NCBI GenBank assembly: GCA_025642075.2
Contig: JAODUO010000040.1
Coordinates: 532,001-596,000, forward strand
Length of the DNA: 64,000 nt
From: Ridgeia piscesae
Lineage: Eukaryota > Annelida > Polychaeta > Sabellida > Siboglinidae
Reading direction: 5' to 3'
Shown: positions 1-64,000 of the stretch, piece after piece
Layout of the letters: each line of letters starts with the position of its first letter
How positions within the stretch are numbered: the stretch's first letter is position 1
Made by a program: the position numbers and the translations under genes
The notes under the pieces: generated by a model
What the model was told of the DNA's origin: nothing
The model's input: the letters and a program-made list of their open reading frames with translations, nothing else
Database searches by the model: none

Positions 1-213
1 CAGGAGGGTGAGGAGATGTTGCTTCTCTGGGAAGAGAAGGTATTAATTAGAGAAATCTGACTGAATATTTAACTGAAATGCTCAACAGTAATAGAAAATG
101 AATACCTTGATTATTATTACATTTATTAGATTACTTCTAATATTGCCATTTTTATCTGTCTAATATATTTGCTTGCAACTGTTCATATGAAAAAAATGTA
201 ATCGTGAAAAGTA

Positions 214-342
214 ATCATGAGTACGATTACTTTGGTAATGTACTCGAGTACGAGTACGATTACTTTCCTTCGTACTGAGTACGAGTACTCAAAAAGTACT
301 TGTACTCGAGTACGAGTACAAGTACACGAGTACGATTACTCC
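214..342. repeat. Palindromic GAGTAC/GATTAC repeat cluster
   Basis: About 130 bp built from the hexamers gagtac, gattac and their complements, for example actcgagtacgagtac. The unit is nearly self-complementary, so the tract could fold into hairpins on either strand. It looks like a degenerate simple repeat, not a gene. Confidence 0.7.
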
Positions 343-510
343 ATCTCTGATGTGATCCTGACTACCTATCCATATATCCCAACCAAACCACACGCTCAGG
401 AAAACATGTTCAAACTTAACTATCTCAACGTCTCTGGAAAGAATTCAGAACCGCTGCAATTAATGTGCGAATACTATACATACGCAAATACCAAACCCTG
501 TATACACTTT

Positions 511-604
511 ATAGCCAGGTACTCATTCATATATCTGAGTGAATTGGGGCAATGTAAAGTAACTAGCCTAATACGCGACAGCACTGGGTTTGAACCTGGG
601 CACA
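511..604 (+). repeat. Dispersed repeat relic with tRNA B-box-like end
   Basis: The stretch carries ggggcaatgtaaagt followed about 40 bp later by gggtttgaacctggg. This pairing resembles a common interspersed repeat of marine animal genomes whose consensus ends in a tRNA B-box-like GGTTTGAACC. Seen: the two motifs and their spacing. Inferred: membership of such a family. It could also be a chance resemblance. Confidence 0.35.
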
Positions 605-1536
605 CTTGATTGAGGGTTGTGGAGTGTGGACACACTGCACCATAATATATGCATGCTGCAGATATTATATGTTATATTATTCATTGCAGGTTCGAAAATC
701 ACAGTGGAACGTCATAAAAAATGAGTGACTTGCAGAAGCTGTTTCTACACTGCAAGGTCAAATGGGCACGTTTGGCTGTGGCAGACACTGTCACCTGGAG
801 GACATTAGCAAAACTATACAGTATTTCATTCAGTTCTTTCAGAATATTTGTTACTGTTCGACAAACATGCATGCAAAAAGTGTGGTCATCGCCATGAACT
901 AGGGGGTAATTAAATTACATCAGTGATGCCATCTGGCGGGCTGTCGTTTTAGAGGACCAAACTGAAATGTCATACAACTTATTATTGGAATTAGGTAGTG
1001 GTTTGATCTAATACAAAACAAGATGCAATGGTTGTGAATGTGTGAACTTACAAAGACCTCAGGTAATAAGACAAACAACTATTAATACACATAACCCTCT
1101 CATCTACTTTCATGTAGTGAAAGTTTATCGTAGAATCTACCATACAATGTTCCTTTTTATATTTAATTTTAGCAATTGGTTATGTATACATGTACATATT
1201 TTATACTTCTAGGAGCTTTTAAATTTCAGCATTCTTGCATTTGTTGGCATTGTGTTTTTTGTATGATGTGTATTTTGTATATTAAATAATAAAATGTGTG
1301 AGCATTTGGAGATTATTGTGTTGTAGTGAATGATGACTAATCTTTGTGGTATGACCGTCAGTGATGTTGATGATAACTCTACCTAAACATATGATCTTCA
1401 AATCAGTCGATAAGTAATGTTTTGATAAGTCTGTCCGTCTGCACAAAGACTTTTTGTACATGTACTTCATTAATAATATTTTTTTTAATGTGTTTCTTAA
1501 TATAGTGCCCTTTAAGTGAATGAATCCCTACAGCAC

Positions 1537-1622
1537 TGTTCATTTGCTAATTTACACAACATTTCTACTCCCTAGGAAGCAAGGCATACTCATGGTTTCA
1601 AATTGACTAGCACATAACTGTC
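1537..1622. repeat. Direct repeat copy A
   Basis: About 85 bp containing ctccctaggaagc and catggtttcaaattgact. It matches 2013-2098 with small indels, the two copies lying about 480 bp apart. It may be part of an old mobile element or a local duplication; no coding content is seen. Confidence 0.7.
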
Positions 1623-2012
1623 AAATCACTACACACACCAACATGATGTTAAATATACAGTGAATTAAGCTAACATATAACATAACATGTGTAAGGCATA
1701 AAATACAGTTTCAAACAATAACATAAAACTAGTGTTATCTTGATGTGGTAGCCACAATATATATAACTCAAGGCAAATAAATGCATGTGAAATAGGGAGG
1801 TATTTCCTGAATGCTATCAATGTGCCAATTGCAAACCTTTTGGCAAGCTGTTTCACACCGCCATTGCAAAGCTATTATCAAACAACCACATCTAGCAGGC
1901 CTGGGGTCAGTGACATTTCAAAGTAGTCTGTTACTTAGTTTCTTTGCTATAGCATGTTCAAATTGTCCTATTACTATGTATTTTTATATTTATTCAGCCT
2001 CTCTACTGCAGA

Positions 2013-2098
2013 TGTTCATATGCTAATTTAACACAACATATTTCCACTCCCTAGGAAGGAATACTCATGGTTTCAAATTGACTGGCACATAATTGCCA
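2013..2098. repeat. Direct repeat copy B
   Basis: Second copy of the 1537-1622 repeat. It shares catggtttcaaattgact and the ccactccctaggaag block, with a roughly 4-bp deletion relative to copy A. Confidence 0.7.
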
Positions 2099-2366
2099 AC
2101 ACATTTCATAAATGGCAAATATTAATTTGTAGACTTAAAGATCATAAACTGATTTGAAGTGGTCACTTAATAATAATAAAGCCGTCTTATGTGCCAATAT
2201 CCTCAAAGATCACGCTCAGTGGTGCAACAAAACAGAGGTATTATAGTTAATTAATACTGGATAGCTTTGCTTTTTCAAACAATTAGTTAGAAATGCGAGG
2301 AGCAAACAATTGTTATGGAAATGAGTGGATATAAAGACATCTCGTAATCATAAACAATGCACAAGT

Positions 2367-5300
2367 CATCGATGGCTGGATGAAGGGGATAGGAAGCTAA
2401 GGAGAGTAGGATGGATGAAGGGGATAGGAAACTAAGGAGAGTAGGATTGATGAAGGGGATAAGAAGCTAAGGAGAGTAGGATGGATGAAGGGGATAGGAA
2501 GCTAAGGAGAGTAGGATGGATGAAGGGGATAGGAAGCTAAGGAGAGTAGGATGGATGAAGGGGATAGGAAGCTAAGGAGAGTAGGATGGATGAAGGGGAT
2601 AGGAAGCTAAGGAGAGTAGGTTGGATGAAGGGGATAGGAAGCTAAGGAGAGTAGGATTGATGAAGGGGATAGGAAGCTGAGGAGAGTAGGATGGTTGAAG
2701 GGGATAGGAAGCTAAGGAGAGTAGGATGGATGAAGGGGATAGGAAGCTAAGGAGAGTAGGATGGATGAAGGGGATAGGAAGCTAAGGAGAGTAGGATGGG
2801 TGAAGGGGATAGGAAGCTAAGGAGAGTAGGATGGATGAAGGGGATAGGAAGCTAAGGAGAGTAGGATGGGTGAAGGGGATAGGAAGCCAAGGAGAGTAGG
2901 ATGGATGAAGGGGATAGGAAGCTAAGGAGAGTACGATGGATGAAGGGGATAGGAAGCTAAGGAGAGTAGGATGGGTGAAGGGGATAGGAAGCTAAGGAGA
3001 GTAGGATGGATGAAGGGGATAGGAAGCTAAGGAGAGTAGGATGGGTGAAGGGGATAGGAAGCCAAGGAGAGTAGGATGGATGAAGGGGATAGGAAGCTAA
3101 GGAGAGTAGGATGGGTGAAGCGGATAGGAAGCTAAGGAGAGTAGGATGGATAAAGGGGATAGGAAGCTAAGGAGAGTACGATGGATGAAGGGGATAGGAA
3201 GCTAAGGAGAGTAGGATGGGTGAAGGGGATAGGAAGCTAAGGAGAGTAGGATGGATGAAGGGGATAGGAAGCTAAGGAGAGTAGGATGGGTGAAGGGGAT
3301 AGGAAGCCAAGGAGAGTAGGATGGATGAAGGGGATAGGAAGCTAAGGAGAGTAGGATGGGTGAAGCGGATAGGAAGCTAAGGAGAGTAGGATGGATGAAG
3401 GGGATAGGAAGCCAAGGAGAGTAGGGTGGGTGAAGGGGATAGGAAGCTAAGGAGAGTAGGATGGATAAAGGGGATAGGAAGCTAAGTAGAGTATGGTGGA
3501 TGAAGGGGATAGGAAGCTAAGGAGAATAGGATGGGTGAAGGGGATAGGAAGCTAAGGAGAGTAGGATGGATGAAGGGGATAGGAAGCTAAGGAGAGTAGG
3601 ATTGATGAAGGGGATAGGAAGCTAAGGAGAGTAGGATGGATGAAGGGGATAGGAAGCTAAGGAGAGTAGGATGGATGAAGGGGATAGGAAGCTAAGGAGA
3701 GTAGGATGGATAAAGGGGATAGGAAGCTAAGTAGAGTATGGTGGATGAAGGGGATAGGAAGCTAAGGAGAATAGGATGGATGAAGGGGATAGGAAGCTAA
3801 GGAGAGTAGGATGGATGAAGGGGATAGGAAGCTAAGGAGAGTAGGATTGATGAAGGGGATAGGAAGCTAAGGAGAGTAGGATGGATGAAGGGGATAGGAA
3901 GCTAAGGAGAGTAGGATGGATGAAGGGGATAGGAAGCTAAGGAGAGTAGGATGGATGAAGGGGATAGGAAGCTAAGGAGAGTAGGATGGATGAAGGGGAT
4001 AGGAAGCTAAGGAGAGTAGGATGGATGAAGGGGATAGGAAGCTAAGTAGAGTATGGTGGATGAAGGGGATAGGAAGCTAAGGAGAATAGGATGGATGAAG
4101 GGGATAGGAAGCTAAGGAGAGTAGGATGGATGAAGGGGATAGGAAGCTAAGGAGAGTAGGATGGATGAAGGGGATAGGAAGCTAAGGAGAGTAGGATGGA
4201 TGAAGGGGATAGGAAGCTAAGGAGAGTAGGATGGATGAAGGGGATAGGAAGCTAAGGAGAGTAGGATGGATGAAGGGGATAGGAAGCTAAGGAGAGTAGG
4301 ATGAATGAAGGGAATAGGAAGCTAAGGAGAGTAGGATGAATGAAGGGGATAGGAAGCTAAGGAGAGTAGGATGGATGAAGGGGATAGGAAGCTAAGGAGA
4401 GTAGGATGGATGAAGGGGATAGGAAGCTAAGGAGAGTAGGATGGATGAAGGGGATAGGAAGCTAAAAAGGGGAGTATTGGGTGAAGGGAATAGGAAGCTA
4501 AAGGGGAGTAGGATGGATGAAGGGGACAGGAAGCTAAGGAGAGTAGGATGGATGAAGGAAATAGGAAGCTAAGGAGAGTAGGATGGATGAAGGGAATAGG
4601 AAGCTAAAGAGGAGTTAAGGGATGTTTTGAAGGGGGAAAAAAGGAATTTTTAAGGAGAGTAGGATGGGTGAAGGGGTTAGGAAACTAAGGAGAGTAGGAT
4701 GGATGAAGGGGATAGGAAGCTAAGGAGAGTAGGATGGATGAAGGGGATAGGAAACTAAGGAGAGTAGGATGGATGAAGGGAATAGGAAGCTAAAGAGAGT
4801 AGGATGGATGAAGGGGATAGGAAGCTAAGGAGAGTAGGATGGATGAAGGGGATAGGAAGCTAAGGAGAGTATGGTGGATGAAGGGTATAGGAAGCCAAAG
4901 AGAGTAGGATGGATGAAGGGGACAGGAAGCTAAGGAGAGTAGGATGGATGTAGGGGATAGGAAGCTAAGGAGAGTAGGATGGATGAAGGGGATAGGAAGC
5001 TAAGGAGAGTAGGATGGATGAAGGGGATAGGAAGCTAAGGAGAGTAGGTTGGATGAAGGGGATAGGAAACTAAGGGGATAGGAAGCTAAGGAGAGTAGGA
5101 TGGATGAAGGGAATAGGAAGCTAAGGAGAGTAGGATGGATGAAGGGGATAGGAAGCTAAGGAGAGTAGGATGGATGAAGGGGATAGGAAGCTAAGGAGAG
5201 TAGGATGGATGAAGGGGATAGGAAGCTAAGGAGAGTAGGTTGGATGAAGGGGATAGGAAACTAAGGGGATAGGAAGCTAAGGAGAGTAGGATGGATGAAG

Positions 5301-6575
5301 GGGATAGGAAGCTAAAGAGAGTAGGATGGATGAAGGGGATAGGAAGCTAAAGAGAGTAGGATGGATGAAGGGGATAGGAAACTAAGGAGAGTAGGATGGA
5401 TGAAGGGGATAGGAAGCTAAGGAGAGTAGGATGGATGAAGGGGATAAGAAGCTAAAGAGATTAGGATGGATGAAGGGAATAGGAAGCTAAGGAGAGTAGG
5501 ATGGGTGAAGGGGATAGGAAACTAAGGAGAGTAGGATGGATGAAGGGGATAGGAAGCTAAGGAGAGTAGGATGGATGAAGGGGATAGGAAGCTAAAGAGA
5601 GTAGGATGGATGATGGGAATAGGAAGCTAAAGAGAGTAGGATGGATGAAGGGGATAGGAAACTAAGGAGAGTAGGATGGATGAAGGGAATAGGAAGCTAA
5701 AGAGAGTAGGATGGGTGAAGGGGATAGGAAGCTAAGGAGAGTAGGATGGATGAAGGGGTAGGAAGCTAAGGAGAGTAGGTTTGGGTGAAGGGGATAGGAA
5801 ACTAAAAAGGGAAACTAAGGAGAGTAGGATGGATGAAGGGAATAGGAAGCTAAGGAGAGTAGGATGGATGAAGGGGATAGGAAGCTAAGGAGAGTAGGAT
5901 GGATGAAGGGGATAGGAAGCTAAGGAGAGTAGGATGGATGAAGGGGATAGGAAGCTAAGGAGAGTAGGTTGGATGAAGGGGATAGGAAACTAAGGGGATA
6001 GGAAGCTAAGGAGAGTAGGATGGATGAAGGGGATAGGAAGCTAAAGAGAGTAGGATGGATGAAGGGGATAGGAAGCTAAAGAGAGTAGGATGGATGAAGG
6101 GGATAGGAAACTAAGGAGAGTAGGATGGATGAAGGGGATAGGAAGCTAAGGAGAGTAGGATGGATGAAGGGGATAAGAAGCTAAAGAGATTAGGATGGAT
6201 GAAGGGAATAGGAAGCTAAGGAGAGTAGGATGGGTGAAGGGGATAGGAAACTAAGGAGAGTAGGATGGATGAAGGGGATAGGAAGCTAAGGAGAGTAGGA
6301 TGGATGAAGGGGATAGGAAGCTAAAGAGAGTAGGATGGATGAGGGAATAGGAAGCTAAAGAGAGTAGGATGGATGAAGGGGATAGGAAACTAAGGAGAGT
6401 AGGATGGATGAAGGGAATAGGAAGCTAAAGAGAGTAGTATTGATGAAGGGGATAGGAAGCTAAGGAGAGTAGGATGGATGAAGGGGATAGGGAGCTAAGG
6501 AGAGTAGGATGGATGAAGGAAATAGGAAGCTAAGGAGAGTAGGATGGATGAAGGGAATAGGAAGCTAAGGCGAGT
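2367..6575. repeat. 35-bp minisatellite, about 119 units
   Basis: A 4.2-kb tandem array with a 35-bp unit. The unit contains ggatggatgaaggggatagg followed by aagctaaggagagta. The plus strand is strongly purine-rich. Most copies are nearly identical, and variant copies recur in blocks. For example, the gctaagtagagtatggtgg variant occurs near 3485, 3728 and 4048, and the stretch near 5220-5760 recurs near 5960-6500, giving higher-order periodicity of about 740 bp. It lies beyond the 3' end of caskin and shows no match to an exon boundary. Confidence 0.97.
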
Positions 6576-8384
6576 AGGCAGCATTAAGGAGATAAGTTTT
6601 TAGACATCGGGGGAATGAAACTATATTTCCTTCTAATGTGACACTGGCAGGAAGCGAATTCCAGAGTTGGTTTGGCAACAGAGAAGGTTCAATTGTTTGC
6701 ATCATGTCGTTTGAATTTATGTTGGAACGCCAAGGGTTTCTGTTTGTTTATTGAAGGAGCACAAACACTTAGGGTTTGTGGTGAGACTTTCACTTGTGAT
6801 GTTATTGATATAGCTGTGATTAGATTTGGTTATTTCTTTCTTGCCTTCTTTCCTTAGGTTTCTGAAGTGTTCCCAGTATAAATTTTTCTTTGTTTTCTGT
6901 ATTTCTGCATAAGACAACGCAGCAACAATGAACATTAGTAAACAATTTATTTCTCTGTGGCACCCGACTTCACATTAACAACTCCTTACAGTGAATATGG
7001 ACACCTCGTGTTGATCGCTTGAGTGAACAGAACAGGTGGACAGTAACAACACCTCCAGCAACGTTTCTAAACTTGTATATTTAGCTGGCAGACCCAAAAT
7101 GTGTCTTTTTATTATTACAATATTAGTCACCAAAACATAAATGCAAAACAAACCTTGTTATTTATTTTACAACAGCGAAATTGCTGTTTCGCTTAATTGT
7201 AGTTTCAACGTAATGAGCAAACAATCTCAGTAAATTATCCAGTTTTGTAAACAAATCCCAACATGATCTACTAAAGTGAGGATAATATTTCTGTAAATTG
7301 CTTCTTTCACAAATAATAATGTGACATGGGAAATGACACATCACTAGACTCAAACCGTGGTTGACATTTCTCTGCCAATATGGCATGGATAGGATAGCAC
7401 CTTGAAAGGGCGAGAAATGTAAATGGTCACAGTAGAGCTGTCTTTGTACAAAATATTGGAAACGTACAACGAAAATGAAAACAAACATTCAACAATACGT
7501 ACAAACTTCAACACGATCCAGCTCCGCAACTTCATTTATAAACTTGGATGTACACGAATCAATGCGCCACTGTAGGTAAGACAGCGGCCAAGTCGGGTTC
7601 TAGGCGAATAAATTAACTATACAAATATACACTAATGAAACACGCCACGTCTGCATGGTTGCTGTATACAATAACACATTTGTCCCAAAAGATTCAAGAC
7701 AACCCCCTCCCCAAAAATAGAGGTTGTGGTTAACTGGGTACATAATATGTAATCTATCGTTATCAATTCCAGCGATATGTAAATACGTTTATTTCATGCA
7801 ACACAAAGTAATTTCTGCACAATATTAACAGTGTACACTTTGTCAGATTTTGTAAACAAAATTTATGCAATCTGAACAAATAAGCAAATTGCCAAAGACT
7901 CAATTCTTCCATTATTATAACACTGCTTTTTCAAATCGGTTGTGTTGTTTTTCTTGCTCATCAAATGCTTGTTACTTTCTCTGGGACTATCGTTTTCACA
8001 ACCTCATGCCCAATAACACCTGCCCCATTCAAACGTACCACAACTCAACTACAGGAGGCATATGTACGTCAATATTTATAATTATATAATATAAACAACT
8101 TTCTGTACTATAAAACAATATGCGAACAGTATAAATGATTCTAATATGACAATAGTAACAATCTCAGAATAATTTACAACACTCTGAAATACACTGTATA
8201 AAGAGAGCCGAGTGACGAAACTGCTACTGGCTTCTGTGTCAGTGTCAGTAATCAGGGGAAGCGTTGTGTGTATGTATAATGATACGCTGAGCATTATATA
8301 CAGTGTATGTATACAGTATATGTATATATGTAGGTATATTGGCACAGCTCTAGGACCAGCCATCGTTGCTGTGTGTCCGACCCA
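6576..8384. other. 3' flank of caskin, no recognised gene
   Basis: Mostly AT-rich DNA. The part next to the satellite (6590-6930) looks like unique or degenerate-repeat sequence with a short open frame on each strand. A 108-codon minus-strand open frame (7162-7488) has no recognisable family features and is probably chance. Further AATAAA motifs on the minus strand could serve as more distal poly(A) signals. Confidence 0.5.
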
Positions 8385-8390
8385 TTTATT
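8385..8390 (-). promoter_or_regulatory. Poly(A) signal AATAAA, candidate
   Basis: On the minus strand this reads AATAAA, about 460 nt downstream of the caskin stop codon and just beyond the 38-bp array. It is the nearest canonical signal I found downstream of the stop. The use of this site is inferred. Confidence 0.45.
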
Positions 8391-8427
8391 ACTGACAATG
8401 TCTCATCCAGATGCAAGTTCACAACCC

Positions 8428-8853
8428 CACATCACATAGCTAGAAGGATGCCACCCATCACTGTCCACATCACATAGCTAGAAGGATGCCACCCATCACT
8501 GTCCACATCACATAGCTAGAAGGATGCCACCCATCACTGTCCACATCACATAGCTAGAAGGATGCCACCCATCACTGTCCACATCACATAGCTAGAAGGA
8601 TGCCACCCATCACTGTCCACATCACATAGCTAGAAGGATGCCACCCATCCCTGTCCACATCACATAGCTAGAAGGATGCCACCCATCCCTGTCCACATCA
8701 CATAGCTAGAAGGATGCCACCCATCACTGTCCACATCACATAGCTAGAAGGATGCCACCCATCACTGTCCACATCACATAGCTAGAAGGATGCCACCCAT
8801 CACTGTCCACATCACATAGCTAGAAGGATGCCACCCATCACTGTCCACATCAT
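8428..8853. repeat. 38-bp minisatellite starting at the caskin stop codon
   Basis: About 11.2 copies of a 38-bp unit containing cacatagctagaaggatgcc. In gene orientation each unit starts TGATGTGGACAGTG, and the real stop codon (TGA at 8850-8852) begins the first such segment. The array therefore occupies the start of the 3' UTR. Copies are nearly identical, with only an a/c change in ccatcactg versus ccatccctg. It appears to have expanded from the sequence at and after the stop. Confidence 0.95.
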
Positions 8854-8967
8854 TGAAGGGCAGGGTCACACTCCAACATGGCGTCCAGTTCGTCCGTGAG
8901 GTCTTGAAGCATGTTGCCAATGTCACTGAGAACGTCACCAGCGTCACCTGTCTTCTGTGCTGGTTGC
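8850..8967 (-). CDS. caskin: caskin terminal exon, C-terminal motif and stop
   Basis: Last coding exon. The acceptor TTTTACAG precedes 8967, and the first base completes a codon begun in the penultimate exon (AG+G, Arg). The exon encodes 38 residues and TGA. The peptide contains DIGNMLQDLTDELDAMLE, which matches the short acidic C-terminal motif at the end of vertebrate caskins. The family's C-terminal domain follows the proline-rich tail, as here. The stop codon is immediately followed by the 38-bp tandem array. Phase, acceptor and motif all agree, so I am confident. Confidence 0.92.
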
Positions 8968-11637
8968 CTGTAAAACAATAACTTGGTTATATTACACTGT
9001 TCGGCATGCTGCTGCAGGAATCATGTCAACTGTAGCAGCACTCAAAACATGGTCACTTTATGAATCTTCATTTTGCATGTTCTTACAAATGTAAATTTAG
9101 TAAAGTGGTAAAACTATCCTTCCCTTTTCTGGCGCTACAGACTCAGAAGACAGTTTCCCAGGTTACATGTATTTGACACTTGCAATTATGTAAATTTGAG
9201 TAGAACTGACCACGATCCCGCCTCCACTGACCTAGACCAGCCTCCACTGACCTAGACCCGCCTCCACTGACCTAGACCACCTCCACTAACCTAGATCCCG
9301 CCTCCACTGACTTAGATCCCACCTCCACTGACCTAGACAAGCCTCCATTGACCTAGATTCCGCATCCACTGACCTAGACCAGCCTCCATTGACCTAGATC
9401 CCACCTCCACTGACCTAAATCCCGCCTCCACTGACCTAGATCCCACATCCACTGACCTAGACCAGCCTCCACTGACCTAGACCACCTCCACTGACCTAGA
9501 CCAGCCTCCACTGACCTAAATCCTGCATCCACTGATCTAGATCCTGCCTCCACTGACCTAGATCTCACCTCCACTGATCTAGATCCACCTCCACTTATCT
9601 AGATCCCACCTCCACTGATCTAGATCCCACCTCCACTGATCTAGATCCCACCTCCACTGACCTAGATCCCACCTCCACTGACCTAGATCCCACCTCCACT
9701 GACCTAGATCCCACCTCCACTTATCTAGGTCCCGCCTCCAGTGATCTAGATCCCACCTCCACTGATCTAGATCCCACCTCCACTGATCTAGATCCCACCT
9801 CCACTGATCTAGATCCCACCTCCACTTATCTAGATCCCACCTCCACTGATCTAGATCCCACCTCCACTGATCTAGGTCCCGCCTCCAGTGATCTAGATCC
9901 CACCTCCACTGATCTTGATCCCACCTCCATGACATCTAGATCCCAAGCCTCCACTGACTGATCCCCCTCCATACAGATCCCACCTCCATTGATCTAGATC
10001 CCACCTCCACTGATCTTGATCCCACCTCCACTGATCTAGATCCCACCTCCACTGATCTAGATCCCACCTCCACTGACCTAGATCCCACCTCCACTGACCT
10101 AGATCCCACCTCCACTTATCTAGGTCCCGCCTCCAGTGATCTAGATCCCACCTCCACTGATCTTGATCCCACCTCCATTAATCTAGATCCCACCTCCACT
10201 GATCTAGATCCCACCTCCACTGATCTTGATCCCACCTCCACTGATCTAGATCCCACCTCCACTGATCTAGATCCCACCTCCACTGACCTAGATCCCACCT
10301 CCACTGACCTAGATCCCACCTCCACTTATCTAGGTCCCACCTCCACTGATCTTGATCCCACCTCCATGATCTAGATCCCACCTCCACTGATCTAGATCCC
10401 ACCTCCAGTGATCTAGATCCCACTTCCATTGATCTAGATCCCACCTCCACTGATCTAGATCCCGCCTCCACTGATCTAGATCCCACCTCCACTGACCTAG
10501 ATCCCACCTCCACTGACCTAGATCCCACCTCCACTGATCTAGATCCCACCTCCACTGACCTAGATCCCACCTCCACTGACCTAGATCCCACCTCCACTGA
10601 TCTAGATCCCACCTCCACTGATCTAGATCCGCCTCCATTGATCTAGATCCCGCCTCCACTGATCCTAGGTCCGCTCCAGTGATCTAGATCCCACCTCCAC
10701 TGACTTGATCCCACCTCCAGTGACGCAGAGCCCCTTCCATGATCTAGATCTCCTCCACTGACTAGATCCCACCTCCACTGATCTAGATCCCGCCTCCACT
10801 GACCGAGATCCCACCTCCACTGACCTAGATCCCACCTCCACTGACCTAAATCCCACATCCACTTATCTAGATCCCACCTCCACTGATCTAGATCCCACCT
10901 CCACTGATCTAGATCCCACCTCCACTGATCTAGATCCCACCTCCACTGATCTAAATCCCACATCCACTTATCTAGATCCCACCTCCACTGATCTAGATCC
11001 AGCCTCCATTGATCTAGATTCCACCTCCAGTGATCTAGATCCCACTTCCATTGATCTAGATCCCGCCTCCACTGACCGAGATCCCACCTCCACTGATCTA
11101 GATCCCACTTCCATTGATCTAGATCCCGCCTCCACTGATCTAGATTCCACCTCCAGTGATCTAGATCCCATCTCCATTGATCTAGATCCCGCCTCCACTG
11201 ACCGAGATCCCACCCCCACTGATCTAGATCCCACCTCCACTGACCTAGATCCCACCTCCACTTATCTAGGTCCCGCCTCCAGTGATCTAGATCCCACCTC
11301 CACTGATCTTGATCCCACCTCCATTAATCTAGATCCAGCCTCCATTGATCTAGATCCCACCTCCAGTGATCTAGATCCTACTTCCATTGATCTAGATCCC
11401 GCCTCCACAGACCTAGACCTGCTTCCACTGATCTAGACCTGCCTCCACTGACCTAGATCCCGTCTCGACTGACCTAGACCCGCCTCCACTGATCTAGATC
11501 CCGCCTCCACTGACCTAGACCCGCCTCCACTGATCTAGACCTGCCTCCACTGACTTAGATCCCGCCTCCACTGACCTAGACCCGCCTCCACTGGTCTAGA
11601 TCCCGCCTCCACTGATCTATATCCCGCCTCAACTGAC
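8968..11637 (-). other. Last intron, 91 percent tandem repeat
   Basis: This intron separates the penultimate and terminal exons. Apart from about 240 bp next to the acceptor (8968-9211), it consists entirely of the 21-bp donor-derived array. Confidence 0.9.
9212..11637. repeat. 21-bp minisatellite templated on the penultimate exon's splice donor
   Basis: About 115 units of 21 bp. In gene orientation the unit is GTGGAGGCGGGATCTAG followed by GTCA. The true exon end reads GTGGAGGCGGGATCCAG|GTCAGT (11638/11637), so the unit is the last 17 exon bases plus the donor. Many units keep AG|GTCAGT, but many have AG|ATCAGT and have lost the GT. Variant blocks recur (for example the cttatctaggtcccgcctcc block near 9720, 10110 and 11255), showing higher-order duplication. 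The unit is seven codons long, so heptapeptide open frames here are by-products. Confidence 0.95.
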
Positions 11638-11737
11638 CTGGATCCCGCCTCCACTGCTGCCTGGTCCAGTCGTTTCGTGATCCCAATACTTTCCCTCCTC
11701 TGGGGAGCGGCAGGAGGAACCTTCCTTGAGTCTTCCC
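11638..11737 (-). CDS. caskin: caskin penultimate exon
   Basis: A 100-bp exon between acceptor TTCCCAG and donor CAG|GTCAGT. Its first two bases complete the glycine begun in the large exon (GAT CCA G|GG). It reads EDSRKVPPAAPQRRESIGIT and then KRLDQAAVEAGS, and leaves AG for the next exon. The peptide links the proline-rich tail to the C-terminal motif. Its 3' end is the founder of the 21-bp array filling the downstream intron. Reading through the donor stays open for a few heptapeptides before a stop. Phase agreement on both sides supports the call. Confidence 0.85.
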
Positions 11738-12308
11738 CTGGGAACACAGCAAACAACATCCTTTAGTTGGGTCACTTCTACACAAAGTCATCTTGGGGCA
11801 TTGTCAGCTGTGATTTGTCAGCATTCTCATTGTGATATGACCATTTTCATTGTTATTGGCCTGTTTAAACAAGTTATATAATAACGAAACTGTTGAATAA
11901 AACTTTGTCCATTAAAAGCAATGTTTAGTATGTAAGCTGAGAAGAATGTAACATTTACTCCTGACAACAAGATGTGTAACGAAAGGATAACAATAAACAA
12001 ATACAAAATGATAATTTTAAATAGGTCAAGGTACTATCTAACATAAAGTAACATACCAGTATACAGAAATAAGTTTCTTAACTATAATTCTTAGTGGAGC
12101 TTGTGGTACCCAACTATTTCACATTGACCTAGTTTAGATCATCGCAGAAGGAATAAATTTAAGAAATTACAATACATTTAAACGTTTATCTAATATGAAA
12201 AAATATCTTAAAATATAAGACTTTGACCACACTTGATCCAAACTGAACTTGCACACACACACACACAGTTTACAGTGATGTTTGCGAGTGCGCACACACA
12301 GCTCCTAC
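11738..12308 (-). other. Intron between tail exon and penultimate exon
   Basis: Ordinary AT-rich intron of 571 bp with a short CA run near 12250. I see no other feature. Confidence 0.8.
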
Positions 12309-14285
12309 CTGGATCAGTTGTGTCTGCCACGTAACCGTGTGCACTGTCCCCCTGGTCATCGTCCGTGCTAATTGCAACAACAGTCGTCTTGCTAGGAGGG
12401 TTGCGTTGCTTTATTGTTCCGACATTCTCGTTTGCAAACGGCAATGTGTTGGAGTCCGTGCTACACACGGAGACGTTTGACTCGAGACTGATCGTTGAGT
12501 CGTTGCGGCGGGGAGAGTCGTCACTCTCAGGTTTCGACTCTTTGGTCCGCAGTAGGCTCTCACTGTGAGTGATGGGTATAGGCACCGTCGAGGCACCACT
12601 GGAGCTCCTATAATCTGGTGCACTACTGGAGTTTGTGTAGGTTGATACACCACTAGTGTTTGTGTTGCCGGTGCTTGTATTGGCCGGTGCACTGGCACTC
12701 GCACTGGCACTGTTTGTGTAGTTTGTTGCACTGCTGGTATTTTTGTAGCTCAATGCACCGGTGGTGCTTGTATAGTTTGGTGCACTGCCGGTACTTGTAT
12801 AGTTTGGTGCACCGCCGGTATTTGTGTAGTTTGGTGCACCGCCGGTACTTGTGTAGTTTGGTGCACCGCCGGTACTTGTGTAGTTTGGTGCACCGCTGGT
12901 ACCTGCAGTCTTTCCAACTATGGTGGTGCATGGCGCGGCCTTCTGCTCGAGTCGTTTGATCACGTCACTCAAAGAGCTCTCAGAACCCGTTTCTACGAAG
13001 TTATCAACTGGACCAGTGGCACCGCCTGGTGGTGCTGCAGGTGTTGAGAAGCCAGCCTGTTTCTCAGGCACGTATGAGGGTTTTGGTGGCAACGGTTCGT
13101 GATGTTCAGCTTTATGCGCATTACTCCGTTCAGCCAGACTGGCCACACATGACGCAAACGCTTGCTGTGGCTTTTGCTGCTGAGGCACAAATGTTGATCC
13201 TGAGGCAGCGTTAGCCGCAGAGACAGTACACTGAGATGGCGCTGGTTTAGTCAAGGGCGCACGCATGTCACTTTTGATCGAGTTTGTGCGTTTCGGAGGT
13301 GGTGGTGGCACTGGTTTCTTAGTGCGTCCAATCTGGTAGTGTGCGGGCGTGTTGCCGGTAGCAACGTGATGTGCAGGTGAACATGGTGCACTGTGATTGG
13401 ACAACGGCCGCAACAATGACGTATCTTTATCGGCATCCACGACTGACCTGTTGTACGCCGCTTCCATCTGCTGCTCGTGCAACTTCGACGACGATTTCCG
13501 TGGCAGAGTATTTGACGAATACACTACAGAGGGCGCTACCGGTAGATCACTGGTTTTTAGCATTTCAACCGGAAACTCGCGGCTGATTCGCTTCGTCTTT
13601 GCGTAGATTTTCGCCACCGGTTTCGGCTTGATCGTGATTCGCGGGTTGATAACGGCCGTGTTCCTGCGAAGTGTTCCACCCGCCTGTTCGTCGGCCGGCA
13701 TCGACAACCCGCGTCGGTCATTCGTCGGCGTCAGGTCACCGCCGCTGTCCTCTGCCGACACAGTGTTGTCCCACTGGCCCAACGTACCGCCGTGAAACGA
13801 CGTGACAAGTGTTGGACCTTGTTCGCCACCGTCAACGACATCATCGGGTATATTACTGCCCCTTACTATGGGCGTGCGATTGACGTGGATTGCAACGACG
13901 TCGGGTTTATACACTAACGACTGCTTCGGGTGTCGCATGTGTACCATGTGTGTACCATCATCTCGCAGCGGTGTTGTCGGTTGACTCAGCGGCACCGCTT
14001 CGCTGACCGATGCGAGATTTTCGCCCGACACGCACCGACTTGGTTTGCCGTACCGCGCCCCATAGGCCGGAGACACGGGGGGTGGGTAATGTTTGGGCGA
14101 ACTGGGCGGGCCGTACTGGCGGGGTTTGGGCGAGTCAGTGTCCAGCCACTGGGGTGTGGGGAACGAGGATGCTGGCTCAAGGACCTCTGTTGAACCCTTG
14201 TGGTCAGCGGTGCTGGACAGTCGCTTGGAGTTTGAGTTGATGCGAGTGAGTCGGTCAATTGCCAGCATGATCTTCTTCTGGTGGC
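12309..14285 (-). CDS. caskin: caskin large exon: end of SAM2 and proline-rich tail
   Basis: A 1,977-bp exon between acceptor TGTCCAG and donor CAG|GTAGGA. It begins with GC, completing glycine, then HQKKIMLAIDRLTRI, the last helix of SAM2 (about residues 437-455 of the assembled fragment). The rest is low-complexity and proline/serine/threonine-rich. It includes a PPPPPP-KRTNSIKS motif near residue 760, KPKPVAKIYAKTKRI, EPLPPKPSYVPEKQ (likely SH3 or profilin ligands by family analogy) and an ETGSESSLSDVIKRLEQK segment. Residues about 897-954 are in-frame ten-residue repeats. One huge exon for the tail is usual for caskin genes. Translation stays open for 658 codons. Confidence 0.95.
12735..12905 (-). 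repeat. Coding 30-bp repeat, STGGAPNYT units
   Basis: About six in-frame copies of a 30-bp unit inside the large caskin exon, encoding variants of GGAPNYTSTG. Copies nearest the exon's 5' side are the most alike; toward the 3' side they decay into GALSYKNTSS and SATNYTNS. The unit is a multiple of three, so the reading frame is kept. The NYT triplets look like glycosylation sequons but the protein is predicted cytosolic, so this is probably not meaningful. Confidence 0.9.
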
Positions 14286-14788
14286 CTGGACACAGAATGT
14301 ACCAGCTATCAAATCAGTACACAGTCACTCAAATCTGTACAAAAACATACAATTATCAAATCTATACATAACAAACATCAAATCTAATACACAAAGGGTA
14401 CACAATTATCAAATCTGTACATACTGACATCAATTCTTCTTAAATAAAAAATAGATTCTTCTTCTTAAAAATCTAATATGTAAAACGTACGCAATTGTCT
14501 CATTTATGCACAGCTATCAAATATGCATACAACATATACACAATCAACAAATCTGTGCATACATCAAGTGATTTCAAGTGAGTACACAAAGTACTCGCAG
14601 CAGTCATGTGTCTGTCTCATCACATTTAATGTGAACATCTGTCATGAAGTAGAGAGCTAAACCAGCTCCACTTCCGCATTAGTCAATTGACCCACGCAGT
14701 CATATTGACACTAGACATGAGCTGAATGTGACACTGAGTGTCCTCACAGGTGAGTCCCACAGGTTGGCCGTAGGAGGTGACAGCGTAC
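14286..14788 (-). other. Intron inside SAM2
   Basis: A 503-bp phase-1 intron. Positions 14310-14560 hold a degenerate repeat around atcaaatctgtacata. No exon is seen. Confidence 0.8.
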
Positions 14789-14927
14789 CTAGCTTCTTGA
14801 TGCCTATCTCCTCCAGGTCCTCCCATGCAATGTCAGTGAGGGCGTCAATGGTGTCATAGCCCTGGCCCAGCAGGGTGTCATAGTAGTCCTCTAGGTGTAG
14901 TAGATTCAGCCAGCTCGCCACGTCACC
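14789..14927 (-). CDS. caskin: caskin exon: SAM2 domain
   Basis: A 139-bp exon between acceptor TTGTAG and donor CTAG|GTACGC. It encodes 46 residues starting GDVASWLNLLHLEDYYDTLL and including ALTDIAWEDLEEIGIKKLG, the classic SAM pattern (W, YY, LxxLxxEDLxEIGI, KLGH). The final G is completed by the next exon to give KLGHQKK. In caskins the tandem SAMs form polymers; this is SAM2. Phase 0 at its 5' end matches the SAM1-C exon. Its acceptor lies at the edge of a 20-bp tandem array that includes the first exon bases. Confidence 0.95.
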
Positions 14928-15610
14928 CTACAACACACCGTGTCACCTCATAACACCGTGTCACCTCATAACACACCGTGTCACCTCATAACACACCGTG
15001 TCACCTCATAACACACTGTGTCACCTCATAACACACTGTGTCACCTCATAACACACTGTGTCACCTCATAACACACTGTGTCACCTCATAACACACTGTG
15101 TCACCTCATAACACACCGTGTCACCTCATAACACACCGTGTCACCTCATAACACACCGTGTCACCTCATAACACACCGTGTCACCTCTTAACATACTGTG
15201 TCACCTCTTAACATACTGTGTCACCTCATAACACACCGTGTCACCTCATAATACACCGTGTCACCTCATAACACACCGTGTCACCTCATAACATACTGTG
15301 TCACCTCGTAACACACCGTGTCACCTCGTAACACACCGTGTCACCTCGTAACACACTGTGTCACCTCATAACACACCTTGTCACCTCATAACACACCATG
15401 TCACCTCATAACACACCGTGTCACCTCATAACACACCATGTCACCTCATAACACATCTCGCACAACACACCACGTCACCCTACAACACACCGTGTCACTT
15501 CATAACACACCGTGTCACCTCATAACACACCTTGTCACCTCATAACACACCATGTCACCTCATAACACATCTCGCACAACACACCACATCACCCTACAGC
15601 ATGCCATGTC
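14920..15610. repeat. 20-bp minisatellite templated on the SAM2 splice acceptor
   Basis: About 33 units of ctcataacacaccgtgtcac. In gene orientation the unit reads GGTGTGTTATGAGGTGACAC, and the real acceptor reads GGTGTGTTGTAG|GGTGACGTGG, so unit and acceptor share the boundary. The sequence cacgtcaccctacaacacac (and further bases), containing the acceptor and the first exon bases, is repeated exactly at 15471-15498. A third diverged copy lies near 15580. A larger block (15361-15480) is also duplicated (15521-15592). The array lies on the intronic side of the SAM2 exon. Confidence 0.92.
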
Positions 15611-16499
15611 ATCCCATAATACATCTTGTCACCCTACAATATTACACCATGTCACCATACAGCACACCATGACACTCCAGCACACCTCTTCACCCTACAA
15701 CACACATCATCTGACAACACACCAGTGACCACTTCATGCTACAACCCATCACGTCACCCTACAATACACATCATCTGACAGCACACTGTCACACATACCA
15801 TGTCACCCACTATACATTATCATGTTATACAAGTATTTACAACACAGTCAGAATTACACACCCCAGTAATAAGTGGCCAACACATCTTTACAAACATGAC
15901 ACTATGAACACAGTCTGCATTACACACTACAACTTACACAGTCAGCAATAGACATCTCCATAACACAGTGCACAATACACATCACAGAAACATACAATCA
16001 GCATTCACATTACAGCTATCGTTAATGGGGTAAGTTTCAAAACTCTAAATATGGAAGTGACACAATTGTGCTAATCACTAATCATGACTATTTATTATTA
16101 TTTAATCAGTAAACCCAGACTTTTTATAACATTTAACTATTTAGAATTACCATGCATGTACACACTCGTGAATGGGACAGCCATCCCAGATTTGATGGTC
16201 TCAAAATAAAGTTTTATCATTATTATTAAAACCTGTATAAACTGAAATACATCTGTCGTTGTCCTGCTACTTCATGAGCAGCTCCCAGCTCCCAGAGGCA
16301 GCGAGTGAGTCTAAATGATGACGCAGTTCTCAAAGCTGCTCCACTGGATGTGATCCAGCTGTTCTCATCCCACGTGTGTTTCCCAGGCACACTGCCAGGG
16401 ATCGCCACTACAATCAGGGAAGAACACAAGCAAGCCCATCCCCCAACATCCCTGTCTGACATCCGACAACATCTGGGAGCTGTCGGACGAGGCACCCAC
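15611..16499 (-). other. Intron remainder between SAM1-C and SAM2 exons
   Basis: Degraded copies of the cacaccatgtcac repeat fade out by about 15800. The rest (to 16270) is ordinary AT-rich intron, and 16270-16499 is unique sequence next to the SAM1-C donor. No further exon is recognised. Confidence 0.7.
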
Positions 16500-16601
16500 C
16501 GGTTTGAAGTCTGGGATGCCGTCGTGAATGTGCAGCTTGCTGATCTCTGCCTTGAGCCGTTTGCGATGCGCAGGCTTCGTGATGCCAATGGCCGTGAGGT
16601 C
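16500..16601 (-). CDS. caskin: caskin exon: C-terminal half of SAM1
   Basis: A 102-bp exon (34 codons, phase 0 at both ends) between acceptor TTTGCAG and donor CCG|GTGGGT. It encodes [20 protein letters not shown] and then [14 protein letters not shown]. The [21 protein letters not shown] block is the signature of caskin SAM1. The glutamate of EDL comes from the preceding exon (MTPE|DLTAIG). It is joined in phase to the SAM2 exon. Confidence 0.96.
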
Positions 16602-17039
16602 CTGCAAAGTTCAACACATTCAGTAAACCCTACACGGCTTGCGTCATGGGCAGTAACTCTTGCCTGGTAATCTGTGTGGTGTCAGCTATGTGTAGTATTT
16701 GCTGCTGATGTAGAATGGTTTCAGTTCCCAGAACTGTAGTCTTCAGCGGCAGCCGCAGATTGCATCAACAAACCACCGGGGACAACCCACTATTAGAAAC
16801 ATACTTTCAACATCACTCAATCAACCATTCCTCTACTGGCCCTATCTGTAGTTGGTAACTCACATCTGTGATGTATCTCATATTAAATGTACAGATCAGT
16901 TTCAAAGTGGGGATAGTATTAAACGTACGCAATTTGTTACATGTTCAAAAACATTCATACCATGCATGGTTAGATTTTAAACCATATCAAGACAAATGCT
17001 TCAAAAACCTTTTTTCAATGACAAGTTTACACACACATA

Positions 17040-17099
<60 letters not shown>

Positions 17100-17559
17100 T
17101 GCACATACAGTAGAAAGAACTGGACAATGTTTTAGAGATTTGTCAAGCCAGCACACACATCCTAACTATGCCTACATTCGACTGTCACCAACTACACTGC
17201 CTCGAACAAACCATAAAGACTGTACATAGCTGTACATAGATCACACATCCAGAAGTTTAAAAATTCCAAAAATGTTCTGTACGTTTGTTCATTCACAGGC
17301 AGTTGACAGGCGTGTGGGTGGCCTCAGTGCCTGCTCTGGCCGGCACAGCATATCACACATGGTGAACTACTTCCATATGTACCAGTAGCGCCACTGCTCA
17401 GTTGCCAACAGCTTTACATACAAACTCACAGATTCATATGATGGCTGTCACGCCTCGGGATTGTGGTACTGCAGAAGTTGATTATGTTTCTTCCGTGGCT
17501 GAACTGGTGTGAGTGCACCAATGCCAGATGTCATGACAGTGCAAGTGTTATGTGAATGG
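16602..17559 (-). other. Intron in SAM1, distal part
   Basis: Unique intron sequence with a (CGCA)n run at 17036-17100. No exon is seen. Confidence 0.75.
17036..17100. repeat. (GCAC)n microsatellite
   Basis: About 16 copies of the tetranucleotide cgca/gcac with an imperfect end (gcatgcacat). Confidence 0.95.
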
Positions 17560-18252
17560 ATTTACATCAGGTGACATGTGAGTGCTTTTGTTTCAGGTGA
17601 TAAGTGAATGCACTCATTTCAGGTATCATGTCAGTGCACTTTCTACATTGATCAATTTAATGCACATATTTGTAGTGTCGCTTTAATTGTTATGCAAGTG
17701 CACTTACCCCAGGTATCATGTGAGTGAACTTACTCCATGTGTCATATGAATGCCCTTACCCCAGGTGTCATGTGAATGAACTTACTCCATGTGTCATGTG
17801 AATGAACTTACTCCATGTGTCATATGAATGCATTTACCCCAGATGTCACGTGAGTGCACTTACTCCAGGTGTCATGTGAATGCATTTACCACAGGTGTCA
17901 TGTGAGTGACCTTACTCCAGGTGTCATGTGAATGCACTTACAACAGGTGTCATGTGAATGCACTTACCCAAGGTGTCATATAAATGCACTTACTCGAAGT
18001 GTCATGTGAGTACACACACTGCAGGTGTCATGTGAGTGCACTTACCCAGGTGTCATGTGAGTGCACACACTGCAGGTGTCATGAGAGTGCACTTACAACA
18101 GGTGTCATGTGAATGCACTTACTCCAAGTGTCATATAAAAGCATTTACTCCAAGTGTCATGTGAGTGCACACACTGCATGTGTCATGTGAGTGCACTTAC
18201 CTCTAGAGTCATGTGAGTGCACTTATTGCAGGTGTGACATGAGTGCACTTAC
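17560..18252. repeat. Degenerate ~26-bp array templated on the SAM1-N splice donor
   Basis: About 25 diverged units with the plus-strand core caggtgtcatgtgagtgcac. In gene orientation many units read GAGTAAGTGCACTCACATG, and the true boundary is CATGACACCTGAG|GTAAGTGCACTC at 18253/18252. The units therefore carry the exon end (catgacacct) and a donor-like GTAAGT. Some units have lost it (cacacactgcagg). The array is older and more diverged than those at 48 kb or 8.4 kb. Confidence 0.88.
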
Positions 18253-18363
18253 CTCAGGTGTCATGCGTGAGATGGTGGGCATGTCGTAGGCGGCCTGTGT
18301 GAACAGGGGGTAGTACTCCTCAAAGTGCAGCTCACTGAGCCAGGTGTGAAGTACCTTAGCATC
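18253..18363 (-). CDS. caskin: caskin exon: N-terminal half of SAM1
   Basis: A 111-bp exon (37 codons, phase 0 at both ends) between acceptor TTCACAG and donor GAG|GTAAGT. It encodes DAKVLHTWLSELHFEEYYPL, then FTQAAYDMPTISRMTPE. WLxELxFxxYYxLFxxAxYDMPTISRMTPE is diagnostic for caskin SAM1. The next exon supplies [10 protein letters not shown]. The downstream intron begins with an array of copies of this exon's donor. Confidence 0.96.
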
Positions 18364-19245
18364 CTGTGAAGGCAAATAGAACCTGTGAGTGCAGATCGAG
18401 ATGGCTGGCTACATAAAGTCACTTCGTGAGTCTACAGCTGCTTGGGGAAGTGTCTAAGTGACCGAAGCAGTGAGACCACAGGCTCGGTAGAGTCACTACC
18501 CAGGTACCATATTGTATCATCAGTGCAATCTGATGTTATGTGACAGCACCAAATATCACACTGATGAAGGACCCAAAATGGAAGTGATTCAAAGACATCC
18601 CAGCAATAAAATGAAATTATAATGATACTGCCTACACCATTAGTTTCTGTCACATTGTGCAGTTAATCAAGTCATGCAATAAAACAAGATCAAAATGGGG
18701 ACTGGTGCATAGCGAGTGATAACAGTTTTCACAAAATAACACCCAATTTGCGCCACTCAGAATCACAAACTTCCCAGATCCACCAATCAATGTTTTCCTT
18801 GACAACTGTAGGTGAGAAGCCAGTCAAAAACATTTGACAATATTTATCTCTTTGATGCTACGCGACATTGATATATGAAAATATGCAGGATATGATGGCA
18901 ACTGAATAATATCACTAACAATGAGCAACCGTTTAAATGAAGCTTTCGAGAGAATTAAAGGGAGCCGTATCAACAGCGGACTACTCAATAATAACTCATC
19001 GATTTCAATAGACACGAGTCCACCTTAACATCACTTTACAGCACTTCTGACAAAATGTTTCACCCCGCTCCAGATCCACGACAACCACATTCCAGGCTTA
19101 ATGTCCAGATTTGTAGTGACCACGACCTGACCAGCACCCATACATCAATGTTATTGCAATCTTCCCAGCTAATAGCCCCAATCACAGCAAGCATAAGAGC
19201 GGTCATTACTGCCCCGGTCATTCGTTGCAGCGGTCATCTACTTAC
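18364..19245 (-). other. Intron upstream of SAM1
   Basis: An 882-bp AT-rich intron between the linker exon and the SAM1-N exon. No repeat or exon is seen. Confidence 0.8.
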
Positions 19246-19526
19246 AGTGAGGCCAGCCTGGAAGAGTTCATGCACGTTGACCGTGCTGCTGTAGCCGCTC
19301 TCCTCCAGACGGTCCAGACTGCCCAGGCTGGAGCTGGACGTGCTGTGGTAGCTGTGGCGTGCTGACGACACGCCCGACTCGTAGCTCTGGCCCGACAAGC
19401 GGTGCTGCAGCAGCTGCGCGGCGCTGTGGTGCTGTGTGGTTCCGCCCGGGTGGTGCTTTGGTTGTAGGCGTGCTGGCTGGAGGTGGATGGTGGCGGGGCG
19501 GGGGTGCCTACACAGTTGTGGCCCGG
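19246..19526 (-). CDS. caskin: caskin exon: linker immediately before SAM1
   Basis: A 281-bp exon between acceptor TTTCAG and donor CACT|GTAAGT. It encodes a His/Gln/Ser-rich linker ending SLGSLDRLEESGYSSTVNVH and then ELFQAGLT. The SLDRLExSGYSSxVNVxEL block is conserved just before SAM1 in caskins, so the frame is secure. It ends in phase 0, matching the SAM1-N exon. Its 5' end needs one base from upstream, whereas the strongest donor of the 23,269 exon supplies none; see the findings. Confidence 0.92.
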
Positions 19527-19577
19527 CTGAAAGGGAAAACAAGGGTGGAGTTAGGTAGAGAAAAGGGTGGGTGATGA

Positions 19578-19740
19578 GACGGACGGACGGACGGACGGAC
19601 GGACGGACGGACGCGGACTGGCGGGCGGGCGGACGGACGGACGGACGGACGGACGGACGGACGGACGGACGGACGGACGGACGGACGGACGGACGGACGG
19701 ACGGACGGACGGACGGACGGACGGACGGACGGACGGACGG
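19578..19740. repeat. (GGAC)n microsatellite
   Basis: About 38 copies of ggac/gacg tetranucleotide, interrupted once by gcggactggcgggcgggc near 19613. Confidence 0.95.
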
Positions 19741-19830
19741 GCTTTGTCAGTAGTAGTCTGTCCGTTTGCTGCTGTCTTTCTCTATCTCATTTACCCAGTC
19801 GAATGGCTAACCAGATTAGACAGACAAGAT

Positions 19831-19832
19831 GA

Positions 19833-19897
<65 letters not shown>
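19831..19897. repeat. (CCAG)n microsatellite
   Basis: About 16 copies of ccag, ending at gccgcccgccc. Confidence 0.95.
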
Positions 19898-19898
<1 letters not shown>

Positions 19899-19915
19899 GC
19901 CCGCCCTGCCTCTGC

Positions 19916-20055
<140 letters not shown>

Positions 20056-21965
20056 CACTAATTTTGTCATGACCACCCTGTCTATTTCTGTCACCCTGTC
20101 GCCATTTCACCTCTCTGTATCCGCTTTATATCTGATTTGACATGCCAAAGTGTCAAAGTACACCAAACAACGTCTAGTGTTTCTTATAAATAAGGTTTTG
20201 AAATATACCAAAGCTAACCAGCTAACCACATGTCAAGATTGGTTTAACTGATAGCAGAGTTATGGACAATAAAACAGGCTGCGGCTGTTGGTTTGGGACA
20301 ATAGGCAGACCCACCCACTTGACAGCAAAATAGTCACAACTTTCATCTGGCTATAAAGACCTCAAATTTCCCATGTTTTTTTACTGAAAGGGGTGATACA
20401 TTTTGAGTTTACAAGAAAACTAATTTGAGGGCAAATTTTCCACTTGTAAGTGGCATAACTATTATGAAATAAACAGTATTTAACATCTCTGACAAAATGT
20501 GGATAATTCAGCCTTTTTGTGCATGTATTTCGCACACCAAACACTGCATTTGACATGCACCCACTGGCGGTGTCACTGGTAAATGTTCTCTCCGACTACT
20601 CACAGGTGATCCCTATAAACATTACTTACAACATGCACCCGCTGACAAGTTGACAGCACCACTGCCTCTGCCAGGCAAACATCAGTTCTAATAAACAGTG
20701 TTTATATGAAGTATCAGTCTTGCATCACAGGCTACGCCCCCAGTGCAGCGTACCACATGACACGAGCATATTATGTATGACGTCCTACTTTTAGCAGAAA
20801 ATAAATATTGCGTATCAGCCACCAACAGATAGGCAGCCGAAAGTATACGAATGAACTAATAACAAATATATAGGATGGATCACTGTTTCTTTACAACAAA
20901 ACCAAACATAATTATATAAATTTTGTATAATTATGTATTTGTTTGATAATGATAATTTTCAGTGCACAGATAGACATGCGATTTGCAACGCAATACCCTG
21001 CATTTTGATCAATTAAAACATATAATTATACATTAACATTATAGAATAAAAATCAAAACATTATGTTGTGCTATAAATATACCTTCTTAATCTCAATTCT
21101 AAATTTAACACATTATATCAAGGGACATGTGTTAACACATTATGTAAACAGTAATTTGGAAGCTGTGTATATCGCCAACTAAGCATTACGACAGAAACTT
21201 AACTTGATGTGACTGGACAGTACAGACACAAATTAGTTTAAACAGCCTAGTAGAAATATACACAGTTTGACAACTCAGCGTGCGAATGGCAATGAACTCA
21301 TTGTAATTTGACAAGCAGCTGCAGAATGCCTGCGTGACTTACTAAACTCACGTTTCTGTGCTTAAATTCTACTTTTTGGGTAAATTTAATCATGCTTGCA
21401 ATGAATGTTTCACAGATGGAACAGTATTAAAGCATTTCTGTTGGTGGCAATGTTAGCTTTTGGCAATGCGCTACAATGAATGTAACTTTTTGAATTATCT
21501 GAATGTCAGAGATGTTAATATTTATTATTTCATTAAGGTGCTGCAAAAATGTATTGCTCTCCATGAAATTGTTCTCAAGACATTCAACATACAACTTGTT
21601 TCTTCTCAAATATAGTCTGGAATAACCTGACTCTGTCCAATATCCATTTGCGCCCTTGAGGCTCTGAGCTCTTCTGGTCAACCAGCGCCATACATTTACT
21701 TTGTTCACGAATTGTGGCTTGTTTCACCACGTGGTGTAAGCAAGTTAAGTTTCTGTCGGTAAATTTACACATTTTTCTGTAATTTGTTTACAGGAACAAA
21801 TAGCATACGAGTGAGAAAGTCACTGGCATTTCATTCATAGGTGCCTGTGTCTTAACATACCGTCCCCATCACTGCTTGGTGCATAATGTCACCTCTGACC
21901 TTTGCCAGTTCCACATCAGACTGCACCAGTGAGTGGGAGAGCACATTCCACATCTGACATGAGTT

Positions 21966-22248
21966 CAACTATGTGTGTGCGCGTGTGTGTGTGTGGTGTG
22001 TGTGTATGTGGTGTAGTGTGTGTGGTGTGTGTGGTGTGTGTGTTTGTGTGTGGTGTGTGGTGGTGTGTGTGTGTGTGTGGTGTGTGGTGTGTGGTGTGTG
22101 GTGTGTGGTGTGTGTGTGTGGTGTGTGGTGTGTGGTGTGGTGTGTGCATGCGTGCATGCATGCGTGCGTACGTGCATGTCAGTCTCCGTCATAGTGTAGT
22201 CCAACTACATCGCAGGACATACATTCATGCATGCATGCATGCACGCAT

Positions 22249-22283
<35 letters not shown>

Positions 22284-22334
22284 TGCACGACACACAACAT
22301 GCACACACGCACGCACGCACGCACGCACGCACGC

Positions 22335-22367
<33 letters not shown>

Positions 22368-22460
22368 TTATACGTGTGTACATACATAATTCACACATAC
22401 ATACACACAAACATACATAGATATATACATACATACACATACATACATACACCCACCCAC
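21966..22460. repeat. Composite GT / GCAT / GCAC / CA / CATA microsatellite
   Basis: A (gtgtgg)-type tract (21970-22145) runs into gcatgcgtgcatgc (22146-22182). After 40 bp of unique sequence come catgcatgcacgcacgc, (ca)n and (cata)n. The two halves are roughly complementary, so the locus is an imperfect inverted repeat of alternating purine-pyrimidine DNA. Confidence 0.9.
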
Positions 22461-23268
22461 GCTGTCTGGACACTCTAACATGCACGTATGTATGCCCACA
22501 TCGTTGTTCCCCGGGAATACATCACTAGCCACACGATAAATCCTTCATCCCGCAGACGGGATGCACTCCCTAAATGTGCATCCAAAACGGGATGTCCCGA
22601 GCATGAACCGGTGTCCGGGAAATGCACCAAGGCCCGGATGGTTGAGTGACCCCTGATTGGCCCTAGATAGCACTGATGAGATGGAAGACGTTCCTCCATC
22701 ACCCAACCTGTCTTGTGGAAATACTTCCCTCTGTCGCCACCCCAATTATACCAGTGATGACAGTGAGTGATGATTCACGTTACTGCTAACGTTATTAAAA
22801 AATAATTCACCAAATGGCAGTGCCATCTGGTGGCAAACAGTGGAAGCTTCGGTTGAGAAGTCAATATTCTTACCACTGCAACTCTCCTTGAGTTAATGAG
22901 ACAAACATTTTAAGATTAGCATGCCATAGCTACAAATGTCTTCCTGTACCGAGTTCACTGATCTCGCTTCGCCATGTGTCACAATTATATGGCTTCTGTC
23001 AGCTAGCATATTGCTGTGCTTGTCATAAAAATACCAATGATTATATTATTTGTATTATTAAAATGTGCAACCAAACCCAAACCCTTGTATTGTAATATAA
23101 ACATTCATGATTGGGTCACAATTGTATTTACACAGATACAGGAAAATCACCCTAAAATGAACTCTCTCCTTAGTGAATATCAATGTTTTCCTATGATCTG
23201 GTGCTGTAGCAAATTAAATATATTATTAAGTTTCCAGACAACAGGAGCCATGTGACAAGTGGACCTAC

Positions 23269-23442
23269 CAGCACGGAGCTGCTGCCATTGCTGCTTGCTG
23301 TGCTGTTGCGCTTGCTGCTGTTGGCGCTGTCATGGCCAGGACTTGAGGACCGAGCGTCCCCGTTGCCCACATAGCGTCCCAGCCACTCCGCAGTGCGATC
23401 AGCCGGAGACGTCGGACTGTTCTGTCGACCAGGATACCCCAC
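23269..23442 (-). CDS. caskin: caskin exon: serine-rich linker
   Basis: A 174-bp exon (58 codons) between acceptor TTCTGTTCAG and donor GCTG|GTAGGT. It starts VGYPGRQNSPTSPADRTAEW, continues LGRYVGNGDARSSSPGHDSA and ends in a Ser/Asn-rich run SSNGSSSVL. Acceptor phase 0 agrees with the 42,661 exon and with three candidate alternative first exons, so this exon is the common entry point for several isoforms. The strong donor leaves phase 0 but the next exon expects one extra base. A donor four bases downstream (GTAG|GTCCAC) would restore the frame. Confidence 0.87.
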
Positions 23443-25719
23443 CTGAACAGAAACACACACCAGCCATGAGCCAATGGTCACAAGACCCTACAAGTAACAG
23501 GCTAGACTAGCGACAGTGACCGTGTGATGGTGTGAACAGTTGCAGGCGATGGTTTCTCACTCAAAGTATTCAGATTGTTGGGGTGTAAATGCAATAATTA
23601 TGTATTGTGTCCCAACTGATCAACCAATGACACAATGAACTGTTGATTGATAGAACTATTGATTGACAGTGTTGGCACTAACATAACTCAGAACAGTTAA
23701 CTGACAGAACTGATGACTGATAGAGTAACTGAACTGGTAATTTACATAACTAATGTTACTGTACTGATAACTAACTGATTGGCTGAATGACTATTTGACA
23801 GAGAAGTGACAGATAAAACAGTTAATTGTCGGAATTTATGATCTACAAAACAGATGATTCTGTCTGAGGAGTCCCGTTTGATTGACAGTCCAGTTGATTG
23901 ACAGAACACATGATTACCACACCCCAGTAAACCCTTCTGTCAATGACTGACAACACAGTTGCCTGTCCCCAGCTGACACTTTGTCAGCGCCACACTAAGA
24001 AGGCCACAGGGGAAGGAGAGGAAACTGCACGGAGAAAACACATCCAGATGACCTTAATGAACACATTTGCTCCTCGATGAATCAGAGAGTGTTGAAAGTT
24101 TTGCAGCCATCATCAGAGGCCATTAGGTGGCCAGGGCTGCGTCTATCTGTACATTCAAGGCAGCATACTGCAGTCATTACTTGTGCAGCCATATCAGGGA
24201 TCTCACCTGAAACTGGCAAGTCTAAGCCACTCTGGAGATATGTAACATCACAATGCACCAAAAGTTGAACCCACAGCTGAGCGACATCAGTAATAAAACT
24301 GCTACAACAATGTCATTTAACAATAGACATGTGGGTATTAGAAGAATTACAGTGGACACCAAAGTGACCAAAGAAACATGTCAAATACTGGTGTTTATGA
24401 AAATTTTCATCTTTATGTTTAAACTCAAGAATGGACCAGACTAACGCTAGATGTGATGGCACTGCGTGGAATGACTATTGTGCTGCCAACTAGCAGCAAT
24501 TAACTGAAGATGATCCTTAACAACAATCGCAACATTTCAATACAGAACATAAACGGGCTGTGAAACATGTAAAACCAAATCCAGTTTGATGAATCTCTCT
24601 GCCAAGAGCCTGCAGTAGAATCTGTGCAATGCCATTCAACAAAGATGTAGTTGCTCTGCTCGGATAACGTATGAGGTCTGTGATAATGTATGTGATGTGA
24701 TGTGTGCGACTGACGCTGCCTCTGGAGCATTTGGCAGGGATGGAGGCATTCAAGCTATGTCTGATGTGACAGAAGATAAGAAGATGAAGAGAGAAGGAGG
24801 TGACTCTACAGCCAAGCAGCCTCATCTTCTCACCGTCACAGCAATGTTGCATACAATGTCATCTAACACACAGACCTGCAGGTCAAGTAGATGTTCTGTT
24901 TGTCAAGAGTTTCTACTATGAGTGTGGGAATTGACTGAGTGGCACTTTGTGTATGGCAGACGGACATCCTGTGGAAACTTATGAAAATGGCCGATCTTGA
25001 TGGTTAATAAGTGGATATTCTAAACGACAACAAAGACAGGTGACATGAAAATAAACAAGTAATGTCTCACTGTCATTATCCGTGTGATTATATACTGCCA
25101 TTGTCACAATCTGAGATCAAATTACACGTTAAATATCAATACTATAAAAATGTCCAGAGTAGCATAAACTATATTAACAAATGCCGCACTGACAATATTT
25201 AAACCAAACCCCTTGCACTACACTTTGATATAAACACGGGCATTACAAAACTGATGGAAACAGGCAAAAACAACTATCAAGTGCAAACCACAAAATATGA
25301 AATCAAAAAATTCCCAATACAAACCTACATCAATGCTCTTAATTACTCATTGCAAATAACATTCAGTAAATCAAAACAACAGGCCAAGCTAGCTTTCTGA
25401 ATCTGCTCTTGCTACAAATAACAAAATGCAACAAGGTTAACTTTAATGCTGACTAATAAGCCAGTCTCGTCCAAATCTGACGGCCAAGGCCTTGTGTGGA
25501 TTACACACTGCTCCCAGCTGTAGTAAGTAATACAGGCTGCTCAGTGCCTGCTCACACAGGACAGGTTATATATTGGGAGCAGGGTGAGATAGGAGAGTAG
25601 GGCTGGCTGGCAGAGGTCAACACTGATTGCTTCATCATTATTGTCCCTGTCACAGATAGCTGGAGGCTGCAGCACAGGAACTGTGTGTCTGTGTGTGGTC
25701 ACTCACATCACTGTCATCA
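23443..25719 (-). other. Long intron, proximal part
   Basis: Unique, AT-leaning intron DNA. A weakly repetitive stretch of gattgacagaac-type motifs occurs at 23600-23900. Short open frames near 24700-24900 lack usable start and donor combinations. Confidence 0.65.
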
Positions 25720-25724
25720 TCACA

Positions 25725-26890
25725 TCATCCCTGTCATCATCCCTGTCATCATCCCTGTCATCATCACATCATCCCTGTCATCATCATAGCATCCCTGTCA
25801 TCATCACATCATCCCTGTCATCATCATAGCATCCCTGTCATCATCACATCATCCCTGCCATCATCACATCATCATCACATCATCCCTGTCATCATCACAT
25901 CATCCCTGTCATCATCACATCATCCCTGTCATCATCACATCATCACTGTCATCATCATAGCATCCCTGTCATCATCACATCATCCTTGTCATCATCACAT
26001 CATCCCTGTCATTATCACATCATCCCTGTCATTATCACATCATCCCTGTCATCATCACATCATCCCTGTCATCATCACATCATCCCTGTCATCATCACAT
26101 CATCCCTGTCATCATCACATCATCACTGTCATCATCACATCATCCCTGTCATCATCACATCATCCCTGTCATCATCACATCATCACTGTCATCATCACAT
26201 CATCCCCGTCATCATCATAGCATCCCTGTCATCATCACATCATCCCTGTCATCATCACATCATCCCTGTCATTATCACATCATCACTGTCATCATCACAT
26301 CATCCCTGTCATCATCACATCATCGCTGTCATCATCACATAATCCCTGTCATCATCACATCATCACCTCATCCCTGTCATCATCACATCATCACTGTCAT
26401 CATCACGTCATCCCTGTCATCATCACATCATCACTGTCATCATCACATCATCCTTGTTGTCATCACATCATCACTGTCATCATCACATCATCCCTGTCAT
26501 CATCACATCATCCCTGTCATTATCACATCATCACTGTCATCATCACATCATCCCTGTCATCATCACATCATCGCTGTCATCATCACATAATCCCTGTCAT
26601 CATCACATCATCCCTGTCATCATCACGTCATCCCTGTCATCATCACATCATCCCTGTCATCATCACATCATCCCTGTCATCATCACATCATCACTGTCAT
26701 CATCACATCATCCATGTTGTCATCACATCATCACTGTCATCATCCCTATCATCATCCCTGTCATCATCACATCATCCCTATTATCATCCCTGTCATCATC
26801 ACATCATCCCTATAATCATCCCTGTCATCATCACATCATCCTTGTCATCATCACATCATCCCTGTCATCATCACATCATCCTTGTCATCT
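25725..26890. repeat. 20-bp minisatellite, catccctgtcatcatcacat
   Basis: About 58 units of a 20-bp repeat with the variants catcactg, catcatag and cattatc. Variant units recur about every 60 bp in places and a longer block is duplicated (near 26281-26340 and 26521-26590). Open frames of His/Ser/Ile/Val here arise from the repeat and are not genes. Confidence 0.96.
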
Positions 26891-27581
26891 TGGCCTTTGA
26901 CCCCAGCACTGCTAAATCTGGTGTGAGAACAATATACCTACAATGTTGTAGTCATCAGATAGCAGTAGGGTCTACAGAGAGCAGGAGGCTGGCCCAGCAG
27001 ATGTCAATACACCAGCTGACATATTGAACATGTCTGCTCAGGGGCTGGCCAGAGGGGGGTACCCTGTGGACCACAGACAGGCTGGTGGCAAGGTTCACTG
27101 GGTGGGGGGGGGGCACTTGTAGGTTCTCACTGGCACTTGTGCAGGCCTCTAGCAGTCTACTGGCACACAGTGACACAGTGCTGAATGTCTGGGACACAGA
27201 CAGTGACAGAGAAGGCAGAGACTTGGTGACAGACAGAGAGGGTGGGAGGAGAGAGGGAGAAACAACAAGATGGAATACCAAAGCGGGGGGAGAGAGAGGA
27301 GAAAGTGAGAGATACAGAGAGAGATAGACAGAGACAGAGGGAGAAAGAGGGACTGGAGGAAGGAGAGAGGGAGCGAGGAAGGTGGGAGGGAAGGCGGAAG
27401 ATGGAGGAATGTGAGACAGAGGGGGAGAGAGATATCGGAGAATGAGAACTTAAAAAGAATGTCTGTGTCATACATGATGGAGAGTCAGTAACAAAACTGA
27501 AAAAGTACCTACAGACTATCTAGCATGCCGATTGTAGAGCAACCAGTGAGCAAATGAGCAAGAGCTAGGAGCCGTACTCAC
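26891..27581 (-). other. Intron with G-rich and GA-rich tracts
   Basis: Includes a run of Gs near 27103 and a purine-rich (GA)n-like tract at 27230-27440. No exon is seen on either strand. Confidence 0.7.
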
Positions 27582-27707
27582 AATAAATCCCCCAATCACT
27601 GCACGTCCCATAACCGCACGCGACAACAAACTTGATGACTTCTGATTAATGTTCATTAGTCGCTGGCGTCCCACCTCCCAATCCCAGTGACGCCAATATC
27701 GGGGCAT
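27582..27707 (-). CDS. Candidate alternative first exon C of caskin
   Basis: An ATG at 27707 opens 42 codons (MPRYWRHWDWEVGRQR... to ...MGRAVIGGFI) ending exactly at ATT|GTGAGT in phase 0. This is the phase needed by the 23,442 acceptor. An in-frame TAA lies upstream and -3 is G. A triple GC box lies about 180 bp upstream. The product would be a caskin isoform lacking ankyrin repeats and SH3 but keeping both SAM domains. The peptide has no known domain. The ATG, donor and phase are seen; transcription is inferred. A chance ORF is the alternative. Confidence 0.5.
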
Positions 27708-27884
27708 AGCTTGTTTACCGCGGGAAACTGCTCCATTCACTTAAAGCACGCACTCTGTGGTTAAAAGCAATTTGTTTCAAGTTGCTCCGTGAGAGTTCGC
27801 AGTAAAAAGAGCGTTACCGAGGGGGAATGTTAACTGCCAGCCGCCGGCCGTAGCATCTGTCTGCTACACCTGGCCACTCTCACA

Positions 27885-27903
27885 CGCCCCGCCCCGCCCC
27901 GCC
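27885..27903 (-). promoter_or_regulatory. Triple GC box (Sp1-like)
   Basis: Reads cgccccgccccgccccgcc on the plus strand, that is three overlapping GGGGCGG boxes on the minus strand. It sits about 180 bp upstream of the candidate start codon at 27707, in an otherwise AT-rich intron. This suggests a GC-type promoter for candidate first exon C. Confidence 0.45.
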
Positions 27904-28653
27904 TCTCCAGGTACGCACCCTCTGGGGGACACGTTTGTCTCATTCTCTTGTCTCACTTATGGCTCCGTATCATTGTTCCAAGCTTTGTGGAACACCTGTC
28001 TGCCTCAACCTTTAACACGGGTCCTAGATTCCACATATTTAAAGTGAATCAATAATTTTGATATTTGTGTCTGGAAATACGGAACAGCCTGAAGTATAAA
28101 CAACAAACATGAGGTCAGTTCTACGTACAGTGCGGGGAGGTCAACATGTCAGGTGGTGGGTGAATGTTCTAGTCATTCAAACTAGAATAATGATATTAAA
28201 TTAAACACTCTGTCACTAGTATAGCTTGATGCAGAGACCATTTGCCCTGTGATTTGGACAGGTAATACCTGTTTTGGATGGATAGAAATATGGGTGGACG
28301 GTCTTCACTAAACATAGATATTGTCAGTTATGCCTTAAAAATAAGTGTAAATGCCTAAATGGTGTCACATGTGTCTTTTTCATGTCAAAAAACACATTTA
28401 AAGTTTGTAAACTGGCTTAACAGTTGACGTCCACCAAAAATGTGTGACTGACAATTTTTTTATCCTGCATAAAACCCTGGTCACTAGAGAGAGAAACAGG
28501 TGTACATGTACACCATTTAATGAAGAACAATTACTATCACATTAGCCGTAAATATTGGTGTAATTTCAGTCTGCCTAAGGAGAAGCAAACATGCCAAATA
28601 GAATGTGTCGAATAGGTAAAACCAAATTGAGAAAGTCTATGTGGTTGTCATAC
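27904..28653 (-). other. Intron sequence between candidate first exons B and C
   Basis: Ordinary AT-rich sequence; no repeat or coding signal seen. Confidence 0.65.
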
Positions 28654-28794
28654 CTCACTTGGTGTTTGTATCCACTGGTCAAGTGAATAGCGTCGTTTCT
28701 GCTTCGACTTCTGACCACTAGAGGGCGAGTACTGCGACCGGTCGAGTTGGCTGCGACTACCAATCCGACGCAGTGTGTGCAGCAAGTGCTGCAT
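28654..28794 (-). CDS. Candidate alternative first exon B of caskin
   Basis: An ATG at 28794 opens 47 codons. They start MQHLLHTLRRIGSRSQ, continue through a Ser/Gln/Lys-rich part and end YSLDQWIQTPSE at the donor GAG|GTATGA. The end is in phase 0, matching the 23,442 exon (TPSE|VGYPGRQ). An in-frame TAG lies five codons before the ATG and -3 is G. Codon and residue composition (basic, serine-rich) look truly coding. A TATA box lies about 500 bp upstream. The resulting isoform would lack ankyrin repeats and SH3. Confidence 0.62.
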
Positions 28795-29289
28795 GCCGCT
28801 AATCCAAGCCTAATCCGAAGTTAATACCAGCCTCGATCAACTGAAATCTCTCAGCACAAAGCCAGACTCAAACTGTCGAAAAGTATCGAAAGCCTGAAGC
28901 GTAATCCACATCGAAAAACTTGTAGCAACAGGATGAGATTGTGAGCTGGCCCCACTAATCCCTGCTAATCATGTGGCTTATCCCAACACCAATGAGCTGT
29001 GGTAATCCATCTATAATTTCACCATCTGCCTGGCCAGATGTCTGCACCAGGCCACTGTGTGAGGGGTGTGGCCTACCCTCTGGTCATCACAAGTCCAACT
29101 GAGTGGTCAGCAACAGGCTACTACAGCCACTGGACCCGAAAAAGTGACCACTCCAGGCTAGGAGCAGTTGCAATGTGTCCACATTCCCTGAAACTGATCC
29201 GGAAAAAGGATTAGCTTGGCACCACAGCAGCTCTGGCCCGGCCATCAGCACCACAAGCTATAGTACCTGCCAGAAAACATCTGGCAGTC

Positions 29290-29297
29290 TATTTATA
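29290..29297 (-). promoter_or_regulatory. TATA box candidate for first exon B
   Basis: On the minus strand GC-TATAAATA-GAC. It lies about 500 bp upstream of the ATG at 28794, implying a long 5' UTR. Just downstream is a perfect hairpin, CTGCCAGA-TGTTT-TCTGGCAG (29268-29288). Location and sequence are seen; promoter use is inferred. Confidence 0.4.
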
Positions 29298-29299
29298 GC

Positions 29300-30054
29300 A
29301 TCTACAGTCCGTCGCATAGCTCCGGTCTGAAGCACACATCTCCCGGTTTAATACGGGTAAGATTTCCGCCACCATAAGTGTTGTTCATCAGCCCTATGGG
29401 AGCTAGGTTTGTGCAGCTGTCGGGTTCTTCCCTCATTTCCCACTGTCATCTCTTACATGTAATCAAAGTTACGAACTACACAGGAGCAATTTCATGCGCC
29501 ATCTGCTGTGCACAGTTGCAGATACGATAAAATATTTATGTTGGCATTAAATGGTAGGTAATTCAGATGGCTGTACTTTGGTACACTTTGAGCATCGTTG
29601 CAGCCGACCAATCATTAGAGAATAAATTACAGTTAACTAAATATAATATGCAGTGCAATATTGAGCACAACTTTGTTAATCCATACCATAAAAATTTGGA
29701 AAACTATACATATACCTACCGGTAGTATATGTAGATAATTTCACAAACACCAATGAAATATTGTTATGTGCACGATTTGTTTATCTGGAAAACATGCTAT
29801 CTAGACACCTATATAGGAGACAAAACAGCACGTTATCTAGGTTCCTCAGTATAGATTTTCATTTATTTATTTAATGTTATCACATTTGTTTTTAGCAATA
29901 CTGCACACAGGTTCCCTCAACATGAGCAATACTGGACACAAACTCTGATGATGTGTCCAACTGACGTATCACCAAGTGACAGAAATCTGGAGGTGCCATA
30001 CAAGAGTTCCTCAGGCTCGTTTCTACAGGGTCAAACTGTCTACCTCAGGGCTCA
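29300..30054 (-). other. Intron sequence, no gene seen
   Basis: Unique AT-rich DNA upstream of the TATA candidate. No exon or repeat is recognised. Confidence 0.65.
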
Positions 30055-30215
30055 CAGGGCCACTAAAGGGCTCACAGGGCCACTAAAGGGCTCACAGGGC
30101 CACTAAAGGGCTCACAGGGCCACTAAAGGTCAGACCCTATAGAAACTGTCTACCTCAGGGCTGGCCACTAAAGGGCTCACAGGGCCACTAAAGGGCTCAC
30201 AGAGCCACTAAAGGT
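30040..30215. repeat. 20-bp repeat, gggctcacagggccactaaa
   Basis: About seven copies in two blocks, separated by a duplicated segment with accctatagaaactgtctacc. The whole block (repeat plus flank) has itself been duplicated. Confidence 0.9.
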
Positions 30216-30355
30216 CAGACCCTACACATGTGCGATGGACCAGAAACACTCACATCACGCCCAGCATAACCTGGTTATAGATAATATGTGAAATGACAAG
30301 GTCAGAGCTGGCATCATATCCATCTTGTTCAACTGCAGTACAGGAATTATGAGCT

Positions 30356-30676
30356 CCACCGAGTTCATCATTGGTAGAGATCACCGAGTTCATCATTGGT
30401 AGAGATCACCGAGTTCATCATTGGTAGAGATCACCGAGTTCATCATTGGTAGGGATCACCGAGTTCATCATTGGTAGGGATCACCGAGTTCATCATTGGT
30501 AGAGATCACCGAGTTCATCCTAGGTAGAGATCACCGAGTTCATCATTGGTAGAGATCACCGAGTTCATCATTGGTAGAGATCACCGAGTTCATCATTGGT
30601 AGAGATCACCGAGTTCATCATTGGTAGAGATCACCGAGTTCATCATTGGTAGAGATCACCGAGTTCATTATTGGTT
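30356..30676. repeat. 25-bp minisatellite, about 12.5 units
   Basis: Unit core caccgagttcatcattggta followed by gagat. Copies are almost identical, with agggat variants and one cctagg variant. No match to an exon boundary is seen. Confidence 0.95.
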
Positions 30677-31584
30677 GAGATTACTGCAAGTGTTTCTTGA
30701 ACGTAGCAACAGGCTTTCTCGCTTCATGTTATTTTCTTTAAACAATTACCTCACAAGAAACTCACGAAGGCTATGAGGTGCAGTTGAAATATTTGGAAAA
30801 CAATGACAAATTTCTTCATTGATAAGTTGACTAAATCACAAGTGTTGTTTCAAGTTGTCGCCTGTGTAGGCAAAGGGTTGGTTGGTTGCAATTTTGTATT
30901 ACCAACTGCCCAATACGTGTCTCACAACACAATGCTAATTATACTGTGCTCCTATCAACCCCAATACATACCATACTATCAAATTAATCCTATTCTAACA
31001 CTAAATGTGCCATTTGTTGGTTAATTAATGAATTAATAATGCTGTATCATCTGGTTAAAGAACCACACCCATTCCACCATAACATATAATATATCTGCAG
31101 GGCGGTTTGGCAAAATAACATTTCAGCTTAAACACACTGATCAATTTCAAAAACATTTCAAACACCTTTAAATGCGGGATGATATGTTTGCCTTGGCCCA
31201 GCTCCTGCCACAATGAGGGAGCAGGCCATGTCCCACATCCCAGCTGGACCCGGGTGGAACAATCAGGCCGCGGGAGACTGACTAGACAGCGCTTAGACGG
31301 TCATAGTTTTTACCAGTGTTTTGGCTCAGCTCCGGTAACTCCGGGGAGGAACTGTGTTATTGCACTCCTGGCTCCAGTCGCAGTCTCGCACTCACATTTC
31401 TCACAGGAAATCCACATGAAGCCTGTAATTGTATTTACTTAGGCCGTTCATCACATTGTTCCATTGATTTCCTGACGCAGCGGATGGAAGGAGTTGGTGA
31501 GTTTTACGCTGCCGATGTGATAACTTAAACAGGCGCATGAAGCTGGCTTTGTCACAGATAATACCTCCACATCTTGGAAGGAGC
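30677..31584 (-). other. Intron sequence, no gene seen
   Basis: Unique DNA. A 46-codon minus-strand frame starting MRLFKLSHRQ (31405-31542) has an ATG but no phase-0 donor, so it is not called. Confidence 0.55.
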
Positions 31585-31830
31585 ATCCTAATTGTGGGTG
31601 GGACTATTTCGTTGTGGGTGGAGCTACCTTGTTGTGGGTGGAGCTACTTGATTGTGGGTGGGGCTACTTGATTGTGGGTGGGGCTAACTCATTGTGGGTG
31701 GGACTACTTCATAGTGGGTGGGGCTAACTCATTGTGGGTGGAGCTACCTCGTTGTTGGTGGAGCTATTTCATTGTGGGTGAGGCTACTTCATTATGGGTG
31801 GGGCTAACTCATTGTGGGTGGAGCTAACTA
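31585..31830. repeat. 20-bp minisatellite, attgtgggtggagctactt type
   Basis: About twelve diverged copies of a ~20-bp unit alternating gggctaactc and gagctactt endings. It directly abuts a retrotransposon relic. Confidence 0.92.
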
Positions 31831-31839
31831 AAGCATGTT

Positions 31840-32170
31840 ATCTACAGATTCAGCCAGAATTATGGAATGGAGACATGGGCCATGAAGACAGAAGAGCTCC
31901 TCCTCATTCGAACTGAGATAAGGATGATCAGATGGGCGATGAACAACTCACTGAGGACACTGAGGGCATCGAAGAGAAGTTGAGAGATGCCTGGCTTCGC
32001 TGGACAAGAACACGGCAGCAGAGAAGAGGAAAAGACAGATAAGCAAAAAGGTGGAAAGACAATGTGAAGAACGACTTGGAGTTGAGGGGGCCGACTCAAA
32101 GGAGGAAGACGTGAATGGAATAAGTGGGGATTGACTCGTACACCCCAGACCCTGAGAGGGAGAATGGAAA
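31840..32170 (+). mobile_element. Non-LTR retrotransposon relic, C-terminal part of reverse transcriptase ORF
   Basis: The plus strand encodes YGMETWAMKTEELLLIRTEI and then RMIRWAM, matching the YGxETWxxxxxxxxxLRxxExRMLRWM block after the RT domain in many non-LTR elements. After frame breaks it encodes RWKDNVKNDLELRG, the matching RWxDxVKxDLxxxG block, and then TPDPERENG, similar to the family's usual end. Stops and frame changes show it is dead. The family cannot be named securely (RTE/CR1-like). Confidence 0.6.
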
Positions 32171-32204
32171 CACAAGAAAACAACAGCTTTGAGATCAAAG
32201 TTCA

Positions 32205-34170
32205 AATAGCACTAACTACATACAAAGTGATTCAGACACGCCATCTCGTAGATGCCATCTCGTGTGAAGGCTGTTGACGCCTGTACCCCTGTTGCTGTCA
32301 CTACCAGTCAAACAACGTTGTTGTAACCTAATACGTGTTCCCATCTCTCAGCACACTCTCGTAAGGCTCAGTTTTCTTGGAACACTCAACAAGTGAAACA
32401 TTGCATGATGTTGGCCCACGTCTTCACACGCGTGATATGCAATTGTCAGATGGGATGATGAAAGATTTGGAGGCAAAGTCGAACAGTTAGTGGTTGTCAG
32501 GTATCAAAACACTTGAAGTTATATAAACTCTATTTTCCATTTTGGGTAAATAAAAAATATATACTTTGTAATTAAAGACACTACAGAGTAATTACCTGCC
32601 AAAATGTGTTCATTTACAATATATTAATAAATGAATGAATAAATTAATACAATAATTCTGTGTAACTGGTGAGATTGTCTTCACCAATCTTCCTGGGATC
32701 ACCCAATGTTGCTCTCTGTCAGTGTCAATTTCCTCCATTCAGACATTCCCTAACATATTATGCTATAGAACCATTGTCACAAACACTTAAATGCCACTTT
32801 ATTTTCCAACCACTCAAATAAATATCAATACAATGTACTATGAAATACAATTCTGTGTAAACAATTTGGCCTTACATCACAACTGTTTCCCTCACAATAT
32901 GGCCACGCTTCATCTGCTCTATAGATGCTCTAGTTTCCAAAGTGATGTGATTCTGGTGAAATTATATAGATCAACACTGCACTTGTTTATGCATCAAACA
33001 TTCTGAGACGTGAACACACTGACTGGTTCATGCAATGCAAGAAAACACACAGCGATGCCGACTTTATATTTCGAACATGTCTCACAATTACACACCTCGC
33101 TGCGCAGGGAGCGTCTCCGGGAGCCTGTTATGACCTCAGACATCTCATAATCTTCTCTTTCTGTTGACAACTATCTTCCCAGATCAACCATTCCCCTTAC
33201 TGGCTGTCACATACCATGTCACATCATGTACCCACACTGCACACTGGCAGAAACCTCTGAGGGATCGTCCCAAAATTCAAAACAAACGTTGAATTAGTAT
33301 TCATTTAATCTTCCCCGACCTATACAAGGCATGGGGGCAGTCTAAAATGTGTATAAACTTGTTTTAACACTAGGTGGCACCACTGAATCAATTTATTTTC
33401 CTGCCATACTAAACACCCTTCCCACTGTGTAATGCTTAACATATCTTGTGATTTTTCCGTGACCTCCTCATGCAGACATCTTGGCACTGAGTAGAATGGG
33501 CATTTTTATTTGTGGCAAGTCAAAAATGAGTCAACTGCAATTTGTACAGGGAAATATGTCCATTGGACTACACATGACATATATCAGATGTCATTTGCTT
33601 CATTTCTTTTTTTGATTCAGAGAATGAGTCACCTGTAGTCACAGCAGAACAGTTGGAGTGTGGTAGATAATGTTATGTCAGAGGACTAGAAATACTACGG
33701 ATCTAATGTTTCACACTGTCAACTCCACACGAATAGTTTAATTTCATCAATGTTCATATAACAGCTTTCTGCTGCACAAGGGAAGGATCACTGCTGTCTC
33801 ACCATGACTCTACCACATGACTCTACCACATGACTCTACCACATGACTCTACCACATGACTCTACCACATGACTCTATTATATCTATGCAAGTGTGCTTG
33901 TGAGCTTGGTAAGAGTTAACAGGGCAATGTCCTTACTGTAAAAACAGCTTGACATGAACTATTAAGTACAGGCAGTAGTCACAGGCTTGTCAATCACTGT
34001 CAGCGGCCCAATCACCGCACCACTGTACACCGCCAACAGCGCCACCCACCACCGGCACCACCAAGCACTAGCACCGACAGCAACCTTCAAACTTCCATCT
34101 TTCTACCTGTCAGCACCAATCAACCATTTCCTTTGCCGAAACCACATGTGAGAGCGTAGTTACGTACCTC
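32205..34170 (-). other. Intron sequence, no gene seen
   Basis: AT-rich unique DNA with a small 13-bp repeat at 33804-33869 and a CCACC-rich stretch at 34010-34080. No exon is recognised. Confidence 0.6.
33804..33869. repeat. 13-bp repeat atgactctaccac
   Basis: Five to six perfect tandem copies. Confidence 0.95.
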
Positions 34171-34173
34171 AGT

Positions 34174-34180
34174 ACACACA

Positions 34181-34276
<96 letters not shown>

Positions 34277-34297
34277 CACACGCACGCACACACACAC
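34174..34297. repeat. (CGCA)n microsatellite
   Basis: About 29 copies of cgca, ending in imperfect cacacgcacgcacacac. Confidence 0.96.
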
Positions 34298-34573
34298 TGG
34301 AATCTACACAGTTTTCACCCCAGTGGTTCCGTCGTACCCACTATGGTCTTACCCCACACGCCCTGGGTCAACTAGTGCTGTAGGTCGTCTCACCCCAATA
34401 CGCATTCCCGGATATGTTTGGCCATTCCCACTCACCCTGATTGAAATACCTCCCACACCTTACTCCAGCAACACACACTGGCCCCAAAACATTGTCCTCA
34501 ACCTTAATTTCCCATAAGACTCCATGCCTGGCATTCCACCCCCACTTTCCGGCGGAGGGGGGCACAGTCCTAC

Positions 34574-34636
34574 CTGACCAGTACTGCCACCTGATGACCT
34601 TCTGGGCAATGACTCGTTAAACTGCGATGACTTCAT
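34574..34636 (-). CDS. Candidate alternative first exon A of caskin
   Basis: An ATG at 34636 opens 21 codons (MKSSQFNESLPRRSSGG, then STGQ) ending at CAG|GTAGGA in phase 0. This fits the 23,442 acceptor exactly (STGQ|VGYPGRQ). An in-frame TGA lies eight codons upstream; -3 is G. Serine/arginine-rich composition resembles the caskin linker. The isoform would lack ankyrin repeats and SH3. No TATA or GC box is obvious upstream. It could also be chance, since short ATG-to-donor frames are not rare. Confidence 0.5.
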
Positions 34637-36249
34637 CACGTTAATTGCAGGCCAAAGTCAGTAAACTAGCAGTCGCATTCCTGTATTATCTACTTGCCAT
34701 AAGGTGTGGCACAGAGGTAAGCGACAATATTCGATTAATCATCTCACTGAGATAGTCTTCAATATACACCTGTACATATATGACACATAGTTATAGTGTA
34801 AAGCCAGGGTAACATAAAATATCATGTTGTTTATTTCTTCCGGTTTTTTTTAAAATCATGAAAACACAAATACCTGATAATCATAAATTTAATCAGCATT
34901 CACTTAATGTTTCTAGCTAAGAATCTGAAAAAATGCTTTAACAACCTTAAGAAATCCCTCTGAAAATACACAATTCAAGGCATCCTCAGAACATCCTGCT
35001 TGACCACGTTTAGAGAGCATTCCTGGGTCTTTAAATGTCACTGTCTGAGATGAAATGCACACTGATTACTGCAAACATCCTGTGTGTTGTCGTCATCACC
35101 ATCACTTCATGTCTCTTTCATCTGTTGGTTTTTACATCAGCTTCCTGGGCGTCTTGACTTCAAACAATGAGAGGCTGATGGGGCTGTTTATGTGAATGTG
35201 AGCCGCCCCCAGCAGGTGCTTCATAGCCTTTAAATGTCAGTCACAGATTTCTCCTTGAGCAGCGAGGAAGACAAACTTGTGTTTGTTCCTTACAGTTGAC
35301 GTCTTCACTGGTTCGGCTCTCACGTCTGTCATCTGTCCGAATGTCTGCGGTGTGTGTCTGAAGTAATGCCAGGTTCTACTTGCGGTCCTTCTGACAGCCA
35401 TCAGGCTAGTAGGATATTTTAAAAAGGCTATCTACTACTAGGCGATGTCCAACATGATAGTTACTACACTACGTATGGTTGCTAGCATACATTCAGCACC
35501 ATAGCTCTACATCCAATATGATGGCTGCTGGATACTAGTGCTGTAGCTACTAGGGGTAGGGTGTGTCCAGTGTCATGGCTACCACCCTACCCCAGTCACA
35601 TATTGTGTGTAGATATTAAACAGCGTCAAAACAAGCCACTTACCGACTCTTTAAGCCACACTGTTTGTGTCTGTGTCTGTGTCGTCTTCCACTGTCATTT
35701 AGCACACATCATTACAGCTGCCGACAGTAATGACACTGAGTGTCATCAAAGTCGACCAGCAATGACACATCTAGTGACAATGACCCGAGCGATATCCACT
35801 AAAGACGCTATTGTGCTACATGGTACGACAGCTCTGTCGTCATTACGCACTCGCTGATGTAGAGAAAATCAATTGTTCCGTCAAACGCACAAACAATAAA
35901 GCCCAAGAAGTGAGGCCTGACCGAAACTAGGCCAGCGTCGTCGCAACTGTCACTGCGACCATCCCCCGTCCCAAGTCACAGCGTCCCACATCGCGTCGTG
36001 ATGATATTAGCCACTCAAACCTCGGCAATCAGCAATATCGAAGAGAGACGAGAGAGAGAGTCGGCCGCAGATGGATCTGATGACGAATTAGTTGGAGGCG
36101 ACGCCACAAATTAGTTTCTTGTCAAATAACGCGATTATTGGTGGTCACATTCACGTGTATAATGCAGTTAAGTGGCAGATGGCGTATCAGATGTGTGCGA
36201 CGACCGCGACTCGTACTGTATCATAAGGACCAGCTGTAGGCCTCGAGAA
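34637..36249 (-). other. Intron sequence, no gene called
   Basis: Mixed unique DNA. A minus-strand open frame near 36000-36110 reads SPPTNSSSDPSAADSLSRLS and could end at GAG|GTTTGA in phase 0, but it has no ATG and the donor is weak. Confidence 0.5.
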
Positions 36250-36665
36250 ACAGCCTCATATCACCAGTCTTAGCATCTCATGCCACCAGTCTTAGCACTG
36301 CCTTATACCACCAGTCTTAGCACTGCCTCATGCCACCAGTCTTAACACTGCCTCATGCCACCAGTCTTAGCAGTGCCTCGTGCCACCAGTCTTAGCACTG
36401 CCTCATGCCACTAGTCTTAACACTGTCTCAAGCCACCAGTCTTAGCACTGCCTCATGCCACCAGTCTTAGTATTGCCTCATGCCACCAGTCTTAGCACTG
36501 CCTCATGCCACCAGTGATAGCAAACTCTCATGCCACCAGTCTTAGCATGTTGTGCCACCAGTCTTAGCATAGCCTCATGCCACCAGTCATAAACATAGTC
36601 TTATGTCACCAGTCTTAGTCTGTTGTGCCACCAGTCTTAGCATATCCTCACACCACCAGTCTTCG
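36250..36665. repeat. 25-bp minisatellite, gccaccagtcttagcactgc type
   Basis: About 16 diverged copies with unit core catgccaccagtcttagcac. No exon boundary match. Confidence 0.92.
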
Positions 36666-36736
36666 TATGGCCTCATACTAACACAGTGGTACAGTCACAG
36701 TTATACCTAGCATAGCCTCATAGGAGTCATAGCAGC

Positions 36737-36870
36737 ACGACAACAATCTGGATGCAGCATAGCTTTATACTCATAACAGTCTGGATGCAGCATAGCTTTA
36801 TACTCATAACAGTCTGGATGCAGCATAGCTTTATACTCATAACAGTCTGGATGCAGCATAGCTTTATACT
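36737..36870. repeat. 33-bp repeat, four copies
   Basis: Unit core tctggatgcagcatagcttt followed by atactcataacag; four nearly perfect copies. Confidence 0.95.
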
Positions 36871-39800
36871 CATAACAGTCAAAACAGTAAAGGAAGTTTT
36901 ACTGAACACAAAATATTGATAAAAAAATACAGAATTCTTGGCCTATTTTATCCATAACATTCAGCAGTGCATCTTACTTCAGAATCTTATGGCCCAGACA
37001 AACAGCCAAATAAACCCTGCTCAATGTACGGCTGGCTGGCACAGTGGCACTCATGCATTAGAAGGTTTTGAATGCCACCATGTCCAGCTTACTAATACAG
37101 TGCTCTCATACGAAAGTGTCATCGTTAAATTATATTTAAAGTGAAAAATGCAAACTGCCATTGTTGTACCACGGAGGGTATTTCCACAAGATACCAGCAA
37201 AAATGTCAAAGTTTTCAAATATATAAAATCAGTCACTGTTAAGGAGCGAATTCGATTTTCAAAGAGCAAAATCAGGCTTAAGAGCACATAAGAATGACCA
37301 TGGCTCTGTGGGAACACACTACCTCTTACCTGTGTCTGGCCAGGGCAACATGTGGGACTTCAGGAGCTCACAGTCAGCCACAGGAGGGGAGACAAGGCAC
37401 TATCCAAGTGTGGGGGAGGGAGGAACTGCCCTTCCACCCCCACTCCCAAGTTCCCATCAATCACTTGTGTCAGACTGCCTTCATGCTAAATATACAACCT
37501 GTCACACACTTGGCTCATGAAGTGTCTCGAAACCTCATCACCTGAGGAGAGCTGTTGCAACATCAGCATCATGTGTGCTATGTAGCTATTGAAATAGCTA
37601 TAACTCACTGACTATCCGTGCCATTGCACGAGCCATAAAGATACTTGAAATGTTTAGTTCAAGCTGCATTAAGATCAAAGCTCATAATGCCCATGGATAG
37701 CTAAAATGTTACTATATAATGCAACACTGGTGCCTGTTGATTGGCAACCTTTAATGGGCCTGCCTGCACGTCTACACAATTTCAGTCACACACACACACA
37801 TGAAACTGACATAGACTAGCTCTGACGTAGACTGACATACACGCAGACGCAGACTGACATACACGCAGACACAGGCTGACATACACGCTGACACTCTGTT
37901 TTACAGTATAGATTTACTGTCAACTTGTGAAGTCAACAGCTGAAATTACTTCAATTCTAAAGTATTTATTACAGACTGTTAATCCTGGTCCGAAGTACAA
38001 TTCATTAGGTGTTTTTTTGTGGTATTCATGTATTTATTAAGAATCTGTGATATGAATGGAATTTAACATATAACTACCCCGGTATGTACTAAAATAAATA
38101 TGTATGTGTGAATATTTTGTATACTTTTCGCTTGATTGATTAAAAATGTTGGGGCTATTCAGAAATTGATATTTGTACACACCCATAAATGATGCAGTCG
38201 CCCCAGAGTTGACAATGTCAAAATGAACTATTTTACTTTATTATCAATTCTTGGCTCTAAACAAAACCGTATACAACAGCTCCATTCCTTGTGTTCCGTC
38301 AACCGAGTGACCACTGACAACAGATATCAATTCATCTCGCTATCTAATCAATATGGCATCGGAAATCAACACATACATTTAGGTTTTTATGCAGATTTGT
38401 TATTGACAGAGACCATCTAAAACTGTAGCAGTAGATATGGACACACTGAAACAACATGTCGCCCAGTGGAGATGCAGTCAATGATAATACATGTGTCTGA
38501 TGGAGGCAGATAGTACGTACTACATGTGTCTGATGGAGGGAGATATCACTGCTCGTATCACTCCACATCACAGCGGAATTATAAAGGCCGTCACAACGGG
38601 CTGAGTCATCTTCACTGGCGTAATTTACGGGGAGACTTCCCGTACTTTTGGGGAGGATTTGTCTTTGACTGGACTGTTGTGATAAAAGATGTGGACAAGT
38701 GGTTTGCACTACTGCATTAGTGAAGCAACTATGTATAACCTTCACCCCCTTTGGTCCAGCATTGTTGAGATCCTAAATACCCCATAGCTCTATTACCCTG
38801 CATTCTACATGGTCGACAACAGCACGGTTGAATCGTAACATCAAACTAAAACCCAAAAACCTTTTTTTTCAGTATATTTACCCCTCAAGAAAGTTTTTTT
38901 TCTGTATAAATGTGAACAAAATTTCCCAATTACATAACATCCAATGCAGTACAACCTAAACTACACAAAACAACACATTTCCCATTAATGGCAATGTTAA
39001 CTCAATAACCGTGAAATAAACATGAGCAATTAACTCCTACATGTGGCATGTTGAGCCGCGGTTAGGTGCAGAGACCAGGTGTTTCTCTCTGACTCGTCTA
39101 CGTCATACCTGACTCTGACTGTTCCCGCAAGAGGCAGGTGACGTCCGTTTCCTACATCAACTTCCCCAGTAATAGTCGGAAACGTGGATCCACCCAACCA
39201 ACGTCGGGGTAGTCCAATTTTTATTATTGATATCACTTTAATAACCACTGTTGAGACATCCATTTTTATATATTTTCGTGACGGCATATGAAGAAAGAAT
39301 ACCGGGTAATCTGTTTCCAGAAAATCCCAAATAACACACAAATAACGTTAAATTACGTTACATATTATTTACTGTATTTTTTCTTACCATAAATTCCCCC
39401 AAAAACCACTGTAAAAGATTTATTGTTGGTGGTATTTTAATATAATTTTATGGTAAACCTACACATGTGTGAAAAGCCAGAAACTGAAATTAATGTCAAC
39501 TGATTGACAGGTATATATAAATAGTTGCTGCAGGCATAGATGTTCATAAAATAACTTACACAAGCCTAACAGGCATAACACCACACCTGACCAACTGGTC
39601 CTATTTTATGTACATGTAATCACTAGATGGCAGCACTCTACACACTTGTCCCTAAAACCTGCAGTTCACAACTATTATAAAGATGTCATTATGAAGAAAA
39701 TCCCACATGGCAGAGCAAAACTATTATCACCACTCAACTACCGATATTACAAATGTGTTTGTGCCACTTAAAACCAGGACTCGGCTTTCACAAATGAAAC

Positions 39801-40546
39801 AGCCGCCAAATGGTTATGTGCATATTGACTGTGTGGTGTGTTGCTATCACATAATGCCCACACAATAGTACAATTCCTCTAACATCCGAAAAAAGCGCAA
39901 TCACATCAGTGTGCTCGATGTTCCTAGTGGAAACGGGAAAATATCAATACGGCGTTGGTGCACGTCCGACTAATGAACCATACACGCGTGCAATCGAATC
40001 TATTAGGTTATTCCTGCTCGTTTCTGCCGCACAATAAAATTAACTGTATAGATTTCCCAGCTTCTTCATCAGCAGATAGCTGGGCATTCAAATAATCTGT
40101 GTCTGCCGTGACGTGACACGCCAACACACAGGATGATGTAACTCACCTCGTGAAAGCAATTAAACTGATCCACTGTACAGGTGTATCAGATGACTCTGCC
40201 AATCCCTAGGTTTAAAAAACAAACAATACTACCGTAGACAGAAGGTGGATGATGAAGGCCACGGGAAGCGACCAACATATTGAGACCACGCAGACCACTC
40301 ACCACCAGTGACTTGAGAGGAACTTTATGTGGTAAAAGTAACAAGCAATAAACTCACTCTTCTCCCCATTTGACAGACAAAATACATATCAGTTAACTCG
40401 TGACTGAAAGACCATAGATATTTCAGCTGATGGTGATGTCAGAAAGACTAACACAAAACATTCCCGGAGACAGTCTTGACAAATGATTTCATGATACAGT
40501 TGATATTCATACTAAAAAGACAACATATTTCAGTTGATAATGGAAA
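36871..40546 (-). other. Intron sequence, no gene called
   Basis: AT-rich DNA with a small CAGAC-type repeat near 37820-37890. Open frames near 37300-37520 and 39030-39340 look partly protein-like, but they lack an ATG and donor in a usable phase. No TE is recognised. Confidence 0.5.
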
Positions 40547-41075
40547 GACCAATAATGTCAGTCGATGTTCATAACAGAAAGACTAATCATTTCAGTCGAT
40601 GTTCATAACAGAAAGACTAATCATTTCAGTTGATGTTCATAACAGAAAGACTAATCATTTCAGTTGGTGTTCATAACAGAAAGACTAAATGTTTCAGGTG
40701 ACGTTTATGACAGAAATACTATACAGGAGACATTTGAGTTGATGGTCATAACAGAAAGGCTAAATGTTTCAGGTGACGTTTATGACAGAAATACTATACA
40801 GGAGACATTTGAGTTGATGGTCATAACAGAAAGACTAGATGTTTCAGGTGACGTTTATGACAGAAATACTATACAGGAGACATTTGAGTTGATGGTCATA
40901 ACAGAAAGACTAAATGTTTCAGGTGACGTTTATGACAGAAATACTATACAGGAGACATTTGAGTTGATGGTCATAACAGAAAGACTAAATGTTTCAGGTG
41001 ACGTTTATGACAGAAATACTATACAGGAGACATTTGAGTTGATGGTCATAACAGAAAGACTAGATGTTTCATAAC
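40547..41075. repeat. Nested 34-bp and 75-bp tandem repeats
   Basis: Positions 40547-40690 hold about four copies of a 34-bp unit (ttcataacagaaagactaat core). Positions 40665-41070 hold five copies of a 75-bp unit that contains the same core plus caggtgacgtttatgacag and tactatacaggagacatttg. Because 75 is a multiple of three, the plus strand stays open with 25-residue repeats (VITERLNVSGDVYDR...). I regard that as incidental. Confidence 0.95.
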
Positions 41076-42660
41076 AGAAAGACCAACAGTAACGACACAC
41101 CTGTTCTGTGATGATGACAACAGATAGACAGGTGTTATTTCAGTTGAGTTGTGACAATCCTACCAGGACTGGCAGCAATACCACAGCTTCATTCCAGCTC
41201 ATTTCTAAAGTGCTTGTAGAAGACTGGTCATATGAGAGAGTGTCCACCACAGCTGTAGCAGGTATGGTGGGGTCATGACCTAATTGGGGTGGGGGAGGGT
41301 GACTGGGAGGTCAACAGGGTATTAGTCCTAGAGCCTGCTCCTGGTCCCCCCCCTCCCCTCCCTCTCTCTCTCATCCCATCCAATCACTCACACTCACGAT
41401 CAATATCTCCCAACTGATACGGAGCTGCACAATATTACGTGTCACATTTCTGTTATTGACTGAGCACATCTGACACCGACAATCATATGAAAATTAGAAT
41501 TATTAAAAAACCTCTGAACACCCATAGAATATTTATGTAAAAGAACACGTTTTATTGTTGAGATATGTTGAGACTTTTCTTGAGAGGCAGCTGTAAAGGA
41601 GACTGCTAAAGTTATTGTTGAAAATCTACCTACAACATTTTCTGAAGCACAATAACTGTAAAAATGTATGTACTGAACCAACAGAGCGAATCGTGAAACT
41701 GTAATGACATAAATTAAACTGTTTCATATTTGATACACATGAATGCACGCACACATGCACGCATGCACGCACGCAAACGCACGCACACACGCACACACAA
41801 ACACACACATTCATGCATGACCCACTACAGCCTTTTGTAGCAAGAATGCCACAAAGACACAGTTCCTCCCCGGCAGTCACAGAGTAAACTCTAAGCCAAA
41901 TGCACTTTTGCGGCTATAAACAGCCGAGAAGCAGACACTTATCTGCTGCCGTAACATCATATCTCCTGTAAACAGGCACACCCTCGGTGCTAACATTTCT
42001 ACACAACACTGCAGTACACAATGTGCCCTGCCTTCCAAACAGAAAGAAGTCTCCCAAAACACTTACCACAGGACACAACTAAACACCTCTGATGGATGAC
42101 ATTCATAAATTGTGCGTGTGTTCTGTCTATGAGTATATGTCCCACATACCTACAGCCACTGAAGACGGCTGTGGCATTATATTGTAATACAATCAGTCTG
42201 TGAGGCAAGAACTATGCTGCCGACATGTGGCGCCATCTACTGAATGAAAGGCACACTGCACCACCTGGTGAATGAAGTCGACACTACGCCATCTAATGAA
42301 CACACTTCTGAGAAGTGTCACAGTGGTTTGTTTTGTGTGGGGAAAAGGGGCTTGGGTAATGACAACAATATCCTGACCCTAACAGAATATATTTACTACA
42401 TTTCATGAGACCATAATCTCATCACTGACGCGCTGTTACTTGAAAAAGACATATTGTAACAGTATAAAAACTGCACAAAAAGCTTCACAGAAATGTAACT
42501 GCCCAACACGAGATGTTTCTAATATAGTCACGTTGCCTCAGTGACACAGTTTGCCAAATGAAGGGCATCTTTTGGTGGTCGAGAGAAATGCACCACCTGG
42601 TGAATGAAAGAAGAACTCCACCACCACCTGGTGAACATAAAGGGAAAGTGAAGTTCTTAC
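41076..42660 (-). other. Intron sequence, no gene called
   Basis: Unique DNA with a CA/GCA-rich run (41743-41810) and scattered caccacctggtgaatgaa motifs (near 42258, 42585 and 42615). No exon recognised. Confidence 0.6.
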
Positions 42661-42728
42661 CTGTGTCCCGGGAATCACTTGGTTCGAGTAACTCTGCTGC
42701 GGCGAGATTCCGCTATCACGGTCAGAGT
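42661..42728 (-). CDS. caskin: caskin exon: linker between SH3 and SAM
   Basis: A 68-bp exon between acceptor GGTTTCAG and donor ACAG|GTAAGA. Its first two bases complete Asp with the G from the 43,381 exon, giving YSRRDSDRDSGISPQQSY, then SNQVIPGTQ. It ends in phase 0, as the 23,442 exon requires. The peptide is a hydrophilic linker with no known domain. The call rests on good splice sites and exact phase on both sides. Confidence 0.85.
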
Positions 42729-43380
42729 CTGAAACCATGGCAACACAAGTTTAATAACATTATATGTAGCATGCAGGCAGTGGTAACTTTCAAACAAACT
42801 GTCCAAATCATCACTGTAGTAAATCAGTGCAATAATTATAATAAACAATCGTATAGTTTCATGTTAGTTTCATGTTCCAATCACTGCTACTACAGAATTA
42901 CCCGAGGCAAGGAGAGCCAAATTTTATAGCTGCAAAAGGCAATCTATCGCTGCAGTATTAAATTCTGGCTGGCATTCTTGAGTCATTAATTAAACACTAC
43001 CTGGAACTGCTTTATAAAACAGTTTGCGGGAGTGACGCCACGGGGCATTACGTCAATAAATGCAGGAGCTCGCCGCTCTAAACAATCAGCAAGCACATTG
43101 AAAATGCGACATCAATTAATTATGAAACGTCAACGAAAGCAGTAGTTAGACGCACAATAAGCAGAGAGCAATGGTGCAACTACGTCTACTAATGCACATG
43201 CATCTGACACCACGACAAATAACACCTGCATGCATGTACGTGCGTATATAACAGCCTGCATTTGAACACACCCAGCAACCAGGGATGGGTCACAGTTTTA
43301 AGTTCCTCGGTATTCAGCAAAAATTTGTTTCGCTTTTTTCCTTTCCACCACCACCACCACAGTCACGCTGACAAACTCAC
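42729..43380 (-). other. Intron, 652 bp
   Basis: AT-rich intron; nothing further seen. Confidence 0.85.
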
Positions 43381-43602
43381 CCCTGCGTGAATACTCCTTC
43401 CTCACTACCAAGGGAGAGGGTGGGGGAGGGAAAGTGTCATCGAGGCCAACGCTCGAATACGGCCCTACATCGAGGTGTGTCATCGGTGGGACGCAGGGTG
43501 GCGCCACCTGGCGGCTGATGAGGTCAGGCACAGGGTTCGTTAGGACGGGGTCCTGTGAGTTGTGCACATTGCCTGGCGATGAGGAGACATGAATGCCAGG
43601 TA
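43381..43602 (-). CDS. caskin: caskin exon: linker after SH3
   Basis: A 222-bp exon between acceptor CATTTTACAG and donor AGGG|GTGAGT. It completes Val (G|TA) after the SH3 exon and encodes PGIHVSSSPGNVHNSQDPVL, a proline-containing linker (LDDTFPPPPSPLVVRKEYS) and RR, leaving one G. The PPPPSP run may bind SH3 or EVH1 partners (inference). Phases match both neighbours. Confidence 0.85.
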
Positions 43603-43639
43603 CTGTAAAATGCAAGCGTTTCTCTATGTCACTGTCGAC

Positions 43640-43945
43640 GTCAGTGTCAATGTAACAAATGTCAGCGTCATGATGAGTGTCACCAAAGACCGTCATAATG
43701 AGTGTCATAAATAACACTCAAAATTAGTGTCAGTGTCATAAAGAGTCATGATGTGTGTCACCAACAACAGTGTCATAATCAGTGTCACCAACTGTGTCAT
43801 GTTGAGTGTCACTAACAACAGTCCCATGAGTGTCACCAAAAGCTATGTCACAATGAGTGACACGAATGACAGTATCGCAATTAATGTAATCAATGGGACT
43901 ACCATCAGTGTCACTAACGTCAAATACAGCATCAGTGAACACGGG
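43640..43945. repeat. Degenerate gtgtcaccaacaacagtgtc repeat
   Basis: About ten diverged ~27-bp units around agtgtcac and gtgtcataatgag. It lies just upstream (in gene sense) of the 43,602 acceptor, but its unit does not match that acceptor. Confidence 0.8.
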
Positions 43946-43984
43946 GATATGACTGACGTGGCACAGTCACAATTGGGACACGTC

Positions 43985-44132
43985 CTGCCCTGCCCTGCCC
44001 TGCCCTGCCCTGCCCTGCCCTGCCCTGCCCTGCCCTGCCCTGTCCTGTCCTGTCCTGTCCTGTCCTGTCCTGTCCTGTCCTGTCCTGTCCTGTCCTGTCC
44101 TGTCCTGTCCTGTCCTGTCCTGTCCTGTCCTG
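43985..44132. repeat. (CCTGC)n then (CCTGT)n pentanucleotide repeat
   Basis: About 11 copies of ccctg followed by about 18 copies of tcctg, a sharp switch of unit at 44040. Confidence 0.97.
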
Positions 44133-45635
44133 CTGTAAAAGATCACACCTTGCCACATCATCAGATTGTCGGCGGAAAATTTCCGTCACGACACCTGACT
44201 AAAAACACACGTCAACGTGACATAAGACCTGTTACCTGAGGACACGATCCACGGCCGTCTCTGTGCCGCCGCCCTTGGTCTTGTTTGACATTTTGAATGT
44301 GTGCCACCACTTGTTGACGCTATCAAGTGTTGTTTATTTATATCCACACACAAGTGTCCATCAAGACCCATTCAGCACGGTCCTTTCTCAGCCCACAAAG
44401 CTCAGATTGCAGGCAGGACAATCGGCCGTGCACCAGTGTGCAAACACAGTTATTACTGGACAAGCAGTGTATTAAGCAGTGACACTCTAAGCGGACTGTC
44501 GGCCTCTCGCTTCATTAACAAATACTACAGAAGATCGAGTAAACGTTGTGGGGGGCCCGGGTATAGACTCCAATATATGTCAGCGATCAAAGAGCGTAGA
44601 CTAAGTCCTGACAGATTACATTGTCTCTACCTTGTCGCAGCAGAACACGGGGGGACTTGGGTCTCACCAATTCTATGGAATTCAGACCCCACTGATGCTA
44701 AGTCAGTGGGAATATAATGTAATGGTGCCGCCACATGAAGGCTTATAATATTAGCCATGTTTACTGTACTCAGCTCCCAAGTGTTTGCGTCCCTCTGTTG
44801 ACAATTTGAACACTGGATGTACAATGCTGTAGGTGCTAGTGCTGTTGTTTTGATGTGCCTATCAGTGTGGGTTTGGGGCAGAGAGGGGAAAAAAGGCGCT
44901 AGTGGATTGTTGGATCTTGGGAGAACTGGTGTAGACTAATTTAAAAGGCATAAAAGTGGGAATTAATGAACTATCACAAATAAGCAAATCTACAAATTTG
45001 CTAATTACATTTGTCTTCATGGCTTGGCTTCAAATAAAAGATATTAAAGACATTATATTGCTATTTAGATAGCAAATGGTGAAGTTTGAGGAAAACTGCC
45101 CACAAAGATGTAAAAACACTGTTTCTTCACATCACCTTACATAGGGTGTGTGGACTTATAGGCTCTGCAAGAAAAACTCACATATTAATGTTTCTGGGAA
45201 TGGTGTGACATGTAGGTGATGTTCACCAGTCTGCCAGTTACGGGAATGTCTGCAAGCTAACAACTTTAACAAATAGTATACAGCCATCACATTTCATACA
45301 TCTCAGTACTACAAAGTCAACCTGATTCGACAACACGTTGACACAAACACTTAAACACCTGTCACCTTCAACACAGGCACTGACTGCACGACTACAGGCG
45401 ATCACTAAAGCATGCATGCATACTTAGCAACACACACTTGGTATCTATGACAACACGGTATCCATAGCAACACATGCATAACAACGATGACACACCAATC
45501 AGCACTGCCAACAGCAAGGGTGTTAGCACTCCGGGAAAATGCCAAAAGGATGCTACATTCACTGACGCAGTGGGAGAGGCAAGGTGTATGCCAGGGAGAA
45601 GTGGGTTGCGATGGGGGGAGGGAAAGGGGACTTAC
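44133..45635 (-). other. Intron sequence with one uncertain 5' exon-like element
   Basis: On the minus strand an ATG at 44291 opens MSNKTKGGGTETAVDRVL and ends at CTCAG|GTAACA, with TATAAATA 44 bp upstream (44335-44342). Its phase (two bases over) does not fit the next exons, so it is not called as coding. The rest is unique DNA. Confidence 0.45.
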
Positions 45636-45747
45636 CATGCGTATCGACGAGTACGACACAGGACGACGGGAAGTAGCCCGTCTTGGTGATCTGGCCGTCG
45701 GACGTCACATAGCCCTTCCACATCCCACTCGGATGCTGCTCCACCAC
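45636..45747 (-). CDS. caskin: caskin exon: C-terminal half of SH3
   Basis: A 112-bp exon between acceptor TCATCAG and donor CATG|GTAAGT. It encodes VVEQHPSGMWKGYVTSDGQ and then ITKTGYFPSSCVVLVDTH. The pattern VxEQHPxGxWKG...GYFPSxxVxxV is the second half of an SH3 fold, with the ligand-binding Trp and the GYFP motif, and closely resembles caskin SH3. It starts in phase 0 and leaves one base, completed by the 43,602 exon. The short sequence before the acceptor is not very pyrimidine-rich. Confidence 0.95.
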
Positions 45748-48003
45748 CTGATGACAACAGACAGACACGACGTCAACAGATGTCAAAGGACATTTTGCAT
45801 TTAGCACTGGTTCAAACCCTCACTCCACCAACACATGGGGGGGGGGTGAGACTCATAATTTGTTGGATCCAAAATTGCTTTTAGGCTCAGTTTGTGTTAC
45901 TGTGGTTTACTATAGGTGAGACGGCTGTAGTCAATGATTAAATTTGAATGTGGTGATGACCAACCAACCCCTATGTAATGTTTCAGGAGTGTTTTGACTT
46001 ACACAACCAGCCCTAAATGCACACATAGTTAATTCTTGCTATAAGTAGGATAATTTTAACTCATGGCTTATTACACAGGAACCCCAGACTACGTGGGTCA
46101 GTCTGGCTGTGTCCCGATGTCTGTCTGCTAATCCAGTTCTACTGCGGTGTCATTTCAAGATCGACTTTTATAGCTGCAACTACATAATACAGTAAATAAA
46201 CAGCCTTTCTAATGATATTCTCAAACAGGCAGCCGGGATCTGTGTCGGATATATTCAGTGATGTCATGGCGCCACAAAACGACCGCCTATGAGTAGACAA
46301 AAGAAGGAAACATAAGTAATAACAAGTTGCAACCAAGAAACGAATGCTCTATTGTGTTCTGTGCACTGCGCAGGCAAGGGCCATCTTCTTGGGTCAGAAA
46401 TCATGAGTGCGAGATAAAGCCAGCTCAGTTCATACGTGTAACGACTCAACTGTGCTATTTCCTCAACACAATACCAGCGACAGATTGACATCAGCACGAT
46501 GCTTTTAAAACGGCAGAAACTGTACAACTCGATCAGTAAAGTTACAAGATAACACGGGGAGCCATGCTTGCTGGGGTCACGGGGTCACAGGGCAGTGTTG
46601 TGGCGTTTCTGGTCAGCTGGGTAATTTAATAAGCACCGCGTGAAACATGAATGAGTCGGATGCGAGATTGGACATTTTCCGATCCAGATATAGTCGGGCG
46701 ATATTCTTTGGTCTGGTAGGGTTGTTAGACGGGGTGAAGAGGAGATAGCATCATGTGTGGCCACGGCTGGAGATTCAAAATTGCCGGTGTCGAAGGCGGC
46801 CAAGCGTGAAGTGTGTAACTATGTTGTGTTACTATTGAGAACACGACGTATGTTGTAATTACACGCAATCTCAATCGGCGTTCGAATAATCCAACGCCAG
46901 TGCACAGATGTGACGTTTTGTAGAAGACAATTGGCAGACCAGGCAGGGCCAGGGCCATGGTCACCTGCTTGGTGGTCATTCTCTCTACTCACTTCAATTA
47001 CTTCCTCTTGGCTTTTACCTGGTCTCCAGACTGGACACAATGTCGAGACAGAACAGTGACAATAATAACCATTTCAGAATGGTGAGGTTAATCACAAGAA
47101 ACCGTACAGGTCGTAAGACAAAATGAACGGAAATAGGACCAATAGGTCAAGGATTCTTTCTGCAGTGACATCGGAGAAACGCCAATTAAGCTGGTAACCG
47201 GAAAGTCCCATAAATACCTTCATTTATTCAATGGTGCATTCTGGGAAGGATGCCTGTGCTCATATAAAATAATATATTTTTCTCATTTATAATTTTTTTT
47301 ATTCTCAGACTAACCGAAAAGGCAGATTTTAAATTAAAACTCTGTATAACGAACTCTGACAGCTGCTCCCATAGAAGTCCAATATTAATGCCATACAGCA
47401 GCATCAGCCAAACTGGTTTGTGGAGATTATTTATTAAGATTGATGAACACATAACTCCAGCACTAGACTGTGAAAAAGCAACTGGTGATAAAATATTTTT
47501 ACTGAGATGGAGAAACCATGTCGATTTTATTGATGTTTTTCATGACTCTTGATACTCGACTCTAAAAAAACTGACAGTTTTCCTGCCAAGTGCATTTCTG
47601 TGGTTGTTTCCAAGGTTTCGCAAACAATCAGTGACCTATGTGGATGCCACTGTCGTTAACCAAGTTTTACTAAACCAATGTGAAACTAACAAAAAGTAGC
47701 TGTAAATGGCCTCAGTTGGCTTCAGATCCAGTTTCTAGTGAATGTAACATGGATCCACGCCCGCACGCCTCACATGTTCACGTATTCTGTGCCTAATGTG
47801 TGCACATTTGGCTTAGAATACATGTGTTATTGAGCTCTTTCTAACTGGATCCCTTCCTCTCTTAGACTGAACTCTGTGAACACAAAGACGTGCCACCGGG
47901 ACATTTTCACTAGTCAGTGTATCATGAAATAGTGTCCTCAACGACTCAACAGTGGCTTTCACATTCTCAAAATGCTCACTGTAGGTAATTAGTAACTAGT
48001 GCA
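45748..48003 (-). other. Intron inside SH3, unique part
   Basis: Unique AT-rich DNA with a run of Gs near 45839. It includes the uncertain first-exon candidate at 47019-47072. Confidence 0.65.
47019..47072 (-). CDS. Weak candidate alternative first exon inside the SH3 intron
   Basis: An ATG at 47072 opens MVIIVTVLSRHCVQSGDQ, ending at CCAG|GTAAAA in phase 0, which fits the SH3-C exon. -3 is G, +4 is G, and an in-frame TAA lies upstream. The isoform would contain only half an SH3 domain, which argues against it. It could be chance. Confidence 0.22.
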
Positions 48004-48031
48004 TTGTGAGGTAACTCCCTTGCTGTATTAG

Positions 48032-48246
48032 GTAGTGTCTTCTTGCTAACCACTCAAATACAAGTGCCCATTTTGTGTTGCTCTTATGTGGAATAAGGTT
48101 TAGGGTTATCTTTAGGATTAGTGTTAGGGTTTGGGTATGGGTTTGGGTTAGGGTTAGGTTGAAGGAACTTTTGACAAGATTGACACTAGGTGTTTTACAT
48201 GTATTTTAATGGGCACTTGTGTGAGTGGTTAGCAAGAAGCCACTAC
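48032..48246. mobile_element. Short inverted-repeat transposon (MITE), ~215 bp
   Basis: The left end GTAGTGTCTTCTTGCTAACC... and the right end (reverse complement GTAGTGGCTTCTTGCTAACC...) match over about 38 bp, ending in AAGTGCCCATT. The element is flanked by direct repeats tgctgtatta at 48021-48030 and 48247-48256, a 10-bp target duplication (8-10 bp, hAT-like size). The interior has telomere-like gggttagggttagg (48103-48160). There is no coding capacity. It sits inside a diverged copy of the 41-bp array unit. Confidence 0.8.
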
Positions 48247-49670
48247 TGCTGTATTATGGGTCGGTACTCACAGTGAGGTAGCTGCCCTGTTGTATTATGG
48301 GTCGGTACTCACAGTGAGGTAGCTGCCCTGTTGTATTATGGGTCGGTACTCACAGTGAGGTAGCTGCCCTGTTGTATTATGGGTCGGTACTCACAGTGAG
48401 GTAGCTGCCCTGTTGTATTATGGGTAGGTACTCACAGTGAGGTAGCTGCCCTGTTGTATTATGGGTCGGTACTCACAGTGAGGTAGCTGCCCTGTTGTAT
48501 TATGGGTCGGTACTCACAGTGAGGTAGCTGCCCTGTTGTATTATGGGTCGGTACTCACAGTGAGGTAGCTGCCCTGTTGTATTATGGGTAGGTACTCACA
48601 GTGAGGTAGCTGCCCTGTTGTATTATGGGTAGGTACTCACAGTGAGGTAGCTGCCCTGTTGTATTATGGGTCGGTACTCACAGTGAGGTAGCTGCCCTGT
48701 TGTATTATGGGTCGGTACTCACAGTGAGGTAGCTGCCCTGTTGTATTATGGGTCGGTACTCACAGTGAGGTAGCTGCCCTGTTGTATTATGGGTCGGTAC
48801 TCACAGTGAGGTAGCTGCCCTGTTGTATTATGGGTCGGTACTCACAGTGAGGTAGCTGCCCTGTTGTATTATGGGTCGGTACTCACAGTGAGGTAGCTGC
48901 CCTGTTGTATTATGGGTCGGTACTCACAGTGAGGTAGCTGCCCTGTTGTATTATGGGTCGTTACTCACAGTGAGGTAGCTGCCCTGTTGTATTATGGGTC
49001 GGTACTCACAGTGAGGTAGCTGCCCTGTTGTATTATGGGTGGTACTCACAGTGAGGTAGCTGCCCTGTTGTATTATGGGTAGGTACTCACAGTGAGGTAG
49101 CTGCCCTTTGATATGGGTAGGTACTCACAGTGAGGTAGCTGCCCTGTTGTATTATGGGTCGGTACTCACAGTGAGGTAGCTGCCCTGTTGTATTATGGGT
49201 CGGTACTCACAGTGAGGTAGCTGCCCTGTTGTATTATGGGTCGGTACTCACAGTGAGGTAGCTGCCCTGTTGTATTATGGGTCGGTACTCACAGTGAGGT
49301 AGCTGCCCTGTTGTATTATGGGTCGGTACTCACAGTGAGGTAGCTGCCCTGTTGTATTATGGGTCGGTACTCACAGTGAGGTAGCTGCCCTGTTGTATTA
49401 TGGGTCGGTACTCACAGTGAGGTAGCTGCCCTGTTGTATTATGGGTCGGTACTCACAGTGAGGTAGCTGCCCTGTTGTATTATGGGTCGGTACTCACAGT
49501 GAGGTAGCTGCCCTGTTGTATTATGGGTAGGTACTCACAGTGAGGTAGCTGCCCTGTTGTATTATGGGTAGGTACTCACAGTGAGGTAGCTGCCCTGTTG
49601 TATTATGGGTAGGTACTCACAGTGAGGTAGCTGCCCTGTTGTATTATGGGTAGGTACTCACAGTGAGGTA
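48247..49670. repeat. 41-bp minisatellite templated on the SH3-N splice donor
   Basis: About 34 nearly identical 41-bp units. In gene orientation each reads GGGCAGCTACCTCACT|GTGAGTACC and then ACCCATAATACAACA. The first 16 bases equal the 3' end of the SH3-N exon and the next nine its intron start (49662/49661). Variants are a single c/a change (gggtcggt versus gggtaggt) and rare short deletions near 49040 and 49110. Almost every unit keeps an intact donor. An older, diverged unit lies left of the inserted MITE (48004-48030). Confidence 0.97.
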
Positions 49671-49756
49671 GCTGCCCTCCTGGAAGCTGATGTGGTTTGC
49701 ACTCTGTGAGTTGAAGTAGGGTTTGATGGCCCGCACCTGAACCGCCCGACTCGCCT
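49662..49756 (-). CDS. caskin: caskin exon: N-terminal half of SH3
   Basis: A 95-bp exon between acceptor ATGTTACAG and donor CACT|GTGAGT. It needs one base from upstream (G would give Glu) and then encodes ASRAVQVRAIKPYFNSQSAN, continuing HISFQEGSYLT in phase 0. VQVRAIxPYxxxxxxxISFxEGxYLTV is the first half of the caskin SH3 (the ALYDY region is changed to AIKPYF). It joins VVEQHPSGMW in the next exon. Both sides are bounded by tandem arrays copied from its own acceptor and donor. Upstream ankyrin exons are outside the window or not recognised. Confidence 0.94.
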
Positions 49757-49796
49757 CTGTAACATAAACACAACCTGTGTAACAACTACTCATCAC

Positions 49797-50190
49797 TGTA
49801 ACACAAACACAAGTACTTTACCACAAACACAAGTACTGTAACACAAACACAAGTACTGTACCACAAACACAAGTACTGTAACACAAACACAAGTACTGTA
49901 ACACAAACACAAGTACTGTAACACAGACGCAAGTACTATAACATAGACGCAAGTACTGTAACACAAACACTGTACCACAAACACAAGTACTGTAACACAG
50001 ACACAAGTACTGTAACAAGACACAAGTACTGTAACACAGACCCAAGTACTGTAACACAAACACAAGTACGGTAACACAAACACAAGTACTGTACCACAAA
50101 CACAAGTACTGTAACACAAACACAAGTACTGTAATGTAAACACAAGTACTGTAACACAAACACAAGCACTGTAACACAAACACAACAATG
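49797..50190. repeat. 20-bp minisatellite resembling the SH3-N splice acceptor
   Basis: About 19 units of acacaagtactgtaacacaa. In gene orientation each contains TTTGTGTTACAG|TAC; the real acceptor is TTGTGTTTATGTTACAG|AGG at 49757. The array starts about 40 bp upstream of the true acceptor. Variants (ccacaaac, cagacgc) are mild. Confidence 0.92.
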
Positions 50191-51999
50191 ACTACGGTTC
50201 CCTTGACCAAATCCTGTCTGACACAACCGACCATGACATGAACACCTACACTGATGCACCACAGCCCTAAACACCCACCCCACTGTACCATGACCTGCAA
50301 CCCCCTCATGATCTTGTACAACTCCAGAAATACTTTCTAATAACTGAAGCCAGAAATACAGTGTGGCCAGACAGCTCAATAAAACATCTCAAACACATGT
50401 TCAGTGCAGTTTCTCCATAACACCAGTCTCCACCATTGATACTGCAGCCAGGCACAGGTACATAGGTACACGGTCACTGGCACTGGGGGAGGGTGTCTCC
50501 TCTTTATGGAAGTGATCTAGTGCACCAAGTAGGCACACAAACATATCCACACGCATGCACGCATGCACACACGCATGCACGCACGCATGCACGCACACGG
50601 ACTGACTGCTCCAATCTGAGACAATCACATAAGAGTTGGAGGCAGACACACAGCCGGTAGTCTGAGACAGAGTTTGAGATCAAAGAGTCGGACAGATGGA
50701 CGAATCCATGCAAGCACAGTGCACGCACATGCACACATACGCGCATGCGCGCACACACACACTGCCAAACACACACACATTTTGGAGACAATGATACATC
50801 ACTTTCATAACAGTCACCAACTAGTTGTTTCTTAATAAAGTGTAGCCGGGCATAAAATCATGTAGTCTGTTGTATATACTTCTAACTACTCCACAATTCT
50901 TAAATTTTATTTTATACAATTCCATGTACCACACAATTAAACCATTCCTTAAAATCCACGACCGAGTCTTAACATTCTGTAACCGGTTTACATTAATCTG
51001 ATTTAACACAATGACAATATTACTGAATAAATTATATTGATGCATGATCATTTACGTGATCTTGCACAGCAGATCAACATCACACATGAGACTTAGTTCT
51101 GATCTACCATAAACAGCATTGGTGAACGTGCAACTTGAGAGAGGTGAACTGAGAAGCTGTTCATTAAGTAATTGCATCAAGCCAGATGTCTAAATGCCAA
51201 CAGAAGACGAAGGTAAATCAGATGATCTGTCCCAGAGATGCAGCCAGCTGCTGCAGAGGCTGCTATAGGAGATGGGGAGAGTTAATAACAGGGACGGATG
51301 CCTTTACACCTATGCTAGTATCCCTCCCCCAAGGTGATAACAAGGATGAGACACCACTACTAATCCCCTAGTTACTCCGGAGGAGGAGGGCAGGCCTCCG
51401 TCAGTGTATCTACAGCTGTGTTTCACGGGAAATAAATCCCCGACAAATTAATAAACTTATCTGTGCAACTTGACTGCACTTCCAGCAACTAACTATATCC
51501 CACTAGTTGGCATGTCTGAAGTCTTTGAAATTAGAAGGATTTCAATACACTTGTAGACACATTCTTGAAGCACCAATAGGTAGGCTACAGCAACATGCTT
51601 CAGTCCCCGTCTGAGAATTTACTTCCTTATAACTAAAATGGCATTAAACAGTGTGAAAAACAAACTTCGATGATAAAAAATGATATAATTACAGATAAGT
51701 GTTACTCAAAGTAAACCTGTTTACCTCTGCAGATATGACCACAAGTGGCATTTAAAACCTCATTAGCCAGACAATGACAATAAAAAAACACATAAATGGA
51801 GATTAATCTCTCTAGTCTGGTGGTTGTGTGATAAGGAGAGAGTCCTTATACATTACACACCCACTAGCTACAGCCAGAGGGTAATCACCATGGATAGGTT
51901 TTAGGCACTATCTCTACCAAATAGTTCCAAATAGTTTCTAATCAGATGAACCAACAGGAAGTGTCTACTGCAGACTTTCTACCTGTTAAAAGGGAGAGG
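50191..51999 (-). other. Upstream intron or 5' region, no gene called
   Basis: Unique DNA with CA/GCAT-rich runs at 50540-50595 and 50715-50775. A partly protein-like minus-strand frame (50401-50520) has no usable splice sites. No ankyrin repeat is seen. Confidence 0.5.
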
Positions 52000-52229
52000 G
52001 AGAGGGAGGAGGGAGGGGGAGGGGGAGAGGGAGGGGCAGGGGCAGGGGCAGGGGCAGGGGCAGGGGCAGGGGCAGGGGCAGGGGCAGGGGCAGGGGCAGA
52101 GGGCAGGGGCAGGGGCAGGGGCAGAGGCAGAGGCAGAGGCAGAGGCAGAGGCAGAGGCAGAGGCAGAGGCAGAGGCAGAGGCAGAGGCAGAGGCAGAGGC
52201 AGAGGCAGAGGCAGAGGCAGAGGCAGAGG
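52000..52229. repeat. (GGGGCA)n and (GAGGCA)n hexanucleotide repeat
   Basis: A GA-rich lead-in is followed by about 12 copies of ggggca (52035-52120) and about 20 copies of gaggca (52122-52229). The plus strand could form G-quadruplexes. The Gly/Arg/Ala open frames are incidental. Confidence 0.96.
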
Positions 52230-53497
52230 GAGTGCTATTAAATGTAAAGTTTCAGTCCAGCAGTTAGAGCCACAGGACTCTAATCACTGATTGAGTGAGC
52301 CACTGGCAGCAGAGAGTAGCACACACATTAAGATATGTAGGAGCTAGTGGACAGATAATGAAGTGAAGCAGCTGCCCTGAAGGTGCTGACAACATTACAG
52401 AGCCAGAGATTGAATGAACACAGACTGCCCTGGCTGGTTAGATAAAGACCACAGTAACAGGGGACGGAGTGGTATCAATAAGTACACACTGAGTGCCACG
52501 GACTCTCTTCATATCACCAATTAGGTACAGTGGACATCTCTCCACAGCACAGTCCTCACTCTTGTGTTAACACAGCCACTCAGTAAACCAGATGAGTGTT
52601 ACACATGGCCGAACAGACACATGTTTGAGGCCAACATGAACAAATCATTAAAATAACTTATATACATAATTACATATATTACTGACTCACAACCAACTCG
52701 CCTTACTGCTAAACGAACTAGCATAACTTGTATCCATAGACATAACCTGCTCACCCTCTTGCATAACTCAACTCTTACATCACAACCAGACAACAACCAA
52801 CTCAGCCCTGTGTTCATTCAGCTCACCTATGCAGCAACTGTCTCCTCTACCTCCCCACGTTGTCACAGATGTGAATACACCACATTCAACAGCACCCACT
52901 CACTGTCAAAACACCACCTTTGTAGACTGCCAACCTGCCAACCTTCGCCTACAGACTGTCTAAAAACAAGGCCCGGTTGAGACACACCAACAATACAACT
53001 TAACCGATGGCTTAATTGAACTCAGCTAGAAACACCAGCAAGACGGAACTGACGGCAAAAACCTGACATATTTGAACGTTGTTCCCGTCTGCAACTGCAG
53101 CGTTCACGGCAGAAAAAACAACACTTACCCGACTGTTGAAAACAGTTAACTTCAGAGATCTCTCCTGCAATGCCTAGTTGAGTTGATAGGCGCCTATTGC
53201 ATAATGCCGCTATCAGGTCGATTTAGAACACAGAGTGGTAGATACAGTGCGACACAATCAGACCTCTGTGTGGCTTGTTTACATTTCACAACTCACAGAT
53301 ATGGATGGCTGGAGAGGTGACACTTTACAAAGTGGATATACATGTTACTTCATCAGTTCAACTTGAACCGGATGTGGGACAAGAAGAAATCATGGTTATT
53401 TCTACGAGTGAAGAACGCTGACCGTGACAGTGCGGTTATGAGTCACAGAAGCTGACAAGTGTAAACTGACTCAACTGACAGTATCAAAATGTATGAT

Positions 53498-53555
<58 letters not shown>

Positions 53556-56500
53556 ACCCCAAAATGGAGGTGGACATCCTAACAGTAACTGGGAGTCTGT
53601 CACTGTTGCACACACATGTTCAAAGTATATGTACGTACGTAATTAAGTAACTTTATTTCCTTATCCACTTCCATACAAGATACAGTTCAAAAGTAATGCA
53701 AAACTGACGAGGAGGCTGGCTACCACGGAAGTATCAATTATCGAGCTGTTAGGCCAGATGAATAAAATATGAGTGTTTACGATAAGGAACCCATTTTCTA
53801 TGAATGTTTTTGCAAAAATATATTCTTTACACAGAAAAGATACATTTGCAATCTATAGCACTTTTGCTGTACATAAACGATCATCACCACTCTCACTGAA
53901 ATACAACAAATACTTATCTGCAGGGTGACCTATCTGCAGCCACCTGCCTCGTAGTCACACACCATGCAGCATTATAGATTCATGGGTATCTACACATCCA
54001 GACTTCTTGAAATAATTTTCAGCATGCATACAGACAGGACTTTAGTCGGAATAAAATTTTTGCCAGTCGCAAAATGTAGTGTAGTTAACTCACATAACTA
54101 CCAGTCAGTCAGGATGTGTTAGGACCTGGAATAAACTACGTACACGCGTGACACTATGTACACACGTGACACCCATTTTCGAAGCATAGCTGACAATATC
54201 TATGATTTCGGAAGACCTTCTTTTGCTATTTATTCCACAACTCGTCCAGTGATATTTCTATCCATCCAAAATGGGTTTTACTCATGGGTGAAGGGTGGAC
54301 GGGTCTCTGCAGAAATGTAGGTCATACAGAAGAACCCGTGTCCCACCATTTTACGCTCAAAAACTGGGTCTATCTGATTTCATTTCATGTGATCCTTAAC
54401 ACTGCCACACTGAAAACAACCCGATCAAATGATGTACGTGGTGAAGTGTTTCCAAGTAATCTGATTGAAAAATTGAAATCAGCCAGGTCTCAGGTCTCAG
54501 GTGCCAGGTGGGTAGCTAGTAATGAGGCGATCCTAGCGAGTTACAACGAAATGGAAGCACTTTTTTGACAAGACAATTGCGTGATGGGCTTTGTTTGTAA
54601 AAAGAACATTTTGTTCATTCCCACTCGCTTTGTCCGCATACTAAACTAGCCATTCTGAAACAAACTGTACAATTACAGGTACAATGGCTGTCACTCATTT
54701 GTTCATACTTATTCATGACTTTGTTCAGTAACATTAAGATAAATATGTTGAAGCTAAATTTCATTTAATATACCGGGTACTCAAAGTAATACCTGCAACT
54801 TGAAAACTCTGCTCAAACCACAAACAAAACAAACACCTTGTAAACAGCTGCTACAGCGACTTGTTTCTCTGACAATAACTTGTTCCCACACTTGACCAAC
54901 TTAGGGCTTGGTACAACTGAATCAGTCAACATCCCGGCACTAATAAACAACAGAACTGACAATTTCACTTTGGTGCCAAAAAGGTCAGCAATTCTCTCGT
55001 AGCTGACTGTCTTTGGTCAGGCTCTGTCCAGTTGACCACTGGATCTTGACCACTCACTGGTTCACACAGAGAGCTGACCTGGCATCTGAGACGGGCCAAT
55101 CAACTATAACTGTCGACTGTTACTCTACACAAAAGTATCGGCCGATCAGCAAAGTGCGCCGTCATTTCCGTTGTCACTCTTCAGTCTTCAATAGCGGCTG
55201 GACTGTGGCCGTTTACACACAAGTAACTGGCCGAAACTGGACACTAACTGTCCACCACAACTGACCAAGCGATCCAATTAGGACGTCTGTCCACCAGAAA
55301 AATGACCACACAGGAAATGCATGTCAGTGATCAGTCCAGCAATCATGTGACAATGTCGAATAAATGAGAGCATTTGAGAGGAAGAAGGACAATAGATACG
55401 ACACAGGAGAACCCATCTCTTTCTATTGGGGTTTGTCTCTAGGTCAATGCCCCTATATGGATGGGAGTCACTATATGACAGAGCGATACCCTTATCTCTA
55501 AGAGTCAGATTTGTTAAATAGCCACAACAATTATTAAAACAACCTCCTCAATTGCCCACAGAGAGAACTGAAGTAGTTCATATGTACACCATACCAATTA
55601 CGGAGTATGGTCATACCTAGATACGGGTATTTGAATAGTCCATTCAGTGATTTCATAAAAAACTATAAATTATACATAAATTATATAAATACTTTCCTGA
55701 TTACTAGATGGGACACATTTTAAACATTTTTTTAAAAATAAGACGCTCAAAAAAGAACTAAGAGTATTTGTTCAATGCTGACTCCAAACTTGTGTTTGCG
55801 TCTGTAAATGCACAGGCCAACAGAAACACTACAGAGGTTCTACAGACTTTGTCATAAAGCTAAAGGACATCTGATGAATTGTAAAACACCCCAACTCCCT
55901 TAAGAAGGTCAGGACATATCAGACAAGGGTAGAAGTTGACCATGGGGTAGGGCACAGCGAGGCGAACTACCCCACCCATGGGGCCACACAAACACTCAAC
56001 ATGAATCTGAGCGTGTGAAATAAGGCGCCTTTAACAATTGCGAAATGAACACGTAAGAGGCTCCATAGAACTGTCAACAGTACGTCCTGATGACAGCAAG
56101 TTAAAGACTTCTCCCTTTGCACTGTGACTTATTTTTACCCCCTCCCCTGGTGTCGCTGTGGCTGACCGACGATGCACGTCGACGCACAAAACATACTGGA
56201 CGGATGTGTGGCACTTGAAATAAATAGACCCGTAATAAAGTAGACGTGAGAACTCGAGGTGAGAACTGGAGCTCTGGGTGCACCGAAGTGTGTGAAAGTA
56301 CAATTGTTCTGTCACTTGACGCGTCATTGTCACCAGTCGTATCGGTGACTCACATGGTCACCACAAGGGTTGTCATTGCCAAATGTCACACCTCCGTCAG
56401 GTGGTCAGTGTCGGTCTAATAAACACCACAACAGGACACTAATGTCCACGGATACCTGCCATGTTTAAATCACCACCAATCGAAACCAAATCTCTCATGC

Positions 56501-58845
56501 ACAGAAAGTACCACTGCTTTTTGTTTTCTGCGAATCCTATAAAAACGGACATGTAATATCAGCCATGTTTACAAGCGACTCAAGTCACCGGGGTGGAATT
56601 TCGATTGCAAATATTATTATTTCCTCTACGGGTATTTTCATCGGCGACAAAACGAGATGTTGCCGTTTCACACGCGTTGGTTTTTTTCAAAGAATGCTCT
56701 GGTGCTGGGACAGTGACGTTCTTCAAAGCACGGGTGTATCAAAGGTGAACGACACAAGGGGTGAACAGTCTGTGGGTGGGGAATATACGAGCGATATACA
56801 TCAACTGAACCGGCACAATGCCGCCTGAGTCATGTATTAATGACATCAAAAGGGACAAAGACACAATCTCCTTAATCACATTGACTCCGTTGGTCTGTCA
56901 TGTGACGCTGACACTTGGCACTACAGACCAAGTGCTGAGGAGGAACAAACATTTCCTTAAATAAAACAAACTAACTCTTATGATTTACACCCTAAAACCT
57001 TACACTGGATTGCCTGGATTGTTGGTCCTACTAGATCTGAGACACAGAACAAACAAACACAGTTTTCTGCAGACGACAAGTGAATAACTTCAAGAGGAAT
57101 TTGGAACAATTCACCCGAGAAGTGATCTAAGGTTGCCATGTCATTTTCTGGTTTTCGACACCACTGTTTGGTCACCTCTAGTCCACAGAAGTCAGCCCAC
57201 ACACAATACTCCTATTCTTCTCGACGTGTTAGTAACGGAGCAGACAGGTAAACGGAGCCACCAGCAACTTAAGAGTCAAATTCTCCCATCACCGGTAATG
57301 ACTGTGCGGCTGCACGTGTCTCTAGCCGGACCAAAACAGCAACAAGCAATTCCGAGTAGTGGACAATTTTTAAAATAAGCCGGATGTTCGTATTAACGTT
57401 CTGTTTTCAATCACGACATTGAGTAAAAATAGACCTTTCTATGGACGTTCTTTCATAACTGCGTCTTGAATTCTTGCGAAAACAACATAAAACATGGCCA
57501 AAATAATCAGAGATGAAAACGTATGTTTTTGCAAGACAAATGACGTCTGAAGGTATACATACACAGCTGTGATTGTGTTGACAATCGCCTCACAGATATT
57601 AACAGTTGGAGTCAGTACAGGTTTAAATTTAGGTATAAAAATAAATCTATAAACAAGTACGCTGAAAAGTCAACACAGTATCCTTTGGAAAATTTCACCA
57701 CAATAGCAAACCTTGCATAATTCTGAAAATGCAATATTAACAAAGATGTTACATAACTTCTGTTGGGTTACTGCACCAATATTAGTCACCCTTTTTAACC
57801 ACCCTATCTAACCACATAAAACAGGGTGTCCACAAACACATACTGAAATTGGCCGAATAATTACGTGGCTCTATTAGCAGGAATGACAGCCACTCGAGGA
57901 AACACCAGCCCACTGCACTCAGACCTGTTTAGTGCCTACACTATCTGTAAATTTATGTAAAATCTAATTTACTATTACGCAAGCAGTCCTGCTATGTGAC
58001 CTGTTCTGTAAACATTTACACTACACAAGCTGTCTGCAGAGTGACCCGTTTGTAAAAGAACCTTTTCTGTTCATGACTTTTTAGACCTTGACGAGGAGTA
58101 AACATTGGATGAAATTAGTTACATGAATGAAACAAATATCGTGAAGTAACAGAAACACTGATGTATTGATCCAGTCCAAAGCGGTTGCTTCCTCACTTCC
58201 GCTTCAAATTGTGTGACAAAAACTGTTAAAAATGCTCAGTTCAAATTTTTATATGCATGTTTATACAAATAAAAGACATTTCAACTAAACATATATACCC
58301 AACAAAATACAACTGAACATTCTTCTTGTTCCATTTGGTACTGGACTGGGATCTTTGATATCATAAAATACTATTTAGCCCTTTCTACGGTAACTCCACA
58401 ATAGGTTAGATATGTATATTACGTAGCCCCTACCCCCCCCCCCGTGCGTCACACTTTCACTTCCTCTGCCACAAAAAAGGTTGGAGCAACTTGCAAAAAG
58501 ACACTGGCAAATCTCTTACACAGTTTATCATGTCAGTTACAAAAGATAGCCATTTAAAATCAGCAGGCATTACAAATTAAAACTATCTGTCTGAATGTGC
58601 TTCAGGGAATGCCAGATAATGGCCACTCATGAAGACAAATTATCAAAGAAGTCATCTACACTGTACATAGAAGCTGCCTGCGGGGACAGAGCTTTACTTC
58701 CACAGAAGAATGTCTGTTATGTGGAGTTGGATCAGACAGAAGCCCAGAAACCAGGAGGACAAAACCTCAAGACAAGACAGTCACAGATTAGATATGATTA
58801 CATGTATAATTACAATTCAATTTGCCCCGGCTAGTGGGTACGTAC
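52230..58845 (-). other. Upstream intron or 5' region, no gene called
   Basis: Long unique stretch with a (TA)n run (53500-53551). A plus-strand peptide CHRCEYTTFNSTHSLSKHH (near 52860-52920) resembles a C2H2/C2HC zinc knuckle, possibly a mobile-element relic. A GTAAGT donor after CAACAGTCGG (53127) could end a non-coding exon. No ankyrin exon is recognised. Confidence 0.5.
53500..53551. repeat. (TA)n microsatellite
   Basis: About 25 perfect TA dinucleotides. Confidence 0.98.
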
Positions 58846-58906
58846 CCTTGTAGAGAGTGGCATACATGCCGGGTTTGTCCGTTGAGCCGCAGCAAAAGAG
58901 ATCCAT
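58846..58906 (-). CDS. Candidate first (or second) coding exon of an ankyrin-less caskin
   Basis: An ATG at 58906 (context GTCATGG, strong Kozak) opens MDLFCCGSTDKPGMYATLYK and leaves one G at the donor AAGG|GTACGT. That one-base phase is exactly what the SH3-N exon needs, giving LYK-E-ASRAVQVRAI. An in-frame TGA lies 13 codons upstream. The CC near the N-terminus could be palmitoylated (inference). Alternatively it is internal, with an acceptor at 58929 (GGATCAG|TTG) and in phase with the 59,539-59,597 candidate. The isoform would start at the SH3 and lack ankyrin repeats. Confidence 0.5.
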
Positions 58907-59538
58907 GACAGGATGTCCCGCTTGACAACTGATCCAGATAGTTCAAATGCGTAGTTGTTGTGTCAATTACCACAGATACATGGATCCGTCAACATTCCAG
59001 GTCATCCACAGGTACACACCACTGGCAGTAACTGCCGTTCCCGCACTGTGATCACTAAAGCAGCACTTCCGTTCTAGTTAATCCACACGAGGAGATAATC
59101 CCCACTCGTCAGAGTTGTATAGTCAGTGATAATCCAAGTGGCTGGTCTTGGGCCGGATCAGGTAGATACGGTCATCCAGGGCAGTTTAGCACCACCAACA
59201 CCACTGGCACACTGCCCAGGTAACGCTGCTAAATGAATGGATATAAATACCTCACTCTCGCAGGACCAGTGCCAAGACGATGTTGTCCAGTCTCACTGGT
59301 CAACAGCAGTGGTCAAGCCGGCCGTGGACGGCCAAATGCAATGATTCACCTTGGAAGATCCCGAACAGTTGTGCTAAATCCTTCTCCAGTGCACATATCA
59401 TGAGCTGTGTGCTACAGAGTCAGCACGTCACATGACCACATCAACTTAGGGGCAATAACTGAAGCGGGATAATAGTGGGGTATGTGTAGGCTCTTTCTCG
59501 TGGCGTCGTCAGATGACAAGCAGGCTGGTGACACTCAC
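58907..59538 (-). other. 5' UTR, promoter or short intron of the ankyrin-less isoform
   Basis: Non-repetitive DNA of mixed composition, more GC-rich than the flanks. It could be 5' UTR and promoter for the 58,906 start, or an intron between it and the 59,597 candidate. No clear TATA box on the minus strand. Confidence 0.4.
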
Positions 59539-59597
59539 GTCGTGTCACCGCGTGTCACATACCAAACTCTCGGCAGCTCCTCGATGTCACCGTACAT
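59539..59597 (-). CDS. Candidate upstream first exon
   Basis: An ATG at 59597, directly after an in-frame TAA, opens MYGDIEELPRVWYVTRGDT and leaves AC at the donor ACGAC|GTGAGT. The two-base phase matches a possible acceptor at 58929 (AC|T, Thr), which would extend the next candidate exon by eight residues. The ATG context is weak (T at -3). The peptide looks coding-like but matches no domain I know. Confidence 0.3.
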
Positions 59598-62458
59598 TTA
59601 CGTTTAGTGGACTCAGGTGGACAGTTCACTGTCACGCACCATAAACATCTCATGTAAGTGATCCTCTACTGTCCACACAAGCACCACGATGCAGTGCCTG
59701 TGACCAATCACGCGAGAAACGGCCAGTAAAAGCTGACCAATGGAATCCAAATGACAATAGGAGGGTGGGGTGGTGGTGGGTCTGTGAGGTCATGACCTCT
59801 GGGGTCCCTTACATCCTGCGGTTGGTTCATTAATAGACACAAGACACAGTTCCTTTCATTCACTGCACATACACTTCACAACAGTCTTGTTAGGGGTCAT
59901 TGATATCAATCAATGCTGGAGCTTCAATAGGATGCAAGTCAGTCATTACACATTAGATTGCAATTTCACTGATCTATTACGTGCTTGATGATTTTCTGTA
60001 TTATATAATTAATTATATAATTAATTATAAATATCTATCATCCAGTGTTATGGTCATGAATACAGTCATAATAAACATGTGTGGAAATTAAAAACATCTC
60101 AATAGCAAAAAGACTGACTACATAAAATAGTCAAGTTGAAAACATCTTCAAATAAAAAACTTTAAAAGACGGAAGGTCACCAAAGTAATGATTATCATTA
60201 AATTATAATTTTTTTCCTAAGATGTTGACATGTCTGCAAACACTGACAAAAAAGCAAATTGAAAATAATAATCTTTATGTGACTTTTCCTTTCAGAAAGT
60301 TTCTCTTTTACCACGTTCTGTTCATTTCTGTGCCAAAACTTACCAAATACCTTATGACACTGCACTGAAACGTGGCAAACACCCTTTAACCACAACCTCC
60401 CTTCCATAGACAATGATTAATGACTATTGAGGCTCTAGGACCCTAACCAAGGCACTGTCATAGTCCCACACAATGTCACAGCTCAATCACCTGTCAATTG
60501 TCACAAAGGACTCCGGTGATATTCAGGTATGCAACCTGGAGCCACTTTGGCGACTGACCAGTGAGTTTATCAGTGTGTTTGTGTCACAAGCAGTGACAAG
60601 CCGTCAGTAACAATGGCTGCACCTTCAATCACAGGTGTCGTATATGGCTAACCACTAACCATCGAAAACCAAAGGTGTGTTTTCCTGGCCCAAAAAGAGA
60701 CAACGCCACAACATCAAGGCGCGCACATACCTCAGTTCAACTGTCATTGTAATTCACTGTAATCAATTACGCTGTACATTGTAATCATGCTGTGCACACT
60801 GCTGTGGCAAGGACATCAATTCTAAATTTAGCCCCCTCCCAGGCACTGAAGTCAAAACTCGTGACATCAACATTAGTTTAGTGTGACACGAATGTCAGTT
60901 TAAATGCTAATGTAAAACATTCTTATTTTACTCACGATATTACCAGAGTTAAAACCTATAGCAATCACAGCGACATTTCTATAACCATGTAATTTTCAAC
61001 TGCCAAATAAGCCATTTATTAGGCGTGACTCAAATGCATGCGAGACCAGAAGAATGTCTTTAATCATATATTCATATTTAACCGCATAATATCACACTTG
61101 GGATGTGGTCGTTATTCACGACTGTAAAAAATAACAGCTGAGACAGATCCCGAGAGGAAAGATCACCTCGGATAATAAATTCAACATATACTTTCTCACG
61201 ATAATCTATGCAGGCCATTTCCTGGTGCGAAACCACAGGCATGTAAAAAAAACATAAAAACACACATCTAGTTATTCAGCATATATCGTTTGCTGACATA
61301 AGTCAGGCGAAATGCACGGAAATCCTGCCCTGGCATAACGCTGCAGATGAATGCGACACCACAATAACCAGCCGTTTGAAAAACATCGACGTGAAATCCC
61401 AACTATTCCATGACATGTGGTTTCAGTTATTTCTCCGTTGTGATAAGCGCAAGTCCAGAACGCCAAAATCAGCGCTTATAATTATGGGAGGGGTCCCTAA
61501 GAACAGCAGTAATAAACACCAGCTACCGTGTCGCATGTGGCTTCTCTCAACCGTCTCGTGACGACAATCACTCGTCCCTACGCACTAATGTCTTCTCCTC
61601 ACATCTGGTCTGTGTTTACATTTTGCTATGTCACCGCTGTATATGAGCTGTGACAGTCGCTAAGTTTGTTTAGTGACACTGAAGACAACAAAGCACCCCG
61701 CGTCTCTCATTGTCAACTGTTCTCGGGTGGAGTCAAGTACTCCACAGGCTCCACTGTTTATGTTTTACTCTGGCTAAAAAAGTCACCCCATCTACAGGCG
61801 CGTCTTTCTACACACACCAGTCTGTCTGGAGGTGCATATCAATTCACAGCCACAAAAATTATATGTTGAGCATTTGTTCACCCCCTCAACCCTATAGTAA
61901 TTACCTAGGGGGGCTTGCAACTTTGTTCAACCCACAATTGCTGTTATTGCTATAAATTTGCATTAACGTATGTGTTTCACCCATTTATGTGTTAAATTAG
62001 CGTTCATGCAATTACTGGACAGACGCCATTCCCGCATGAAATATTGTGGCATTTTGCAAACTTATGCACCCAAGCCCATTCCAAGGACCACCCACTTAAC
62101 AGAAACAACCCAGTTTTGCTCCTTAGCAAAGATTGTACGCATTGACAACTGTAAACACTAGGACGTGTTACCAGGACGGCTCCACATGTGTGTCACAGAC
62201 ATTGTGTCCTGACTCCACAAGTCACCCCAGTGTGAGGTCATCTACCTCCCCTCTACCTGGTCACTTGTTGCATTTTGAAAACACCTGTAAAGGTATGTTT
62301 TCTTTGATGATAGATTTTCAGCAGGAGCTCCTTTTCATAGTGAAATGGTTTCATGGCTCGTACCAACGGGATAATTACGGAACAAGGGACTGTTTGACAA
62401 GTTGCGGTGAGTTCCGTATAAGTGTCCACAAGTCATGAATTACACACAACAGGCTAAC
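59598..62458. other. Upstream region, no gene seen
   Basis: AT-rich unique DNA with palindromic taattatataattaattata near 60007-60030. Short open frames have no family features. Confidence 0.55.
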
Positions 62459-63911
62459 TCTCCTTGTGTTATCCAGTAGCACCAAGTCCTCGGGACAGTC
62501 ATTCTATAAACAACTCTCCTTGTGTTATCCAGTAGCACCAAGTCCTCGAGACAGTCATTCTATAAACAACTCTCCTTGTGTTATCCAGTAGCACCAAGTC
62601 CTCGGGACAGTCATTCTATAAACAACTCTCCTTGTGTTATCCAGTAGCACCAAGTCCTCGGGACAGTCATTCTATAAACAACTCTCCTTGTGTTATCCAG
62701 TAGCACCAAGTCCTCGAGACAGTCATTCTATAAACAACTCTCCTTGTGTTATCCAGTAGCACCAAGTCCTCGGGACAGTCATTCTATAAACAACTCTCCT
62801 TGTGTTATCCAGTAGCACCAAGTCCTCGGGACAGTCATTCTATAAACAACTCTCCTTGTGTTATCCAGTAGCACCAAGTCCTCGAGACAGTCATTCTATA
62901 AACAACTCTCCTTGTGTTATCCAGTAGCACCAAGTCCTCGGGACAGTCATTCTATAAACAACTCTCCTTGTGTTATCCAGTAGCACCAAGTCCTCGGGAC
63001 AGTCATTCTATAAACAACTCTCCTTGTGTTATCCAGTTGCACCAAGTCCTCGGGACAGTCATTCTATAAACAACTCTCCTTGTGTTATCCAGTAGCACCA
63101 AGTCCTCGAGACAGTCATTCTATAAACAACTCTCCTTGTGTTATCCAGTAGCACCAAGTCCTCGGGACAGTCATTCTATAAACAACTCTCCTTGTGTTAT
63201 CCAGTAGCACCAAGTCCTCGAGACAGTCATTCTATAAACAACTCTCCTTGTGTTATCCAGTAGCACCAAGTCCTCGGGACAGTCATTCTATAAACAACTC
63301 TCCTTGTGTTATCCAGTAGCACCAAGTCCTCGGGACAGTCATTCTATAAACAACTCTCCTTGTGTTATCCAGTAGCACCAAGTCCTCGGGACAGTCATTC
63401 TATAAACAACTCTCCTTGTGTTATCCAGTAGCACCAAGTCCTCGGGACAGTCATTCTATAAACAACTCTCCTTGTGTTATCCAGTAGCACCAAGTCCTCG
63501 GGACAGTCATTCTATAAACAACTCTCCTTGTGTTATCCAGTAGCACCAAGTCCTCGGGACAGTCATTCTATAAACAACTCTCCTTGTGTTATCCAGTAGC
63601 ACCAAGTCCTCGAGACAGTCATTCTATAAACAACTCTCCTTGTGTTATCCAGTAGCACCAAGTCCTCGGGACAGTCATTCTATAAACAACTCTCCTTGTG
63701 TTATCCAGTAGCACCAAGTCCTCGAGACAGTCATTCTATAAACAACTCTCCTTGTGTTATCCAGTAGCACCAAGTCCTCGGGACAGTCATTCTATAAACA
63801 ACTCTCCTTGTGTTATCCAGTAGCACCAAGTCCTCGGGACAGTCATTCTATAAACAACTCTCCTTGTGTTATCCAGTAGCACCAAGTCCTCGGGACAGTC
63901 ATTCTATAAAC
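62459..63911. repeat. 56-bp satellite-like array, 26 units
   Basis: Unit core ctccttgtgttatccagtag followed by caccaagtcctcgggacagt and cattctataaacaa. Copies differ almost only at one site, ctcgggac versus ctcgagac (which makes or removes an XhoI site), plus one agttgcacc variant. Homogeneity suggests very recent expansion. No match to a recognised exon boundary. Confidence 0.97.
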
Positions 63912-64000
63912 ACAATCGTTTACCAAAAATGCAGTAGAATGCCCTTCAGCCCCTCGGTGGGGGCGACGTAATTATGTCCGACCCACAACAGTCGTATCAG
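63912..64000. other. Window end, no feature seen
   Basis: Short unique sequence after the 56-bp array; nothing recognised. Confidence 0.5.

Follow-up and report, generated by a model that had tools for sequence, protein, structure and literature searches.

Minisatellite arrays at the exon ends of a Caskin gene and of other genes in Ridgeia piscesae

Within the window, that is, the whole stretch of 64,000 nucleotides of Ridgeia piscesae DNA analysed here, a single Caskin gene carries five tandem arrays at its splice sites (three donors and two acceptors) and a sixth one which begins on its stop codon. We consider it likely that these are boundary-born minisatellites ("mirages") and that a duplication at an exon end persists as long as splicing removes its surplus copies or they remain untranslated. 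In the available portions of the literature mirage minisatellites are described for amphioxus Adh3 and the globins BflGb6 and BflGb9, the arrays occupying 5′ and 3′ boundaries with units of 10-160 bp, many copies of which contain AG or GT (PMC3087553), while in lancelet PGBD5 repeats of 60 and 108 bp coincide with or overlap 5′ and 3′ splice sites, mirages in TnC being cited in the same paper (PMC3902484). So far lancelets have yielded such arrays gene by gene; the rate obtained here, with exon edges affected at the level of several percent, links minisatellite birth to exon position and lets the origin of mirages be tested by counting.

The gene lies on the minus strand and is a Caskin orthologue, its exon edges being placed by reading frame, protein homology and GT/AG signals, and located independently of the arrays. 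Each splice in ANKa-ANKd, ANKd-SH3b and SAM1a-TAIL gives a single open frame. The SAM1a donor and SAM2a acceptor are crossed gap-free by both Caskin-1 alignments shown and the SH3a donor by one Caskin-1 and one Caskin-2 alignment; the position of the SH3a acceptor was derived from phase, and the C2 donor is supported by an open frame and a GT, nothing more. The Pfam Caskin-tail match (E 9.6e-7; 29.6 bits, under the cut-off of 35) stops six residues short of the predicted stop codon. The exons concerned, together with one array inside a coding exon taken for comparison, are as follows.

8850-8967, minus strand: TAIL, the final coding exon (open frame, Pfam Caskin-tail)
11638-11737, minus strand: exon C2 (only open frame and GT/AG)
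12309-14285, minus strand: exon BIG (open frame)
12714-12902, minus strand: in-frame coding array of 27 bp within exon BIG, the comparison case (Tandem Repeats Finder, open frame)
14789-14927, minus strand: exon SAM2a (open frame, Caskin-1 alignments)
16500-16601, minus strand: exon SAM1b, edges without array (open frame, Caskin-1 alignments)
18253-18363, minus strand: exon SAM1a (open frame, Caskin-1 alignments)
45636-45747, minus strand: exon SH3b (open frame, Caskin alignments)
49662-49756, minus strand: exon SH3a, with an array at both ends (open frame, Caskin alignments, phase)

The arrays were detected by Tandem Repeats Finder (TRF) and wrap-around alignment, and their coordinates are given on the plus strand.

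8427-8852, minus strand: 38 bp array of about 11 units, beginning on the stop TGA at 8850-8852 (TRF, alignment; stop from open frame and Caskin-tail)
9205-11656, minus strand: 21 bp array of 118 units at the C2 donor (TRF 9214-11656; alignment starts at 9205)
14922-15737, minus strand: 20 bp array of 41 units at the SAM2a acceptor (TRF, alignment)
17542-18265, minus strand: 26 bp array of 27 full units at the SAM1a donor (TRF 17697-18265; alignment starts at 17542)
48246-49678, minus strand: 41 bp array of 35 units at the SH3a donor (TRF, alignment)
49757-50185, minus strand: 20 bp array of 22 units at the SH3a acceptor (TRF alone 49795-50185; alignment to 49757)

Exon bases enter the array at the C2 donor (19), the SH3a donor (17), the SAM1a donor (13) and the SAM2a acceptor (6-10), the last array comprising two TRF rows (14932-15569 and 14918-15724) and extending over 14922-15737 in the alignment. 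The stop-codon array includes three, the TGA itself, and has TGATGTGG in each row of its unit alignment. The 13 bases at SAM1a encode part of MTPE, and with a unit holding the bases for this motif, shared with Caskin-1, SAM1a best shows the descent of an array from its exon. The SH3a acceptor array, the weakest of the six, contains 0 exon bases. Its unit agrees with the end of the intron as far as the AG, and the array reaches 49757, where the intron ends next to the exon, via one poorly conserved unit. The first-pass annotation had presented these arrays as built from the gene's own exon boundaries and their units (41, 26, 21, 20, 20 and 38 bp) as different from each other, and both statements stood: all six were recovered at the three donors, two acceptors and stop codon, and between any two units the longest identical stretch is 7 bp, so that no introner-like single family extending over many introns was found among the six Caskin units compared. 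The longest exact match of the consensus units to all exon edges of the gene is high for three boundary arrays (33, 26 and 25 bp), whereas SAM1a (13), C2 (12) and the SH3a acceptor (8 bp) are at or near the level of interior arrays (up to 12 bp). SAM1a and C2 are nevertheless assigned as boundary arrays because the TRF array itself extends into the exon, and the SH3a acceptor array because of its in-register alignment to the intron end. Interior arrays were also considered as relics of other Caskin exons and rejected, their exact edge matches being 12 bp or less; since C2's own array also reaches just 12 bp, the exact-match test separates the strongest cases only.

Introns rich in minisatellites, and a gene picked where some of them touch exons, might produce such a picture by chance, the more so as, of the 302 kb read, about 34 kb consist of arrays and the pattern itself led to the choice of the window. 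Against this, 6 of 15 arrays (period at least 10, score at least 150) begin or end at an exon edge, compared with a mean of 0.22 and a maximum of 4 in 100,000 shuffles, a count which places the end of the SH3a acceptor array at 49757 (TRF's own end lowers it to 5), omits the GT-rich row 21972-22146 and relates to a gene with an incompletely known set of exons from SH3b to preSAM. Over the 220 kb that follow on the contig (C40:614000-834000), with approximately 70 exon edges by estimate rather than annotation, 3 of 28 arrays are of the boundary type (a fourth being ambiguous); they belong to two or three other genes, and one of them gives a second stop codon with an array. The ambiguous array, 811321-812074 (18 bp, LDLa2 exon), has GT in its unit, yet an open, in-frame reading continues through most of it. 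The array 781063-782419 begins some 60 bp past its exon and is not of the boundary type, and 830467-830721, about 18 bp from the acceptor of a claudin-like exon and with loose similarity only, was left uncounted. Judged from the TRF rows rather than edge by edge, no boundary array was seen at the KDEL-receptor and POLG2 exons of the same contig.

Elsewhere in the genome 40 exons from 39 contigs, 37 of them distinct, were chosen from 135 kinase matches; further matches that satisfied the same rule were set aside because they were second hits per contig or likely copies, or stood further down the list. In five of the 40 an array unit contains the exon's own splice site: three acceptors (PAK1-, PASK- and Chk1-like) and two donors (one SIK3-like). 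In this small sample 5 of at most 74 edges, the denominator being an upper bound, carry an array vs 0.48 expected from how densely other arrays occupy the same flanks (P 1.4e-4, rising to 0.014 when the density is set at its upper 95% limit); per bp, arrays are about ten times commoner at edges than in intron interiors. Three further arrays were not counted, namely a second one at locus L041 some 85-95 bp from the edge, one at L069 about 34 bp away, and one at L072 which ends around 15-16 bp short of the acceptor and has no AG in its unit. With these independent cases and with the splice site itself lying within the units, coincidence becomes highly improbable. The idea put forward in the first-pass annotation that exon edges act as repeated seeds of duplication is upheld by the five kinase exons and the three arrays further along the contig; the excess at edges which it proposed to seek genome-wide holds within this sample.

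The 14 cases have units of 20-51 bp and in every instance it is the non-coding side that holds the array. Their position, the exon-derived content of the units in 13 of them, the lack of relation among Caskin units and the excess at edges both here and in the genome sample are plain observations. Units of 11 of the 12 splice-site arrays join the two sides of one boundary, exon and intron, the exception being the SH3a acceptor (intron only), and both stop-codon arrays combine coding and untranslated sequence. In 11 of 14 cases the unit is not a multiple of three, but this is near the chance expectation of two thirds and therefore proves nothing. Reading on from the exon, a stop within the array is met after 5 (SH3a), 9 (SAM1a), about 24 (CUB exon) and 34 (C2) codons, so that splicing at a decoy donor would do harm and losing the decoy would not. 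Among the five clear donors at which retention was measured, intact GT is as frequent as other unit positions at SH3a (35/35) and SAM1a (22/27), and below the prediction from other unit positions at C2 (42/118), LDL-A (22/40) and the CUB exon (54/65), as if at these three some decoys were selected against. Extra splice sites could instead buffer or regulate splicing, their copies being selected for, and most units of most arrays do retain GT or AG. Such a function is very unlikely considering the low retention at C2 and the LDL-A donor, the fact that retention otherwise tracks the general likeness among units, and the lack of any such use for stop-codon arrays.

For boundary-born minisatellites the following course of events may be proposed. 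A short tandem duplication with a unit of 20-51 bp would start at an exon end, spanning the splice site or stop codon, and be tolerated provided that one intact boundary copy stays beside the exon and the added copies fall into the intron, where they are spliced out, or into the 3′ untranslated region; the exon-proximal site is assumed to be still used in splicing. The array would then lengthen and homogenise by slippage or unequal exchange, growth being restricted to the non-coding side because growth into the exon would alter the protein. In-frame arrays inside exons, like the 27 bp unit of exon BIG, would form the other surviving class. We infer that the excess reflects which duplications survive once they have arisen at exon ends, and not a splicing-linked mutational process. 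The converse order, with exon edges being mutational hotspots (through nucleosome borders, steps in base composition, transcription, or RNA-DNA hybrids linked to splicing) and tolerance secondary, seems unlikely. In its favour, the roughly tenfold edge excess over intron interiors tops what tolerance only would predict. Against it, stop codons, edges without splicing, also seed arrays, and the array at L072 stands about 15 bp short of the acceptor without the site vs five which contain it. Even for boundary-born arrays, equal birth everywhere combined with tolerance would fall short of an excess of about ten times per bp; births would have to be more frequent at exon ends, or arrays to last longer there. 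We also counted against our preferred explanation the SH3a acceptor array with no exon bases, the KDEL-receptor and POLG2 exons devoid of boundary arrays, and the GT kept at SH3a and SAM1a.

The Caskin, contig and kinase arrays behave like mirage minisatellites and probably belong among them. As in amphioxus, tandem units lie over exon-intron boundaries, both 5′ and 3′ (three donors and two acceptors in Caskin; two and three in the kinase sample); compared with the amphioxus cases as given in the available text (PMC3087553), a single gene here has five arrays at splice sites and one at its stop codon, both ends of one exon are involved, units number up to 118, and a rate over sampled exons is provided. 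PGBD5 likewise has repeats at 5′ and 3′ splice sites, in its available description present in 2-7 copies and overlapping exons (PMC3902484). A GFP-family match, used as lancelet indicator, was found neither in this genome nor in 14 control genomes, and short exons may escape such a search. In what is accessible of the Rogers model, introns are gained via tandem duplication of an AGGT segment (PMC4974935); tandem duplication with splice signals which are spliced away is common to both, although here an existing intron has apparently been lengthened and no new one was seen. In UBC, as far as its accessible account goes, dual-specific splice sites occur in tandem repeats, every unit repeats the splice site and splicing makes expansion less harmful, as here, but its units are coding monomers and its introns unit multiples (PMC10809524), in contrast to the short intronic units of our arrays. 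Copies of amphioxus mirages differed between assemblies in the portions available (PMC3087553; PMC3902484), and contig sizes here are exact multiples of 2,500, suggesting processed scaffolds; nevertheless, an assembly artefact at repeats is hardly conceivable, since units differ within an array and every array is rooted in the exon it adjoins.

Acceptor arrays were regarded in the first-pass annotation as an extension of the known pattern, but they are already known from lancelet genes, including globins (PMC3087553) and PGBD5 (PMC3902484), even in the available parts of these sources. Its extension to the stop codon stands and recurs in a second gene, no report of stop-codon arrays having been noticed in the same parts of this mirage literature. 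What is new is that a rate has been sampled for the first time, that one gene holds five splice-site arrays, and that stop codons are involved. The process behind a curiosity of a few lancelet genes may be general. It is possible, though we advance it only tentatively, that exon ends (donors, acceptors, stop codons) rank among the main sites where minisatellites are born, involving about one edge in fifteen and thousands genome-wide, that one survival rule (spliced out, untranslated or in frame) covers all classes, and that mirages, now met in a non-lancelet animal, are no lancelet peculiarity. At the rate sampled here, boundary arrays are a steady source of intron lengthening, of duplicated splice sites and perhaps of new introns, and gene predictors are to be warned that most units offer a plausible splice site.

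Tandem arrays built on exon boundaries are a recurrent class in this genome, and what is new in them relative to the known mirage minisatellites (units spanning an exon-intron boundary) is their frequency, their clustering in one gene and their stop-codon form. In PMC3087553, amphioxus globin genes are described as carrying mirages at 5′ and 3′ boundaries alike, with Adh3 cited as well, and PMC3902484 adds PGBD5 and cites TnC; since the globin and PGBD5 cases were thus already described, the acceptor arrays do not extend the known pattern, contrary to what the first-pass annotation had proposed. Neither a stop-codon mirage nor a genome-wide mirage rate was found in the accessible parts of these two papers or in the open-licence literature searched. 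Members of the GFP family were looked for in this genome and not found, at most a weak sign that the animal is no lancelet; the 14 control genomes gave no match either.

The assembly (628 Mb, 4,875 contigs, eukaryotic) contains the window at C40:532001-596000, and the minus-strand gene found there is a Caskin orthologue. Matches to both Caskin-1 and Caskin-2 chains come from its tandem SAM domains and again from its split SH3 domain, and its last exon gives a Caskin-tail match (E about 1e-6, below Pfam's cut-off). Six ankyrin exons were recovered from sequence flanking the window, and a single open frame runs through each of ANKa to ANKd, ANKd to SH3b and SAM1a to the stop; exons from SH3b to preSAM are known in part only, and the edges of CIDx and preSAM are tentative, their phases failing to join as drawn. 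Exon edges were located independently of the arrays: the Caskin-1 alignment crosses the SAM1a donor and SAM2a acceptor without a gap, as the Caskin-1 and Caskin-2 alignments do the SH3a donor, while the SH3a acceptor was placed from phase, the stop from the Caskin-tail match and the C2 donor from frame and a GT, nothing more.

Repeat detection against these edges confirmed all six boundary arrays proposed for the gene (6/6), and their units are indeed unrelated, the longest stretch in common being 7 bp. Donor arrays include 17 (SH3a), 13 (SAM1a) and 19 (C2) exon bases, acceptor arrays 6-10 (SAM2a) and 0 (SH3a), and the stop-codon array holds the TGA. Of 15 arrays tested, 6 end at exon edges vs 0.22 expected at random, a number reached in 0 of 100,000 shuffles; one of the six reaches its edge only when alignment extends the array past 49795 to 49757. 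A cruder comparison, the longest exact match between consensus unit and any Caskin exon edge, sets only three of the six clearly apart (33, 26 and 25 bp); the values for SAM1a (13 bp), C2 (12 bp) and the SH3a acceptor (8 bp) are close to the highest found for interior arrays (up to 12 bp). Also seen were an array of 27 bp units that keeps the frame within exon BIG (12714-12902; about seven GGAPNYTST-like repeats, a protein stretch likely to vary in length), the window's longest array, which lies downstream of the gene (2377-6578; 35 bp, 120 units), and, at no known exon edge, a 56 bp array of 26 units, 98% alike, in a Caskin intron (62456-63912).

Since the window had been picked by a reader aware of the pattern, other regions were surveyed. 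Within C40:614000-834000, 3 of 28 arrays (period at least 10, score at least 100, simple repeats excluded) are boundary arrays, plus a fourth that is ambiguous.

Boundary arrays, and one ambiguous array, in C40:614000-834000
C40:788507-790760, donor array, 35 bp, 65 units, exon of a gene with CUB and C-type lectin exons
C40:809123-810367, donor array, 31 bp, 40 units, LDL-A exon (match below Pfam's cut-off)
C40:827616-828286, stop-codon array, 40 bp, claudin-like gene
C40:811321-812074 (L030), ambiguous array, 18 bp, after an LDL-A exon (LDLa2)

The first reads CTACGACGCAG|GTAAGT, its exon, which ends at C40:788518, having no Pfam match of its own and being placed by coding potential, frame and GT; the LDL-A exon of the second may belong to the same gene. 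The first unit of the third spans the final nine codons and predicted stop. The unit of the ambiguous array, at 18 bp, keeps the frame, so this array could be either an in-frame coding repeat or a donor mirage. Two long, closely similar open stretches (C40:710447-712344 and 720447-722180), inverted relative to each other and separated by some 10 kb, look as if derived from a recent inverted duplication.

A genome search for Pkinase gave 135 matches, of which 40 on 39 contigs, each covering part of the domain in an open frame of up to about 212 residues uninterrupted by stops, were chosen prior to viewing their flanks and fetched with about 250 bp per side. Four are near-copies, leaving 37 distinct loci; L054, L056, L057 and L060, on different small contigs, are about 97% alike, L056 only from about base 200. 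Eight arrays (period at least 10, score at least 100) occur in the 40 stretches; five straddle a splice site contained in their unit, and the other three lie off the edge, roughly 15-95 bp away.

Boundary arrays at kinase exons
L033, acceptor array, 51 bp, 18 exon bases, PAK1-like
L041, acceptor array, 40 bp, 24 exon bases, PASK-like
L052, acceptor array, 36 bp, 11 exon bases, Chk1-like
L050, donor array, 34 bp, 31 exon bases, donor after residue 81 (listed kinase matches end at residues 76-85)
L058, donor array, 38 bp, 18 exon bases, SIK3-like, match ending at the donor

Boundary arrays thus occupy 5 of 74 distinct edges, an upper bound counting two per exon, not individually located. Computed with 80 edges, the expectation is 0.48 at the density of the other three kinase-flank arrays (P 1.4e-4), 0.78 at the Caskin interior density (P 1.3e-3) and 1.4 at the upper 95% limit of the interior density (P 0.014). 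The lengths of contigs C85, C117, C165, C73, C1160 and C2277 (810000, 647500, 727500, 635000, 140000 and 70000 bp) are all divisible by 2,500 without remainder, as though the assembly had been divided at a constant interval.

The 14 boundary units measure 20-51 bp, and 11 of them are not multiples of three, which is close to chance; only one array falls entirely within a coding exon that is known, and its unit is 27 bp long. When the exon frame is carried on into the array, the number of codons before a stop is 5 for SH3a, 9 for SAM1a, about 24 for the CUB-gene exon and 34 for C2. The SAM1a exon is the source of its array, because the unit holds bases coding for MTPE, which is also present in Caskin-1. 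A duplication spanning a splice site would leave a complete boundary beside the exon and drop its copies where splicing removes them, and one spanning a stop codon would land them in untranslated sequence, so that one survival rule would serve donors, acceptors and stops, in-frame coding arrays having an alternative survival route. Arrays per bp are about ten times as dense at edges as in introns, and survival alone does not by itself explain this excess: either commoner births at exon ends or longer-lasting arrays there would be needed in addition, and a mutational hotspot is a live rival.

GT is intact in 35/35 units at the SH3a donor, 42/118 at C2, 22/27 at SAM1a, 54/65 at the CUB-gene donor and 22/40 at LDL-A, and AG in 31/41 at the SAM2a and 19/22 at the SH3a acceptor. 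Relative to prediction from other unit positions, GT is rarer at the C2, LDL-A and CUB-gene donors, and the dinucleotide is about as frequent as predicted at the SH3a donor, SAM1a and both acceptors. Units are more uniform near the exon at SAM2a (0.97 near, 0.79 far) and in the ambiguous LDLa2 array (0.99 to 0.86); the trend is slight at SAM1a and flat or reversed in the remaining arrays.
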